A DNA stretch of 64,000 nt from Nereocystis luetkeana (lineage: Eukaryota; Sar; Phaeophyceae; Laminariales; Laminariaceae): positions 7,804,740 to 7,868,739 of the forward strand of contig JARUPZ010000003.1 of the NCBI GenBank assembly GCA_031213475.1, given 5' to 3'. Positions 1-64,000 of the stretch are shown here, piece after piece. A program made the position numbers and the translations under genes. Each line of letters opens with the position of its first letter. Within the stretch, counting starts at the first letter, position 1. A model generated the notes under the pieces. The model had not been told where the DNA came from, searched no databases, and worked only from the letters and a program-made list of their open reading frames with translations.

Positions 1-817
1 TCTCTTCGATTGTTTCTTTTCGTTTCACTATTTCATAGATTGCGTATGTCGTGCCTGTCGTATCTAGTATGATGACATGGCTTTGCATTGCCCACTGCAG
101 TGCATACTGCACACGTGGCAACGTAGTATCTCTGTGGCGTAGCTTTGTGACCACAGAACTTGTATCTCTTCTAGGATTGAAGAATCGGCACGGACACTGG
201 TTGTGCTGGATGTCGACGGGTAGAAAGAACGGTTTAATGTGAAGAACACACACACACACCAGTAAGCAGTTTACGACCGCGGGTCGCCGTAGACGCATCA
301 CGGTATGACTATGTATTTCGCTGGGCGCAGGCAGGGATTTCTCGAACCGGCAGGGGCGACCGCCTGGTTTCACCGCAAACAGTTTTTTTCTGGCGTTTGT
401 TCCGTTCGACGCATGACTATACGGGGTCTAGTGCAGCGCACGGAAGTTAGGAGGCGGCGACCGTCGCCTTGGTCGTAGAAATTCCGTTGGCGGGCGGGGG
501 ACCCGCTCGATTCACGCTATTACTAAGTATGATGATATTTGCGCTCACGTAGGACGGCGCACCCTTTGTGGTTCTCACATTCGTTTTTGCTTTCGATGCC
601 CTTGCGTAATCTCGTTTTGTGTTCTATAATTCCTGAACGATTGTACTCAGGCACTAACGCAACTCGTTATCCACACTTTCTCTTAATGTATTAACATCCA
701 TGGAGATACGCATGGAGTTGCGTTGCTGGTTTCTGTTCAATCGTCAAGTTTTCTCGACGACGCGCCTGCATACACAGCTTCGCTTCCACCCTTGCTTAAA
801 AAACACATACATACTTT
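1..817. other. Non-coding stretch, nothing recognised
   Basis: Frames on both strands are short and lack ATG-led coding character. A short CA run lies near 245-260. I see no domain, RNA gene or clear repeat. It precedes the 5' repeats of the DIRS-like element, so it may be its flank. Confidence 0.5.
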
Positions 818-1050
818 GTACCAAGGGTAGCAGAGTTCTGCCCCCTCGGTGAGTGATTTAGCTCACCAATTTTGTCACGCGCGTTTCAGCGGGGTTTCTC
901 CTTGCGCTATACAACATTCCGTAAACGACGCTTGCTGGCAAGGATTTACTTACTCCGTACCAAGGGTGGCAGAATTCTGCCCCTCGTCGATCCGATGACC
1001 TTCATTATAAGTGCACGCGCGTTTCGCGAGGTTCCTTTTGCGCTCGGGCA
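818..1050 (+). repeat. Imperfect 135-bp direct duplication at the 5' end of the DIRS-like element
   Basis: Two copies, near 818-915 and 957-1050, share GTACCAAGGGT, then GCAGARTTCTGCCCC, then CACGCGCGTTTC and a TTGCGCT block in the same order. The duplication lies just upstream of the RT region and may be the 5' terminal or split repeat of the element, which I infer from position only. Confidence 0.6.
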
Positions 1051-1269
1051 TCCTCATCTCCTTACGCCCGTTTTTTCTCCCCACGCCCCCCGTGGACACC
1101 GACGAATGCGAGTGGGCGCGCACGGAAGCTCTGCCCACCTAGGGAGTGTGGCCGTCCGTGGCGGACATCACTCGTGACCCGATGTAGAGTCTGCTACGGC
1201 GTATGCCGTGGGTTGATCCGATACGGAATGCGGGGGGGGAGGGGGACCAATTCGTGCCGGGCGGCATGT

Positions 1270-2216
1270 AGGCTTCTTGCGCGACATCATCCTCAAAGAG
1301 CACCCGCTTCGAGAAACGCTGGTGTTGTACATACGCGACGGAGTGGACCTTCGTGATTTTCTCCTGAGGGAGTGCCAGGGTCCATCGAGCGCCTGCCCGT
1401 ATGGCGTCGGTCGCTTTCCAAGAGCGATGCTCCACAACTGTATCCCTCCAAGGCTCACCAAATTCGTGAACAACGAGGTATGCGTCCTCGTTGATCGTAG
1501 GTGTGTTGTCAAATGGGCCGACGTCCGAGCCCCGGGGGCCGCCGCGCCTCCGCTTGGTCATGGCGTTGTCGATCGAGGAGACAAAATCGCGCCTAATTTC
1601 CGACGAGCGGCCGTTAAGAAAACGGTGCAACAAGGCCCATTTTTCGATGGATGCGGTGGCGCGGGTGGCTAGCGTCGCTTCGAAGGGTTGCTACATGACT
1701 TCGCTGGATGACGCATCCGCATTTAACCACATTTTTCTCCGCCCCTCCGCTTGGCCGCTCTTTGGCTTCTCGCACGGTGGCATTGACTACTGCAGGTGCG
1801 ATTTGCCTTTCGGATTCAGTTTGAGTCCATCGTGCTACCATACCCTTAGCGAGGCGAAGGCCGCCTACCTTCGCTCCAAAGGGATCCCGGTATTAGCTTA
1901 CCTCGACGACTCGTGGTTGAGTAACTTCCTCACCTCCCACAGGTAGATGGCACGGGAGCAATGGCTAACAGCGGGTGAGGCTACACACGCGGCGATGTTG
2001 GTGTCGTCTATGTATGGTCTGTCCCTGTCGGCCAAGAAGTGCGGCCTCCGGCCGACTAGGCGGCAGCAACGTCTCGGGAAGTTGTGCGACTCTGACACCA
2101 CCACCTTCCGGGCTCCACTGGATAAGCTAGATAAGCTGAAGCAGCTACCGCGAGCAGCCTGAGACGCGGGATGTCTGCCCTTCCGTACGCTGCAGCGTAT
2201 CGCGGGCAAGTGCATG
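1270..2216 (+). pseudogene. DIRS reverse transcriptase, frame-broken
   Basis: Two frames cover this domain. The first (from about 1277) gives the region before the fingers. The second (1491-1943) carries motif A (SLDDASAFNHI), the LPFGFSLSP segment of motif B, and the catalytic YLDD of motif C at 1899-1910. A TAG at 1944 interrupts the same frame, which continues to a TGA at 2163 through the thumb-like RTLQRIAGKCM region. It would copy element RNA into DNA. At least one frameshift and two in-frame stops show it is dead. Assignment to the DIRS RT rests on the downstream RNase H and tyrosine recombinase. Confidence 0.85.
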
Positions 2217-2217
2217 C

Positions 2218-3330
2218 ATGTCGGTGGCTATTCGAACGGCATCGCTGTGGACGCATGCTGTGTTCGCAGTGCTCGCAGAGCTCGAGAAGTCAGCCCTCTG
2301 CATGGTCGACCTCATGCAAGACTCTAGGGTCGACCTTCTAGGGGAATTCAACCTTTGGCTGAATTTGTCGGCTACCTCGCAAGAGCGGCCGTGGCAGCGG
2401 GCGCGACGTTTCGTGGCGGCCTTGACGAAAGGATCGTCGGACGCGTATTCTGTCGCATGGGGGGGGGGGGGGGGTGTACTCGATAGGAGAGATGTACTCG
2501 ATCTCGTGCATGGCCGCAGGCGTATGACCATAGACCCTCGCATCCCTACAATGCCGAGACGGAGCATGTCGGGTTTTCACCGACCAGGCAGACATTTGCT
2601 TGCACCAAGCGCGAAGCGCCGTGAGGTGTGCGGCGAGTCGTATGAAGGGTGAGCTGCATCCTACTAAGAACCGCCTTTGAGGCGGACTTGCGTATGGACG
2701 ACAGCTTCAATGAGTTGATATCATTTCCGGTGTAGGCACTTCCAGATACAGCAATGGGAGCACTATGTAACTGCCTTTTGGGTGCCTTACCGTGAACACT
2801 ACGTAATAGAGCATTCCCAATTGTGCGGAGCAAAGGTTCTTTACCTCGCACAAATGATACTCGGCAACCAGCTGTGGGCGACTGCCAAAAAACAAAAAAA
2901 CGGTACCCTGGTTGTCTAGCTCACGTAGTGAGCGGCATGTGTTACAGTGTCGTTGCCAACCGACGCCAAAACAACCTATATAAAATAGGGGGAGGGGGTG
3001 GGGAACACGGCCTCGGGCACCTTCCCCGCGGGGGGGGTGTTCCCGCCAGATTGGTTGTCTAAGCCTATCAACCAGAAGGAGATGAGTGGCCTCTACTGTG
3101 TCCTCCGACAGTTCTGCATGCGGTACCCGGACGTGTTGTGGCGAGCACAGGCACTCATAGACGAGGACACCCAGTCAGGAGTGGGTGCCTTTAACCGTGG
3201 GTGTGCGAAGAACCGCGAGAGCCCGCGCTGCTGGTGCGGTTGTTTGAGTTGCTAGTGGCGTCGGATTCATGCTATCGTGGACGTGGATCCCGACGGCGGA
3301 GAACGAAGTCGCAGACGGCATTTCGCGGCA
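2218..3330 (+). pseudogene. DIRS RNase H domain split by an inserted element
   Basis: The N-terminal half (2218-2462) ends in ARRFVAALTKGSSDAYSVAWGG, matching the Asp-containing AWGG start of the DIRS RNase H. The C-terminal half resumes at about 3004 with FPPDWLSKPINQKEM and a segment of the ALIDEDTQSGVGAFNR type, and after one more frameshift reaches WIPTAENEVADGISR near 3286-3330. The two halves are separated by about 540 bp of unrelated DNA flanked by G runs, so an insertion interrupted this domain. It would degrade the RNA strand of the RNA-DNA hybrid. Confidence 0.8.
2460..3003 (+). mobile_element. Non-autonomous insertion of about 540 bp inside the DIRS RNase H (copy 1)
   Basis: This segment starts at a run of G at 2460-2473 and ends in a G-rich stretch near 2989-3003. 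It shares its whole length with 19928-20565, and its first 130 bp with 45121-45262 in reverse orientation. Shared blocks include GTGTACTCGATAGG, CGTATGACCATAG, GCTTGCACCAAGC and CCGACGCC...CAACCTATATA. No protein frame is shared between the copies. It interrupts a conserved protein domain, which fixes both ends approximately and shows it moved in after the DIRS. TIRs or target duplications are hidden by the G runs. Confidence 0.75.
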
Positions 3331-3880
3331 GTCACGAGACGCCATCATCCGCATAGCACCGGCATCGTTTCAAGCGGTCTGGGACGAGATGGACCCGTTT
3401 GACGTCGACCTCATGGCATGCACGGTGTCGGTGCTGCGCTCCCCATTGAATTTGGAGGCACTGCCCTTTTTCTCTCAGTACGGCTGTGCTGGTGCGGCGG
3501 GGACCGACGTGTTCACGCACGATATTTCGCTCGTTCCGGGTACCAGTGTCCCAGCCTTCCGGCTTGTTTCACACCCCCGATCATGGCAGGCCACATCGTG
3601 CAAAATTTGGCGGAAGGCGAGGCCCGCGCGATTGCCTTTTGGCCGGATGTTACGGCCTATGGGTTCTCTTTGGTACAGCTAGCCACAGTGAGGTCGATCG
3701 CGTTTGACCGTAGTAGCTGCGGAAGGGTGCTTTCAGTGGCGCAGCTCAGATGGTGGCCTCAAGAATTGGCGGTACCCTCGTTAGGGAACGATAGCACACG
3801 CGTTAATCTTCCGTACCAAAGGGTAACGATGGCCCAAGTTTCGTCAACTATCGCGCAGGCACGGGCAGCCATCACATAGT
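3331..3880 (+). pseudogene. DIRS post-RNase H conserved segment
   Basis: The frame from 3269 continues with WDEMDPFDVDLMACTVSV and then, after a +2/-1 shift near 3560, with GHIVQNLAEGEARAIAFW and YGFSLVQLATVRSIAF. DIRS-type polyproteins carry a similar segment (VDLxA ... FPP ... GHxVRxL) between RNase H and recombinase; I rely on memory of the family for this. A function is not known to me. TAG ends the last frame at 3878. Confidence 0.6.
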
Positions 3881-3950
3881 AGCGTGCACATATCTCGCAG
3901 CTTCGGACGTTCTCGAACGCTCACCGAAGTTTACGGTCCCCCTTTCTTCG

Positions 3951-4253
3951 GTGTTCTCTTTCAAACAGAACGGCGCTAGCGGAAGCACCCTTCTGGGTGG
4001 GGCGCCTCTCAATGGGGCTGCAACGGCCAGGGACCTGGTTCGGTTAGCGGTTTGCTCTTCGTGTCAGGAAGAAAACGTTGAACAGTTTAATTTCTGCTGG
4101 AAATGCGGCGCTCAGCCGTTTCGATCATTTCCGACCCCGCGGTATCCGGAGCGGGTGGTGGTTGTTGTGGTTATTGATACGATGGAAGCACGTCGACGCC
4201 AAGTACTGGCGGTGATAGAGAAGCGCCCCGGCAAGTCCGGAAAAGCAGGGTAG
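3951..4253 (+). pseudogene. Zinc ribbon N-terminal to the tyrosine recombinase
   Basis: The frame contains CSSC-QEENVEQFNF-CWKC, a CxxC-x10-CxxC zinc-ribbon-like motif at about 4058-4105, followed by a basic MEARRRQVLAVIEKRPGK helix. It ends at a TAG at 4251 and the recombinase core-binding region follows immediately in another frame (VADEVDAFVLALSAESRGW). It probably belongs to the recombinase open reading frame and binds DNA or protein; the joining of the two is my inference from order and spacing. Confidence 0.55.
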
Positions 4254-5378
4254 CCGACGAGGTTGACGCGTTTGTGCTCGCTCTTTCAGCCGAGTCCCGT
4301 GGTTGGCAAAGAGCTACCCCGGACGATGTCTTCAATTTTGTCTGCTTCCTTGACACGCAGGAAAAATGCACCTAGATAGTGCATGAAGCGTCTTGCCCTG
4401 GTGTGAGTCATGCGGGGAACGATGCGTGCCTGACGGGGTCTTCGTGTGCTAAATGGTACGCGGCCGAGTCTATTCGAAAATGTTTTGTTTGGAAGCTGAA
4501 AATGGCGATGAAGGAAAGCGGGCAACGAGAGGAATGGGACCCCGTCCGCCGAGTAGGAAACACGTGCTTGAGCCCTTTGGTAGATTCGTACCTTACCTTC
4601 GTATCTGAGAAACAGAAGCAGGTCGGCGTTCAGGTCAATCAGGCCTCGCCAGTGTTGGAACACACACTCATAGATCTGCTAAGCGACATGCGGCCGCGCG
4701 CTCAGGTGGCCAGCTCTCTGGCAGAGCGTATTTCTCTGACCATATTACCGCTTTGCATTATTTTGCTTTCTATTCGATGCGTAGGGATTACGATCTTTCC
4801 TTTACCATGGGGTCGCACATTTTAAAGCTCTCAGCGTCTGAGGGTTCGATTTCCAACTTCCAGTTTGGCAAGACGCTGCGGGCCTCTAGTGAGGCGGTGG
4901 TAGTGCTAGCGGACTGGGACTGTCCGGCTATCTGCGCCTTTTGAGCGATTACGGCGTACATCTCTGCCGCACAGCGGATAGGGCGGGACTTGACCACTGG
5001 GTACCTCTTCCCCGTTGCTACGGCAGAGGGTGACCGGGGCCGTCTTTCTCTCTCGCCGCGGCCCATATGACGTCGAGCCTGCAAAGCTATTTGCGGATGG
5101 CAGACCTGCCGAGCCACTTCACGATGCACTCCTTTCGAGTGGGGGGCTCGCTCAGCAAATCCCTGACCCGGACGGCTGTGGACGAGATCATGAAAATTGG
5201 GGGCTGGAAGACAGAGCCAGTTGCTAAGTACTACATAGGGGCTACTCGAGTGGACAAGTGCGGGGTGGCAAGAAGAAACGCGGCCAGAGCCACGCGAACG
5301 CTAGCGAGCTACCATTGTCGCCGGGGTTCAGAAAGGACTTTGCGGCATGTGTGGGTCAGGACTGAGTTCAGATTATAG
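4254..5378 (+). pseudogene. Tyrosine recombinase of the DIRS-like element, frame-broken
   Basis: Pieces in order are a core-binding region (PDDVFNFVCFLDTQ, about 4254-4370), a linker with CPGVSHAGNDAC and WDPVRRVGN (4379-4700), a segment with MRRDYDLS as a possible first catalytic Arg (about 4770-4800), and the catalytic block in 5067-5378. There, HSFR (His at 5127, Arg at 5136) is the H-x-x-R box, GGW follows, and KYY at 5226-5234 carries the nucleophilic Tyr. It would insert the circular DNA copy. At least three frame changes are needed to read it, so it is inactive. The HxxR and Tyr residues themselves are intact. Confidence 0.8.
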
Positions 5379-5560
5379 CAGTTTGGGTGAGACAACTCTG
5401 CCCCGGACCAGCGGTCAACTACAAAAACAATCTAACAGGAGGCGTAACGAAGTATGGGCGGGACCACGGGCCGGCGCAGGAGGCCTCATCCAATCCAATA
5501 CTTACATTATATGATCCACGGTAGAGAGACATAATACTACAGCACTATTAGCTTCCTTTG
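5379..5560 (+). repeat. DIRS 3' terminal region, repeated inverted at 12.3-12.8 kb
   Basis: The reverse complement of 5320-5560 matches 12610-12840 along its length, and in part 12318-12520. Shared blocks are TGTAGTATT.TGTCTCTC, TTGGATTGGATGAGGCCTCC and TCACCCAAACT. This defines the 3' end of the element more closely than the coding region does. Confidence 0.65.
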
Positions 5561-5707
5561 GTCCCTGACACTAACCTCAAGCTAAAATTCGCCACATTAA
5601 ATCCAAAATGAAACACCGCACCAATTTCAAGATAAATCCCCCACATTAAATTCAAGATAAAATCCGAGAAGAAATATACGAAAACAAAAACTTTTTTCCG
5701 GTCAAAA
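5561..5707. other. A+T-rich spacer with short internal repeat
   Basis: Two copies of CACATTAAATYCAA followed by a GATAAA block lie 40-50 bp apart. No coding frame. Confidence 0.4.
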
Positions 5708-6025
5708 TATGGATAATCAAAGCTGGACTTAGAATCGAAATTCCGTCGAAACTGCGGGAGGGAGCTGATCCTATACTATTTTCAAAATATTAAAAAAGAA
5801 CAGTATCCGAAAAAAATAGGAAAATGGATGCTCAATAACTCGGAATCCCAATCCCGTCAAAACTGAGCGAGATAGCTGATCATACACTAATAATGTCAAA
5901 ATAGTCCATTTTTCTAAAAAAACAAAAACTGGATGCTCAATACTCGACTCGGAATCCGAATTCCATCAAAACTGAGCGACGTAGCCGATCCCGCACTATT
6001 TTTTTTCAAGATAGCTTCCCATTTC
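5708..6025. repeat. Tandem repeat, three units of about 105-115 bp
   Basis: Units begin near 5708, 5824 and 5929. Each holds GGATGCTCAAT or a variant, CGGAATCC-AATTCC-TCAAAACTGAGCGA, and GTAGCCGATC-CACTA, ending in an A/T run and TCAAAATA. The last two units are most alike. No coding capacity. Confidence 0.7.
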
Positions 6026-8440
6026 TTTAGCAGTTTGAGGGCTGAGTTTTCAGCGGCGAGATAAGCTCTCTCTCTAGTCGACGTTGGCGAGGCCCACTCT
6101 CCGCACAAGAACACAGCACGTGCAAGCTCGGAGCAATGAGGAGAATTTGCTCGCGATATATCGTTCATCCCCGCGAAAAACATATCCACGTTGGGTGCCC
6201 CAGGTTCTGGCGGAGCGAGTCCTGGGGGTGGTAGTAGTGAAGGTGTGGCGGTGGAGGGGCGTCCTGGGGGAGAACCTCAAAGAAGGAATACGTACGTGCG
6301 GTGTTGTACTCATACCTGGTACGTACATGTGGCGTCCGAGCTGCTTTTTCCTGAATATGTAGAGCGTGGAGGCGGGACTCTTGGCATGATCAAGTCGCCA
6401 GTTTGCAACTACAACCATCATAACACTTGAATCAATCATGGACCTCTGCCCGCTTCGCATGATTTTGGTGTACTTTTCCTTCCTGAGCGAAGCGTCTTCT
6501 TGCAAATCGTGAAAAATGCTGCCTCGAGTGCTGTAATAATGCTGCTGTTGTTGTACTGCTGTGGGTACTGTAATGTAGGCATGCATGGCACTACGCTGAC
6601 CGGGAGTGTGAGCTCCGTTTGATGTTCATACAGCTTGTGGTACTATACTGCTGCGGCACTTACGAGCATCACGTACACCTGATAAGCTTTAGTACGACCC
6701 TGGCCGGGAATCTAACCTCATTTGTTTGATGTTCATGAAGCGTAGGTCAAGATGTTTGATGGAGCCCTCTGCGCCTACTACTTGTACGTTTGATACGCAC
6801 GTACTTGCATTACGAGTGCAACACACGTCTATATGCTCCCTACTCAGTACTACTTCTACTACTACTGTTGTACTATGGTTTTGCAGCTCTGTTCTACTGC
6901 TGCGTTCGCACGAAGACCACAACAATCGACGCCCACACGAGGCCGCGAGCCACGAGAAAGAGAAGATTCCACGTCGATCACGAAACAAGAAACGCAGACT
7001 ACAGAACAGTGCTGTACTACACAACCTACTCATGGGCTCTCCTCCTGCAGCGTCTCATACATGGACGATCCTGACTGGGCTGTTTTCGCTTCATTTTAAT
7101 ACTTCGCGCCTTGACAGCAAATTGTTGTATTTTAACACCGGGCCTCCACTGACTGCTGTCTATACCGGTAAAAAAACTGGGTAACACATATTATATACCT
7201 GGTAAGTACGTACTGACTGGGCTGGCCAAGACCGGCCTTTTAGGGTTCTACGCACATTCTCAGTCCGTTTGCGAGCTGTGATCTGAAATTTTGACACGTG
7301 CTTCATCATAGTCTTCCCGAGGGATTCATTACTGCACCACTCGTTTTTTTTTCGGGAGCTAAGGCACATTTGAAAAAACCCAACAAATGCTTAAGACCGA
7401 AACTGACAGAAAAAAAGTAAAAAAAAAAGTGGCGCAGTAGTGAATCTATTTGTCTTGCCCGTAAGGAAGGCGTGAAAAAAAATCGATGCCGGAATAAGAT
7501 AAACCGGCGTGAGAAAAGCAGATTTTATGCATCTCATCATAAAATCTTGACTTTGTATAGGATATCGTATATACGCCATACCTCTTGATGTAAATATAAT
7601 TAGGCGTTTTTAAGGGTGTCTGTACTTGGGGCGTGCCTCAGGGAACGTTCACACCGAGTACCAGCGGCATCGCTTGTCGGGCTTTCGAATAGATTTTAGT
7701 GTTGACATTTTACGGGAAATATATGTCTTCTCGATTTCTCGATGAAATCAATTCGGATTTCGAAAAAATCAAAGTCGGCAAAAATGCGCTGCCGGCCCGG
7801 TAATACTGTATAGTACTTCCAAGTGATTGCGAAAGCGCAGGACGAATATAAAAGCTGCTCTTGGCCAGCCCAGCTCGTAGTGCGTTCGCGGGGGTCTGAC
7901 AGCAGGCTCGAGTATATAGGTTGGTGGAAAAAATAAAATAGCAGTAGTACGAAGTAGTACTACACTCTGTTGATCAGCGTCGGCCCGTCCATCGAGCGCA
8001 CGAGACCAGCGCAAAGCAACAACACGTGCCCCACCATTGCCCGAGGACAAAAAGGAGGAGAGGGGGCTTTGATCGAGGCTGGGGCTAGCTGAGGCGACCC
8101 TAGATAATCAATAACGGCAAAAAATACCTGGTCTAAAGGGCGGATTAAACAGTACTGACGAAATGTGGGCACACGATATCACGACTAATACGGAGAAATA
8201 TCGAATGGCACTCCGACGATATTGGATCAAGGAGTCCGACCCGGTCGGCCAGGAATATGTTTTATTACCACACAAAGTGCCGGCACTACTATCGTAGCAG
8301 CGTGTCTTGTGTGTTTCGTGTGCCTGGTGGGTTCAGTGTGCTTCGGGCTTCCAGTCAGATGCATCGAGATCCTGGCTGGGACGTCTCATGAACATATTGA
8401 CCAGCCATATATATGCAAAGCCTACGTATAGCCCCATCAG
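6026..8440. other. Long stretch without a recognisable gene
   Basis: Only short frames are present, several created by TAC or ACT runs near 6840-6870. TACCTGGTA is found at 6313 and 7196. Microsatellite-like T/A tracts lie near 7410-7440. No RNA gene or transposon end could be identified. Confidence 0.4.
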
Positions 8441-8800
8441 ATCCAAAAGCAAGTCTCACGGGAAGTCACTCGGCTCCGTTCTATTCTACGCACCATGGGA
8501 TCTCATTGGACTCCGCACGGGGGTTGGCGGACCCCGTGCGACTGCCTATCTATGGGAAACATATGTGACCGCATGGGCTGTCCCATGGGATGCCTCACGG
8601 GATCCAGGAAGATGTTCCATCGGGTCCCTCGGAACTTACCGTGAGGAGCCCCTTGAAACGTAGGTGAATCCGTGGGATTTCCGACTCAGGATTCGACTGG
8701 AAATGTCATGGGATATCGTACGGGATTTGCCATGAGAACCCGTGGGAGATCCCATGGGATCCCACGGGATATGCTATAGCGCGTGGGGTTCATTCACATG
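8441..8800. repeat. Degenerate array of CCCATGGGATCC-like palindromic words
   Basis: More than ten variants of CCCATGGGAT, CACGGGATCC and CGTGGGATTT are scattered at irregular spacing in both orientations. The same type of word fills 35620-36260. No regular period exists, so it is not a simple tandem repeat. It is followed by an AT microsatellite (8845-8885). Confidence 0.55.
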
Positions 8801-10218
8801 GGAAGAAGGACGGAATTCGCGTGAAACAACACATCATACATGACAATATAAATATACATACATATATATATCGCGCCATATATTTGGTAATCAATAACAA
8901 CACCCCCATCGCCAAACAAACACACGAACAATTATGTTCTTCGCTTTGAGAGTAATGGCTCCGTTTTCGGCGACATGTAAAATCACGACGGGGTGATGAA
9001 GGCAGAAATGAGGTTCAGCCAAGGGCCATAGAAAGTCGCCGCGTCGAGACTTCCCGGGAATGATGGGCGGATCAACTTCTGCAGATAGATGTGTAGTGTT
9101 AGAGTGCGGTGCAAAGGATGCTCGTGCTGTTCCCTTTCGGCCGTCCTGCGCACAAATAACAATTCGCCGACCCGATTTCAGAGGTACTGCTTGTTGTGGT
9201 TCATGACGGCTTCGGGTGTCCTCATCGGTCAGATGTTTACGTAACCGCAGGGACAGCAGGAAACCAAAAGAGGAACGATGGACCACTAGAATAGAGTATC
9301 GTAGATAAAACATAGAGGGAAGTAGACGCAGAAGGTAGAAAAAACAATGTGCATAGGCTTCCCATTGTTTCCAGGGATTCCTCTTTCAGGAATGGTTTGA
9401 GTGATCAATGTTGAAGCTCGTGCCGCGGATTGTCCGATGGCAAGTAAGTACAATAATAAAAATAGTAATAGTCTGGTTACATGTTTATGAGGTTCTTCAG
9501 TAAAGTACGGAGGATTTGGTGGTGATGAAAATAAATCTGTTCTTACTGCTGTACTTGTACCAATTCAAGACACCATGAATTATGTTGCCACCTGATACAG
9601 ATAAAGGGGTGGGGGTGGATGATATTAAGTATTTACTGACCTGAGCCACTGCCGTTCGTAGTCTTGAAACGCATTTTTTGACGAAAGAGGGAGACGATAC
9701 TCGCTCGTTCGCGACAACGCGCAATGCCTTCACGCATATCCCCTCCAAGGGAGTGGTTGTCAAAAAACCTCCGACATCTGACAAAGGTGCGCACGCGCGC
9801 GTATGTACGCGCCTGTTGTTTGAGCCCACGTGGTTCCCGTTCGTGTCATTACTATTTTGGTCATGTTCCTTTTGTACTCGAAAATATGCATCGAGATCTT
9901 TGGCGACGATCATGTCATAATGAGGTACTTCGTGTATGCAGCTATACACGGAGAAAGTCTACACAGGGAAAGTGTTTTTTGTTTTCATACATCGTACTCT
10001 ACATGCCTACCGTAGCCACATGCTCTTCGGTATGATACCCGCGTCCTACTGCGGCACTACATACAACACACCCTCCCTTGGTTTAGGATCGATCGCACAA
10101 GCTGGGTCGACACAACATACATTACAGCGCAGCGGTGCATTTAAGCTCCACCTCCGACTGCTAGTATCATAATCGACCGCCTACATACAGTATTCAATAC
10201 CACCGACGTCCCCACTCG
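8801..10218. other. No gene recognised
   Basis: Contains an AT-rich simple sequence at 8845-8885 and several unconvincing frames on both strands up to about 150 codons. None shows a domain, and overlapping frames in opposite directions are equally long. Confidence 0.35.
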
Positions 10219-10542
10219 ATGAACCCGACATACAGAAACGAAAATTGTCTTCCTTCAGCAGCGATCGACCGGGCTGAACCCCTCCCTGATGATCCTGAAG
10301 TTGGCCGCAACAGACTCGCTCCTTCTACGACGTCTCACATTATTCTCCCAAATTCAGTAGACTCCAGGACGGCAACAGACGTTCACTACCACCATAAAGC
10401 GACATGGCACTGTATGTACTGTGGTATGCGGCCCAATCAACCACACGCAATTTCCTGCATTTTTGTCGCCGCAAGCAAACAGCGATTTAGCGAACTCTTA
10501 CGGGTCCAGAAAGAGAGGACTCCCGCACAGAGCATAACTTGA
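10219..10542 (+). CDS. Hypothetical small protein (107 aa), weak
   Basis: An ATG-led frame includes HCMYCGMRPNQPHAISC, a CxxC...C arrangement, followed by a charged C-terminus (SELLRVQKERTPAQS). No family recognised. A second open frame (10565-10810) follows in another phase. It lies downstream of and convergent with SDR gene 1. It could be chance, since no copy or homologue supports it. Confidence 0.15.
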   Translation: MNPTYRNENCLPSAAIDRAEPLPDDPEVGRNRLAPSTTSHIILPNSVDSRTATDVHYHHKATWHCMYCGMRPNQPHAISCIFVAASKQRFSELLRVQKERTPAQSIT

Positions 10543-10987
10543 CCGATTTCTACGCCAACATCTCGTGGTGGTACCGAAAGAACCCAACCCCTATTGGCCG
10601 GGAACCCTAACTGATGATGACCCGAGACGGTTCCAGGGACACAGGCCCCAAGACCGTGTCGCCCGCGAAAACAATTGGGTGTCGGAGCCGAATTCTGACA
10701 AAGCCCGTACGGCTGAAGGTTCACACAAGCCGGATAACCGTCCTAGTTCCGGGATGTCGGTAAAGACAGTCTGTGTGAATCGGAAGGGAAACGCGCACCC
10801 CTGTAAATAGATACAGCCCAGAAACTGAAACATGTGTTCTGAGGGTTCGGGTCGGTGTTGCGTCGCACACCCAAACCAAGTTACTGTGCATCAGGTACGT
10901 GCCATGGTTTTGCGACAAACCGGGAAAACATTTACTTTCCAGCGAGCGGGTAATTATCACACACACGCAAACATGAAAACACCCCCG

Positions 10988-11887
10988 TCATTTCTCCGGA
11001 GCAGGAAGAACCGCCAAGGAACGACTGACAAAGCTACACAAAGCCGGGAATATCGCAAGGATACGGAACACGGTCTTGGCCATGAACCCGCTGTTGTACC
11101 TTTGCCCACACTTCCTCGATCCCACGGCTTTGCAGATACAGGCCGTGGGCACAGAGACGTCGTCTACGGTCGCTCTCGTCAGGTGTATCTCGTACTGCTT
11201 CCTACCCCTGTCTGCGTAATCCAACCCGAACAACTTTTTGGTTTTTTCTGGGCATGCCTCAAAGTTGTCCCGGATTGACCGCATGGAGCTCTCGATCAGA
11301 TCGGTGCGAGTCAATCCCGGGTTGATGGTGCTAACCTGGACGTCGAACACGCCGAGCTCGTCGCGTAGAACGCGTGCGTACGCCTCGATCCCGAACTTGG
11401 ACGCGCTGTACGACGAGCCTCCCCACATGGGGCAGAGTCCAGCAACGGACGACATGAAGACGATCCTCGATCCAGCGTTGTCCACGAGAAGGGGGAGGAA
11501 CATTTTGGTCATCCTCATGGTGCCAAGGAGGTTCACCGAGACCACCCTCTCGGACGTCTCCAGAGGAACGATGAAGGCCTCGCCGCTGCTGGCTATACCG
11601 GCATTGTTTACGAGGGCGTGCAGCTTCCCGCTGTACTCCGCCTCCACCATATCTGCCAGGCGCGCCACGTCTTCGGTCTTGGTGACGTCGCATTTCTCGG
11701 CCCGGACACTGGTGTCCTCTTCTCGGAGTTTGCGGGCGCCTTCGTCGGTGAGGCATCCCGCGATCACGGTGTACCCGAGCGAACTGAGCTTCTTGACAGC
11801 TGCGTTCCCGATTCCGTGGTCGCATCCTGACACCACGACCACCTTTCCCATGCCGTGGTAGTGGGGAACGCAGCTGAAGAACCACAT
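10988..11887 (-). CDS. Short-chain dehydrogenase/reductase 1 (SDR9C / retinol-dehydrogenase-like)
   Basis: Predicted NAD(P)-dependent oxidoreductase of 299 aa acting on an alcohol/ketone, perhaps a lipid, retinoid or steroid-like compound; the true substrate is unknown. The Rossmann signature is GCDHGIG (residues 21-27). CDVT (66-69), NNAG (94-97), Asn119, Ser147, Tyr160 and Lys164 (YSASK) make the full catalytic tetrad, and NPG follows at 189-191. The GCDxGxGN form is typical of the SDR9C group (RDH5, HSD17B6, BDH1). The open frame extends 31 codons upstream without ATG; I chose the ATG at 11887 because both paralogues start at the matching position. The C-terminus is hydrophobic (VFRILAIFPALCSFV), possibly membrane-associating. 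Single exon, apparently intact. Closest relatives in the window are at 21974 and 42303. Confidence 0.92.
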   Translation of the reverse strand: MWFFSCVPHYHGMGKVVVVSGCDHGIGNAAVKKLSSLGYTVIAGCLTDEGARKLREEDTSVRAEKCDVTKTEDVARLADMVEAEYSGKLHALVNNAGIASSGEAFIVPLETSERVVSVNLLGTMRMTKMFLPLLVDNAGSRIVFMSSVAGLCPMWGGSSYSASKFGIEAYARVLRDELGVFDVQVSTINPGLTRTDLIESSMRSIRDNFEACPEKTKKLFGLDYADRGRKQYEIHLTRATVDDVSVPTACICKAVGSRKCGQRYNSGFMAKTVFRILAIFPALCSFVSRSLAVLPAPEK

Positions 11888-12171
11888 GGTCGAAGTTGTG
11901 TTGATTGTACTGAGAGAGCGAAAGTGGAGGATGCTGGGGTGGCGAAGGTACGTAAATGCATGACGTCTTCGGAGTATCACCGCATGTCAAGGAGTTCCTG
12001 TTCTAGGAATTTGTAGGCCGTTCGTTTTATTCGAATAGTAGTAATAGTAGTAGGCGGTTTCACTGGAAACGGAGGTACCATTTTCAGTAGGTAGTGGATG
12101 TTGGCAAAAACGAGGGGGGGGAAGGGGGGGCGTTTCTATGAGTCGTGGTGTAGTGTTGTGGGTTCCACACA

Positions 12172-12326
12172 AACGTACCGTACCGGAGCGGCACGGCCAT
12201 GATCTCACCTGGAGCCCCATAGTACAGACCAATCGGCATTTTGTTGTTGTTGTTGCCAGCAAATTAAATGAGCAAAACAACAAAAAGCGTTTGGAGGGTG
12301 TTCCCATAGTACACTCCATACTACTA
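12172..12326. repeat. Dispersed repeat, copy A
   Basis: It carries ACCGTACCGGRGCGGCAC, then GGAGCCCCRTAGTACAGACC, a TTGTTG-rich middle, and TTTGGAGGGTG...CCCATAGTACAC. The same order returns at 12887-12914 plus 13236-13365. Unknown element type. Confidence 0.65.
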
Positions 12327-12520
12327 CTGTAGTATTCTGTCTCTCTACCGTTGATCATGTATTACGGGGGACCATAGTTAATAGGACCAAATATTGTTGG
12401 TAAAAATGGTTAAATATATAGGTTTTTATGTACACCATAGGTCCTATTAACTATGGTCCCCCGTAATAGTGTAAGTAAGTGTTGGACTGGACGATACCTC
12501 TTGCGCCGGGCAGGACGTCT
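12318..12520 (-). mobile_element. DIRS 3' end fragment A, split by a MITE
   Basis: 12318-12359 and 12469-12520 together match the reverse complement of about 5455-5540 (TGTAGTATTCTGTCTCTCTA, then GTGTAAGTAAGTGTTGGA). The MITE at 12362-12466 lies between them, so the DIRS end was present before the MITE arrived. Confidence 0.6.
12362..12466. mobile_element. TA-flanked MITE, copy 1 (105 bp)
   Basis: The ends are near-perfect inverted repeats of about 27 bp, starting TTACGGGGGACCATAG. The copy is flanked by TA on both sides (12360-12361 and 12467-12468). The core is TTGTTGGTAAAAATGG and a TTAAATATATAGG block. The TA duplication suggests a Tc1/mariner-type source. No coding capacity. It interrupts DIRS end fragment A. 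Confidence 0.88.
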
Positions 12521-12609
12521 CCTCTGGTATTCCCCCCCGCGCTGAGTAGACTAGCGTTTCACGTACTCTGCGCGCGGGTTTTTAGCACCTACCTGTAAAT
12601 GATCTGGGT

Positions 12610-12840
12610 ATACAAGCATAGGAGCACTGTAGTATTCTGTCTCTCGCCCGTGGGTCTTCAAAATGTAAGCATTGGATTGGATGAGGCCTCCTGTGCCGGC
12701 CTGTGGTCCCGCCCATATTTCGTTGTGCCTCTGTAGATAGGTATTTGTAGCTGGTCACTGGTTAGGGGCAGAGTCGTCTCACCCAAACTTCTTTATCATT
12801 CACTCAGTCCTCTCCTGCACACGCTGCAAAATCCTTGTGA
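12610..12840 (-). mobile_element. DIRS 3' end fragment B
   Basis: The reverse complement of 5320-5560 matches throughout, including GTAGTATTCTGTCTCTC, GCATTGGATTGGATGAGG, GTCTCACCCAAACT and, inside the recombinase 3' end, ACTCAGTCCT...TGCAAA. It is opposite in direction to the large copy. Being next to fragment A, it gives two 3' ends in the same direction, from two insertions or a local duplication. Confidence 0.7.
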
Positions 12841-12886
12841 TGTAGCGCTGTAGGCTTCAACAGCAGGCCCCGCCACCTTCAAGGGG

Positions 12887-13365
12887 GATACCGTACCGGG
12901 GCGGCACGCCCATGCTTTTTTTATTATTCATTTTCGCGCCCAGGAGAGCGAGAGGAAACCCCTAACCCCTGCCCATACTTAGTTCTCTCGTTTTCGTGTA
13001 CCGGTTCCCGGTTCAGTTCTTACGCCTTTCTTTGTCGGGCCTGTCTCTGACCGTCATTAAAGCGTGGTTTACTTCGAGGATGTAGGCACTTGAGTCTATT
13101 AGTAGATATCTCTCCCGACTCAGGTAGTGTGGGAGTTGAACCCACCATAACCTCTCAATAGTCTCACCAGCTCGACTCAGTACACGAGTCACCCTACCCA
13201 TCTGGGCGTTGGCCCGCAGGCACGCCTATGGTCTTACGCCCATGGTCTTGCGTGGAGCCCCGTAGTACAGACCAATCAGCGTTCTTTGTTTTGTTTCCTA
13301 CCAAGTGAAAATAAAACAACAGAAGACCTTTGGAGGGTGGCCCCCATAGTACACCCCATATTTTT
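12887..13365. repeat. Dispersed repeat, copy B, split by a SINE
   Basis: 12887-12914 matches the start and 13236-13365 the rest of the repeat at 12172-12326. The 9-mer ACGCCCATG occurs at 12906-12914 and again at 13236-13244, where the intervening 321 bp begins and ends. The break is therefore an insertion with target duplication. Confidence 0.7.
12915..13235 (-). mobile_element. tRNA-derived SINE with 9-bp target duplication
   Basis: Read on the minus strand, the head holds a perfect T-arm, GTGGG-TTCAACT-CCCAC (13129-13145 on plus), which doubles as a pol III B box. A less certain A box (GAGCTGGTGAG) lies about 30 bp upstream. The 3' end is an A-rich tail, AATAATAAAAAAAG. The element is bounded by ACGCCCATG on both sides and interrupts a known repeat. 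These are the marks of a non-LTR-mobilised SINE of about 321 bp. No relation to the SINE at 31.0 and 38.8 kb was seen beyond the tRNA-like head. Confidence 0.8.
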
Positions 13366-14039
13366 GTAGGGATGTTGACTACGTAATCGAGAGAAATATG
13401 GGGAGTATGAGGCGGTGGCACCCATCCTCCCGTCCGTCGTCCACGCTCTGTTTGCACCTCATTTACCAAAACCGGACAGCCTGAAAGGACGACCGTCTCA
13501 GCTGTATAGCTGTAGCGCGGCCAAAGGGATGTAGGAGCCGAAGTGCACGCTCGCAGCAGCACAAAGGTGAAGCAGGACTGGGCGAGCCTGCCTCCAGGAC
13601 CGATACAATGTAAGAGACGTCTATACACCAAGTACCTGTTACTGCAGTATCGTGTGGTTGTACAAAAGTGCAATTGATACAGAGTCTGTACGTCGAACAA
13701 TGCTGCTGCTGGAGACTTCCTCGGACTTACCAGGTACTGCAGTACGTACCTGGTACAAGGAGTACCGATACCTATTGGTGCGCTACTACTAGGGCAGGAT
13801 GGACCCCGATTGCTTACACCGTGCGAGTTTCGCCGTTCTTTGTACTCGCACCTTTCCCCACAGCAGCAGTTTTATCTATTCCTGGTGACTGGACAGGTCA
13901 ATAAAAATACGACCCGGTACCGTTCTGAAAGGGAATGTAGCGTGTAAACATTAATATCCATGATACGAAAAAATCTTTATTTTTCCGTTCAGAGTTGTGT
14001 GTACAGCCCTGGCAACATACACGTCGTGCGTTGCGTGCA
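13366..14039. other. No gene recognised; paired TACCWGGTA sites
   Basis: TACCAGGTA at 13728 and TACCTGGTA at 13747 lie 19 bp apart around CTGCAG. Otherwise no domain or RNA feature was seen. Confidence 0.4.
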
Positions 14040-14700
14040 ATGGTCTACCACGCAGCCGAAAGCGATGCCCTATTAGCGGCGGCGACGGCGGAGAGGAGGC
14101 ATGGGGACCAACATAGGCGCTGCTTGCAGAGGGAATCAATTGACTGGCGGAAGACAACAAACAAGGCAGTCAAAACACAATATCCGTGCATAATAGTCGG
14201 CGCGAGAAACAGGCCCGCCGGGTGAGGGTGGCGAGGGCTGTACGCTCAACCCCATGCCAATACCCAAGCCCGGAACCGCACGCCGTGGCGAATAAGTCGA
14301 CGGCAAAAGTGGTCGTCTTGGCGGATAGGAAAGACCATCACACCTGCCCGGCGCGGCGAGTGAGCTACGTGCGACGGAGATGGGGCAGAGGGGACTCACC
14401 TCGCCGCCGGATTCACTTCCTGAACGAAGCACTCCATCCACGGTGCCGTAGCTCTCAGCGCTGAACCTACACCAGTCGTCAGGGGGGTGGAGGAGGGGCG
14501 AAGCGGGGGGACCAAGCGAGCACGATGGGTGAATCCCCAACGGCGACGGAGAGCAAGGACCCATAAATGTGAACGCGAACGCTGGCCTTTTCCACAAAAA
14601 GGATATCACAGAGAGGGAATCCCGATTTAGGTGAGCAAACACTGGCACGAAGTGGTCACCGGCACTTCTTTCGTCGCCGTTCTGGCGCACGTTGCATCAG
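14040..14700. other. G+C-rich block with open frames on both strands
   Basis: A plus-strand ATG frame of 61 codons at 14040 (MVYHAAESDALLAAATAERR...) is followed by an Arg-rich frame to 14464. A minus-strand frame of 184 codons (14136-14690) covers the same DNA. The base composition differs from the flanks. It may be a degraded gag-like piece, but I could not choose a strand or product. Confidence 0.2.
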
Positions 14701-14911
14701 GCGTAAAGGTTAAACTAGCCGTTTGATTGGACCCCAACCTCTCCCTACTTCGTGGCGACTGACGCTGCACACTACCTCTGTGAGCCTTAAGCCTACCGTT
14801 GTGCCTTCTCGTGCAGCGTCACAGCAGTAGGAAGGGTACGGCAGGTCATGACGTTTACACTTCAGCAGTACGAGCGATACGGGTATGGCTTCTGTCATAC
14901 TGAGTGCCGTG

Positions 14912-15445
14912 TTAAGTGTGCCATGACCCTTGTTTTCCCCTCCGACCACCGTCGGCCGGGGTGTTCATGCGCCTAGAGGTTCCCATGAGATGTAGCATCG
15001 TGCGTTGCCACGACGCCTGCGGTAGTTTGCATGGTTTGGGAATGGTGAATTTTTGCTTTTCAAAATTCCGTGCCGAAGACTTCGCGGTGGTCGAGACAGA
15101 CCTCTGCCACAAAACTTCGTAGCTGTGGAATGGGTCCTCCAACGGTAGGGTGGGCGCCAAGACGATACGTAGACATAATGTCGGAACGGGACAGTCGTCG
15201 CTATCGGGGGTGAGCTGCACTGATGCAAAACGGAAGGAGGAGCACGATGTTGTTGCGGATATGTAAGCGGCAAAGAACGTCGTTGCCCCCACTTTGAGCA
15301 ACATGGCCCGCCACTTTGAGGCGTACTGTTTAAACAGCAAGTGAAACCAAGCCCGCTTTTCGTGTTTTGAAGTTTCGGATGCTCGAGTGGGGGTTTGCAC
15401 AGTGCTCCGGTAGTTTTCTCGCCGCATTTTGGCTGTATGACACAT
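14912..15445 (-). CDS. Hypothetical protein, 177 aa, uncertain
   Basis: An ATG-led minus-strand frame (MCHTAKMRRENYRST...) is unusually long for this composition. It has a weak hydrophobic segment in the middle (VGATTFFAAYISATT) and a basic C-terminus. A second minus frame (to 15453) overlaps almost fully in another phase, so chance or an old coding region remain possible. No family recognised. Confidence 0.2.
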   Translation of the reverse strand: MCHTAKMRRENYRSTVQTPTRASETSKHEKRAWFHLLFKQYASKWRAMLLKVGATTFFAAYISATTSCSSFRFASVQLTPDSDDCPVPTLCLRIVLAPTLPLEDPFHSYEVLWQRSVSTTAKSSARNFEKQKFTIPKPCKLPQASWQRTMLHLMGTSRRMNTPADGGRRGKQGSWHT

Positions 15446-15706
15446 CTTTCCAATCTTCCACGTCTGGTCTCACGGGTGGTGACGCAGGCATCATGGCCAC
15501 ATCAACACCAGGGGAGCCGCTAAGAAGGGCTGTTTGCGCGAAAAGTGCACCTATCAAGACCAACTGCAGCGCTTTCGTCGGTAGCGGAAGCTCCGCAAGT
15601 GCCACTCATGCCAAAGGCTTTTCTTGTTGAATCGCCGATACCCTTCATTCTTAGCAGATAGTATGCAGAACATCAAGCTGCTCGAGACCAAGGGGGGGGG
15701 AAGAGG

Positions 15707-15985
15707 GTGGCTGTGCAGTCGTCAATGCCATCGAGATTTTCGCGTGTTTGCCAGGGGCAGTGGGGGCATAGAAATACCACCAGAATCTCTTTTGACGGCA
15801 GCAGCACGAAGAAGGTGGAAGGTGTATTACCTGCTGTGCACCCGACGAGCTTTCCCGCGACGTTTCAGCACCCGAAGGAGACGAACGCAAAGTGGGATTT
15901 CAGTGGGGAGCGCGAGATGCATGCGTCCGAGACAAAGTTAACCAGGCGGGTTGCAATTCTGCCCCACAATGATGGCGCATGTTGA
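15707..15985 (+). CDS. Possible exon of an unrecognised plus-strand gene
   Basis: The frame reads as ordinary protein in its second half (NTTRISFDGSSTKKVEGV, then FQHPKETNAKWDFSGERE), but no ATG leads it. Another protein-like frame follows at 16322. Splice joins were not resolved. A minus frame (15651-15890) competes. Confidence 0.15.
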   Translation: MAVQSSMPSRFSRVCQGQWGHRNTTRISFDGSSTKKVEGVLPAVHPTSFPATFQHPKETNAKWDFSGEREMHASETKLTRRVAILPHNDGAC

Positions 15986-16321
15986 GTGCGATCGGTCCGA
16001 ATTTTGCTGTTGAGATACCCGGTAAAACCTTATGGCGTACGATGAGGGCAGCATGTGCACTGCCTGAATACGCTTCAGGGATGCACTATGTGACGTGTTT
16101 TATTCTGTTGATAGTACAAAAATGGTCTATCCTTGTGTTGGGCCTTCTGCCAGTCAACGTTGGTTCCACGTGTTTTGATTATTCCGCTAGGATTGCGACA
16201 TGCCGTCCTTGCAAACTACATCCAACACTTACGGCCGGTGCACAGCTTCTGAGGGCGGAACGCGTTTGAGCTATATGGGAAGAGCTAATTTATTTGTAGG
16301 TTTCAGGGGGCTGTAGGAGCA

Positions 16322-16678
16322 GTGAACAACGAAGACAGTTTCTTCGTGTTGCCCGGAGCAATGATTTGCAATCGTGATGAAAATATATTTGGGTTGGGAA
16401 ATTACACAGCAGGACTCGTTTTTTTCAATCTTCACGTACCAGGAGCAACAGAAGATGCGATGCGCATATATATGAACACGGCGATGAGTTCCGCTGGGCA
16501 TGTTCTTCTACCTGCACGTAGGTACCAGTTCTTGACTTCACTCGGCCGGGCTAGGAGCTTATTTGCGGTAAGTGCTTGTGACGTTTTCATAGGTAAACTG
16601 AACCGGTCGCTGCAGAAGAATATCGTCAGACCTGTTGGAAATTTCCAGAGGAAAGGCGAGAATGAATCAGTGTATTGA
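16322..16678 (+). CDS. Possible 3' exon, hypothetical protein (118 codons)
   Basis: The frame has balanced composition and protein-like character: EDSFFVLPGAMICNRDENIF, GLVFFNLHVPGATEDAMRI and LLPARRYQFLTSLGRARSLF occur without low complexity. It has no ATG at its start; the AG at 16319-16320 could be an acceptor. No domain recognised. Confidence 0.25.
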   Translation: MNNEDSFFVLPGAMICNRDENIFGLGNYTAGLVFFNLHVPGATEDAMRIYMNTAMSSAGHVLLPARRYQFLTSLGRARSLFAVSACDVFIGKLNRSLQKNIVRPVGNFQRKGENESVY

Positions 16679-16689
16679 GGTACTGTGGA

Positions 16690-17478
16690 GAACATCAAGG
16701 CAAGCGCACACAGTATCTGTGTTGTAGACAAGTGTAAACAAACCCACACGCTGTAGTACTTGTATTGTCGGCCAGTACCAGTAAATATATTCAGGAAACA
16801 AGTTTGTCAGTTACATGCCGTAGGCCGTGTGCGTTCCCAGGAAACGAAGCCAAACCACCGATGAAGTACTGCCGCCTCCAAAACATCATCAAAACCATAG
16901 CAGCACTCCGACAGTGACCAACTCGAGACGACTTGTGCGGCGAAACACGCCCCACGCGTTAGCCCACGGTCGATTGCTTTTGCAGATGTCCAGTGTGTCG
17001 AAATCGGCAATCAATGTACAGCTCTCGCGATCAGTACCACAAAAACACAACTTTAGGAGCAGACAAGACAAAGGCTTACCCACCGCTCTAAGAAATACTT
17101 TCTTTTTTTCACATAAATAATCTAGAATACAGAGGCAAAGTAAGTCTTCGCGCGCTTTGCTCCCTCTTTTTTATCGCTTGGCGCCAATTTGAACTTGTTG
17201 CCGGCTCCAGGTAAGAACAGGGGGTGCGGCCGATACCGGGGCCATATGTCATGGCGATGCGTTTGCTACGGTAGGATTAGCATGCATACGTTTTGGAGTC
17301 CCGAGAGCAAATGCCAAGATACCCCGAGACATGGAGTCCGAAGAAGTTTTTGGTCGCGCAATCTGCCCTGCAGTCCTATGCTCTCATAGTCCCGACTCAG
17401 AGGTACTTTTGTAGAAAAATGTATCGTACTAACCGGGGTCGTTGCTCTCACTTGGGGAGCTCAACAGGCCAGCAAAAA
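16690..17478. other. No gene recognised
   Basis: Short frames only. A T run near 17100-17110 and a G/C-rich stretch near 17215-17240 are the only notable composition changes. Confidence 0.4.
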
Positions 17479-17516
17479 CTTGGCCTCATAAGGCAAAAAA
17501 GTTCAAACCCTTATTA

Positions 17517-17623
17517 TTTACCGGTGGCCAAAGTAAATATAACCAAATATTGTCGGTGAAAAAAGGTAAATATATAAGTGTTTGTGTGTACCTCAGGTCC
17601 TGGTTACTACGGGCCCCCGAAAA
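17517..17623. mobile_element. TA-type MITE, copy 2 (degenerate, in unit 1)
   Basis: The core ACCAAATATTGTCGGTGAAA and the TAAATATATAAGTGTTTGTG block match the family, but both ends have diverged (TTTACCGGTGGCC and GGGCCCCCGAA). Carried inside the tandem duplication. Confidence 0.6.
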
Positions 17624-17971
17624 GAACCCGTGGGATGATCAGCGTCTCACACAGAAATATGTCTGTACCCTGTCCACCCAACGACCTGGATTTGAGGAGC
17701 AATGTAAGCTCCATCAGCAAGCACGATGCACAATGAAGCTGGCCATGAAAATAATAATATGCAATACACCTCCGAAGGCAGGCATATAATGGGGCAGATC
17801 CTTCACAATCGGGAAGCCCCGTCAATGGGACATGTTTGGCCCTAAACCTTTTAAGGCAACAGTCCCGGTTTGGGGACAAAATGGTCAATAATTTGAGTGG
17901 TTTGCCCCCCAAAATTGGAACCGATCAGCACACGCTTGGCCTCAGAAGGCAATAGGTTAAAACCCTTGCTA

Positions 17972-18192
17972 TTGCGGGGGACCATATTAAATAGAACCAA
18001 ATATCGTTATTACGGGGGACCATAGTTAATAGGACCTGTGGTATACATAAAAAAACCTACGAAGTATACATTTAACGATTTCTACTAACAATATTTGGTC
18101 CTATTAACTATGCCCCCCCGTAATAGTAAAAATAGCGAAATTTACAGGTTTTTGTGTGTACCGGAGGTCCTGTTTACCATGGGCCCCCTTAA
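17972..18192. mobile_element. TA-type MITE, copy 3 (interrupted by copy 4)
   Basis: Left part 17972-18007 (TTGCGGGGGACCATATTAAA...) and right part 18126-18192 (AAAATAGCGAAATTTACAGG ... GGGCCCCCTTAA) are the two halves of one old MITE, the counterpart of copy 2 in unit 1. Confidence 0.75.
18010..18123. mobile_element. TA-type MITE, copy 4 (nested, 114 bp)
   Basis: Near-intact inverted ends (TTACGGGGGACCATAG ... CCCCCGTAA), with TA at 18008-18009 and 18124-18125. Removing the element and one TA restores the family core ATATCGTTAGTAAAAATAG of the outer copy. This demonstrates the TA target duplication. Confidence 0.9.
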
Positions 18193-18503
18193 TGGTACCG
18201 TGGGATGAGTATCTCCTCACGTAAAAAGAGCTCTACCCTGCCCACTCAACAACCTGGCTTTTAGAACAAATGTCAGCTACAGCAGCAAGCCTGATATACA
18301 ACGAGGCTGGCTTTGCGAACAAACAAAAAAAATGCAACATACCTCCGAAGCCAAGCATATGCTGGGGCAGCTCCTTAACAGTCGGGAAGCACCGTCAGTG
18401 GGACCTGTTTGACCTTATCCCATTCGGGAGTGCAGTCCCGTTTTGAGTCCAAAATACCCACGAATTTGCGGGGTTTGCCCCCCAAACTGGGCGACATGTC
18501 CTA

Positions 18504-18613
18504 TTATGGGGGGGACCATAGTTAATAGGACCCATGGTGTACATAATAATAGCCCAGATATTTTACCATTTTGACCAACAATATTTAGTCCTATTAACCA
18601 TGCCCCCCCGTAA
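18504..18613. mobile_element. TA-type MITE, copy 5 (110 bp)
   Basis: The ends are TTATGGGGGGGACCATAG and CCATGCCCCCCCGTAA, flanked by TA (18502-18503 and 18614-18615). It lies just beyond the tandem duplication. Confidence 0.85.
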
Positions 18614-18615
18614 TA

Positions 18616-19927
18616 AATGGGGACGACCTTGACAATGCGATGACCTCAGAGTGGGATGCGGGGTCGACAAGTTCCACCGTGCCCTGATTGTGCGAAGGCT
18701 ACCTTGATTACCCATGCGAATATCCAAGCGCTTTCGACATTATTTACGGACAGAATTTGCTGCAGTCGCTGGAAGCAGCCCCCTGTAGCAATAACCGATG
18801 CTCTCGGGTGTCGACGGTCGCTCCACGGCTATAGACTCGGTACAGGGTGAAATCATCTCCGTATGCCCCTCTCTCGTCCCGCCCGTGCCACTGCCAAACC
18901 CCTTTCGGCGGCCATGCGCCCTTTAGTCTCGGCCACCGTAACGACCTGCTCCTAGGTGCTTATACGATCCCCGCTCCGAGTCTATGTACTTCTCGGCATT
19001 CCCGGAATCCCCACGCACCCGACCTCGTTTTTTCCTCGCGCGCGTCGCGAGACGATACCCTTCTCTGTCCTGTGTGCACCCCCTACCCGACCTACGGCAA
19101 ACACTCCAGTGGTTCCGAGTCGCTAGAAAACATTGACTCAAAGTGACTCTTGTTCCGTACTTGTACGAGCGTTGATCGGCCAGTATTCTCGAACAGGTTA
19201 TACACCTCTCACTGTAGTTAGTTTTTTTTTTATTTGTTTTTCTGGTATCTCTGTTTTGTTTTTCGTTCTCTCTCTGTTTGCTCTGCCCTGATTTTCGTGC
19301 CCCCCCCCCCCCCTCTGGACCCTTCTCCATTAGTGAAAACCAAAAACGAAAGATATACGCACTCGTAAATGTTCCTGATTTATTTGTTTGCCATAACGTT
19401 TACTCTCCTGGTTTAGACAAGCGATATCTATCTTGTCTTCACTGTGAATCTTGATAAAAAGCAAGACAGGAAGAAACAGCGAAAAAAATATTGCCGAGAA
19501 GAATGGCCGTAAAGACTAAACCCCCCGCATTCATTCACTGTCATCCACGTAAAAAAAAACTACTCTATCTACTACAACAACCATGGGACGCGTGCTGCGG
19601 CAGAGAGAGGTAGCACATTTTTTTTGCTTTTGTTTTTTTCTGAATGACGGGGCCCCCTCAACCCAAAGTCGCCGGAACCCCATTCTTGTTTTTTTTGCCA
19701 AAACATTATTTCGGTATGCCTCGAGGCCATGACATTGTTCATCTCGTTGCACGTTTGATTTTCTTAATAATCAGTGTTTGGGTGGCTTGATTATGACTTA
19801 ATAGTAGTATAGAGTTCCTCAAGCTAGGAACCTGGGAAAACAGACGAGAAAAATAAAAATAGTACACCTCTACTGACGTAGTGCGAGTCACCATTTTGTT
19901 GTATATATATACACATACTCACGCGGT
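18616..19927. other. No gene recognised; homopolymer tracts
   Basis: Contains a C run at 19301-19312 and T runs near 19222 and 19618. Frames on both strands up to 135 codons have skewed composition (RGRVRGD, NKKKTNY) caused by the tracts. Nothing further supported. Confidence 0.4.
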
Positions 19928-20565
19928 GGGGAGGGGGGGGGCGTGTACTCGTTTTGATGGGGGGCCGTAGTCGTATGACCATAGTCCCTCGCATCCCTGC
20001 AATGCCGGGGCGTAACGTCGGGTTTGCACCCCCCAGACAAATATTGCTTGCACCAAGCACGAAGCGCCGTGAGATATTGGGCCAGTCTCATGAAGGGTGA
20101 GCTGCTTCCTACCAAAAAATCGCTTTCGAGGCGGACCTTCTTGAATATGGACGACAGCGTCCAGTAAGTGATATAGCTTCTGGCGTTGCCTCTTCAGGAG
20201 ACAGCAACGGGTTTACTATGTACTGCCTCGTGTGTGCCTTATACCTTGTCCACACTACGTGGCACGATTACCCCCCTTGTGCGGAGTTAAGTTTCTCTCC
20301 CCACAAAAGCGATCTAACTCGACCGCCAGCCGTGGTGACCGGGAAAAACAAACACACGAAAAAACGGTGCCCTGATTGGCTGGCTCACGCAGTGAGAGGC
20401 GTATTTTAAAGCGTTGTCGCGAACCGACGCCAACCCAACCTATATATACTAGGTATACAATATAGCATGGAAGGCGTGTTTTCGAGCATGGTCACCAACC
20501 GACGCCAACCCAACCAACATTACAATACACCAGGTATATAACATATATGTGGGAGGGGGAGGGTG
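19928..20565 (+). mobile_element. Non-autonomous element, copy 2 (of the DIRS insertion)
   Basis: It follows copy 1 (2460-3003) throughout: GTGTACTCG, GTCGTATGACCATAG, GCTTGCACCAAGCACGAAGC, TCATGAAGGGTGAGCTGC, CACGCAGTGAGAGGCG and CCGACGCCAACCCAACC. The last block is duplicated (20417-20440 and 20495-20515), which lengthens this copy. It ends in GTGGGAGGGGGAGGG, like the G-rich end of copy 1. CACCAGGTA and TACTAGGTA lie in the added part. Confidence 0.75.
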
Positions 20566-21973
20566 CTCGGTATGCTACCCCAGACCAGAAAATCAAAAGG
20601 AAGAGAGGAATGGAGAATTAGGGCACAAGCATCGCATGGGATGGAAACAAAACAAAAAAACAGTCGTTTCGTCGGTCTTGAGCCAAACGGGCGTCATTTA
20701 TACCGCTTGTACATATGCACAGCCTTAACGGAGATATAGAGGACGTGAGAATGGAGATTGTCGGAACTGGTCCACGGTGGCGTCGAGTGCCTTCGGTATG
20801 GCAACTCATTGCCCGGTTCAGTGTAAGATATAAGCCTATTCGCGACAGTATGCACGAGTATCACTTATCTCCTCGCGGGAAGAAAAAAAATCGCTAGCGC
20901 AGCTTTTGTTACTCCTTTTATTTTCTCCTTTTTGTTCCCATGGATGCAACGTCTTCAGCCGCGGCACTGCACACATACCGAAGCCACGAGCTTCGGCTGT
21001 ATCCAGTTCCGACCTAAACCAAAGAGGGTACTCCAGCACCCCCCCCCCCCCCCCCCCCCAACCCTCCTGTACAATGACTGCCCCCCGACAAGGACACGCC
21101 ATTCGGCTCCTTCATCTCCAACCTTTCGAGGTCATTACTCTTCCTCTCAACTTGTACGCTCAAACGACGCAGACGTGAAAAGCAAACAAAAGGTAGTCGA
21201 GCAGCAGTGCTTACGAGCAATCCGTTTTACGGGTAAAGGGGACCGGGAACCAGGAAACTGCAGATGGGTGCACGACCGAGCGAGCACTCGCACCAATATC
21301 AATTTCAGCCCCAGGTTACAAACAAACGCCCGCATTAATTTCACGGCAGCAGCTCGATCGGACGAACCCAACCACTCCTACCATCCAAAGCCTCCCACTT
21401 GGGAGTTATTTTAACTACTGTAGCGCACAGGCCCTGCCCCGGGAAAGCGAGAATCCGAAATTCTCGAATCGAAATGGGAGTCGGGATGCTTGACCCCCCC
21501 CCCCCTCCAACGATATTGCGTTCACCCCCCCCCCACCCGGGACGTTCCTAGGGCCAGGCATTCGCTTAAAACTCGGTCCCAGGTTCACATGTCCGCGCGC
21601 TCTAGGGCACGAGCTGGCCCAGAAGAGACGGCCTCGCGGCTGAAACCGCGCGAAAGGCGGCTAGGGTTTGGGCGTTGCTCCTCATCTTCAGTACAATATA
21701 CGGAAGAGAAGGGTTGACGTATATACGTACCGCAATATTCCGGGAGAACATTCACTGGAGAATGCAGACGGAAAGTTTGCCTCATCTCATTAACATCAAA
21801 AAGCTACCGACTCATCTACCAGTTACCAGGCAGGTATGTTTTCATACTGCTGCGTCCAGCTTTATCTCCGGGGGCAGGGGTAACCGCGATAGAGCGGTTA
21901 AGAACAAGCTACTGTACACACCCACACACAGGCAATCGTAGCAAAGCTGAGTTGGGCGATAATGGCCATGGTA
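20566..21973. other. No gene recognised; C-rich runs
   Basis: C runs at 21041-21059 and around 21495-21535 produce proline-rich frames (PPPPPPP) that I do not believe. No RNA gene or transposon ends seen. It lies between the 3' end of SDR gene 2 (convergent side) and the repeat element. Confidence 0.4.
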
Positions 21974-22876
21974 TCATTTGTTCTTCTCAGGAGCGGGGGG
22001 GACTACCATGGAGCGGTTCAGAAAGCTACACCAAGCCGGGAACACCGACGCTACGCGGTAGATGGTATTGGATACAAACCCGCTGTAGTATCTACCTCTA
22101 CACTTCCTCGACCCCACGGCTTTGCAGATACAGTTCGTGGGCACAGAAACACCGTCCAGCGCTACCGCTCCAGATTTTTTGTCAAAATGCTCCCTGTACC
22201 TGTCCGCGTAGTCCAGTCCAAACAGCTTCTTGATTTCTTTCGGGCAGGCGTCGAAGTTGTCCCTGGCCGACTGCGCGAAGGTCTTCATTAAGTTGGTGTC
22301 TGTAGGTCCGGGGTTGATGACGCTCACTTGGACGTCGAACACGTGAAGCTCGTCGCGTAGAACGCGAGCATACCCTTCGACACCGAACTTGGATGCACAG
22401 TATGACGACAGTCCCCACATCGGGCAGATTCCCGCCGTAGACGACATGAACACGACCCTCGACCCGGAATTGTCCACCAAAAGGGGGAGGAACATCTTGG
22501 TCATCCTCATAGTGCCAAGGAGGTTCACCGTGACGACCTTCTCCGATGTCTCCAAAGAGGCGATGAGGGCCTGAGCATTGCTTGCTATCCCGGCATTGTT
22601 GACGAGGGCGTGGAGTTTCCCATGGTACTCGCTCTCCACCACAGACACCAGGCGCGCCACGTCTTCCGCATTGGTGACGTCGCATTTCTCGGCCCTGATG
22701 TCGGCGACCTCTTCTTGGAGTTTGCGGGCGCCTTCGTCGGTGAGGCATCCCGCGATGACGGCGTAGCCGAGCGAACTGAGCTGCTTGGCGGTGGTGTTTC
22801 CGATCCCGAAGTCACACCCCGATACCACGACCACCTTTCCCATACCGTGGTAGTGGGGCACGCGGTTGAAGCACAT
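21974..22876 (-). CDS. Short-chain dehydrogenase/reductase 2 (SDR9C / retinol-dehydrogenase-like)
   Basis: 300 aa from ATG at 22876. The cofactor loop is GCDFGIG (residues 20-26), CDVT lies at 65-68, NNAG at 93-96, and the catalytic set is Asn118, Ser146, Tyr159 and Lys163 (YCASK). All are intact. It differs from paralogue 1 mainly in the N-terminal ten residues and the C-terminal third, and it shares the hydrophobic tail (VASVFPAWCSFL) followed by a basic end. Single exon. The flanking DNA shows no similarity to that of the other two copies, so the duplications are old or the flanks were replaced by transposons. Role as for any SDR oxidoreductase; substrate not predictable. Confidence 0.92.
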   Translation of the reverse strand: MCFNRVPHYHGMGKVVVVSGCDFGIGNTTAKQLSSLGYAVIAGCLTDEGARKLQEEVADIRAEKCDVTNAEDVARLVSVVESEYHGKLHALVNNAGIASNAQALIASLETSEKVVTVNLLGTMRMTKMFLPLLVDNSGSRVVFMSSTAGICPMWGLSSYCASKFGVEGYARVLRDELHVFDVQVSVINPGPTDTNLMKTFAQSARDNFDACPKEIKKLFGLDYADRYREHFDKKSGAVALDGVSVPTNCICKAVGSRKCRGRYYSGFVSNTIYRVASVFPAWCSFLNRSMVVPPAPEKNK

Positions 22877-22889
22877 ACTCGCAACAATG

Positions 22890-25589
22890 ATCAGCTAGAC
22901 TGCAGCACGTCAATGATTTCGATGTGACGTGATGCGATGGAGTTATACTCAGAGGGTATTCGCGGTAGTCCTGTCGCTTTTCGGGCTTGACAACGAGTGC
23001 TCGAGCTTCAAAAAAAGGGGTTCTCGTCCAAGTACAGTATGTATGTGTGCTTGTTGAGTTTGAGCACTGGTTTTGTCAGACAAATCGGAGGCACATTCAA
23101 AAACGGTGAGGCTCGTACTTAACAACAAACTCCGTTTGTTGGCATTAGCAAAAGAAACAGAATGCGACACATTCGCGAGCCTTGGTTTTTTGTACCGAAG
23201 GCGGTGCACTAACTGACGAGGCAAACACACAGTACTATTGTGACACATAGCGCATACACAGCACATATGACCGAACAGCAAATTGCCACGATGTTGTGTT
23301 GATTTCCCAATAATCGTATGATCTATAATATGTATTCGTGTCCATAGAAAAAACCCTTAGTTAAGGGTGTGCAATTGACTGCCTGCCATTCTGGGGGTTG
23401 CCTACCACGTCCGCCACAGTATATACCAAGTTGTTGCGATAGAATGTTGCTGTTAGTAGTAAATGTGGTTCGCCTGACCCGGCTGAACGACCAGACCTTG
23501 CTGACTGTCCCATCACACAACATAATACAATAGTGAAGGCTATTCTGGGGCCGGATTGGGCGTCTATGGTGTCGAAGTCGGGCCAAATGAACCATTTCTA
23601 CAGTAAGTAACAGCTTGTTCTCGGCGGAGGAGATATTGAGGTACTGGAGCACGCGGCAGGGGTGGATTGCCCATAGAAACCCTCGGCCTCGCCCGGGTTA
23701 CATTCTGCGAGGCAACCCGTCACCCTCTCGGCGCATGGAGCCACATCATTGGAGAGCCGCACGTCTGAATGCCACAAGCAGGCAGTTCAATTCCGTCGCT
23801 GAGCCGGAGAGAGGGAGTCAAGGCATAGCGCTCACCATGGCGGCAGCCGATTGCACTGAGAGGAACGATATTCTCTGCGTTCTGTTCCGGCTGTTTGTGG
23901 TTTGTGGCAGTGACAGGGCCCAGCAGCACAAGAGCGCCGCGCAATGACGCGGAAGAGTCGTACTCTAACCATGCCCGACCATGTTGCTCTTCACCTCTGC
24001 CCTATATGTATTTAAGCGCGAACCGCGGCACGAACCCTACAAGCAGTTGTGCCGGTCTCCCACAGGTTGCAGGGCGTACCGAAGTATGGACCGTTTAGTA
24101 TCCCTCCGGCTTGTAGGGGTCTTGACTATCCCGCATATGCCTTGAGGCCATCAAATCATGAATGAACTCCAAACAAGTACAAGTAACTCGCTGATGCTAG
24201 TACACAGATGCAGCGAACAAGGATGTCGACGACTGAATTCGTCCTGTCGACGACACTACATACACTATTGGACATACGAGAAGAGACCGTTGTCAAGCTG
24301 GTTTCGGCGAACGACAAAGTTTTCCTTCTTGCGCACAGTATCTTATTTTGGAAACCAAACAGCAGGGGTGGTCGGCCAAATGTTGCAGTCGGACTAACGG
24401 ACAGACTGTCGCGCTGCGTGTGTTTCTTCCTAGTTCTCGAACCTGGCTGGTGTTCAGAGCACAATAAATGAAACACTTCGCTCACGACTATTAATAGTCT
24501 TGTTCCGCCACTGATATTATCGAGAGCGGGAGACAGAAAGTTTCGACAAAAAACACCAATCGAGGAAGACAGTGAGAATGCTGAACCCGACTCCACGAGA
24601 CAGGTTACAAAAATCACCGGGGACTGCACGGTGCTGGGACCACCGCTTGTTCAAAGACGGCCGCTGACGTTGACGTCTCACACAGATTGACGTTGAACGT
24701 AATACGCAATGACCGAAGCACTATGTAGAGCCAGTTACTGTGTGCAGTAGCGTAGGTTTGTTGGCGTACCGCGTTGAATAGTTGCGAGGTGCGTATTTTT
24801 GGATGCCTCGATTCGCCTGGAGGGGCAACCAACAGCTGACAAATGCCACGACACAACAAAACCCGCCGTACGCTCGTTCGAAGTACCATGCAAAAAGTAC
24901 GCACGTACGCAGCTTGTTTATAAAACCTACCAGGTATCAACGAATAGAAAAATAGTTATAAAGCACGATCATTTCCAGAGAACATACGCACTCCTATTCT
25001 AGAGGAAATCTCCGTGAAAAAAAAAGCCGACGGGGGGAATGAAGCTGCACGTGCGTTTCAGCCGAGGTTGGGCAACGTATTGCTGCTTCTTCGCATCACC
25101 GGCCGGGGATAATTTGTATAAATCCGACGCACACAAGTTCACGTGGAAAGTGCAGGGTCAAGGTTGTTCATGATATTTTGTTGTTCGTCCGAGTTGTGCC
25201 AAACACCGAGTACGCAGAACTACGACTGAGGGCTGCTCCTCCTGGCCTGGTGTGCTCTCATCGATTACGTGTAGCCCGGTCTGAATCTCGCTCGTGTGCG
25301 TCAATACGCGTGGCCTCCAGGTATGCCTCCTTGAAGGAAGATGCCGTTCCCCAATTCCGCGGTACTAAAGCATGGATACACACGCACGTAGCCATCTGCA
25401 CGGCTTTGCTGGTATTGGCTTCTCCGTTCATCGATTACCGGCACAAATCTACGTACAAACTGCAGCAATGAATGGACAAATTCTGCGCCTTCTCAATGCC
25501 ATGCGGTATGTATTATAGCTTTCGACTACCACCCCCCTTTGAAGAACGTTCGGTCGATCGACCCAGCGCAGCCTACCATCGCACTTCCA
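22890..25589. other. No gene recognised in 2.7 kb
   Basis: Frames such as 23615-23947 (plus, 110 codons, TTG start) and 24156-24629 (minus, 157 codons) lack a recognised domain. One TACCAGGTA at 24928. No repeat family from the rest of the window was recognised here. Confidence 0.35.
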
Positions 25590-25844
25590 TCACTCATAGA
25601 CACCGACGTGTCCGTCCGACGACGTAGAACCGTTACTATCGGAGAGCAGCTGTTTTAAAAAACATCCACCTTTTTCATATGGATGCGTTCTGCCATCATT
25701 TGTGAACGTTACTGAGGGCAAATTATCAGGGAAGTTGAACTTTGGAGCGCCGTACCCATCCCAGCCTCTGTCTTCCCAGTTCAACCAACTGCACCCGACG
25801 TCAACTCTATGGCCCTCTAGCCCACCCCCTCTATCGACACACAC
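25590..25844 (-). CDS. Possible exon, hypothetical protein (84 codons)
   Basis: The minus frame is rich in Trp, Gly and Asp, and not low complexity: SWLNWEDRGWDGYGAPKF and FPDNLPSVTFTNDGRTHPY. It has no ATG. A plus-strand frame (25702-26133) overlaps, with Ser/Pro/Thr-rich text that reads less well. No family known to me. Confidence 0.25.
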   Translation of the reverse strand: MCVDRGGGLEGHRVDVGCSWLNWEDRGWDGYGAPKFNFPDNLPSVTFTNDGRTHPYEKGGCFLKQLLSDSNGSTSSDGHVGVYE

Positions 25845-26139
25845 GCCAACGATTCAATGCCTCTCCACAAGACCCTACAGTAGTTTCCTCCGTCCAATCT
25901 TTCACATATTTTTTGCAACAACGAAAAACAAGAACATTTGGGAGATAAAAAACAATAGCGCGAAACAAAACACAAGTGGAATTTCTGAAACTTCTGGAGA
26001 AATAAAAATCTCCGCCAAAAATAACCCTACAATAGTAGACGTCAAAAACAAAAAAGAGGCGTGCCATGGCAGGGGAACTGCCACGTTTTTCCGGGGCTCT
26101 TCGCTAGAGGCCCTCTGTACTACCAGCAAATAACCCATG

Positions 26140-27852
26140 AAAAGCCGCTACAATAAAAGGTCAACCCGACGAACACTTCCGAACCCTACGGTGCATTCAC
26201 GAATAACTTAGCGAAACACTACCTCATGGTATCCTTCTGTAACGAATTCGGGTTGACCTTTTTAATACCGCAGCCCCGAGGCGTTCTACGATAAAGGTTC
26301 ACCCTAAATTGTCTGAGGCTCCTCATTTAAGGAGCTCCGTACCTCACCCGAAAACCGACTTCAGCAAATAAATATCGAACCGCATCGCGGCGAAGAATCC
26401 CATGGCCCGAGTCTACATAAACATTTTTTTTTAAACGTCAAGATTTTTCATTCCGACGATTTGGGGGTAAGAAAACCCCCCGTCTTTCAGAAACAAAATA
26501 GCGGAAAGGTGCTATTAATACCTCTATTGTAGAACGGGTCCCCCGTGTTCGGGGGCAAACTCACTTCAATTTTTAGCGGCCTGCCCCCTAGACGGGACTG
26601 CAGTCCTCGAAGCGGTCGAGGGGTTAGTTCCCTCATAAACAGCTTGGGGCTAAAAAAGGCTGTGAGAGATGTGGGACATGAAGGCAACGCAGCATGCCTT
26701 AATCCCCCATCGTGGCACGAGCCCAAGCTACTATCTATCTTTGGCTGCCATCGACCCGACTGAGCCCCCCACAAACAATGGCATGCTGCCCCTCTTCGCG
26801 ACGAATGGGAGCTCCCCCTTCCCGGCTTGTGAAGCGGATCTGTGTGGCTCGAGGTCGGTACGTGTCGGCAGAGGCACCGTAAAAGTGCTCGGTAGGCCGG
26901 GGCCTACACAAGAAAAGGGATAAAAAACCTGGTCAAGACGACCTGCGCCCACGGAGGCCTTCCGCACAAGCGACGGCAGCGACAAACACCCCCGGACTCA
27001 AGCACAGGGCTCTATGTGGTATGTGAGAGGGGTCCTGTACTCGAACCTCCGTCGTCGGCGGACAGGCATGTTCAAATATTGGTGGTATTGTGTGTGGTGG
27101 TGTCGGGTGTGCTTGACGCTGTTTTGTACCGGCACACGGAAGAAGCGAAATCGGTGACTGCGACGCGGCGCGAGGTCGAGAGACCCGCAGCTCCTGGAAA
27201 CGAGCCCGACTGGGAACCGTCGGCTGGTGTCATGATGGTAGGTATATGTGTCACGTGGTGGTCATGCCTGGAACGTGTGGTGTTTGCCGCGATGTTCCGG
27301 TGAGCTCGCTCTTGGTTGACATCAGCTGCAATCAAGGTAGGTAATGCCAATGTGTTTAACAAAACACCTGGTGTTAATAGAGACACTGAACAAAGGCCTC
27401 TTGGTTTGGGAAACCGGTGACTAGGCTGTCAACGTAAAAGTGCAAACTTCCGAAACATGAAACGCTATATTCTTGACTACGAAACGCCCGCCCAGAGCCC
27501 CTCTGCCTTAACCGATCGCGTAGACAATGTTTGCCTTATATGAGTAGTGGGATTCGAAATCAAGCAATCAAGTCCGACTCGTAGTAATATCTGAAGTAAA
27601 CTCTACTGGAGGTACTGCTACTACTGTGATAGTGGGTGTCTCGTCATATTATGGAGGAATATTGATTTGGGACGAACATCGTTTCGGATATCTTTTACGG
27701 GCTGGTTCAAGGTAAAACTCCCAAAACTGCGCCAGCCACGAAGGCCGGGTGCAATGACTAGACATTTGAATGCCACATAGTTGGCATGATACAGACCGCA
27801 CTGATCACCTCAAGAGGATTCCGTAATCCGTTGTCTAGAGCTGGCGATAGCG
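26140..27852. other. No gene recognised; CTGCAG-centred palindrome and a hydrophobic frame
   Basis: GGGACTGCAGTCC at 26594-26606 is a short palindrome also seen at 33567 and 38736. A plus frame at 27016-27303 has two hydrophobic segments (ILVVLCVVVSGVLDAV and VMMVGICVTWW) but a GTG start and no homologue known to me. Confidence 0.3.
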
Positions 27853-28038
27853 ATGAAGCTGTATCAGGACCAGTCACAGGCCTTCATAAAGGACAATGGT
27901 AGGTCGGGGGTTTCGTCGGCTCATGCCGAGACGATACGTGCCCTCTTGGAGCGGCTGCGCAAGCAAGAAGAACCTCAGCTTCTCCCCCAGACGCATGATG
28001 ATCTTGGTGCTAGTGTGTTCTGGTCAATATCCCTCTGA
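27853..28038 (+). CDS. Hypothetical small frame (61 aa)
   Basis: ATG-led. It has a charged helical stretch (TIRALLERLRKQEEPQ), perhaps a gag or coiled-coil remnant. Nothing else supports it. Confidence 0.15.
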   Translation: MKLYQDQSQAFIKDNGRSGVSSAHAETIRALLERLRKQEEPQLLPQTHDDLGASVFWSISL

Positions 28039-28279
28039 CATATTCTTCGCCGCCAGTTCCACCTGGGGCTGTTCGATCGGCGGAAGCTCGGACAGTAGGT
28101 TTGGGTACTGGTTACTTCCTCTGCCACCACCGCCTCGGTCAAACCCTTTCGGGGGCTACCGCGTCTGACACTGCCCTCGACGAAATCAATAACGACAGAC
28201 CTCCCGCAGCGCTCCGTGACGCCTACCTCGCCGGACGGGGAGGGAGGGGGGTCCGTACGTAAGGAGCGGCCGCATACCG

Positions 28280-28642
28280 TCAGCCGTAGCTGCGGAAAGG
28301 GGCCGTCGCAGTGGGTAGTTCTTCAACTGGAACGGTCGTATCGGCGGGCAGCTCCTCAGCTGGAGCGGTTTGGACTAGGGGTTGGGGGGGGGGGGATTTT
28401 TTCTTGGCACCTGTGGTCCGCTTGGTGTCCTCTGTTCCGGCGGCCTGTGACGCTTCCTGGGCGCGGGCGCTCTCGAGCACGGCATCCCCGAGAGATGCGC
28501 GTTTGGCAGAGGCTATACGAAGTCTCTCGCCTCGGTAAGCTTGAGCGTTCGAGGAAACGCCGAGTTGAGTCTCTCGCAGTGTGCCTTGCCATTCACTGGT
28601 GTTGGAGTGGGGGGTAAAGGAGCCGGACCATAGACTCCTATT
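28280..28642 (-). CDS. Hypothetical protein or exon, Ala/Pro/Glu-rich C-terminus
   Basis: The minus frame is open for 120 codons. It reads naturally from WQGTLRETQLGVSSNAQAYR through RLRIASAKRASLGDAVLES, then an acidic-basic linker and a PAEELPADTTVPVEELP repeat-like tail. No ATG occurs within it, so it would be an internal or last exon, or a remnant of an element. A G run at 28382-28393 encodes a proline run here. Plus-strand frames across the same DNA are poorer. Confidence 0.3.
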   Translation of the reverse strand, partial: NRSLWSGSFTPHSNTSEWQGTLRETQLGVSSNAQAYRGERLRIASAKRASLGDAVLESARAQEASQAAGTEDTKRTTGAKKKSPPPQPLVQTAPAEELPADTTVPVEELPTATAPFRSYG

Positions 28643-28649
28643 TTATTTC

Positions 28650-29929
28650 GTGGAATCGAGATTTCCATGACTCATCATTTTTTTTGTGCATATACGCCTA
28701 TCCAAGTGGGCTATCGTAGGTTTCAAGGTATTTCCGTGGACCACGTGTAAATGCCGGTGACTTCCTTGCTGCAGGTACCCGGATCGTCTTTGCATTTACT
28801 TCGGAGGCATATCCCAGATGGAATGCCGGGGGGCCCTCAGCAAGAGACAACGAGCGCCTTTGCTTCAGTCTTCCCTCGTGCCATATAAAAAGCCGCTTTT
28901 GATATTTCTCTAAGCAATCAACACACGCGAGTAAGGATGAGTACCTGCTCAATACGTCGGCAAGCCTGAAAGGGATACGCTGTGTCCCGGCATGGTCTCA
29001 GCACAAACTCATGGGTTTCCTTTTGTTTTAGAACGGACCCGTTCCGGGTAGTCTAGAACAGGCTGTGAAGGGTGTTGCGCACACACTCGAAGAACTGATC
29101 GCGTAGGACCAATATCAAGCCATACTCAATGTCAGCGTTTGTTCTGGGATAGTAAGCGACTACGAGGCAACGCCTTAGGTTTTGCACGTTTTCCGCACGA
29201 ACGTCCTAACGTCTTCGCCAGTTTTATAGACATTGTCCCTGGTTGTCTGTATCCGTGATCCACATGGGTAAGCCCCCGCCAAGCCGTCGACGGATTTTGC
29301 TTGTTATACTGATTGTTTTCGCCGGACCATTCGGATCTCCTAACACCGAAACACACCGAAAAAAGTGAAAACAAACCCGACGAAAAAAGAGAAACCGAGA
29401 CACGTTCGGTAACGGGTTTGCAGGGGTTAAAATATCGCGTGTGGCGATTTCGGGGTTTATCTATAGGGGGGCCCAAACCAAATCCTGGACCACCACTGCC
29501 TTCTTTTCATCTTTGGATTTTTCGCCTGTGGGGGGGTTACCAGGCGACCGTCTCCCCCCCCTCAAAATCCCTTCTAAATGATATATAAAACTTTCCCTGC
29601 AAAAAATCGTACACTAAACAAACACCAGGGGATTTCGCTGGCGAAATAACCGGATTCAAACCGCACAGCGCAAGAACGCGGCGGTACTCTTTCCCTCCAA
29701 CCCCACCGATCCGCCCACCGCGGCGCACAAGTAGCATACGCAACCGACCCATGAGCTCTGCGGAGGGTACTCAGCGGTGTACACTGAACGAACTACTAGT
29801 ACGCACCCTCCACACAGGTCCCCTCTGCAACAATGCGAGAGTTTTTTTTCGTGTGGATGCTGAGCAAATGTAGCAAGATATTTATGCGTACCGTCAGAGG
29901 TTGTGTCGACACCTTGTCGTGGGCTTTCG
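28650..29929. other. No gene recognised
   Basis: A minus frame of 84 codons (28698-28952) and a minus frame of 114 codons (29132-29476) show no recognised domain. G and C runs lie near 29466 and 29530-29565. Confidence 0.35.
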
Positions 29930-30306
29930 CCGGTGATGTCGGTTACCGTGGTTGGGATGAATTACTTACGGGTAATTGCCTATTTGGGGCAATTAATTGG
30001 AGTTAGTTACATGCGGCGGTTACGGTAGCACCGTGGGCCCCGAAACACAGGGGGCCCCCGTAACGCCAGTATCCGCAAGAAGCGGCCGGAAGAGCGCAAA
30101 TGAAGAGCTGCTGCGGCTGAGGCGGTTGTGTGTACTGTGCTGTGTGCTGTGTGTTTGACGTGTTTTTTTACAGTGGGCCCCCTAAAGTAGGGGGGGAGTC
30201 CATGATTCCACGGAACCCCCTTCGAAATACGGCGGGAAAAAAGTTACCGACGGCCCGATGTAGTTTCGCGCAATTACGGTAAAAAAGCGGTAACCGACAT
30301 CACTGG
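29930..30306. mobile_element. MITE of a second family (377 bp)
   Basis: The ends are inverted repeats CCRGTGATGTCGGTTACCG (29930-29948 and 30288-30306, 18 of 19 match), with a further inverted GCAATTAC block inside each end. No coding frame. I could not find a convincing target duplication, so the superfamily is open. Only one copy is present in the window. Confidence 0.65.
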
Positions 30307-30552
30307 TTTTCGCTACGCCTGTACGTACGTATATTGTTCAACGCCTCCACTATACAACAAGGTGTTTCTGCCACTTTCTTCCACGTCATGCGAGGACAGG
30401 GTCGCGGCGGCCACCTGTTCTTCTGTCCAGTATCCAGTAGACTGACGCATCTTTCTACTGCAAACGTATTTCTTCGCCAGCACCAGACGTCGTCACACGC
30501 ATGTACGCACGAAAACGTACATGCACGACGACAGTGAGTACAGCACGGCGCT

Positions 30553-30800
30553 TAGGGTCAATCTTATCGAGGGCTGTTTTTTAGGTTTATTTCAGTATTT
30601 TTACGAAATTTCGGTATTTGTCGGTTTTTTCCTATAGGAAAATACCGAAATTACGGGAAAATACTGAAAAAAACGGAAAAACACTCCTCGTTAAGGGTCA
30701 TTCTTATCGGAGAGCTTTTTCCCAATTTTTCGACATTTTTTTCGCGCAATTTTTCAATCTTCCATATTTTCCTGTTTTTTTTTTTCAAAATGTTGGAATG
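30553..30800. repeat. A/T-rich hairpin-like repeat with AGGGTCAATCTTATCG head
   Basis: Two heads (30555 and 30697: AGGGTCA-TCTTATCG-GAG.GCT) precede T-rich text. Between them GAAATTTCGGTATTT and AAATACCGAAATT form an inverted repeat around TATAGG. A related block lies at 61885-61985 (AGGGTCGCGATCTTAACGAG ... GAAATTTCGGTATTTTCC). Unknown element. Confidence 0.5.
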
Positions 30801-31015
30801 TTAACGAACTTGATATATTTGGTTCTGGAGAATTTCACGAATAATAGTGATAGAACGCCTCCGTATGTTGACACATATCTCCGATAATTTCCAAACTCTG
30901 GAAAGTATGGAAAAAATGCTCTCTGATACGAATGAACCTAAGATTGACCTCTACTGCACGGTATTAATATCAGCATGGCACTATTTAGCGGTGTGTAGGG
31001 ACTGCGAGTACGACC

Positions 31016-31352
31016 CGGTCGCACCGGTGGTTCAAGTGGTTAACCTCGAATTCTACTTGTTTGAGTCCTGGGTTCGAGCCCCAGGTGGGTCGGACTTTGA
31101 CTTTATTAGCAAAAATGAAAATAAAAAGGATTAAATTGTTGAGAGCGCCTTGCAGCGTGGGTAGGCACAATTCGATGCGAGTCGACGAGGGAAGAGAAGG
31201 CTGAAATCTTCTCGCGATAAAGATGAAGGGACGTACCGTAGCGGGAAGGGGGGAGAAGAGCCTGCTATGTGGCCCCGGATCTGAGTTACGAGTGGGAAGG
31301 AGAGAGAGCAGAAGATGTGCGAAGACAATGAATGGGATGAGAAAAAAAAAAA
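31016..31352 (+). mobile_element. tRNA-derived SINE, copy 1 of family 2
   Basis: The head has an A box (TGGTTCAAGTGG, 31027-31038) and a B box inside a perfect T-arm, CTGGG-TTCGAGC-CCCAG (31066-31083). A 250-bp body follows, ending in ATGGGATGAG and a poly-A tail (31341-31351). It is about 95% identical to 38821-39172, so the family was recently active. No clear target duplication. Confidence 0.85.
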
Positions 31353-31359
31353 TCCTCCA

Positions 31360-32339
31360 GTATCCTCCAGACTACCGCATGTACTGGAACCAACCGTATC
31401 CCATCGCCAGCACCACCTTGTGGCGTGCAAGGACGTATATACACTACGAAACTTTTGAGCACAGCAACGCAAGCCGACGGCGGGATGACTGAAGCTCACC
31501 CACCACCGTTTCTGGGGCGCAGAAAAGGCCGACCGCGAGTTATCGCACTGCGCGGTACCACTTAGCCTGAAAACATTATTGTCTACTCTCAAAATCATCA
31601 CAATCGACGCGAAATAAAATTACAAAAGGCTTGTCAGCAAAGGACAACAGGGCTTTCGGAGAGAAACGTCGAGCGAACTATTCATATATGTTTTTGGCCC
31701 GCCTGGGGGTGGGCGGGGGGGAGTGTTGATCCGAAATTTGTTTTTTCTGGACCTCCTCGGTATATATATCCCCAATAATAGGCGCGAAACACTCAATATT
31801 GGGTTTTGGGGCGGTAAGTTTGTACCAACTTGTATTCTCGGTGGAACTACTGCAGATAGATGTCCTCAATATAGAGACACCTGCTCTGCTGCCGATTGTC
31901 ATAATGAAAGAACCCAGACAACGATTCGCCAGCCTTCTGATTTGAACGATGCCACGCGTGAAACAAGAAGGTTCGCTTTGTCGTCGTTTTTCGCTTGTTT
32001 TTGAGTTCGTTGTAACCCTAAAAAAATACGATTTTCGGTCTAGATTTTGATGGAACCATTCTTCGGAAATATCTATCCCATGCAGAAAACCATTTTCTAG
32101 ACAGAATGTTTTTTGTGCCGGGGGGTTGTATCAACAACAGGCTAGGCGATCACCATTCAATCTTCTCTTCATTTTAAATATCTATTTTTGATATAGCTGA
32201 GGCGTTTTTGCTTTTGCCCAGCATTTTTTATGGCCCCGATGTTTTTTCGTTTATATCGCTGGGAAAATAAAAAACAGAAAAAAAGACGAAGAAGCACCGG
32301 CGCTATCAAAAACGGAGGTTTCTCACCTAGGCAGCTTGC
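31360..32339. other. No gene recognised
   Basis: Only short frames; a plus frame at 31723-32004 starts with GTG and has no known domain. Confidence 0.4.
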
Positions 32340-32597
32340 ATGATGACCGTTTATCCTGCCATTACAACACATACCTTTTTTGAAGATCGTGCATACTACC
32401 ACCGTAGAATGTGTTTTCTGAGTGCATGGGATAATTTTATTTTGAGAAAGGCTTCTTCGAATCTTGATCGAAATCCGTATTTCAAGGTCACCAGAAAAAA
32501 ACGACTCGAAGGCAATTTATTAATAGTTCTTCACTTACTTGGGGCAGCGTTGGGATTTTACGGCGGGCCAATTGTTTGCTTGTTTTTTTCGTTATGA
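32340..32597 (+). CDS. Hypothetical small protein with C-terminal hydrophobic segment
   Basis: ATG-led frame of 85 aa. The C-terminus (LLIVLHLLGAALGFYGGPIV) would span a membrane. No homologue recognised; A/T-rich surroundings. May be chance. Confidence 0.2.
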   Translation: MMTVYPAITTHTFFEDRAYYHRRMCFLSAWDNFILRKASSNLDRNPYFKVTRKKRLEGNLLIVLHLLGAALGFYGGPIVCLFFSL

Positions 32598-32599
32598 CA

Positions 32600-34056
32600 A
32601 TCGGCAGTACCTACAAAAAAACAGGAAGTTGTCCATTCATTGAGGACTACTGTTTGCACAGTACTACTCCCACAGTTTTCCCGGGTTGATAGTAGTATAC
32701 CAGGTATATGTCACGGGTGCTCGAGGGGACCCTCCCACGCGACGGTGGGTGGGCAGCCCATGGGATCGCCATGATACAGCCAGCAGCAGAAAATCAGGCA
32801 ACAAGTATATCGCTAATTAATGCAAGGAGGAAAGTCCTCCTAATAAAAAAACAAAAAACATCAAGTAGAGGAAGTAGAGTAGGTAGATCAGGTAGACCTC
32901 GAAGATCCACATAGATAGTAGAGCTCAATCAAGTAGCAGAGCAATTAGAACAGGTATTATTGCGATATAATGGGTGTTGCAGCTCCACCGCGCGAGAGCA
33001 GTACAACCACGCAAAATGACATGTGCGTCGGGGGAGCGCTTCATGAGTTAAGCCATGAGTGTATATACTATGTGTGTGGGGTGGGCGGTGTCGTCGAACA
33101 ACGATTGCTTCATCCTAATATGAATGCCATATATAATGTTGGTGGTACAGTGGGGCTATAGGTTCAGGCTGGCATGCGTGAAGACGGAGCGTGGCGCTGT
33201 GGAGGTATACGGCAACTGTCACAGTAGTACCATGTATATTATACAGCAGTGCAGACTGCCGTCACATTGTACGGGCAATGCACACGTGAATAATACTAAT
33301 TGAAACACGCCAACGTCATCATGAATCCATGATCCTCCAGGACGAGAGCGGGTCGTTCAGGGATGGGGGGCCTTGATGGCCGTGGTCACGTTCATCAAGA
33401 ACTCGACCTGAACAGCTCTCAGATGTCATGCGGTCCCCTGCAGTAGGGTTGTCAGCTTGCGCTCTAAATTTTGGTGGTATAATACGTCCCGGTTGAGTGC
33501 GGGCTCCCACTTTTACTACCTGGTATTGATTATTGATTATTGATTATTTTTAAACCCCTATGATTAGGACTGACTGCAGTCAGTCCCACGTTTGGGACGA
33601 ACAACTGATAGTTGGAGGCGGTTGTCCGCTAAATAAACGGGACGACTGCCGTTCTACACGTAAGTGTGGACATATACATATACATGGTCGTTTGGCGACC
33701 CACCGCGCTTAGGCGTGTAGGTGGGACCCCCAGTGTGCATAGCACAATATTATATTCTGAGACGAAAAAATAAATCCCGTGGGACCATGACGAATGGGAC
33801 CGACCACGGAATTTCTTTTTTCGTCCCGGGCTTTTTTTTTGTTTCTACCAGGTACTTATTTTTACTACAGCATTATTTACTGCTTCAAGGTTCGCAGTCG
33901 TCTCGCAATCGAACGAGTGTCATCGTTCACGTTTCTTCCTCTACCCACGGTAGGAGTAGGTATTAATAGTAGTAGTGCTTCGTCTATGGAGCAAGTAGCA
34001 GAGCAAGTGACAGGGAGCGGCATACCTGCAAGCCTCCTGCTTCTCTATTATTAATA
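32600..34056. other. No gene recognised; TACCWGGTA cluster and palindrome
   Basis: TACCWGGTA at 32698, 33517 and 33846. GGACTGACTGCAGTCAGTCC at 33566-33585 is a perfect 20-bp palindrome. TTGATTATTGATTATTGATT at 33525-33547 is a short tandem repeat. Confidence 0.5.
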
Positions 34057-34161
34057 TTGCGGTGGGCCATTGTTAATAGGACCAAATATTGTTAGTAAAA
34101 GTCGTTAAATATATAGGTTTTTATGTATACCATAGGTGCTATTAACTATGGTCCCCCGTAA
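34057..34161. mobile_element. TA-type MITE, copy 6 (105 bp)
   Basis: The ends are TTGCGGTGGGCCATTG and ATGGTCCCCCGTAA, flanked by TA (34055-34056 and 34162-34163). The core is TTGTTAGTAAAAG, the best guide to the unbroken core at which copy 4 was inserted into copy 3. TACCTGGTA follows at 34172. Confidence 0.88.
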
Positions 34162-34494
34162 TAGTATATCATACCTGGTAAAGAGGTTACCCTCCGGGTA
34201 ACCTACGAGTACCAGATCAAGTGCATGCTGCTCAAATTCATTCCCAATCAGCCACCTCTATCTGTAGATGATATGATGAGCGGTTGTGACCATATTACCT
34301 TGGCGCAGGTGTGCCCTTTGGATCCGTAAGATAGCCAGTGACCTTCAGACCCACAATATATCCTTTACTACTGTACCATGGTAGGTATTATTAGAATCGT
34401 ATACAAACACATACATGCGAGTACCAGGTGTACACCAGGGCTGAAAGGGCTCGCCACATGCACCATCCTCGCCGTTCTGGAGGGGGGAAACGTA

Positions 34495-34496
<2 letters not shown>

Positions 34497-34540
<44 letters not shown>

Positions 34541-34541
34541 G
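34497..34541. repeat. (TAC)n microsatellite
   Basis: About 15 uninterrupted TAC units. It creates poly-Tyr and poly-Ser frames on the two strands that are not credible genes. Confidence 0.95.
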
Positions 34542-34562
34542 TGCAGATCAATTTGAGGCACC

Positions 34563-34672
34563 GAGGCTTCTGCGGAGGAAGCCAACCAGCACTTTTCCTT
34601 GGGCTATACGAAGCACAGAGGCTTCTGCGGAGGAAGCCAACCAGCACTATTCCTTGGGCTATACGAAGCTTA
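34563..34672. repeat. 55-bp tandem duplication
   Basis: GAGGCTTCTGCGGAGGAAGC ... CTTGGGCTATACGAAGC occurs at 34563 and again at 34618 with one or two differences. A recent event. Confidence 0.9.
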
Positions 34673-34749
34673 TAGCTCCGGCACACGAGTGCTATTTCTC
34701 AGTTTTGTGTTGTTCATTCGCGATCGATTGAACTCTAACTACAGTAGTA

Positions 34750-35619
34750 GTGTTACCGCCTTACATTACCTAGAATCCCAACCGTACAGGAGTAGCAGTG
34801 CTCGTAGTAGATCCTACCTGGTACAACACCCCTGAAATAAAGGCGCTGTCGGAGATTGACAGGTTGGCCTAGACTATGCTCGAAGGTAGCGGCGTGGTGA
34901 CCGACTACAATACTGCTGTAGATGATTGCGTAGGACGAGGAGGCTGGCTCATCCTCAAACGCAGTTGAAAGGTTCGTACGTAGAACGGCGATGATATTTT
35001 TTGTTGGTGTTGTTGTCACCGCTCGAAAATTTTCGGTTACTGGTTGTCGGCGCATACAACTAGGTTGTTAACTGTTCCGCTGATGGCGCACATTTTTTGT
35101 CAGAATTCAGCGCACTATAAACAAAGTGGGATGTGCGGTTTGTCGCAGATCCTTTTCGGAGTCCATCGTCGTTTTTCGACGGAAATAATGCCCGGGCCTG
35201 ATTTCGTGGAATGCGTTTTTTTTGTGGATCCACTTCCGGCCAAAATTGTGTATTGGCGGGTTGTTTTCGCCGCAGGCGCGTTTTTTTTCGTGTGTCTTTT
35301 TGGTCTCCTTTGCGACAATTAATTGCATTCCGAGATTCTTTGTGTATTTTGTTTTTTTCAGGGAATGAAGTCCGAACACCCTGATATGTTTTCCTCCGTC
35401 CGAGAATGAAACAAGTGTTCTATATTATTTAGTGGTAAGAGAGAAGACGCACATTGCGAGTGAATACATGCATGTAGGTTCAAATATTTGCCCCCGGCGG
35501 CCCCTCCAGGCACCCTCCGCCACCCTCGCCGAGGGGGGGGCGCTCCACGCGCCGGAGGCTTAACTGCTAACCCTGGTTTGCATCGTCCTCGGTTAACATG
35601 TTCACATGTATGTGTCGGA
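34750..35619. other. No gene recognised; weak hydrophobic frame
   Basis: A plus ATG frame at 35083-35322 (79 aa) ends in a hydrophobic stretch (VVFAAGAFFFVCLFGLL); no other support. A G+C-rich block, CCGGCGGCCCCTCC..., lies at 35490-35560 and resembles one at 52550-52620. Confidence 0.3.
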
Positions 35620-36260
35620 AAGTTCCATTCACAGTTTCATGGGGCATATTGTGCTCCCCATTGGACTTCTCATGGCATGTACTAGGTATTACCGATAGAG
35701 TACTTCACATTATATTATTCAACTTCCCGTGAGGCCCCATGGGAAGTGTCAAGTCCCAGGAAAATCCCATGGGATGCATCGGTGCATCGGCCTATCCATC
35801 ATGTCACTTCCGATGGGGTGCATATAGTGGTACATTGTCCCCGGGGAACCGTAAGACTTCCCCACTTTTCTTGGCATCTCCTAAGAAATCCCAAGGATTT
35901 TCACTATATATACCGCGGGATCGGGACAGGTGTTGGGGAGGTCTTCAGGGAAAATCCCACGAGACATCCACCCGGGATGTACCATGAAATCCAATTATAA
36001 TCTCCATGAGACGAGATTTTTTTTCAGAAGTATTAGGACGAGAATGCCTATGGGATGACAAAAATTTGAGTATCATGTCCCAGCGCTGTAGAATGTCCCT
36101 CGGGGAGCCCGATGGGATCCGATGGGGGGTAGTCGCGACACATAATGTAAGCCATATATATAGGATCCCGTGGTTGCCATGGAGTCTGATGGTGTCTATA
36201 CCCCATGGGACAAACGCAACGCGTGGTCCCAAAAAAATGTGCTGCCCGTAGGGTATCTCG
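35620..36260. repeat. Second degenerate array of CCCATGGGATC words
   Basis: CCCATGGGA, GATCCCGTGG, AATCCCACGAGA and related words recur irregularly in both orientations, as at 8441-8800. Both arrays have an AT-rich TATATA centre (8408; 36155). The similarity is in words, not in alignable sequence, so common origin is uncertain. Confidence 0.5.
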
Positions 36261-36263
36261 GGG

Positions 36264-36332
36264 ATTGTGAAGGTGTTACCTACTGAGCTATGGGGGTAAA
36301 CGATCGATCGGTTACCCGGCCCATGGTAACCC
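36264..36332 (-). repeat. Partial copy of the tRNA-like sequence
   Basis: About 68 bp (GTGAAGGTGTTACCTACTGA ... GCCCATGGTAACCCTT) nearly repeat 36539-36607. It holds the A-box half and its upstream flank but not the B-box half. Confidence 0.7.
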
Positions 36333-36489
36333 TTATCACACTTCCCCCCCGCTCTGAACGGCGGGGTCTTTGGGGTGTCGGAACCGTATACGTCCGTACG
36401 CTGACCTACCCGCTTCGTTTCACTACCTACCTGGGGAACCAGGGAGATGTGTTTTTTAGGTGTGCACGCGCAAGCGTTTCTGTAAAAGA

Positions 36490-36571
36490 AACGTTCCAAG
36501 TGGGGTTCGAACCCGTGACCTGGACGACGTCAAATAAATGTGAAGGTGTTACCTACTGAGCTATGGGGGTA
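36490..36571 (-). other. tRNA-like sequence (pseudo-tRNA or SINE head)
   Basis: On the minus strand, TAGCTCAGTAGGTA fits the A box and GGGTTCGAACCCC fits the B box, about 40 nt apart, as in a tRNA. A proper acceptor stem cannot be formed: the 5' CCCCCAT lacks a partner, and the T-stem is only three pairs. No functional tRNA is therefore supported. The A-box half and flank are duplicated at 36264-36332, which favours a retroposed or duplicated relic. Confidence 0.6.
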
Positions 36572-36657
36572 AAAGATCGATCGATTACCGAGCCCATGGT
36601 AATCCTTCTAAAAGGATCCCGTGGGGTCGGACAGGAACTCCAAGGGATGGAGAACTC

Positions 36658-36776
36658 TTACGGGGGGGCATAGTTGATAGGACCAAATATTGGTAATAAT
36701 AGTAAAAATGTTTAAATGTATAAGTTTTTATGTATATATACCATAGGTCCTATTTACTATGTATGGTCCCCCATAA
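36658..36776. mobile_element. TA-type MITE, copy 7 (119 bp)
   Basis: The ends are TTACGGGGGGGCATAG and ATGGTCCCCCATAA; TA follows on the right (36777-36778), but the left duplicate has changed. The neighbouring copy 8 starts only 12 bp away. Confidence 0.8.
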
Positions 36777-36788
36777 TAGGAGCGTCTA

Positions 36789-36910
36789 TTACTGGGGACC
36801 ATAGTAAATAGGACCAAATATTGTTATTAAACATAGGTAAATCTATACCAGGTACCTGGTAGTTTTTTGTGTGTACCGTAGATCCTATTTACTATGGTCC
36901 CCCGTATTAA
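36789..36910. mobile_element. TA-type MITE, copy 8, carrying a double TACCWGGTA
   Basis: The ends are TTACTGGGGACCATAG and GGTCCCCCGTATTAA, flanked by TA. The core differs from the family by a 14-nt addition: TACCAGGTACCTGGTA stands where copies 1, 6 and 9 have only TA before GGTTTTT. The addition is exactly two 7-nt steps. Confidence 0.9.
36846..36861. repeat. Overlapping pair of TACCWGGTA sites, probable footprints
   Basis: TACCAGGTA and TACCTGGTA share their middle TA. Sister MITE copies lack these bases, giving a direct empty-site comparison. I interpret the pair as two successive insertion-excision events at the same TA. Confidence 0.7.
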
Positions 36911-36919
36911 TAGTGAAAA

Positions 36920-37583
36920 TTTCTTGCAGAGACCGTGTGTCGGTGTACGGGTACAACGGCGAGGTGGAGGGTGGTGAGAAACTCCGGGTAAAAGCCGTTC
37001 TTCTAGTGGATTGTTTTGTATCGCAGAATTTCCAGAATTTTCACGTCTTTCTTTTATTTTATGAAAAAAAAACTAGAGAAAACGAAACCACGCGTCCGAA
37101 TCGAAAAAAAAAATCGTAGCGGGTAAGGATTTCCGTCAGAAAAGAAACGAAAGAAACGTTTGCCAGTTTTTGTTTACTTGACGTAAGTGACCTTGTCAAG
37201 AGACTGAAAACAAAAGTGAGGTGTAATTTTTTTTTTAGCTAAGGCTTGGTGTTTAACTTATATTTTTGTATTTTTCAGATTTGCTAGAGTTTTGTTCCAA
37301 ATGTTGGAACGCTATAAGGCGGTTTCCTATGCGGTTCGACTAGGAGCTCCAGATTTAAAGTTTTCGATCTCAAAAACGAACTTGCTTCTGCTTATTGTGC
37401 AGTCCAAATATATATGCAAACTCCGACCGAAAAAATTGCATGCTCTTTAAATCCAAGATCTTATCCATGACAGCAAACAGCAGCTGAACGATCGATGAGT
37501 CGATGGGTTGAATGGTGGCACAGCTCTATAGCGACGTTGCTTCGCGCCCGACGCGCGGTCGGTGGGCGGCGCGTCTCCCCATC
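36920..37583. other. No gene recognised
   Basis: A/T-rich with A and T runs; frames are short and Lys/Phe-rich. Confidence 0.4.
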
Positions 37584-37735
37584 ATGGCCAGCCTACAGTC
37601 GGCTGGCGCGGGCTCGGGCCTAGAGACCAAGAGAAGCGCACTCGGCGTGCACCTCTCCGTGGATACGTACTCGTAGACTACACTGCTGTACAGCAGCAGC
37701 AGCAGCAGGAGCAGGAGCAGCAGTCAGTCACATAC

Positions 37736-38071
37736 ATGGTGAAACCCAAAAAACGAAGACAGGTTGACTCTAGCGCACTCGCCACGTCTCTTCCCGCCAA
37801 ACCAGAGGCAGTCAGCCTTGACTCGGACGCTTGGGTCCTACGCGGAGTGGAGTACACCGATCGCGTTTCTTCGCGGCGCCAGACCTCAACAACTGCCGTT
37901 CCGTTGGTCTCGGCGCTTCCTCGAATTTCTGATCGAACAGTAAATCTTCCGCATGGGAAGACTGGTTCAAAATTTGGCAAGTTCTCTGAAAAAGCGATCG
38001 GGTCAAAATCTGAAGCTCAAAAATCTAACCGCATCGTAGCATTATTATTACGAGATACAATAACTGCATGA
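37736..38071 (+). CDS. Hypothetical basic protein, downstream of a polyQ-coding CAG run
   Basis: 111 aa from the ATG at 37736. It starts MVKPKKRRQVDSSALATSLP, a likely nuclear-type basic stretch, and ends KSEAQKSNRIVALLLRDTITA. The same frame is open upstream to 37562 and includes QQQQQQQEQEQQ from a CAG tract (37689-37725), so a longer product or an upstream exon is possible. Codon use looks ordinary in this frame only. No family recognised. Confidence 0.4.
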   Translation: MVKPKKRRQVDSSALATSLPAKPEAVSLDSDAWVLRGVEYTDRVSSRRQTSTTAVPLVSALPRISDRTVNLPHGKTGSKFGKFSEKAIGSKSEAQKSNRIVALLLRDTITA

Positions 38072-38079
38072 TTGTCAAG

Positions 38080-38720
38080 TTGAGCGTTTCTGTAAAAAAA
38101 CTTGTCCATCTGCCCAATCTCCTTCATTCAGTATTGCGACAGACTGTCTTCGTGTGTTCATACACTCCACAAGTAAGTCTAGTAATAGCTGTTCAGTATT
38201 CTCTGGAAAACTGCCCTGCGAATAAAAAGGCTCGAATACATCTTTGACATCAAGTGTGTTTGGAGCCCATACCTTTTGAACCCCCGAACGTATCTCACGG
38301 CGTCCCAGAAATAAATAGAAATATATACCTGGTAGGCTGCTTGTGTAAGGTGTGGTCGAGCCCTGAACTCAGCACCCACGCGCCCGAGAGAGATCGAGGT
38401 ATCGGTGGGCCTAAAAAAAAAGCGCGTCGTGACTGAACAGCAGCACATTTACTACCCATCCCGTGTACTGAGCGCAGAGAACGAAATGTTTCTACAGGCA
38501 CAGGCCGGTCAAGTATTACACACGCCGGTTCGTACGTATTGTGCCTGTAAGTTATCGTATAACGTTGATGATGCGCAAGTATGCTCCAGAGTGTGTTGAT
38601 TCAAATCATCGATACAAAGTGCAACTGTCGCGGAGGCGCACCCACAGTAGTACCTGGTACATCAGTAAAGCAGGCAACGTGATGCGTTGCATAACAATTT
38701 GCGAGTACATAAATTCAGCT
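38080..38720. other. No gene recognised; TACCWGGTA sites
   Basis: TACCTGGTA at 38326 and 38651. GGACTGCAGTCCCG (38736) just beyond belongs to the CTGCAG palindrome group. Confidence 0.4.
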
Positions 38721-38820
38721 ATCAACCCTTTGAGGACTGCAGTCCCGTTCGTGGGACACACCACCCAAATTCTAGCGAGTTTGTCCCCAAACGGGACTGG
38801 AGTCCTAAACGGGTAATAAG

Positions 38821-39172
38821 CCGGTCGCCCCGGTGGTTCAAGTGGTTAACCTCGAATTCTACTTGTTTGAGTCCTGGGTTCGAGCCCCAGGAGGGTCGGA
38901 CTTTGACTTTATTTGCAAAAATAAAAAAAGGGATTCAATTGTTGAGAGCGCCTTGCAGCGTGGGTAGGCACAATTCGATGCGAGTCGACGAGGGAAGAAA
39001 AGGCTGAAATCTTCTCGCGATAAAAATGAAGGCACGTACCGTAGCGGGAAGGGGGGAGAAGAGCCTGCTACGTGTCCCCGGATCTAAGTTACGAGTCGGA
39101 AGGAGAGAGAGAAGAAGATGTGCGAAGATAATGAATGGGATGAGAAAAAAAAAAAAATAAAAAAAAAAAATA
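38821..39172 (+). mobile_element. tRNA-derived SINE, copy 2 of family 2
   Basis: It matches copy 1 from CCGGTCGC to ATGGGATGAG with about 5% differences, including an A box (TGGTTCAAGTGG) and a perfect T-arm (CTGGG-TTCGAGC-CCCAG). The tail is a longer A run broken by two T (39145-39170). The near-identity of the two bodies defines the element's length as about 340 bp plus tail. Confidence 0.87.
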
Positions 39173-39426
39173 ACCATGTGTGCGCAGAGGAAAACGCTAC
39201 TACTCTGAACGCTATATATACAATAGCCCATACGAGCCTCTCTACGGCTCAATGTTGACATTACAACGAGCCGCGAGTCTTACGGAGCGAGGTTGGAGAT
39301 TCTTAACAACGGCTGTTGCGTACGCTACGTCAACGTCACAGCGGTGAAGCCTGCGCCATACGCATCGTACAGTAGGACAAGATGGCTGAAGCAGCCCGTC
39401 ACAGAGGCGTGTTCCGGTCCCATTTA

Positions 39427-39536
39427 TCATGGGGGGGCATAGTAATCAGGACCAAATATTGTTGGTAAAAATAGGTAAGTATATAGGTTTTTGTGTACGT
39501 ATATCGTAGGTCCTATTTACTATGCCCCCCCCGTAA
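39427..39536. mobile_element. TA-type MITE, copy 9 (110 bp)
   Basis: The ends are TCATGGGGGGGCATAG and ATGCCCCCCCCGTAA, flanked by TA (39425-39426 and 39537-39538). The core TAAGTATATAGGTTTTTGTG is the empty-site comparison for the footprints in copy 8. Confidence 0.87.
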
Positions 39537-39539
39537 TAA

Positions 39540-42302
39540 TAGCGAAAGGAGGAGAGTTGGCTGGCGCGCACGACGCCCAAGACACGCAAAACATTCGCAG
39601 AGTCGATCGTCCACAGCATATATCTGTGTGTACGATCGTAGTGCATATAAAGAGCACTGCCGTTGAAGCGGCCTAGGCTATCAAAACGTGGTAGTGCGGT
39701 TATTTTACTGTTGTTGTTGTAGCCTACATCATCGATATCAGCTATTCTGTCGAAAAACTTTTTTCTACTGATTTTTCTCTCAATCAACCAAAAGGAGGAA
39801 AAATATGAAATTGAAAATATATCCCACTGTAAACCATAAAGTTCGCCAGAGAGAGGGCAAAAACATCAGAGACGCTTAGATTTTCCCCTATAACAGACAA
39901 AACGGAAAAATGGGAACGAAACAAAAAATGGGAACGGACGGTTTTTTTTAGAAAGCAAACCAATTGTGTACAACTCCAAGAAAAAAAGTTGACAGTCCTG
40001 TGGGGCTGTACAGCAGCCTTCGAATGAGCTGTCGCTCAGGCTGGAAGTCCTCGGCATCGCCGCGGTAGCCAGCATCTAGAGAAATCACAATAGAGCCAGC
40101 GTATATCGCTTTTTGCGCCCACCCGAAGGCACGAGATGGAGCATGACCGTTCTGACGAGCTCCTCTCACAGGGCTAGCCAAGGGGTTTCGCGGGATCATT
40201 TTGGTTCTCTGATACACCACATGGTTCTGGAGATACGGCTTGGTTCTCATTTTAGGCTTCGTTCCCATTTTTCCGATTTGTCTGTTCTATCTATACGAAA
40301 TAAGATCAGGAAAACCAGGCAAATTACAGGGCAATGCACTCGCGCAATTTGCCTTCTCTGCGCACCATACTCAAGTAGGGGGTGTTGTAGCGGGGGTGCA
40401 AACACTTCCTATGCGATGCCACCAGCGGCACGCCCCCCACATTATGTCTACGCGGAATGTGCACAATCCTCTGTCCCCTGCAGAGCAGGGGTCCTTGCGC
40501 ATATATATGGTATACCATGCAGCGCCCATCCCCCACACATGAACACGACTCTCTACCAGGTAGGTGTAAAACAGAAGAGGGTAGGCGAAACTTGATCTAT
40601 CTACGGTAGGTGTCGTGTGAATTGATATATTCCCACCTTTGAGGTCCTCCGTTTATATCAAGGCTGGCTACAAGTTGGCTACAGATGGCTTCACGTATAC
40701 CAGGTACATGTTTCAGCAGCGGGTCTCGCCCTCCTCACACACACACATACGTAAGGTCACATAAACACGCGTATATCGTTTTTAGCATGCCCATCAGTAA
40801 TCTATTCTGGAGAGAACTTGATCCATATCTCCAAACTCATGGACGTATGACACAACAGGGCATGTATGTACGTATAGCCCGTTGTTAGTTGCGCATATAT
40901 ATATATATATCAATCGCAACGGCTTCTTTCAGTAATCCATCCATTCGTGGTACCATACGCCCACCACAGCCATGTGCTCCTCCGAGGCACATACCAGCGT
41001 CCTATATATCATGGCACTCCGACTTCGTGACACCCCTCCCTTGAACCTCGACCGACCTATGTATACTACCTGAAACTAGGCACCAGACAGCAGGCACCAT
41101 TTCACCCAGGTTGGAGCTTGTCAAACTGAGCGAGTACAGCGGCCTACCAGCGGGTGACACCCCTCCCGTGAATCACGACCGAGCCCGCAGTAAAACAAAC
41201 TAGTCCCGACTCGATGTGTTGCCCGAAACAAACGTAGTACTCGTACTGCAGATCCATATCATATCACATGAACTTTCTTCCGACGCCTAGGACCAGTACT
41301 GATCACCCACCGCAAGCCGATCTAAAACTTCCCAGCCAAGCCTTCACCCAGTGTGTGCAACAAGGACATGACGTACTGATGTGTGTGGCCTATTTCTCCG
41401 CACCTTACAAATACAGGACGCGGTTGGGTGGAAAACAATAATGTTTGAAGTGTAAAGCTCGCCAGGTAATGAACAAAAATGGACTGACATATTTCTTCCA
41501 ACCCGTTAGCATTTTCTACTGTATATATTCGTGCCAACACGCATGCAGAAAAATACCGCTTCCCCTATCGATGTTTTGGCGCCTCGCGAATGCCCAATAA
41601 TATCTCCCGGTATGTTTACCCTCCGCACACGCCTACATTCATTCACCACAAGAGAATCTCCAGGCCAAACCGCTCGACAAACTGGCACTGTCACAAAATG
41701 AGTCTCGCGGAAGAGGAATCCGACAGGGCGAGAAAAACAAAGAAAAAAACACCCAACTGGCAGTCGTTTCTCTCGAGATGATTGCGATACCCCCGCGAGC
41801 TCATCCTTTATACGGCTGGAACTTGTGTGGCGCACTACTGCCTTTCCAACCTGTTTGCCGACTGGTCCAGTTCCTGAGATGTTCATGAAAATGAACGCTT
41901 ACTCACCCTCGCGCCGGTACAACGTCCGATGAAGAGGGCACAAATCAGTCTTACGATCGTTGAGATGATCCTACGCTAGTGTAGGGTATACAATATGCCC
42001 GACAATCCTACGTGGGTCCGGGCGTTAGGTAGCGATGGCATAACGTACACTGGGTCACATGTTACCTCCTTTCAGGGGACATCGGTAACTGTGTGTGAAC
42101 AGTGCAAATTTGTCCCGTTTTACAGGGGAGACAGAAATCCTGGAACTATACCGTTCTTGTGAAACTATGATTTGAGTGAGTTGTCTCACGTATCCAACCC
42201 CAATTCCAAGCAAACAATCACTGTAAGTGCCGACCGAGTCACCGGAAAAATATCATGCCGGTAAATAAAAGAGCGCGCTGGGTATACCAGATTACCAGGG
42301 TA
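39540..42302. other. 2.7 kb without a recognised gene
   Basis: A plus frame (40113-40595, 160 codons) and a minus frame (41506-41886, 126 codons) lack domains and overlap rivals. TACCAGGTA at 40554 and 40698. AT microsatellite at 40892-40910. Confidence 0.35.
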
Positions 42303-43205
42303 TCACTTGGTCTTCTCCGGATTGGGGAGGACCGCTAGAGAACGACTCAAAAAGCTACAAAAGGGCGGAAAAATGGCGGCGACGCGGCAGACGGTATTAG
42401 CCATGAACCCGCTGTAGTACCTGCCCCCGCAATGCATGGACCCCACAGCCCTGCAGATACACTCCGTGGGCACAGAAACATCGTCCATCCCTGCCCCCCG
42501 CGTGTGCCTCTCAGTTTTTTCTCTGCACCTGTCCGCGTAGTCCAACCCGAGCATCCTCTTGGTGCTGTCGGAGCAGCCGTCGAAATTGTCTCCGACTGAC
42601 GTCTTGAAGGTCTGAATCAGGTTGGTGTCGGTAGTTCCGGGGTTGATGATGGTCACTTGGACGTCGAACGCGTGGAGCTCGTCGCGCAGAGCACGGGCGT
42701 ACCCTTCGACCCCAAACTTGGACGCGCAGTAAGCCGATATCCCCCACATCGGGCAAAGGCCGGCGGTTGACGACATGAAGATGATCCTCGACCCGGGATT
42801 GTCAACCAGGAGGGGGAGGAACAGCTTGGTCATCCTCATGGTGCCGAGAAGGTTAACCACGACGACCTTCTCGGATGTCTCCAACGGAATAATGAGGGCC
42901 TGGCCGCTGCTTGCTATCCCGGCGTTGTTGACGAGGGCGTGAAGTTTCCCGCTGTACTCCCTCTCAACAATGGACACCAGGCGCGCCACGTCTTCGGTCT
43001 TGGTGATGTCACACTTCTCGGCCCTGATACCGGCGACCTCTTCTTGGAGTTTGCGGACGCCTTCGTCGGTGAGGCATCCCGCGATCACGGCGTACCCGAG
43101 GGAGCTGAGCTGCCTGGCGGTGGCGTTTCCGATCCCGCAGTCACATCCCGACACCACGACCACCTTTCCCATTCCGTGGTAGTAAGGTGCGCGGTTAATG
43201 CACAT
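42303..43205 (-). CDS. Short-chain dehydrogenase/reductase 3 (SDR9C / retinol-dehydrogenase-like)
   Basis: 300 aa from ATG at 43205. It has GCDCGIG (20-26), CDIT (65-68), NNAG (93-96), Asn118, Ser146, Tyr159 and Lys163 (YCASK), all intact. It is closer to paralogue 2 than to paralogue 1 in the N-terminal MCxNR start and the YCASKFGVEGYA block. The C-terminus is again hydrophobic (VCRVAAIFPPFCSFL) with a Lys-ended tail. Single exon on the same strand as the other two. No stop or frameshift, so purifying selection is likely; expression cannot be judged. Confidence 0.92.
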   Translation of the reverse strand: MCINRAPYYHGMGKVVVVSGCDCGIGNATARQLSSLGYAVIAGCLTDEGVRKLQEEVAGIRAEKCDITKTEDVARLVSIVEREYSGKLHALVNNAGIASSGQALIIPLETSEKVVVVNLLGTMRMTKLFLPLLVDNPGSRIIFMSSTAGLCPMWGISAYCASKFGVEGYARALRDELHAFDVQVTIINPGTTDTNLIQTFKTSVGDNFDGCSDSTKRMLGLDYADRCREKTERHTRGAGMDDVSVPTECICRAVGSMHCGGRYYSGFMANTVCRVAAIFPPFCSFLSRSLAVLPNPEKTK

Positions 43206-43209
43206 TCTC

Positions 43210-45120
43210 GAGACTTGATTTTTGGTGTGCTGAAAACGTGAGCCAGGGATTTTCGACGCAAAGACAGTATGTGCTTCGTATGCGCTTGGTTGGGTCCTGT
43301 AGGGGTCAGCGCGATTGTGGCGGGTGTTAAGCAGCTATACAGTAATTGCTGGCTATGATATGTGCTCGCCTTCGCTGGGTGCTAATACCGCAGTACGCCG
43401 TTTTGCTGGCAGCCGGAGGCACATTCGTGAGGTGCTGCTACTGCGGTGGTTGATCACATGGGACGTCTGTGCCGTGCTCCTACGTATTGACCGGCTGCGA
43501 AATGGTGTGTCAACGCGTGGCATTCGGCTTTCTTTGCGGGTCGTCATTTGAAAACTCCACCCGCTGCGGGCTATCTTTTTTATTTTTTATTTGATTAGCA
43601 TCGCCCTTAAAGCAGGATCTATTGATGGGCGTAATTCCATGGAGAAGCTACTGTACACTACTGCACACCCACCTACGAACAAGAGTCTGTCTAAGGGCCC
43701 AGGCCGAGTGAAGAGAAACAATATATAATCTGCTTGTAGAGCCTCCACGCAGCAGTGGAGCTACCGCTAGACACTCCTTCATGCCCGTGGAAAATAACCC
43801 TGCTCTTCTGGGGTGATGAATACGTATACCCTGGTATATATGTATGTGTATATCAATATATATCGGCCAACGGTGCGGGCGATCTACACGCCGAATAGCT
43901 ACTCTACCATCATATAGAGATATGCACCTTTAGTAAACACATACATAAAAATACCGAGGAGCTGCGTCTGCACAACCCGTCGTGGCGACGACACGATTGC
44001 CTTGCCTGTAGCAGAACGCGGCAGTGCTCCTACTGAAACTAAGCGCCTCTGCTCTCACTTCATTCAGAAGTTATCTATTCTGGGCTCTTTGGCAAACGCC
44101 CCATTTATTATTGTTTCTTAAACAGGTCGTTAAGCCAGGAACATCGCGGCATTGATGCGAACAGACCACGATCGGGGGTCGTCGGCAGGGTGAAGGAGAG
44201 GGGGTCGCCATATTGGCTTGGGTGATATCAGCGTAGCTGATACTGCAAGCCGTCCGAGCTTCGGTCAGCTTCAGGCAAGGCAGGCCGCGAGCGTCTGTCT
44301 GTGAGAAACCCTGGGGGACGAAACGTATACGTATAGCGAACACGGAGCATTCAGTAAATAGTGGTGACGAGGGGCGTTGTGAGAGTATCCCAGGTGGAAA
44401 TTCCAAAGGCATACCCCCAGCACAACCCCGCTACTCCTACGTGGCGGTTTCATCGCATGTAATCAAGTGTGTGCGTCCTACAGTAGGTTCAGTTGCATCT
44501 TAGTTGGTTTTGATGGCGTTGCAGTTTTGGTGATTGCTCAACCCCTACCGTCCTATGATTTTTTCCCTCGCAATATAACCGCGACGGTTAGTTGCAGGTA
44601 GTGCGGGTTATCAACCATGTACATTCGGAGCGGGGGGAGGAAATCGTACTCACCGCTGCTGTTGTTGCGCTGTTGTTACGTTTACGAAAATGGTTGGGGT
44701 CAGAATTGCTGCGGCTTGCGGTAACTTCCGACGAAAGCTTGACAACGTGTTAGGCTTGCCCTGACGTCGGGTTTGCACGCCGTAACACGCATGCTACTGA
44801 CTGCAGGCAGGGTCGCACTCTTTTACATTTCTGAGGCCCGTCTCGTTCGAAGAGCTTTTCATACCTGTAGCAGCACGCAGCACTCGAAAGCAAGATTTCG
44901 TCATAAAATGAAAAAAGATAACAATCCCGGAGCCTTGGTATATTTTTGTTCTATTTTTGTAGAACACTGCGTAACGATGTCCCGAAGATGCTGGGTAGTT
45001 TCTGAGACCAGGAGCCCCGTCGTCACTGCCTAAAATAATTTGTTCCAAGAGTGCGCCTCGTACCCCTACCGTATCAGTGGTCGAAACACCTTTTGCCTTA
45101 CGAGGCAGACTAAATGCTCG
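43210..45120. other. No gene confidently recognised
   Basis: An ATG-led minus frame of 113 aa (44071-44412) includes KLTEARTACSISYADITQ and a Cys/Pro segment, without known family. AT-rich simple sequence near 43830-43865. Confidence 0.3.
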
Positions 45121-45262
45121 GGGATCAGTACCCCCCCCCCCCCCCTCCCTCAAACCCGACATGCTCCGTCCCGGCATTGTAGGGATGCGAGGGTCTATGG
45201 TCATACGACTACGGCCATGCATGAGATCGAGTACATCTCTCCTATCGAGTACACCCCCCCCC
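45121..45262 (-). mobile_element. Fragment of the non-autonomous element (copy 3)
   Basis: About 130 bp between a C run (45129-45145) and a second C run (45254-45263) match the first 120 bp of copy 1 in reverse, nearly base for base (CATGCTCCGTCCCGGCATTG, TATGGTCATACGACTACGG, ATCTCTCCTATCGAGTACA). The other 400 bp are absent. Both boundaries fall at C tracts, so this may be a separate short mobile unit. Confidence 0.75.
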
Positions 45263-45269
45263 CTCCCTC

Positions 45270-46589
45270 CCAAGGGTGGTTTTGCTTTTTGCCGCAGGCG
45301 AAACAAGGCAACGAGGCAAGTCCTTTATTAATTCTTGTCGGAAACGTTTGTTCGTCTTGACTGGCACACATACAAATAAAACAATTAAAGCAACAAACAG
45401 TCGTGAGATCGCGAGCATTTCGTTGAAACCCATACGCGGAAGCTGTGTGTGATACTACCTATCTCACATAGATACAAGTACACTTCAGTATACCCTGATG
45501 TATAGCATTTGCGGTTAGCCTGGGCAGAACGAAACGGGCCAATGGGCCAATATTCGACGATAAAAATCTTGCGGTAGGGGTTGCATTCTTTGTCTCCATA
45601 TTTTATAGCCGGTCAAGCTACTCGAGTAAAACACGTGTACAGTAGCATACCGGTCAAGTGTGTTGCTTTACACTTATATTCGTTCTATGACCGCTACTAC
45701 AGTTGTAGCGCGCTGGAACGTTGGACGGGTTCCGCGAACAAACCTTCTTCGAAGGTGTGTTCTGGTGACGTATTGAGCTCCTCATGTGAGAAATCCATAA
45801 AAAACTAAGTCGCCACTCTCACCGCGGCATTGCTCTGCGCTATTAGTTGAGCCAACACTTTCTCGTCTATTGAACCACTCAATTCAACAAAATGCCGGCT
45901 TTAGAGTGATATATTATACCCTTCTATTTGGTATAGGAATAGTTGCGCACAGGAGCGTCGGCCGGGTCGCGAGAACAATTTTATTTGGGGTTCTTACCTC
46001 TCGGGTGAGATTTCGAACTCCTCAAGTAGGGGACCACATTTATGCCTGGAGTGGAATCGCTCCGACACCTCTGATTCTCAATCTCTTTAAATTTCGGGGG
46101 AGAGTGGGCCGAGGAGCCGCAAGAAAGGACAAACTCGACGATCGACGCAAAACATGTCAGCGTCATCCACAAATCGAAACTACAGTAGTTTTAACGTTAT
46201 AACGGCCGCGTACCTCGTTCAGCTGCATTCACAGTGTAGCACTGTAGGCATCTGACCGCGATCGTATATCACCACCACAACCTCTAAGGCACAATCATCC
46301 CATGGGAGGGGGGTGGCCATATTGCCTGGGCTACTCGCATATGAGGAAGTCATCAAGTCTCACCCGAATACTAAGTATGACTTCGAAGAATTGTGTTGCC
46401 CCAATCCGACCTACAGCAGCTTCCTATGCTCTGGCCCGGAACCTACGCGACAGGAAAAGCAAAGGTCGTACTTAAATCGCAAGGTGATCACCTAAGGAGC
46501 TTAACCGGTCAAACTATATGCAGCGTCAAAAATCGCAACTGTTATTACCGTGGGATGAGGCTGCTCACTGCATGAGCTTCTGTTAAGTG
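45270..46589. other. No gene recognised
   Basis: Plus frame 45870-46202 (110 codons, TTG start) has no known domain. CCGTGGGATGAG near 46550 recalls the 17.6 and 18.2 kb duplicates, but the match is short. Confidence 0.35.
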
Positions 46590-46800
46590 TAAGGCAATAT
46601 AGACCTAGGGACCGACATCTGCTAGCAGGTTGGGGCCGTTGGCCCTGATCTGGTCAATCCCATAAGGTGTTTCACTACGCTTGAAATTGTAACCTCTTGC
46701 ATTAGTTGCTGCTTGCCTCGCCGGATGCCTTATGAACGAAGGGGCGAGGCGCTCATCTGAAAGGATGGCGATAAGGTCTGTCAGGTAAAGACTAAACCAA
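46590..46800. repeat. Dispersed repeat, copy 1 (about 210 bp)
   Basis: It shares with 51635-51840 the order AAGGCA.TAT, GGACCGAC..CTGCTAG, TTGCCTCGCC, GAACGAAGGGGCGAGGCGCT and AAAGG..GGCGATAAGG.CTG. It shows no coding frame and the ends are unclear. Confidence 0.75.
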
Positions 46801-46809
46801 TCCGCATAA

Positions 46810-47659
46810 TTTGGAAAATTGATCAAACACGCGGCACTTCAAAACCGACTCCCACACCTCAAACTTGCAAGGCTGTAGCCGATTACACATGGACACATGG
46901 GCTTTGCGAATCAGACAACAAGTCCGAAAATACGGATGCTCGAAAGCAGGCAAACCAAGCTATAACTATCCGGACGCTAAAGCGAAGAACAAAACTCGAA
47001 GAAGAGGCGTGGCTCGCGCAAGCAGGAGCGACATACGCTAAGGCTAGTCGATCAATGTACCCTTCGAAAGTACATTAAAGTAAAACACAAACAGAACAAA
47101 AGGAATACCTATTACCCCACCTACTGCAAAGGCATGGGGTGCTTCGAAGGAATCGAACATAAAAGCGGGGGGGGGGGTCGCGCAACGGAACAGATACTGG
47201 CGCGACGGAGCTCACTCGAAAATCAACTGCAGTGTCGGAATACTACAGGAAATCAGGCAACGAGGGAACCCTAGACAGTAATGACCCGACATCGTATAAA
47301 GAGGGCGGAAAGGACGCGTGCGAGATTTCGTCGACACTGAGCACGCAACGAACATCGTTACGGCCTATGCAATGTCGCGCGGGAGAGGGCGGAAGACAAA
47401 CTGCCGCTGAAGATCGGAATCTATCATCAAGGCTCGCTTGGGGAAATCAAGAAAGCGGAGGGGGAACGCATGAACGACAAATGAAATGTGCTCCGAGCGA
47501 AACCCAGCACAACCTATAAATATGCGTATAACAGGCCCACGAACATGGCCTCGGGAAAACCAGAGAAAGGCCAAGGGATGCATGAAAAACAACAACAAAA
47601 ACGTTCACGACTGATTACGCTGGTCCTAAAAAATCAAAATAGATAGGTCGTGAGAAGGA
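46810..47659. other. No gene recognised
   Basis: A G run at 47167-47176. A plus frame at 47232-47519 is open for 95 codons but of low quality. Confidence 0.35.
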
Positions 47660-47668
47660 ATCACCAAG

Positions 47669-47912
47669 CCCTTCCGGGCGAGGCAGATTCAAATCGCAAT
47701 CAGTGGTTGGCCGCAGAAGATAATCACTACACCCTTCCGGCGAGACAGATTCAAATCGCAAACAGGGTTTCGCCGCAGAATAGAATCAGCACACCCTTCC
47801 AGGCGAGGCAGATTCGAGTCGCAAACAGTGGTTCGCTACAGAAGAGAAAATGACTAGGTCCTTCCGGGCGAGGCAAATTCAAATCGCAAACAGGGGTTGG
47901 CAGGTGGAAGGC
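47669..47912. repeat. 63-bp tandem repeat, four units
   Basis: CCTTCCGGGCGAGGCAGATT (with variants) starts at 47670, 47733, 47795 and 47860, each followed by CAAATCGCAAACAG and GCCGCAGAA. The GATTCAAATC core resembles a tRNA T-loop/B box, which may be chance. Confidence 0.85.
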
Positions 47913-48296
47913 GGATATGCCACACTCGGGAAAGTTGCGCACCAATACGGTGGTCGTAATCACTAGGTGGGTAGATGATGTTCGAACGATAGTCGAAGGG
48001 GTCGGCTCTGCAGCTTGGAACCAACTGATCAACCGTTAGATAATCACCAAACGCAGCCAGCCGCCGTAAAATCACCTGCGCAGGCGAAGTTTCAAGACCT
48101 GCCAGCAAAAAAAAATAGTTATTTTCCGGTGGAAACCCGCACAATTATTTGGAATTCCCCCCGAAGAGCACACAGCGCGTAGCGAACGAACACACACGCG
48201 CTCACACACACCAGCTCAAATGCAGAAGAAGCTCGTAAAAACACCTCGCAAAGCGGGCGGCCATATGGCGGGTGCGGCTGGTGCTAGTGCCATTAT

Positions 48297-48615
48297 TCCC
48301 TGGTCGTTTATTGTCCACATACCTACTCTTGCACGCAGCTCTCACACTAGAGCCACTCCACACAGCACTACAAGAGCAAGCAGCAGCACGAGCAGGGGAT
48401 ACTGGAGAGGCACGAGCTCTCTCGCTGTTAGGAATGCTCCGGCACAGCACAGTAGCTGCTCGTTTAGAGTACCCCTGCTACAGATATATAGATGCCTACG
48501 TCTAGCGAGAAGAGCCACAAGACATAATCTCGTCAACGCAGGAAATGGCAGTACTCGTACACTTACAACGCTATTTTACAGGTTAAAAGCACTATGTTTT
48601 TTATTTTGGGGGGGG
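48297..48615. repeat. Left arm of a 330-bp inverted repeat
   Basis: It matches the reverse complement of 50352-50668 along its length, at roughly 65-70% identity. Shared blocks are CGTTTATTGT.CACA, GAGCA..AGCAGC.CGAG, GG.CACGA.CTC.CTC, GTAGCTGCT and ACAGGAAATG.CA.TACTC. The left arm has CACTATGTTTTTTAT where the right arm has CACTACCAGGTATG. Read on the minus strand it encodes a hydrophobic frame also seen in the right arm. Confidence 0.75.
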
Positions 48616-48640
48616 GGGCTGACACATATGTTGCAAGTTA

Positions 48641-50012
48641 GGGGATCCCCCTATTAAGGGGATCCCCCTAGTTAGGGGATCCCTTCTGCCTTAGGGGGTC
48701 CCCTTATATCTTAGGGGGTCCCCTCATATCTTAGGGGATTTCCTCATATCTTAGAGGATCCCCTCATAGCTTAGGAGATCCCAACTAACATTAGGGGATC
48801 CCATCTCGCCTCAGGGGATCCCCTCTGGCCTTAGGGGATCCCCTCTGGCCTTAGGGGATCCTCAACAACTTTAGGGGATCCTCACCAAGTGTGTACCGTG
48901 TGTGCACCCAACATTCACGAATCGTATGTGATATAGCGTCTCTGTTCAGTTTCTTCTTGTTAAATTATTGTCATCATTATTGGGGGATCCCCTAACGCCA
49001 TTTGGGTGATATTCCAATATCACATACATGATGATATTGAAAATCACCGAACATACTTAGGGGATCCTGAACAGGCTCAGGGGATCTCCACCATGCGGGC
49101 ATTGTGTGTGCACCCAACATGTACGAATCGTATGTGACATCGCGTCTTTATTCAGTTTTTTCTTCGAAATCATCGTCAGCATTGGGGGACCCCTAACACC
49201 ATTTATTTCGGTGATATTCCAAAATCACGCAATGATTTTGGAAATTGTGTTGGAATATCAACCACATGGTGTTAGGGGATCCTGTTTTAAACGATGTTGT
49301 TGAAGTGTTATAAACTCGACGCGAGAGGGGATATCCCCGAAGCCTGTTGGGGATCCCGCAAGCCAATAGGATCTCCTAAGCCAATAGGATCCCCTCACTA
49401 CATTAAGGACTAGGACCCAACTTCACGCTGAACACCATGTCATGTAGGTATAATCCCGGAAACCCTCAGGCAAATGGGCGGGTCCCCTAACTCGCAACTA
49501 GCATCCACCCGTACTTTGAGCGGGAGCGGTGCGGTGGACTCAAGGCTCTACGATCCGTACTTGTTGGGTGCACACACAATACACACATGGTGGGGATCCC
49601 CTAAGCCTGGTGAGGATCCCCTAAGCGTGTTCAATGATTTTTCAATATCACCATGTGATATTAGAATATCCCCCAAATTAATGGTGTTAGGGGATCCCCC
49701 AATGATGGCGATAATTTCGTAAGAAGAAATTTAATGGAGACGCTATATCACACACGATTCGTAAATGTTGGGTGCACACACGATACACACATGGTGGCGA
49801 TCCCCTAAGACTGTTGAGAACCCCCTAAGGCTGTTGGGGACCCCCTAAGGCCAGATGGGATCCCCTAAGGCCAGATGGGATCCCCTAAAGTTGGTAGGGG
49901 TCTCCTATTAAAATAATATATGAAGAGATGCCCCTAACATATATATGAGGGGGTCCCCTAAGGCAGAGGAGATCCGCTAACTAGGGGCCTAACTAGGGGG
50001 ATCCCCTAACTC
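48641..50012. mobile_element. Fold-back array of TTAGGGGATCC words (about 1.37 kb)
   Basis: Left half: about 20 copies of TTAGGGGATCC or close variants on the plus strand (48643-49080), spaced about 20-40 bp. Right half: a similar number of GGATCCCCTAA words (49575-50006), giving a large imperfect inverted repeat. The centre holds two direct copies of a 190-bp unit (48890-49070 and 49090-49285: GTGCACCCAACAT, CGAATCGTATGTGA, TCAGTTT.TTC) and two inverted copies (49560 and 49740-49790). Ends are GTTAGGGGATCCCCC and GGGGGATCCCCTAAC. No coding frame. It resembles Foldback-type elements in architecture only. Confidence 0.7.
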
Positions 50013-50351
50013 GTAACACACATGACACTCTGGACGATAGTATAATACCGTTTGGAGGCTAATATCAACATTAAACGCAATTGAATTGTATTGCCGGCCG
50101 GCGTGGTACTGGTGCACCAACGAACGTGGTGCATGTTGCTGCGTACGTACAGCAGTACGTTTTCAACAGAACCAACGACCAATGCTGTACCAGGTATATG
50201 CTCAATCATCGGCTGCAAGTCCGTGTGTGAGTGTTCGTGTTGGTACAGCAGTATCCCGCTGGCCGGAATAATGTTTACCTGGCCCGCTTAATTTCGATAT
50301 TGGACTCCAAGAGGCATTATAATAGAGTCCAGAGTAGTATTTGTCGAAGCA

Positions 50352-50668
50352 CCCAAAAAAAAATAACATACCTGGTAGTGTTTTTAACGTATAAAATACT
50401 GTTGTGTACTTTATGAGTAGTGTCATTTCCTGTAATATCGAGACTGCGTCTTTTTGCTTTTCCCGCGTGAGGTAGGTACCTGTAGCTGTAGTAGGGGTGC
50501 GATAAACGCGCAACTAGCCTTCTGTGCCGTAGCAGCTACAGCAGAGAGGGAGTTCGTGCCGCTCCTCTATCCCCTACTCGCGCTGCTGCTCCTTGGCCCT
50601 GTGTGCGGCGGCTGTTGTGTGAGAGCTTGCATGCGAAAGCACGTCTGTGTACAATAAACAACGAAAGG
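50352..50668. repeat. Right arm of the inverted repeat, with TACCTGGTA insertion
   Basis: Partner of 48297-48615. The TACCTGGTA at 50369-50377 is absent from the left arm, which has TA at the same point. On the plus strand a frame at 50454-50657 reads SRGAINAQLAFCAVAATAER and PLLYPLLALLLLGPVC; the left arm in reverse reads SRGTLNEQLLCCAGAFLTAR and PLQYPLLVLLLALVVLC in the same frame. A small membrane protein is possible but unproven. Confidence 0.7.
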
Positions 50669-50679
50669 GTATACTATTA

Positions 50680-51634
50680 ATAGCACTAGCACCAGCCGTA
50701 CCCGCCGTAGAGCCGCCCTTTCAGGCCGCCCGCTTTCTTCTGCTGTGCAGCTAGTGTGCGCGTGTGTGCGTGATCGTTCGCTGGGCGCCATGTGCTCAGC
50801 GTGGTGGTCTTCAAATAATTGTGCGGGTTTCCACTGGAAACAACGTGCCTTCTTTTGCTGACAGGTTCTGAAACATCGCTTGCGCGAGCGGCTTTACGAC
50901 CGATCGTCGAACTGGAACCAAGCTTAGTTGCAAAACCCGTCGTCCCAACGGATAGCGAAGGCATTTATTTGTACGGGTGGAAATGAAGTAGTCGGCTCAC
51001 TGGAATCCGCAAACGTGTTGTGCTCCCAGTCATGCAGAGATACGCACGCGAGATCTAAAAAAACGCGTCGGATATAACGTATGGGAATGACATGCGTGCA
51101 CGTACGCCAACGAGAGGCATACAAATGTTGTGCTCGCTGGGCGCTGGCAAAAAACTCAAAAAAACGAAAACCGATGAACCTCAGACTCGTACGTAGTGTC
51201 TAACATCGAGTCGAACATTCTCGCTGTACTCAGCTATCGGCACGTGGGACCCTCGTCAGGCGCCAGGCACAAACGAACAACCAGACAAGTACGCTCGCTT
51301 CGATCGCCGGTGGCAACAAAACAATCGGTGTACTCAGTGCAACATGAAAATCAATGCGCACAGAGATTCAGTAATGAAAGTAGATATATGTTTTCTGCTG
51401 TACCAAAATGTTCGCTGTCGGCTGTGGCATGGAAATAACCACTGCGCTGTATGACGGCGCATCCTCCGTGGTTTGCTAGACGTGTAGTGTACGAAAAACT
51501 GCACTACTAGGTATTATCGAGAAGCCGAAAAAAACAGAAGAGCGAATAATAATAGCCAAATTTGTCGGCGGAGAAAAAAACAATAGACCTCGAACAGGTG
51601 CCAACAGCATCTTGCGGACGACGCCAGAGTAAAG
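50680..51634. other. No gene recognised
   Basis: Only short frames; TACTAGGTA near 51506. Confidence 0.4.
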
Positions 51635-51840
51635 TGCAAGGCAGTATGGATATATGGACCGACTGCTGCTAGTAGTTTGACGCCTTAGGCTCTGCTCTGG
51701 TCACTCACACAAGGTTCTCGACGACGTTAGAAGTCACAAGCTCTTGTACTACTTGTTGTTTGCCTCGCCAGATAGATGTCTTGTGAACGAAGGGGCGAGG
51801 CGCTCATCAGAAAGGCAGGCGATAAGGACTGCCAGGTATG
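51635..51840. repeat. Dispersed repeat, copy 2
   Basis: Direct counterpart of 46590-46800, about 5 kb away, same orientation and about 70-75% alike. Confidence 0.75.
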
Positions 51841-51844
51841 ATGA

Positions 51845-53207
51845 GGGGACGATTGCTAGAAACCATAAGGCCGCAACAGGGGAGAGGGGATACTATATCA
51901 CTCCATGTACACTTAGGGTTAGGGTAAAGATTACTCTTTTGGGCTCAATTCGCTCAGGCCAGTTGAGTTCCTCGAGTGAGAGCAATTACTTCAAAGCCGG
52001 TGTGATAATGTACTACGCAGTACCTGGGACAGCACTCGTTCATGGACCAGCGCATGCTGCAGAATCGTTTGCGCGAAGAACACGTTTCTCTTCGTAGAAA
52101 ACGTTTCGGGCGAGTTATTGAGCCCCGCCTCATGCGAGGAGCTCTGAAATTTATGAACCACCCCTAAAATGTATTGCTTCCTCTATACCCTGCACCAAGT
52201 CATGTAACGAATATTGCATGTAACAAATGATCAATGCGACATGGTCTGGGCAATAAAACACACGGATGTTGATGTAAAAAACGGATGTGGGAGCCCAACG
52301 GTGCTGAGTTAAGTTGTTTCTAGGTTTATAATCCCCGCCGGCCAAGAATTATTCCGGCAAAAAACAGGTTGCCCCTTTATCGCGTAAAACACGCGTCACA
52401 GCATGCCATAGCATCCTGTAGAACGCTTTTTCCAGGTTTCAGAAGCGGTAAACACGAGTAGAACGTAACAAGGTGTGGTTTCCCTTGTGGCGTATATTCA
52501 CACAAAATCATATACCGCTAACAGTATTCGCCTCCGCGGCAGCCCCTTCGCTCGCGTTGTGCCGTCGTCCGCCGGCATTGGGCTCCGGCGGCCCCCCCTG
52601 AACCCTTGCGGGGGGGGGGTCGCCCCACACCAAAACGTTTTCATTAGTATGCACTGCGAGTACTACCGGATTTTCTCATGTTTGTGCGAATCTCGTGTCC
52701 AACCACGAAGCACACACCTACATACGCATATCCATAGGGTCTTTGTCAACAGTGTTTCGTGCGGGTTCACAGCCCATGGCATTCTGGGATTGAACATGAG
52801 CACGAGCAAGCTGACTACTTGACATGCTTCAGGCTTGGAGTTCTTTTTTAGCAAGCGGCGACTTCCCTAAACTGTTGTTGTCGAAAAAACGTTCCTCGTA
52901 CATGGCCAACATGAAAAACGGTACTATCGAAAAATTGTATCGGAGATGACGGTGAAAGTTGACTGAGTGGAACGGGATCGTGATTCAGCGTTGACAATAT
53001 TACTCCGCCGCCCTCCCGCCCCATCCTGTCCCGTCTAGACGGCATTCATTCCTCCCCCGTCTTGCACGTCCCATCCCGTCCCGTCTCCACAGTATTCTCC
53101 CTCGGACCAAGTTGTTGATGCCTTTGCCCCTCAAATATGCATACCGGTACCTGGTACATTGACACTGAAAATGCCAATCAATTCACCGTCAACGTAAACC
53201 TCAGTCG
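51845..53207. other. No gene recognised; G+C-rich block
   Basis: CCCCCCCTGAACCCTTGCGG...CGCCCCA at 52595-52630 could form a hairpin. CCCATCC.GTCCCGTCT words repeat at 53015-53090. TACCGGTACCTGGTA at 53142-53156 joins an 8-mer and a 9-mer footprint form. Confidence 0.4.
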
Positions 53208-53468
53208 ATGAAAATTCGAAACTACCGTTGTGCCAAGAATTGTTTCGATGCTGTAGCCAGTGGAAACGGCGTTGTCGTCCGTTCCTGTCAAGAGTCGGAT
53301 TGCCGACATAATCTACAGGACGGCCCGCCCGTTAACACGTATATATGGCGTTTACGATTATGTGCTGTCTTGGATGCAGGTCCATTCCAGTCAGTGGAGG
53401 AACTCATTCGGGATGTGGGGGGTCTTCAGTTGTCAGATAAAGGGCCGAACCGAACTGACATAGTTTAG
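53208..53468 (+). CDS. Hypothetical small protein (86 aa)
   Basis: ATG-led, five Cys (CAKNC, CQESDC and one further), C-terminal helix-like VEELIRDVGGLQLSDKG. It reads naturally but has no recognised family and no exon signals; downstream DNA has GGNCCGAACCGA repeats. Confidence 0.25.
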   Translation: MKIRNYRCAKNCFDAVASGNGVVVRSCQESDCRHNLQDGPPVNTYIWRLRLCAVLDAGPFQSVEELIRDVGGLQLSDKGPNRTDIV

Positions 53469-53469
53469 G

Positions 53470-54185
53470 ATGAAGCGAACAGGTCCGACCCGAACCGATC
53501 GACATCGATACGGAAGTTGAACGATATTCCAGGCAAGGCCGGGCCGAACGGAATCTAACCGAGCCGATCCTCGAACCCAATCGCAAAAAGGAAGGCGCCG
53601 TTTGGATCCATCGAGGGATGGCAGTTTTCTAGGCGAGTTGAATGTTACCTCGTACGGCGCCGTAGGTAAGATGTCGACATTTAAGCGATGATCGTGTTCG
53701 ACTACGCATACAGGTTGGTTCAACCAAGACGCCCAATTTTTTGCTCGCCACAAATTCATGCTCAATAATAGATACCAGGTACTCTAATATCACATATTTG
53801 TATCATAATGACCGTCGTAAACAAAGAACGAGGGTGGCACAACCAGTCTTTTGGTGTTGAGGATCTAGGGCAGTGATGGCCAGGCGCCGCCATTGGAAAA
53901 ACTAAATATTATATATAAATAAAAGTATAAACTCGTTTGCTCGGGACGGTCGCTGTGAGGGCGTTTCTGTAGACGTTCGAAAGATTTGCAACCCTGATTC
54001 GCGAGGGCTTTGAACTTTTCGCGAGTATAGGGACTTTCTAATTGTTTCCGGAATGGTTCTACCAGGACTGTCAGTCTTCTGGCCTATTAAACGTTGATCT
54101 CAGTTGCTTTGGCGTTAAGAGACCGGCTATGAGACGGCTTACGACGCGGGTCATTGGATTTGTTTGTGTGCGTGGACACATGTAG
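53470..54185. other. No gene recognised
   Basis: GGGCCGAACGGA-like words repeat at 53445-53575. TACCAGGTA at 53773. Confidence 0.4.
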
Positions 54186-54792
54186 ACAGCGTACGACGCG
54201 CGTCACGCTGGTGCTGCCTCTTCATATACCGCTGGGCCTCCAGCTGGTGTTGCTCCTGCTCGTGCCGCTCCTGCTGGTGCCGCTCCCGCTGGTGCTGCTT
54301 TTGCTGGTGCTGCTTCTGCTGGTGCTCCTCCTGCTGGTGCTGCTCCTGCTGCTTCTGCTTTTGCTGGTGCTGCTTCTGCTGGTGCTCCTCCTGCTTGTAC
54401 AGCTCCTGCTTGGCAGACGGCATCGCCTGCTCCTGGCGGTACTGCCTCTACAGAGTGGACGGCACTTTTGCTGCTGCCGCCAGTGCTTCCTTCAGTACAC
54501 CTACGAAAACTCCTCAAGGCTCCTTTGCCTCGCCCTCTTCTGGCGGATGTTGGGGTCCGTTTCGAAGAGAATCCCTCCGTCCAAGTCGGTGTTCAATCCC
54601 GTTGTAAAGTGCAACCGCTGCATCTCCCAGGTGTAGAGACAGAACTTGGAGGCAGGGTTGGTTTTGCGACCTGCGAGCGCGACACCTGCCCCGGCAGCGG
54701 GATAACCTTAAAGTGCCCCAAAGGCTGTGAATTCTGCGCCAGGCCTATCGACGTCGGCACCGTGTCCTTCACGCTCGAGAAAGGAGGTAGCA
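54186..54792 (+). CDS. Candidate exon 1: Ala/Pro/Gly repeats, then a Cys-rich motif
   Basis: This frame is open from a TAG at 54183. The 15-bp CTG minisatellite reads AGAAPAGAAFAGAASAGAPP here, then a non-repetitive segment (LLADVGVRFEENPSVQVGVQ) leads to a Cys cluster at 54671-54739 with spacing C-x4-C-x8-C-x3-C-x2-C, ending RPIDVGTVSFTLEKGG. A donor follows: CAGTGAGT at 54792/54793, or GAGGTAGC at 54786/54787; both leave phase 1. No ATG seen, so a 5' exon is missing. The Cys spacing suggests zinc binding; no family recognised. Confidence 0.4.
54235..54420. repeat. 15-bp minisatellite of CTGCTKCTGCTGGTG type
   Basis: About a dozen imperfect 15-bp units made of CTG/CTC/GTG triplets. All frames stay open across it: Leu-rich or Cys-rich in two plus frames, Ala/Pro in the third, Gln/Glu/His-rich on minus. 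The openness of a frame here is therefore not evidence of coding. Confidence 0.85.
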
Positions 54793-57212
54793 GTGAGTTG
54801 TGTTCTGTGCTTCTCTGTTGCAGGTATTATTGTTTTTGTTTGCTCCCCGTGTCTACCGCCGCGGCTGCTGTTGTTGAGTGTTTTCCACGGTTGGCATTTT
54901 CATTTGTTATATGTACGAGAACTGCTGCCATTGCTGCTGCTGCTGATACGTTCCCTGCTACTGCTGTATCCCCCCGCGTCTACCGCCCCTGATGCTGATT
55001 TCGTTGTTTATGTAGTCGTCGTTCGCATTGCTGCTGTAGGCGGTGTCCACCGCCGCTGCTGTTGTTGTTCACGCTGTTGTTGTCGGTGTTGTTGCTGTTC
55101 CCGCAGGCGAGTACACGAGGCTTCGTGGCGCAGCCCACTGCTGCTGCTGCTGCTGCTCCTCCTCCTCTTCCTGCAGTTAGTTGTAACCTCGCCCGCCTAC
55201 CGTGCCTGATGCTGCTTTGTTGTTTATGTAGCCGTCGTTCGCGTTATTATTGCTGTTCAAGGTAGCTTTGAGTCAGTGTCTACCACCGCTTCTGCTGTTG
55301 TTTACCTGGTATGCTGTTGTTGTTCGCGTTGTTGCTGTCCTCGCACGTTGTCTATCTTCAGCACTAAATACAAGAAAAAAAAGCTCGACAATTTCAAGAT
55401 ACTTTTTGAACACTACAACCAAGATGTGTATGCCTTTTCTTCATGATATACATACGAGCTCACACAGAGATGGGGGTATAAAAGGCGTATGCGCTGCTGC
55501 TGCTGCTGCCGTTGTTATGCACAGCCTGCGCTCCTTTCCGAACCAAGACAGGTGTCTATCGCCGCTGCTGCTGTTGTTGATGATTTTGTTGTTGCTGTTG
55601 TTGCTGTTCCCGCACGTATTCGACCTTTAGCACTAAATCCAAGACAAAAAGTACTAACTTCAGTAACACCATTTCTTTATTGATGCGTTCCAGCGCATAC
55701 TGCCATTTGTTTTTGCGCTACTGCTACCGCTGCTCCTGCCGTTGTTGTTTGCAGCCTGCGGTCCTTTGGTTGTTACAGACTCCATTTTTCCCCACTCCAA
55801 AACAGAAGTTGAGACCTACCATTTAGTTTTATTACACAAGCTCTGCCTCCACACCGAGTATATGCGCTGCAGCTGCCGCTGCTACTGTGGTGCAGCCTGA
55901 GTTCCTTTCAACACCGAAACAAGTAAGTGTCTACCGCCGCTGCTGTTGTCGTTGTTTAAGCTGTTGTTGGCGTTGTTGCTGTTCCCGTGCATAGTCAACC
56001 TTCAGCACTAAAACCGAGATAAACAAATTACGTACTAATATCGACATATTGTTTTGGGCACTATAACCAAGATATTTTTGCCATTTTTCCTAATACAAGC
56101 TCTGCCTCCACATCGAGACAGGGGTATAGAACGCGTACTGCCCTTTGTTTATGCGCTGCTGCTGGCGCTGCTGCTGGCGCTGCTGCTGCCGTTATGATAT
56201 CCAGCCTTGGTTCCTTTCTACGCCGAGACAAGTGTCTACCGCCGCTGCTGCTGTTGTTGTTTATGCTGATGTTCTTGGCGTTGGTGCTGTTCTCGCGAGT
56301 AGTCGATCTTCATCACTGAAACCAAAACAAAAAATAACGTACTAATATCGGTATATTTGTTTTCGCACTATCACCAAGATATTTAGCCTTTTTCTTTTCT
56401 GACGAGCTCTGCCTCGACATCGAGACAAGGGTATAGAACGCGTACTGCCATTTGTATATGCGCTTCTTCTGCCGCTGCTGCTGCCGATATAATATCCGGT
56501 CTGCATTCCTTTCCACACCTAGGCAAGTGTCTACCGCCGCTGCTGCTGTTGTTGTCTATGCTGTTGCAGTTGGCGTCGTTGCTGTCCCCGCGCGTAGTCG
56601 ACCATCAGCAAAAAGAAAAAGATAACGTAGTAATATCGATATATATTTTTGCACACTATAACCTAGATATTTTTGCTATTTTTTCTGATACGAGCTCTGC
56701 CTCCACATCGAGACCGGGGTATAGAACGCGTACTGCCCTTTGTTTTTACACTGCTGCTGCCGCTGCTGCTGCCGTTATGCTATCCAGTCTGCGTTCCTTT
56801 CCACACCGAGGCAAGTGTCTACCGCCGCTGCTGCTGTTGCTGTTGGCGTTGTTGCTGTTCCCGCGCGTAGTCGACCTTCAGCGACCAAGACAAACAGAAC
56901 GTACTAATTTCAGAATATTTTTTGCGCACTATAACCAAAATATGTTTACTTTTTTTTCTGATACGAGCTCTGCCTCCACATTGAGACAGGGGTATAGAAC
57001 GCGTACTGCCATTTTTTTATGCGCTGCTGCTGCCGTTGTTGTTTTTTGCACACTATAAACGAGATTTTATTATCCGAACAGTTGACATTGTTGTTTACAG
57101 CCTGGTTTTCGTTCCACACCAAGACAGTTGTCTACCGTTGTCTTTGTATTAAACACGCTTTAGATTTATTTTTTGTTGTTGTCGGTTTTGTGTCTCTGAT
57201 CTATTTTTGCAG
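54793..57212 (+). repeat. Candidate 2.4 kb intron made of tandem 190-375 bp units with CTG runs
   Basis: The word GTGTCTACCGCCGCTGCTG or close variants recurs at 54849, 55043, 55276, 55552, 55927, 56232, 56527, 56815 and 57128. From 55927 the spacing settles near 290-315 bp. Each later unit also has a CTGCCTCCACA.CGAGAC word, a GGTATAGAACGCGTACTGCC word and a CACTATAACCAAGATATTT word. CTG triplets vary in number between units. Frames inside are Leu/Cys/Ala runs and not credible. The array ends at a TTTTTGCAG acceptor (57204-57212). Confidence 0.75.
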
Positions 57213-57511
57213 GTCAGGAAGGATTGCATCTACTGCAAAAGAACCACAGAGGGCAACGACACATTCATCGGCCTGTTGTGCAGGACCCCCTGCACTTCTC
57301 GTGCTCCAAGCGCTCCAGGAAGCTCTTCATCGACCAGGTCGAGCGAGTTCAGGACGAACGCCACTCGAAGTTCGGCGCAAAGGCTCGGGTGGAACTGGAG
57401 AAGAGCGCCGCCAAGCGCAAGGCTGTGTCGGTGGATCTCCTCGGTTCGGACTCGGAATGGATCTTCGTACTTCAAGAGTCTGCGTTCGTGTCTATGGTGG
57501 CCTTCCGGTAG
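57213..57511 (+). CDS. Candidate exon 2, charged C-terminus
   Basis: After the acceptor TTTTTGCAG the phase left by exon 1 opens a frame to the stop at 57509: FSCSKRSRKLFIDQVERVQD, then HSKFGAKARVELEKSAAKRK and LGSDSEWIFVLQESAF. A second frame begins RKDCIYCKRTTEGNDTFI and looks zinc-binding for its first 20 codons, so a small frameshift or a different acceptor cannot be excluded. The match of phase between both exons is the main support for the gene. Confidence 0.4.
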
Positions 57512-57519
57512 AGGACCGT

Positions 57520-58670
57520 ACACAGTTGATCTACATTTGGTCTGCGCCTGGGGTCTGAATTTAGAGATGTTCGCGCGCGTTTCGTAGCGTGCGCTTGCGT
57601 CCGTATTATTTCAATATGTTCAGCGAGCATTCGTTGTCCGTGGACTTGCATGTCTATTAGGGGGTGCGTTCAGTTCAAGAGTGGGAGGCGGACTGGTTCA
57701 TTTTGTGTCGGTGGGGTTTTGTTCACCCAAGAAGAGTGTCGGGTCTTGCATCGCCTTCATATAGCTAGTTCATTGGCGTGTGCCAAGGTCTGATTGATTT
57801 TCCTGCATCCTCTATGGGTGCTGTGGGCCTTCGCTTTGGCGAAGGATCCTGATTTTTTCCCATCTGCCTTGGGCGTTTGCCCTGGTGTTGCCTCCGTTGT
57901 TAGTAGTCATATCCGCGCGTGCGAGGAAATTTCTTCTACTACTTCTCCTGTCACTTTGAGTTTTTTGCGCTTCAAGCCGGCCCTAGGCCCACTACTACGC
58001 TTTTTGGAGACGTTTTTCCTCGAGGAATCACTGTGGTAGTTTGTTTTGGCGTTCGACAAAGTTTTTCGTTCGTTGTAGAACCGTTAGGTGACGCCGGACG
58101 TGTGTCTACTGTTGCTCTGGTTCGTTGAAGAAATGCGTACTGTCGGAGTTGGATATCACGCTCATGTCGTCTTCATATCTCAGAGCAACTGTCTACATAA
58201 ACATTACCTGTTTCTTCGGTCATTAGAAATGCTCTCTTGCGTCACCCGCATCAGCAAGTTCCACTCCTATTTTCCTTACCCAAATACATATTTGATTGTC
58301 GACAAATACGTTTGAGCTATTGCCCGAGTTGCAGCACATTGATTGCTGCAATTGGTGGAACAGCTCAAACCTAACAATTACGAATCGAATACGTATTTCG
58401 ACAAGAGTCATACACGCTACGTACGCTCATGCCACTGCGAAGGGAGAACTTGTATATATATATATATATATATATACGATATTGTTGACCCTGTGCTCTC
58501 AGCGCTCCTCCGCGTTTCTTGGACGTATTGTTTTTGGCGTTGTTCGTGCTGGAAGGTGATGAGGTTCACGTCACGGAGGGAAAATGCCGCATCGTGATCC
58601 CCGATCCCGACTGTGTCGTGGGCGGCCTCGGGCGTGCTTGCGCCGTGCCCTAGCTGCCGGCTGGCCTGGT
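57520..58670. other. 3' flank of the candidate gene, no further gene seen; (TA)n
   Basis: (TA)n at 58454-58475. Frames 57794-58039 and 58343-58597 have no recognised domain. Confidence 0.4.
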
Positions 58671-59075
58671 GTGAAAACGTCAGCTGTGAGTTGGACCCGT
58701 AGAGTGGTCGATACTTAATTAATAACAGTTTCGTGGTTAAAAATCATAGTTGACCGTTTACGTTTGCTCCGTCACGCCTACCTTTGTCCCGTCAAACCCT
58801 TTTCCAAAACATTGCAGTGTTTATGATAGGGATGCCCTTGACAGCTGTGGCTTGGTGTGCTGCGCTCGTTTCTTGCAGAAGGTTTTTGTCCAAACATCGG
58901 TTGTGAGTCGGACGATTTGAGTGATCGACACTTGATTGATCACAGTCTCGTAGCAAAATATTTTGGTTGTCGGTCTGTTTACCTTGACCCCGTCAGGCCT
59001 ACCTTTGACCCGTCAAACCAAACCTCTCGTGAAATGCAATAGGTTTGAGCATTGGGATGTCCTTGATGAGTCCCT
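58671..59075. repeat. Tandem duplication with 221-bp period
   Basis: The block GTGAGTYGGAC, GTG.TCGA.ACTT.ATT, GT.TACCTTT or CTACCTTTG.CCCGTCAAAC, and GGGATG.CCTTGA occurs at about 58671-58850 and again at 58892-59075. The copies are about 70% alike. Confidence 0.75.
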
Positions 59076-59615
59076 GTCAAGGAGCAAATATGCCGTCAAC
59101 TGATTTCGACCTATGCTCCCTCGTGACGGTAACAATATTCTGTTATCGACGCCAGGACCCAGATTAGACCTCTTCTCCTTCGGCCGAAACGAGAGAGGCC
59201 GAATCCTCCGCGGCTGCGGACAGCTCATCGCGGCAAGAGTGTGGGGAATGTGGGCTGAGGTGACCGATCTCATGCTCCGCCGTTGCTTGTACATTGAGGG
59301 TTAGGCGTTTCAGAAATGTGTGTCGAAATTCCGATTCGGCCTATTTTGTTTGTGAGCGCACGAGTTTTGCGCAAAAAAGTTCAGGTTCGTAGGCTGGCAC
59401 ATGGTCGGGAACGAGCGTCACAAGCCTATTTATCTGCTGCGCACGCCAGGTAACCAGGCTCCGTGAGGCAGAGAAGACGAGGTCTTTGGTTTCGGCCGAA
59501 TCGGATGAGTCTGCGCCGCGGGAGCAGCGGTACAGTGGTGGAGGTACAAACGGTGTCTACGATTTCGTTTTGGGGTTTACATGCAGCAGGCAACAGCAAT
59601 GGCAATGATTGCTTA
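59076..59615. other. No gene recognised
   Basis: Two TTCGGCCGAA palindromes (59179 and 59489) lie in partly inverted surroundings (CCTCTTCTCCTTCGGCCGAA versus GAGGTCTTTGGTTTCGGCCG). Confidence 0.4.
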
Positions 59616-59618
59616 CAA

Positions 59619-59644
59619 TGGGAATGACTGTAGTCATTCCCATT
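59619..59644. repeat. Perfect 26-bp palindrome
   Basis: ATGGGAATGACTG followed by its near-complement TAGTCATTCCCAT gives a 12-bp stem with a two-base loop. It may be a fold-back relic or a recombination product. Confidence 0.8.
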
Positions 59645-59757
59645 AGGCTCCAGCACAGGCAATGACGAGGACTCGTCACTGCCGTTGGGCACCAGCATCA
59701 CGTGAGGCGTGGAGTTTTAATTGTATTGTGAAGGCGTTCTTCTTTTTCATCATGACC

Positions 59758-59870
59758 TTAATACTACTCCTTCTGCTACTACTAATATTAAATACTATGT
59801 ACTACTACTACTACCACTACTACTACTACCACTACTACTACTACTACGACTATTATACTACTACTACTAT

Positions 59871-59909
<39 letters not shown>

Positions 59910-59945
59910 CACTACTATACTCCACCAACAACTACTACTATCTTG
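59758..59945. repeat. (TAC)n / (ACT)n microsatellite block
   Basis: About 180 bp of TAC/ACT/ACC triplets with interruptions. It gives poly-Tyr, poly-Leu and poly-Thr frames that are not genes. Confidence 0.95.
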
Positions 59946-59959
59946 CCAGATGCACACCG

Positions 59960-60625
59960 AGACAGGGGGTGTAGAGGGAGACCGTCCGCAGAATGAGCCT
60001 GACTCTGTGGCTCTTGTCCGCCGGTGCAACTACCTGCTGCTGAACGCGTGCGAGTGGACAACTATAGTAACTACAGTAAACACCTGGTATACAGTAGATA
60101 TCTAGTGCCTATTTCTCCCAGGTAGATGGACCGAGGAAGACAATTTTGTGGTCACGTACGTGCTCGGTGTGAGGTGTGTGGTCACGTACGTGCTCGTTGT
60201 AGGGCGTGTGGTGTACGTGAAAGGGCTAGGTGAAATATATATGATTCTCGACACTCGACAGACGTGTTGTGGTGCTGGTATACCTGCTGTTGCTGCTTCT
60301 GAGGTTGACGAAAAAAAACAGGAAAAAGACGGGCGTTTCAAAATTGTGGAGATTTGGTATTTAAAACGCGAAGAAAATTATCGGAGAAAACTATTCATTT
60401 TCGAAAGTGCACACAGCTAGTCGTATCAGCAGTCGGGCAGTGTGGGTTGTGCACGGTGCCGCACCGATAGAGGGAGCAGTACGGCGAGACGGGAGGCAGT
60501 ATGGGCCTGGCTTTGGGGCTCTTACCCGTTGCGATTACCTGCTGCTGAGAGCGATCGACTGGGCAACTATCTAGACACCACCACCTAGATACCTGGTGTA
60601 ATTGTCTCCCAGGTATAGGTGACCC
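59960..60625. repeat. Direct duplication, two copies about 500 bp apart
   Basis: Copy 1 at about 59965-60125 and copy 2 at 60470-60615 share GAGACGGGRGG-like text, GACTCTGTGGCTCTT or GGGGCTCTTACCCG, TACCTGCTGCTGA, GACTGGGCAACTAT, ACCTGGT and TCTCCCAGGTA. Between them (60150-60215) GTCACGTACGTGCTCG is repeated at a 30-bp step. Confidence 0.7.
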
Positions 60626-60629
60626 CTTG

Positions 60630-61202
60630 TTTCTTAGAGTCAGCTCCGCGACGTTGAATGCCCCAAGCACCTCCACGTTGGTCGGCCGGAATTCAGACAT
60701 GCGTCGTAATGTACCCACGGTCCCCTTGCCTGTCCCGCAGATGAAAGTGCGAGAAAGAATCCTCTGCCGTCGGAGAGCAGCATGCAAGAAAAACAAAAGT
60801 GCATATTATACATAAACATATCGTTACAGTTTTGTCGTCACAACAAACCGGTTTCCAACACTCCGGGCCATGGCGGTGAACAATTTCGCTCAATTAACGC
60901 TCGAATTGACTACGTACGACCGATATCAAGTTCGATTTCAAGCCCAGAGTTGATCCTGTACCGAACGTGTATTGAGCGTTTAGGAAGCAACGCCGTAATT
61001 TAACACGGTTGCCGCACAACAACGGTGGCAAAGTCCATGCCGTATTTTTGCCATTGATCTTGCTGTTATTTCACACGTGTTGTGAGCCCCTGTCAAAGCG
61101 TTACCGAATGGGACTTATTGCTCGTGTCCGTGCTTTGCCGGAACATTGGCATCACCTAAGACCTAAATATCCTAAAACAAATGACAAGATAATACAAAAT
61201 AT
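60630..61202. other. No gene recognised
   Basis: Short frames only; nothing supported. Confidence 0.4.
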
Positions 61203-61499
61203 ATGGCAGAAACAAAACAAAAACAAAGGCGTGATTTGTTGACGGGTACGGTTTGGCAAGGAGTCACAGGGCACGACTGTAAAACGTTAGGTTCTATCTA
61301 CAAAACACGGCATGGACTTCAGACGCGTCCTACTTTAGTGGACATCGCTTTTGTTTTAGACAAACTAATGCGACTGGCGGGGCCCCTACGCTATCAGGCG
61401 TGTCTTATTATTGTTCGAACCCTACTTGCTGTAGTTCGTCGTGTTTTACGGCAGGATTCGGACTTAGCGTACGTGTTTTTTAGATTGGAAGATCTGTAG
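61203..61499 (+). CDS. Hypothetical protein (98 aa)
   Basis: ATG-led. The sequence is helix-like with a hydrophobic-basic C-terminal half (ALVDIAFVLDK-like start, then ACLIIVRTLLAVVRRVLRQD). No domain recognised and no Cys/His pattern. The frame is cleaner than its rivals on either strand, but its length is within chance. Confidence 0.25.
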   Translation: MAETKQKQRRDLLTGTVWQGVTGHDCKTLGSIYKTRHGLQTRPTLVDIAFVLDKLMRLAGPLRYQACLIIVRTLLAVVRRVLRQDSDLAYVFFRLEDL

Positions 61500-61509
61500 T
61501 CGCGTGATG

Positions 61510-62001
61510 TGTAAAAAGCGTTCCTCGAGAGACGTGTATCATATTAATTATGCATTTACAATCTAACGCCCTTATGCTTGTGTATCACATGGCCGTATCA
61601 GGGTATCGAGGGAGGGAGGGAGGGGTATAGGGGAATTCGCCCTTGATCGGTTGCAGGGCGGCGATGTTAGGGGTCGAAGCACCTTCTGCGCGTCGAAATA
61701 TTCGCGTAGTGGCTACAAACTACTAATAGCCACTTGAATGGAACCCGGGTTGCCGTTCGAGACTTCTCTCGAGGTGCTAGGCGCATTGCAGTACGGGTCT
61801 TCCGACACTTGAACTATCACTTGAATTGAACGTGACCAGCCTGTAAAATCACATCATAGTATATCCCAGGTATATGTTGTAAGGGTCGCGATCTTAACGA
61901 GAGTTGTTTTTCAGTTTTTTTTTATATTTTCTCGAAATTTCGGTATTTTCCCGAGATTATTTCGGGAAAGCCGAAAACCTCCGACCCCGAAAAATGACGT
62001 C
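61510..62001. other. Spacer before the LTR-type polyprotein
   Basis: GGGAGGGAGGGAGGGG at 61611-61625. 61885-61985 repeats the 30.55 kb A/T-rich block. No LTR or primer-binding site could be identified. Confidence 0.4.
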
Positions 62002-62245
62002 TTGACGTTTTTAGGGTTCTTCAGGAAATTTAGGTACAAGGGCGTAGAGGATCGGGCAGCCCCACCGCTCGAGCTGTGCCACCCCTCGCGAACGCACAGA
62101 GCTGGCAGGGGTCGTTCCGCTAGATCGTGGCTGACCCTACCCCCGTCGACGCCAGGTGGCTATAGGAATAATTATCGCCCCCCCCCACCCCCAACAAACA
62201 ACACGCCATCAACAGCTCATACCACCGCAGAGGCCCCCTCATCCT

Positions 62246-62703
62246 TTCACTTCTTCTGGGACTCCTCTTCCGTCCTCTCACAGTGGTACCTGTGCGACAT
62301 CGAGCACGATGACGTCACATACCACTGCACTGAGCAGATGATGATGGCGCACAAGGCTGCGATCTTCGCGGACACCACAACTGAGCGCCAAATCAAAACG
62401 ACCCGCACCCCGGCCAACCAAAAAGCACTTGGGCGCACCGTTTCCGGCTTCGACGAACTGGTTTGGGAGTGACACCGCTACAACATCGTCCTCAACATCA
62501 ACTGCTCCAAAGTTCCGCCAACACCCGGAGCTACGGCCAGAGCTGGCGGCAACGGACGGCACGCACATCGCCGAGGCGAGCCCACACGACCTCATCTGGG
62601 GCATAGGCTTCAACGCCGACCATCCGGACGCCTGCGACCCGACGCGTTGGCGTGGTCGGAACCTGCTGGGCCGGGTACTGATGGACGTCCGGAAACACCT
62701 CGA
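62246..62703 (+). pseudogene. NADAR (YbiA/DUF1768-like) domain
   Basis: NADAR proteins act on ADP-ribose-linked compounds or on riboflavin precursors as N-glycosidases. Here SQWYLCDIEHDDVTYHCTEQ and MMMAHKAAIFAD match the start of the family (the EQ/EHxMMAxKA box), and KALGRTVSGFDELVWE the middle. After a TGA at 62470 and a frame change the second half gives FRQHPELRPELAATD, IAEASPHDLIWGIGF and WRGRNLLGRVLMDVRKHL, the classic EASPxDxxWGIG and WxGxNLLGxxLMxVR boxes. All signature boxes are present, so the domain was functional before the two lesions. Confidence 0.82.
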
Positions 62704-63783
62704 CGCCGATCGCCTCTCCCAACTTCCTACTCCTACCAGTCTCCACGACCCGGAGCCAACTCCCGTCTCCACCGACTCACCCCGGGTCTTCCCCACCGCC
62801 GACGGCATCAACAAGACAAGCCCGACTCCCCCATGGCAATCGCCTAACTCCCCACTTGGGCCGCTCCTACAGCCGTCTACACCCGACGCCTACCGCAGCA
62901 GCCACTTCGCTCAAGTGCCCACCATCAACACCGCAGCCCACAGCCACCTCCCTACCCGCCGGCCGCCGATACCGGAACACGGACCATGCGTTACAGGCGG
63001 CATCGTCACCGTCGACGACGCGTCGTTCACGACGATGGTACTCGTACACAGCGGCCCCGCCGCCACTACAGGCCGCGAACTCGTGGCACTGCTCGATACC
63101 GGCTCGCCCCAGTCGTTTATCACCGCAACCGCGGTGGAACAACTGAAGCCCTCCCAGTCAGTTACCGACGTCTGCGAACGGCACAGTTCCCCCCGTTCAT
63201 GGGGAGCTTTTGCACTTCTCCCCCCCTCTCCACCTCCGTCTCTATCCGCTAAAGCATCCAGTTTTTGCGTCTCCAGACTCCCACCGCTGCCCTAGCCGTG
63301 TGGGCCTGCGAAGTTCCTACTGGAACCATGCAGCACCCCATCCTCCTGGGACGAGACAGCTGGATGCGCTTCGAGCAATGCTCGTATACCACGCTCCGGC
63401 AACAGCCCGCCCTCCCCCTCCAACCTCCCCGGCGAAACCGTGGTGAGCTCTCCTTGAGTCACCACGTCCCCAACGGAGCCTCAGCATTCATTCCCCACGA
63501 TCGTTCCACTGATGACGTCTATCACCTCCGATTCACCGGTAACAAAGCTATTTCGCTTTCCTTTACCCCACAGCTCGTCAAGGTCAATCTGGTGCGTCAA
63601 TCAGGCGTATCAGTATTTACCGGGGATGACATGGTGAACATGCTCTCCCGCGAGAACCCCTTTCCGACACGGCGATGTTCGTCTCCGACGGGTACGAAAC
63701 GGTCCCACTATCTGGACCTACCGATCTCGAGCCGTGCGACCTCTTCGGAACCTCCTGCTCCCGACTGGTACATGTACCGCTAG
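62704..63783 (+). pseudogene. Linker and retropepsin (aspartic protease), frame-broken
   Basis: A Pro-rich linker of about 100 codons leads to VDDASFTTMVLVHSG and ELVALLDTGSPQSFIT, the DTGS active site of retropepsins. The frame changes between about 63170 and 63300, and the flap and end appear as AVWACEVPTGTMQHPILLGR then DSWMRFE. A less conserved region (ELSLSHHVPNGASAFIPHD, VKVNLVRQSGVSVFTGDD) follows to 63783. Confidence 0.7.
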
Positions 63784-64000
63784 CTACCCTTGGGCATCCT
63801 TCCTAGGACCCTCCCCCCCCCCCTCCATTTCCGGACGTATATGCCTTCCACGACAACATCCCCGTGGCCGACCAGAGCCCATCGACAGCCGACTCCCCTT
63901 TCCGCCTCTACTGCGAACGTAGCATCGACGGCTTCGGCGCGACCCATGAGCAAGAACAACCCGACGGCTCAGTCCGCCCCATATTTTGTTTTTCTTTCAT
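63784..64000 (+). pseudogene. Ty3-like RNase H fragment, runs off the window
   Basis: After a C run the frame gives FRLYCERSIDGFGATHEQEQ, then PDGSVRPIFCFSF. It fits the DAS-x-GIGAxLEQ...DGxxxPIxxxSR block of Ty3-type RNase H, with ERS where the catalytic Asp (DAS) would be expected. The right end of the window cuts it. Confidence 0.55.

Follow-up and report, generated by a model that had tools for sequence, protein, structure and literature searches.

We conclude, from comparisons of sequence, that the 9-mer TACCWGGTA (W, A or T) in the genome of the brown alga Nereocystis luetkeana is as a rule probably (roughly 85%) the excision scar of a TA-specific cut-and-paste element, a figure that includes the variant of this reading with CCW overhangs. 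We favour it because the motif behaves as a 7-nt gain at a TA, occurs on a genome-wide scale and lies at sites with a palindromic preference. In this genome the 9-nt word numbers roughly a hundred thousand copies or more, each apparently left where an element had entered a TA and was excised again. Footprint behaviour of the Tc1/mariner kind is known; the scars stand out by their five-base CCWGG core and striking scale.

The window, i.e. the whole analysed stretch of 64,000 nt, contains 21 exact copies (nine with A and twelve with T in the centre; the first at 6313, the last at 55303–55311), about 40-fold above the approximately 0.5 expected under Markov models. TACCWGGTA is by far the most frequent 9-mer of the type palindrome with A/T centre, followed by CTACWGTAG (n = 6), while the form lacking the middle base, TACCGGTA, is near chance (2 versus 0.9 expected). 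Count, excess and the chance-level frequency of the shortened word had been claimed in an earlier note on this DNA, and all three were reproduced. The genome-wide count proposed there extends the excess to the 465-Mb assembly, with 182,395 copies compared to 1,744 of a control pattern read backwards; TACCSGGTA, with C or G as middle base, has 10,882 copies (versus 1,899). A 334 kb sample contains 81 copies (4.8 expected), distributed over 24 of 28 pieces. Scar density is one per 4.1 kb in this sample and on average one per 2.55 kb in the assembly. Because the sample is poorer in scars, repeats probably account for part of the copies in the assembly, with fewer independent events than the raw count suggests.

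Table 1. Exact TACCWGGTA sites in the window
Feature	Position	Strand	Basis
Scar TACCTGGTA	6313..6321	.	exact match
Scar TACCTGGTA	7196..7204	.	exact match
Scar TACCAGGTA, member of close inverted pair	13728..13736	.	exact match
Scar TACCTGGTA, member of close inverted pair	13747..13755	.	exact match
Scar TACCAGGTA	24928..24936	.	exact match
Scar TACCAGGTA	32698..32706	.	exact match
Scar TACCTGGTA	33517..33525	.	exact match
Scar TACCAGGTA	33846..33854	.	exact match
Scar TACCTGGTA, adjoins MITE end	34172..34180	.	exact match
Scar TACCTGGTA	34815..34823	.	exact match
Tandem pair, scar 1, within MITE copy	36846..36854	.	sister copies compared
Tandem pair, scar 2, TA common with scar 1	36853..36861	.	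sister copies compared
Scar TACCTGGTA	38326..38334	.	exact match
Scar TACCTGGTA	38651..38659	.	exact match
Scar TACCAGGTA; single weak relative near 22444, uninformative	40554..40562	.	
Scar TACCAGGTA	40698..40706	.	exact match
Scar TACCAGGTA	50188..50196	.	exact match
Scar TACCTGGTA, inverted-repeat arm	50369..50377	.	other arm compared
Scar TACCTGGTA, first TA common with a TACCGGTA	53148..53156	.	
Scar TACCAGGTA	53773..53781	.	exact match
Scar TACCTGGTA, tandemly repeated stretch	55303..55311	.	sister units compared

The gained unit scored in sister repeats is 7 nt long (CCWGGTA) and placed at a TA. Both empty sites named in the earlier note are real. The scar at 50369 faces an empty TA in the other arm of its inverted repeat (near 48595–48607, opposite strand). 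The MITE copy at 36846 gained 14 nt relative to its sisters, as two 7-nt units and not one; the tandem scars are missing from sisters such as those near 12405 and 34100, which have ATATATAGG, and in the sister at 18126 (other strand) this place is occupied by another 7-nt addition, CTTCGTA. In a third case, at 55303, the addition is 7 nt when compared to the unit near 55043, which has CA in place of TA, and a net 4 nt when compared to the unit near 56231, which has plain TTTATGCTG plus an extra GTT. This makes 55303 a less clean empty-site case than 50369 and 36846.

Repeat alignment, which the note had suggested for separating gain from loss, favoured gain. Relatives spanning the site were available for 20 scars, nine of which had empty-site relatives only, as compared to 20 of 253 control 9-mers (p = 4e-5); the remaining testable scars had full-like relatives only (n = 4, all in one duplicated segment, L015/L016), both kinds (n = 5) or were undecided (n = 2). 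In the 334 kb sample, eight of 30 distinct 7-nt indels duplicate the TA, and five of these eight are single-unit scar gains. First-pass pairwise alignments (n = 98) gave an exact 7-nt gap in only 23, the full 9-mer in nine, no gap in 18 and other gaps in the rest. Empty sites are TA in nearly all cases, the exceptions being the window unit with CA and two sisters with TG (of L016:1556 and L028:9637, in first-pass alignments). Tandem 7-nt copies of the scar unit occur, and scar flanks have no common extension. Most informative comparisons support the view that the 7-nt difference is a gain and not a loss.

The flanks of 76 deduplicated scars are enriched in T at +6 (p = 9e-12), A/T at +7 (p = 7e-11) and T at +3 (p = 2e-7). 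This preference is palindromic, reaches +7 on either side of an otherwise free context, and recurs in three separate sets (window, C1 and other contigs). Only a small shift was seen at 892 other TA-N5-TA sites (T at +6, 475 versus 421, and A/T at +7, 1,004 versus 936, each of 1,784), and a small pool of permuted words (13 sites) also showed a slight departure at both +6 and +7 (p = 0.016 for either position). The scars thus have a palindromic, AT-rich preference around TA, and the empty sites compared indicate insertion at TA with the TA duplicated, as in Tc1/mariner; Tc1-like enzymes favour palindromic AT-rich targets (PMC7913693). Together with the 7-nt gain, this site preference bears out the core of the earlier proposal, a footprint of TA-targeting cut-and-paste transposition.

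In the mechanism that we propose, a TA-specific cut-and-paste transposase would insert its element at a TA, which is duplicated, and later excision would leave terminal bases of both element ends on the flanks, to be joined by repair to TA-CC(A/T)GG-TA. The ends would read CCAGG or CCTGG and a staggered cut would produce 5-nt 3' overhangs, able to anneal through four base pairs, with a single A:A or T:T mismatch in the centre. Relatively few elements, jumping repeatedly, could scatter scars over the genome. Taken alone, the 5-nt-overhang geometry has slightly better than even odds in our judgement. We infer that the enzyme was of the Tc1/mariner kind and that an element was formerly present. 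Every exact scar has five bases between the TAs, outside the 2–4 bp of Tc1/mariner footprints (PMC7913693), and for this reason we describe the source as working like Tc1/mariner and do not file it as a member. A further proposal, to which we give somewhat less than even odds, is that a transposase cutting five bases inside CCWGG ends, with self-annealing overhangs as the result, jumped about a hundred thousand times in this lineage and left few copies of its own, the genome recording excision and not insertion. In a bolder form, removal of the elements may be under regulation, as it is in ciliates.

The same footprint idea was first framed in the earlier note with 5'-CCA or 5'-CCT ends and 3-nt overhangs, the last bases of which overlap as a mismatch; a variant would have a 3-nt cut at one end and a 2-nt cut at the other. 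A 3-nt stagger is given for Sleeping Beauty and mariner (PMC7827188), and TACCATGGTA, which complete fill-in of CCA overhangs would yield, occurs four times in 334 kb (0.6 expected). However, such overhangs share only one mismatched base and no base pair, and since they cannot pair together, a single fixed product would be odd; the sample has 81 words of the CCWGG form, five TACCGGTA, four TACCATGGTA and no TACCTAGGTA, a dominance that this geometry does not predict. We therefore regard it as rather unlikely; a 5-nt overhang that anneals to itself seems the more parsimonious assumption. Alternatively, an aberrant transposase reaction might join tip fragments into a cut TA as ready-made 7-nt insertions, the full element never having been present. 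This would suit scans that found no source element and scars that outnumber the candidates, and it also predicts an integration-like site preference, but ordinary insertion followed by excision makes equal predictions. We know of no precedent for such insertions by a transposase and consider them improbable.

Selection retaining or multiplying a protein-binding site would match the palindromic form of the 9-mer and the scars left unchanged between copies of a 2.3-kb duplicated segment (88% identity). Neither 7-nt gains with TA duplication and tandem 7-nt copies nor a two-sided flank signal to +7 in an otherwise free context would be expected of a binding site, which makes this explanation very improbable. 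An assembly or sequencing artefact, for which the odd regularity of the scars is the sole argument, is hardly credible: the scars have a site preference and are common to duplicated segments, and C/G-centre variants amount to approximately 6% of the exact count in the assembly, as mutation in real DNA would give.

Returning to excision of a full element, no source was recognised in window scans for inverted repeats with TACC, TACCW or TACCWGG ends, in a 274 kb scan for any TA-flanked inverted ends, or among filled/empty repeat pairs of 334 kb. TACC ends with scored terminal inverted repeats in 334 kb yielded no convincing element among pairs scoring above 10.5; other high scorers were, by eye, parts of the known MITE or simple repeats. 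Candidate L031:8305–8586 was rejected as its repeat runs on outward past the TA, and L035:6009–8052 as its true ends are TA-CAGTACCGG. A common extension was absent, by eye, from 93 non-scar TACCWGG contexts. A perfect palindrome at L022 388–440 has a scar at either boundary. The scored transposase candidates matched PF13358 in 0 of 30 and PF03184 in 28 of 48 cases, none of them tied to scars. Of the PF03184 matches, three pogo-type transposase genes (C35, C31 and C1, the last with 3.6 kb only) lacked convincing surrounding inverted repeats, the best scores near C35 and C31 being simple or short tandem repeats. The TA-flanked elements with CCA or CCT ends anticipated in the earlier note were not recognised in these searches, and no DD(D/E) transposase could be linked to the scars.

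Sleeping Beauty and Frog Prince leave the footprint C(A/T)GTA (PMC3878927), which is identical to the 3' overhang (PMC7827188). The scars share with them the duplicated TA, a self-complementary core with A/T centre and a palindromic target preference; identity of footprint and overhang is described there and presumed here. They differ in core length (5 nt, CCWGG, compared to 3 nt, CWG, i.e. one more base pair on each side), in preferring T at +3 and +6 and A/T at +7, and in scar number per genome. Tc1/mariner overhangs are 2–3 nt (PMC3878927). In Ectocarpus, likewise a brown-algal host, Mariner-Tc1 comprises 17 families with approximately 12,000 mostly non-autonomous copies and is, with Harbinger, the most diverse DNA transposon group; the passages of PMC12477816 on these families describe no excision scars, and the word footprint is absent from its main text. 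Grass mariners also target TA and leave a footprint, but their excisions give very complex patterns and their CTCCCTC ends cannot yield CCWGG (PMC4423477). PIF/Harbinger and piggyBac are cut-and-paste elements, as the source of the scars would be. The target of piggyBac is TTAA. Both groups are present in Ectocarpus (PMC12477816). PIF/Harbinger targets three bases, TNA/ANT (PMC12477816), and piggyBac excision is seamless (PMC3878927). The two-base TA of the empty sites does not match a TNA/ANT duplication, nor do TA target and 7-nt scar match piggyBac. As whole words, TACCTGGTA, TACCAGGTA, TACCWGGTA and TACCATGGTA were found nowhere in a literature text search, and among the papers listed on footprints or brown-algal transposons no title or abstract opening described such a density.

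As a rule, excision footprints are diverse and difficult to identify afterwards. With a uniform scar every 2.5 to 4 kb, excision events, choice of target and repair could be tallied across a whole genome, and no assay would be needed. If found, the element may add a cut geometry beyond the 2–3 nt known for Tc1/mariner and possibly provide an active tool for brown algae. Part of the short 7-nt indels of this genome would have come from transposons, a point of consequence for variant calling and, through frameshifts, for gene models.

Two further words are in excess in 334 kb, TACGAGTA (78 versus 16.3 expected) and TACWGTA (133 versus 71.2 expected); considered as additional scars, neither was among the TA-duplicating gains or had a signal at +6/+7. 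Scans of IMG/VR revealed no recognisable brown-algal DNA, no relative of the dehydrogenase and no match to the MITE word; the doubled motif is present in nine IMG/VR contigs.

We counted 21 exact copies of TACCWGGTA in the window against about 0.5 expected under Markov models. This 9-mer, hereafter the scar, is read as a transposon excision footprint, one unit being a 7-nt gain of CCWGGTA at TA. It was the commonest window 9-mer made of an arm, A or T, and the arm's reverse complement (runner-up, n = 6); TACCSGGTA occurred once and TACCGGTA twice. The centre was A in nine copies and T in twelve. As TACCAGGTA and TACCTGGTA are one word read on opposite strands, this split alone is uninformative on mechanism; the informative property is the rarity of C or G at the centre. 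The whole assembly (465,085,209 bases, 1,987 contigs; window at C3:7804740-7868739) held 182,395 TACCWGGTA, far above the 1,744 of the reversed-pattern control, and 10,882 TACCSGGTA versus 1,899 for its reversed pattern. The roughly 40-fold enrichment described in the earlier note is thus real, and larger in scale genome-wide. A sample of 334 kb, made up of the window and 27 stretches of 10 kb (L010-L036), contained 81 scars (4.8 expected, order-4 model) in 24 of 28 pieces, of which 76 were left once near-identical contexts were dropped. Among the 14 most over-represented words listed, other TA-N5-TA words were each present in at most nine of 28 pieces. Scar density was one per 4.1 kb in the sample, below the assembly mean of one per 2.55 kb, and therefore part of the genome-wide count probably lies in repeated DNA; scaling from the sample gives, by our own arithmetic, about 110,000 sites genome-wide. 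Scar flanks in the sample shared no extension, except in a duplicated L015/L016 segment, a palindrome in L022 and scars within known repeats.

Comparison of repeat copies argues that scars reflect gain, not loss, of sequence at TA. Scar and scar reduced to TA were each scored against every relative, and 20 of 92 scars had a spanning relative: nine had only empty-like relatives (plain TA), five both kinds, four only full-like relatives (whole 9-mer), and two were undecided. All four only-full-like scars derive from the duplicated segment pair, i.e., two events counted twice. Relatives existed for 253 of 800 control words (TA-N5-TA, drawn from 1,081, tandem array L023 excluded): 20 had empty-like ones alone, 163 had full-like ones alone, 56 had both kinds and 14 were undecided. 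Scars differed from these controls by Fisher's test with sites taken as independent (p = 4e-5 for only empty, 7e-4 for any empty). A first pass over 98 pairwise alignments, whose tally is sensitive to where gaps are placed, found an exact 7-nt gap in 23, the whole 9-mer in nine, no gap in 18 and other gaps in 48. Across all repeat alignments in the sample, eight of 30 distinct 7-nt indels duplicated TA; five were the scar motif and three read TACGAAGTA (n = 2) or TAACTGATA (n = 1).

For the MITE copy at 36846, a 7-nt insertion had been claimed; sisters near 12405 and 34100 indeed lack it, but the gain is 14 nt, or two units. The claimed single unit at 50369 was confirmed, with plain TA in the other arm (48607, opposite strand). 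All three sisters shown for L014:7563 carry plain TA, at identities of 81-85%; of the two shown for L016:1556, one has TA (92%) and the other TG (94%). The comparison at 55303 is less clean, with a GTT run of variable length, and the sole relative of 40554 was uninformative. The MITE copy at 18126 has a different 7-nt addition at the position of the 36846 scars. Scars occur in two MITE copies (window 36846, L031:6350), at what looks like one common internal TATA. TA-duplicating 7-nt gains at 18059 (window) and L016:999 read TACGAAGTA/TACTTCGTA and may represent a mutated scar or a further type of scar.

Flanks of 76 sites (152 flanks, near-identical contexts removed) were read outward from the TAs and compared with ordinary TA sites. 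They departed in mirror image: A was scarce at +1 and C at +2, whereas T stood at +3 in 68 flanks versus 38.8 expected (p = 2e-7) and at +6 in 74 versus 35.8 (p = 9e-12), and A/T at +7 in 123 versus 79.8 (p = 7e-11). The +3, +6 and +7 signals were each seen in the window, in stretches of contig C1 and on other contigs (nine tests, p = 0.007 to 2e-7, duplicates kept). No +6/+7 signal was present at the over-represented control words TACGAGTA, TACWGTA and TACGTA; in the 334 kb, TACGAGTA occurred 78 times in 24 of 28 pieces (16.3 expected) and TACWGTA 133 times (71.2 expected, about two-fold), and both lacked empty sites and a site signal. Because pooled permuted words (13 sites) departed weakly at +6 and +7 (p = 0.016 each), a larger control was run: 892 other TA-N5-TA sites had T at +6 in 27% (24% expected, p = 0.005) and A/T at +7 in 56% (52%, p = 0.001), compared with 49% and 81% at scars, and the 367 with GC-rich cores showed no significant shift (p = 0.08, 0.31). 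Tc1-like enzymes are reported to prefer palindromic AT-rich sites (PMC7913693). Symmetric preference on both sides of TA is what would be left by a dimeric transposase at insertion.

When two CAG overhangs anneal, the outer bases pair and the remaining A:A mismatch is repaired to A or T. Two sources give C(A/T)GTA as the footprint of Sleeping Beauty and Frog Prince (PMC3878927) and describe the footprint as identical to the 3-nt 3' overhang (PMC7827188). As CC(A/T)GGTA keeps this layout and only adds a base pair at either side, we infer that the element ends read CCAGG or CCTGG and that the cut would leave a 5-nt overhang. CCW ends with 3-nt overhangs, as proposed in the earlier note, would share no base pairs and should also yield CCGG or CCATGG/CCTAGG products, but the 334 kb contain five, four and none of these versus 81 CCWGG; the sole hint for that geometry is TACCATGGTA (4 versus 0.6 expected, 334 kb). 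The scars work like Tc1/mariner excision, a reading meant to cover both overhang geometries. We set them beside Tc1/mariner without filing them as members, because the footprint is longer than the described range and neither element nor enzyme is in hand. The proposed reading as Tc1/mariner-like excision footprints at TA is retained without its CCW element ends. TIR scans of the window, 274 kb and 334 kb found no convincing TA-flanked inverted ends beginning with CC.

Likewise, 93 non-scar TACCWGG contexts had no common extension. If the 334 kb hold none, the copy number of an element that is compact and has recognisable ends would lie below about 4,000 (95%, own arithmetic), in contrast to roughly 110,000 to 182,000 scars. 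This bound loosens for elements several kb long, since these may be truncated in a 10-kb stretch, and no longer applies should some low-scoring inverted-end pair be the element. PF13358 matched none of 30 candidates scored in the assembly; PF03184 matched 28 of 48, and three PF03184 genes examined had no convincing inverted repeats around them. The Ectocarpus transposon paper (PMC12477816) lists 17 Mariner-Tc1 families with about 12,000 copies; the word 'footprint' is absent from its main text. A stretch of about 2.05 kb with inverted ends TA-CAGTACCGGCCCGCYAGTAAGAAAC (L035:6004-8057) looks like a TA-targeting transposon.

Words one mismatch from the scar numbered 73 versus 52.4 expected, beside 68 exact sites (274 kb), a modest excess that suggests about 3-4% change per base since scar formation; across the assembly, the surplus of words with C or G at the centre (about 9,000 per 182,395) is comparable. 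Some scars are older, with four scar comparisons common to two segments of 88% identity. Pairs exactly 7 nt apart numbered eight among 100 places listed on C1 and four in the 334 kb, two of the latter being one duplicated segment. As the chance of landing on another scar's TA is near 1-2% (estimated from TA density), re-use of one spot seems favoured, as site preference predicts. TACCGGTA, TACCCGGTA and TACCCTGGTA directly adjoin exact scars (for example at 53142-53156 and at L013 near 6539 and 7929), perhaps as alternative repair products at re-used sites.

Over 300 nt, the DNA of the three dehydrogenase paralogues is about 75% alike. The product of the second (21974-22876) matches one record identically; its nearest named relatives are from Scytosiphon promiscuus (74%) and Laminaria digitata (78% over 93%), together with a protein labelled Undpi1, read as Undaria (73%), which places the genome in a brown alga. 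NADAR domains are mentioned for Gypsy elements of Ectocarpus in PMC12477816.

Repeats and genes in the window and sampled stretches
Feature	Position	Strand	Remarks
MITE family	12353-12474, 17509-17629, 18008-18125, 34048-34168, 36649-36912, 39418-39547		ends TTACGGGGGACCATAG
Palindrome, 61 nt	L022:384-444		two scars inside; 24-base outer arms mismatch-free, CATACCAGGTACTACAGCAGTACG and complement
Dense nested inverted repeats	48639-50008		made of TTAGGGGATCCCC words
Three short-chain dehydrogenase paralogues (Pfam adh_short)	10988-11980, 21974-22876, 42303-43205	-	spread over 32 kb
ORF	62429-63295	+	NADAR domain, weak aspartyl-protease match
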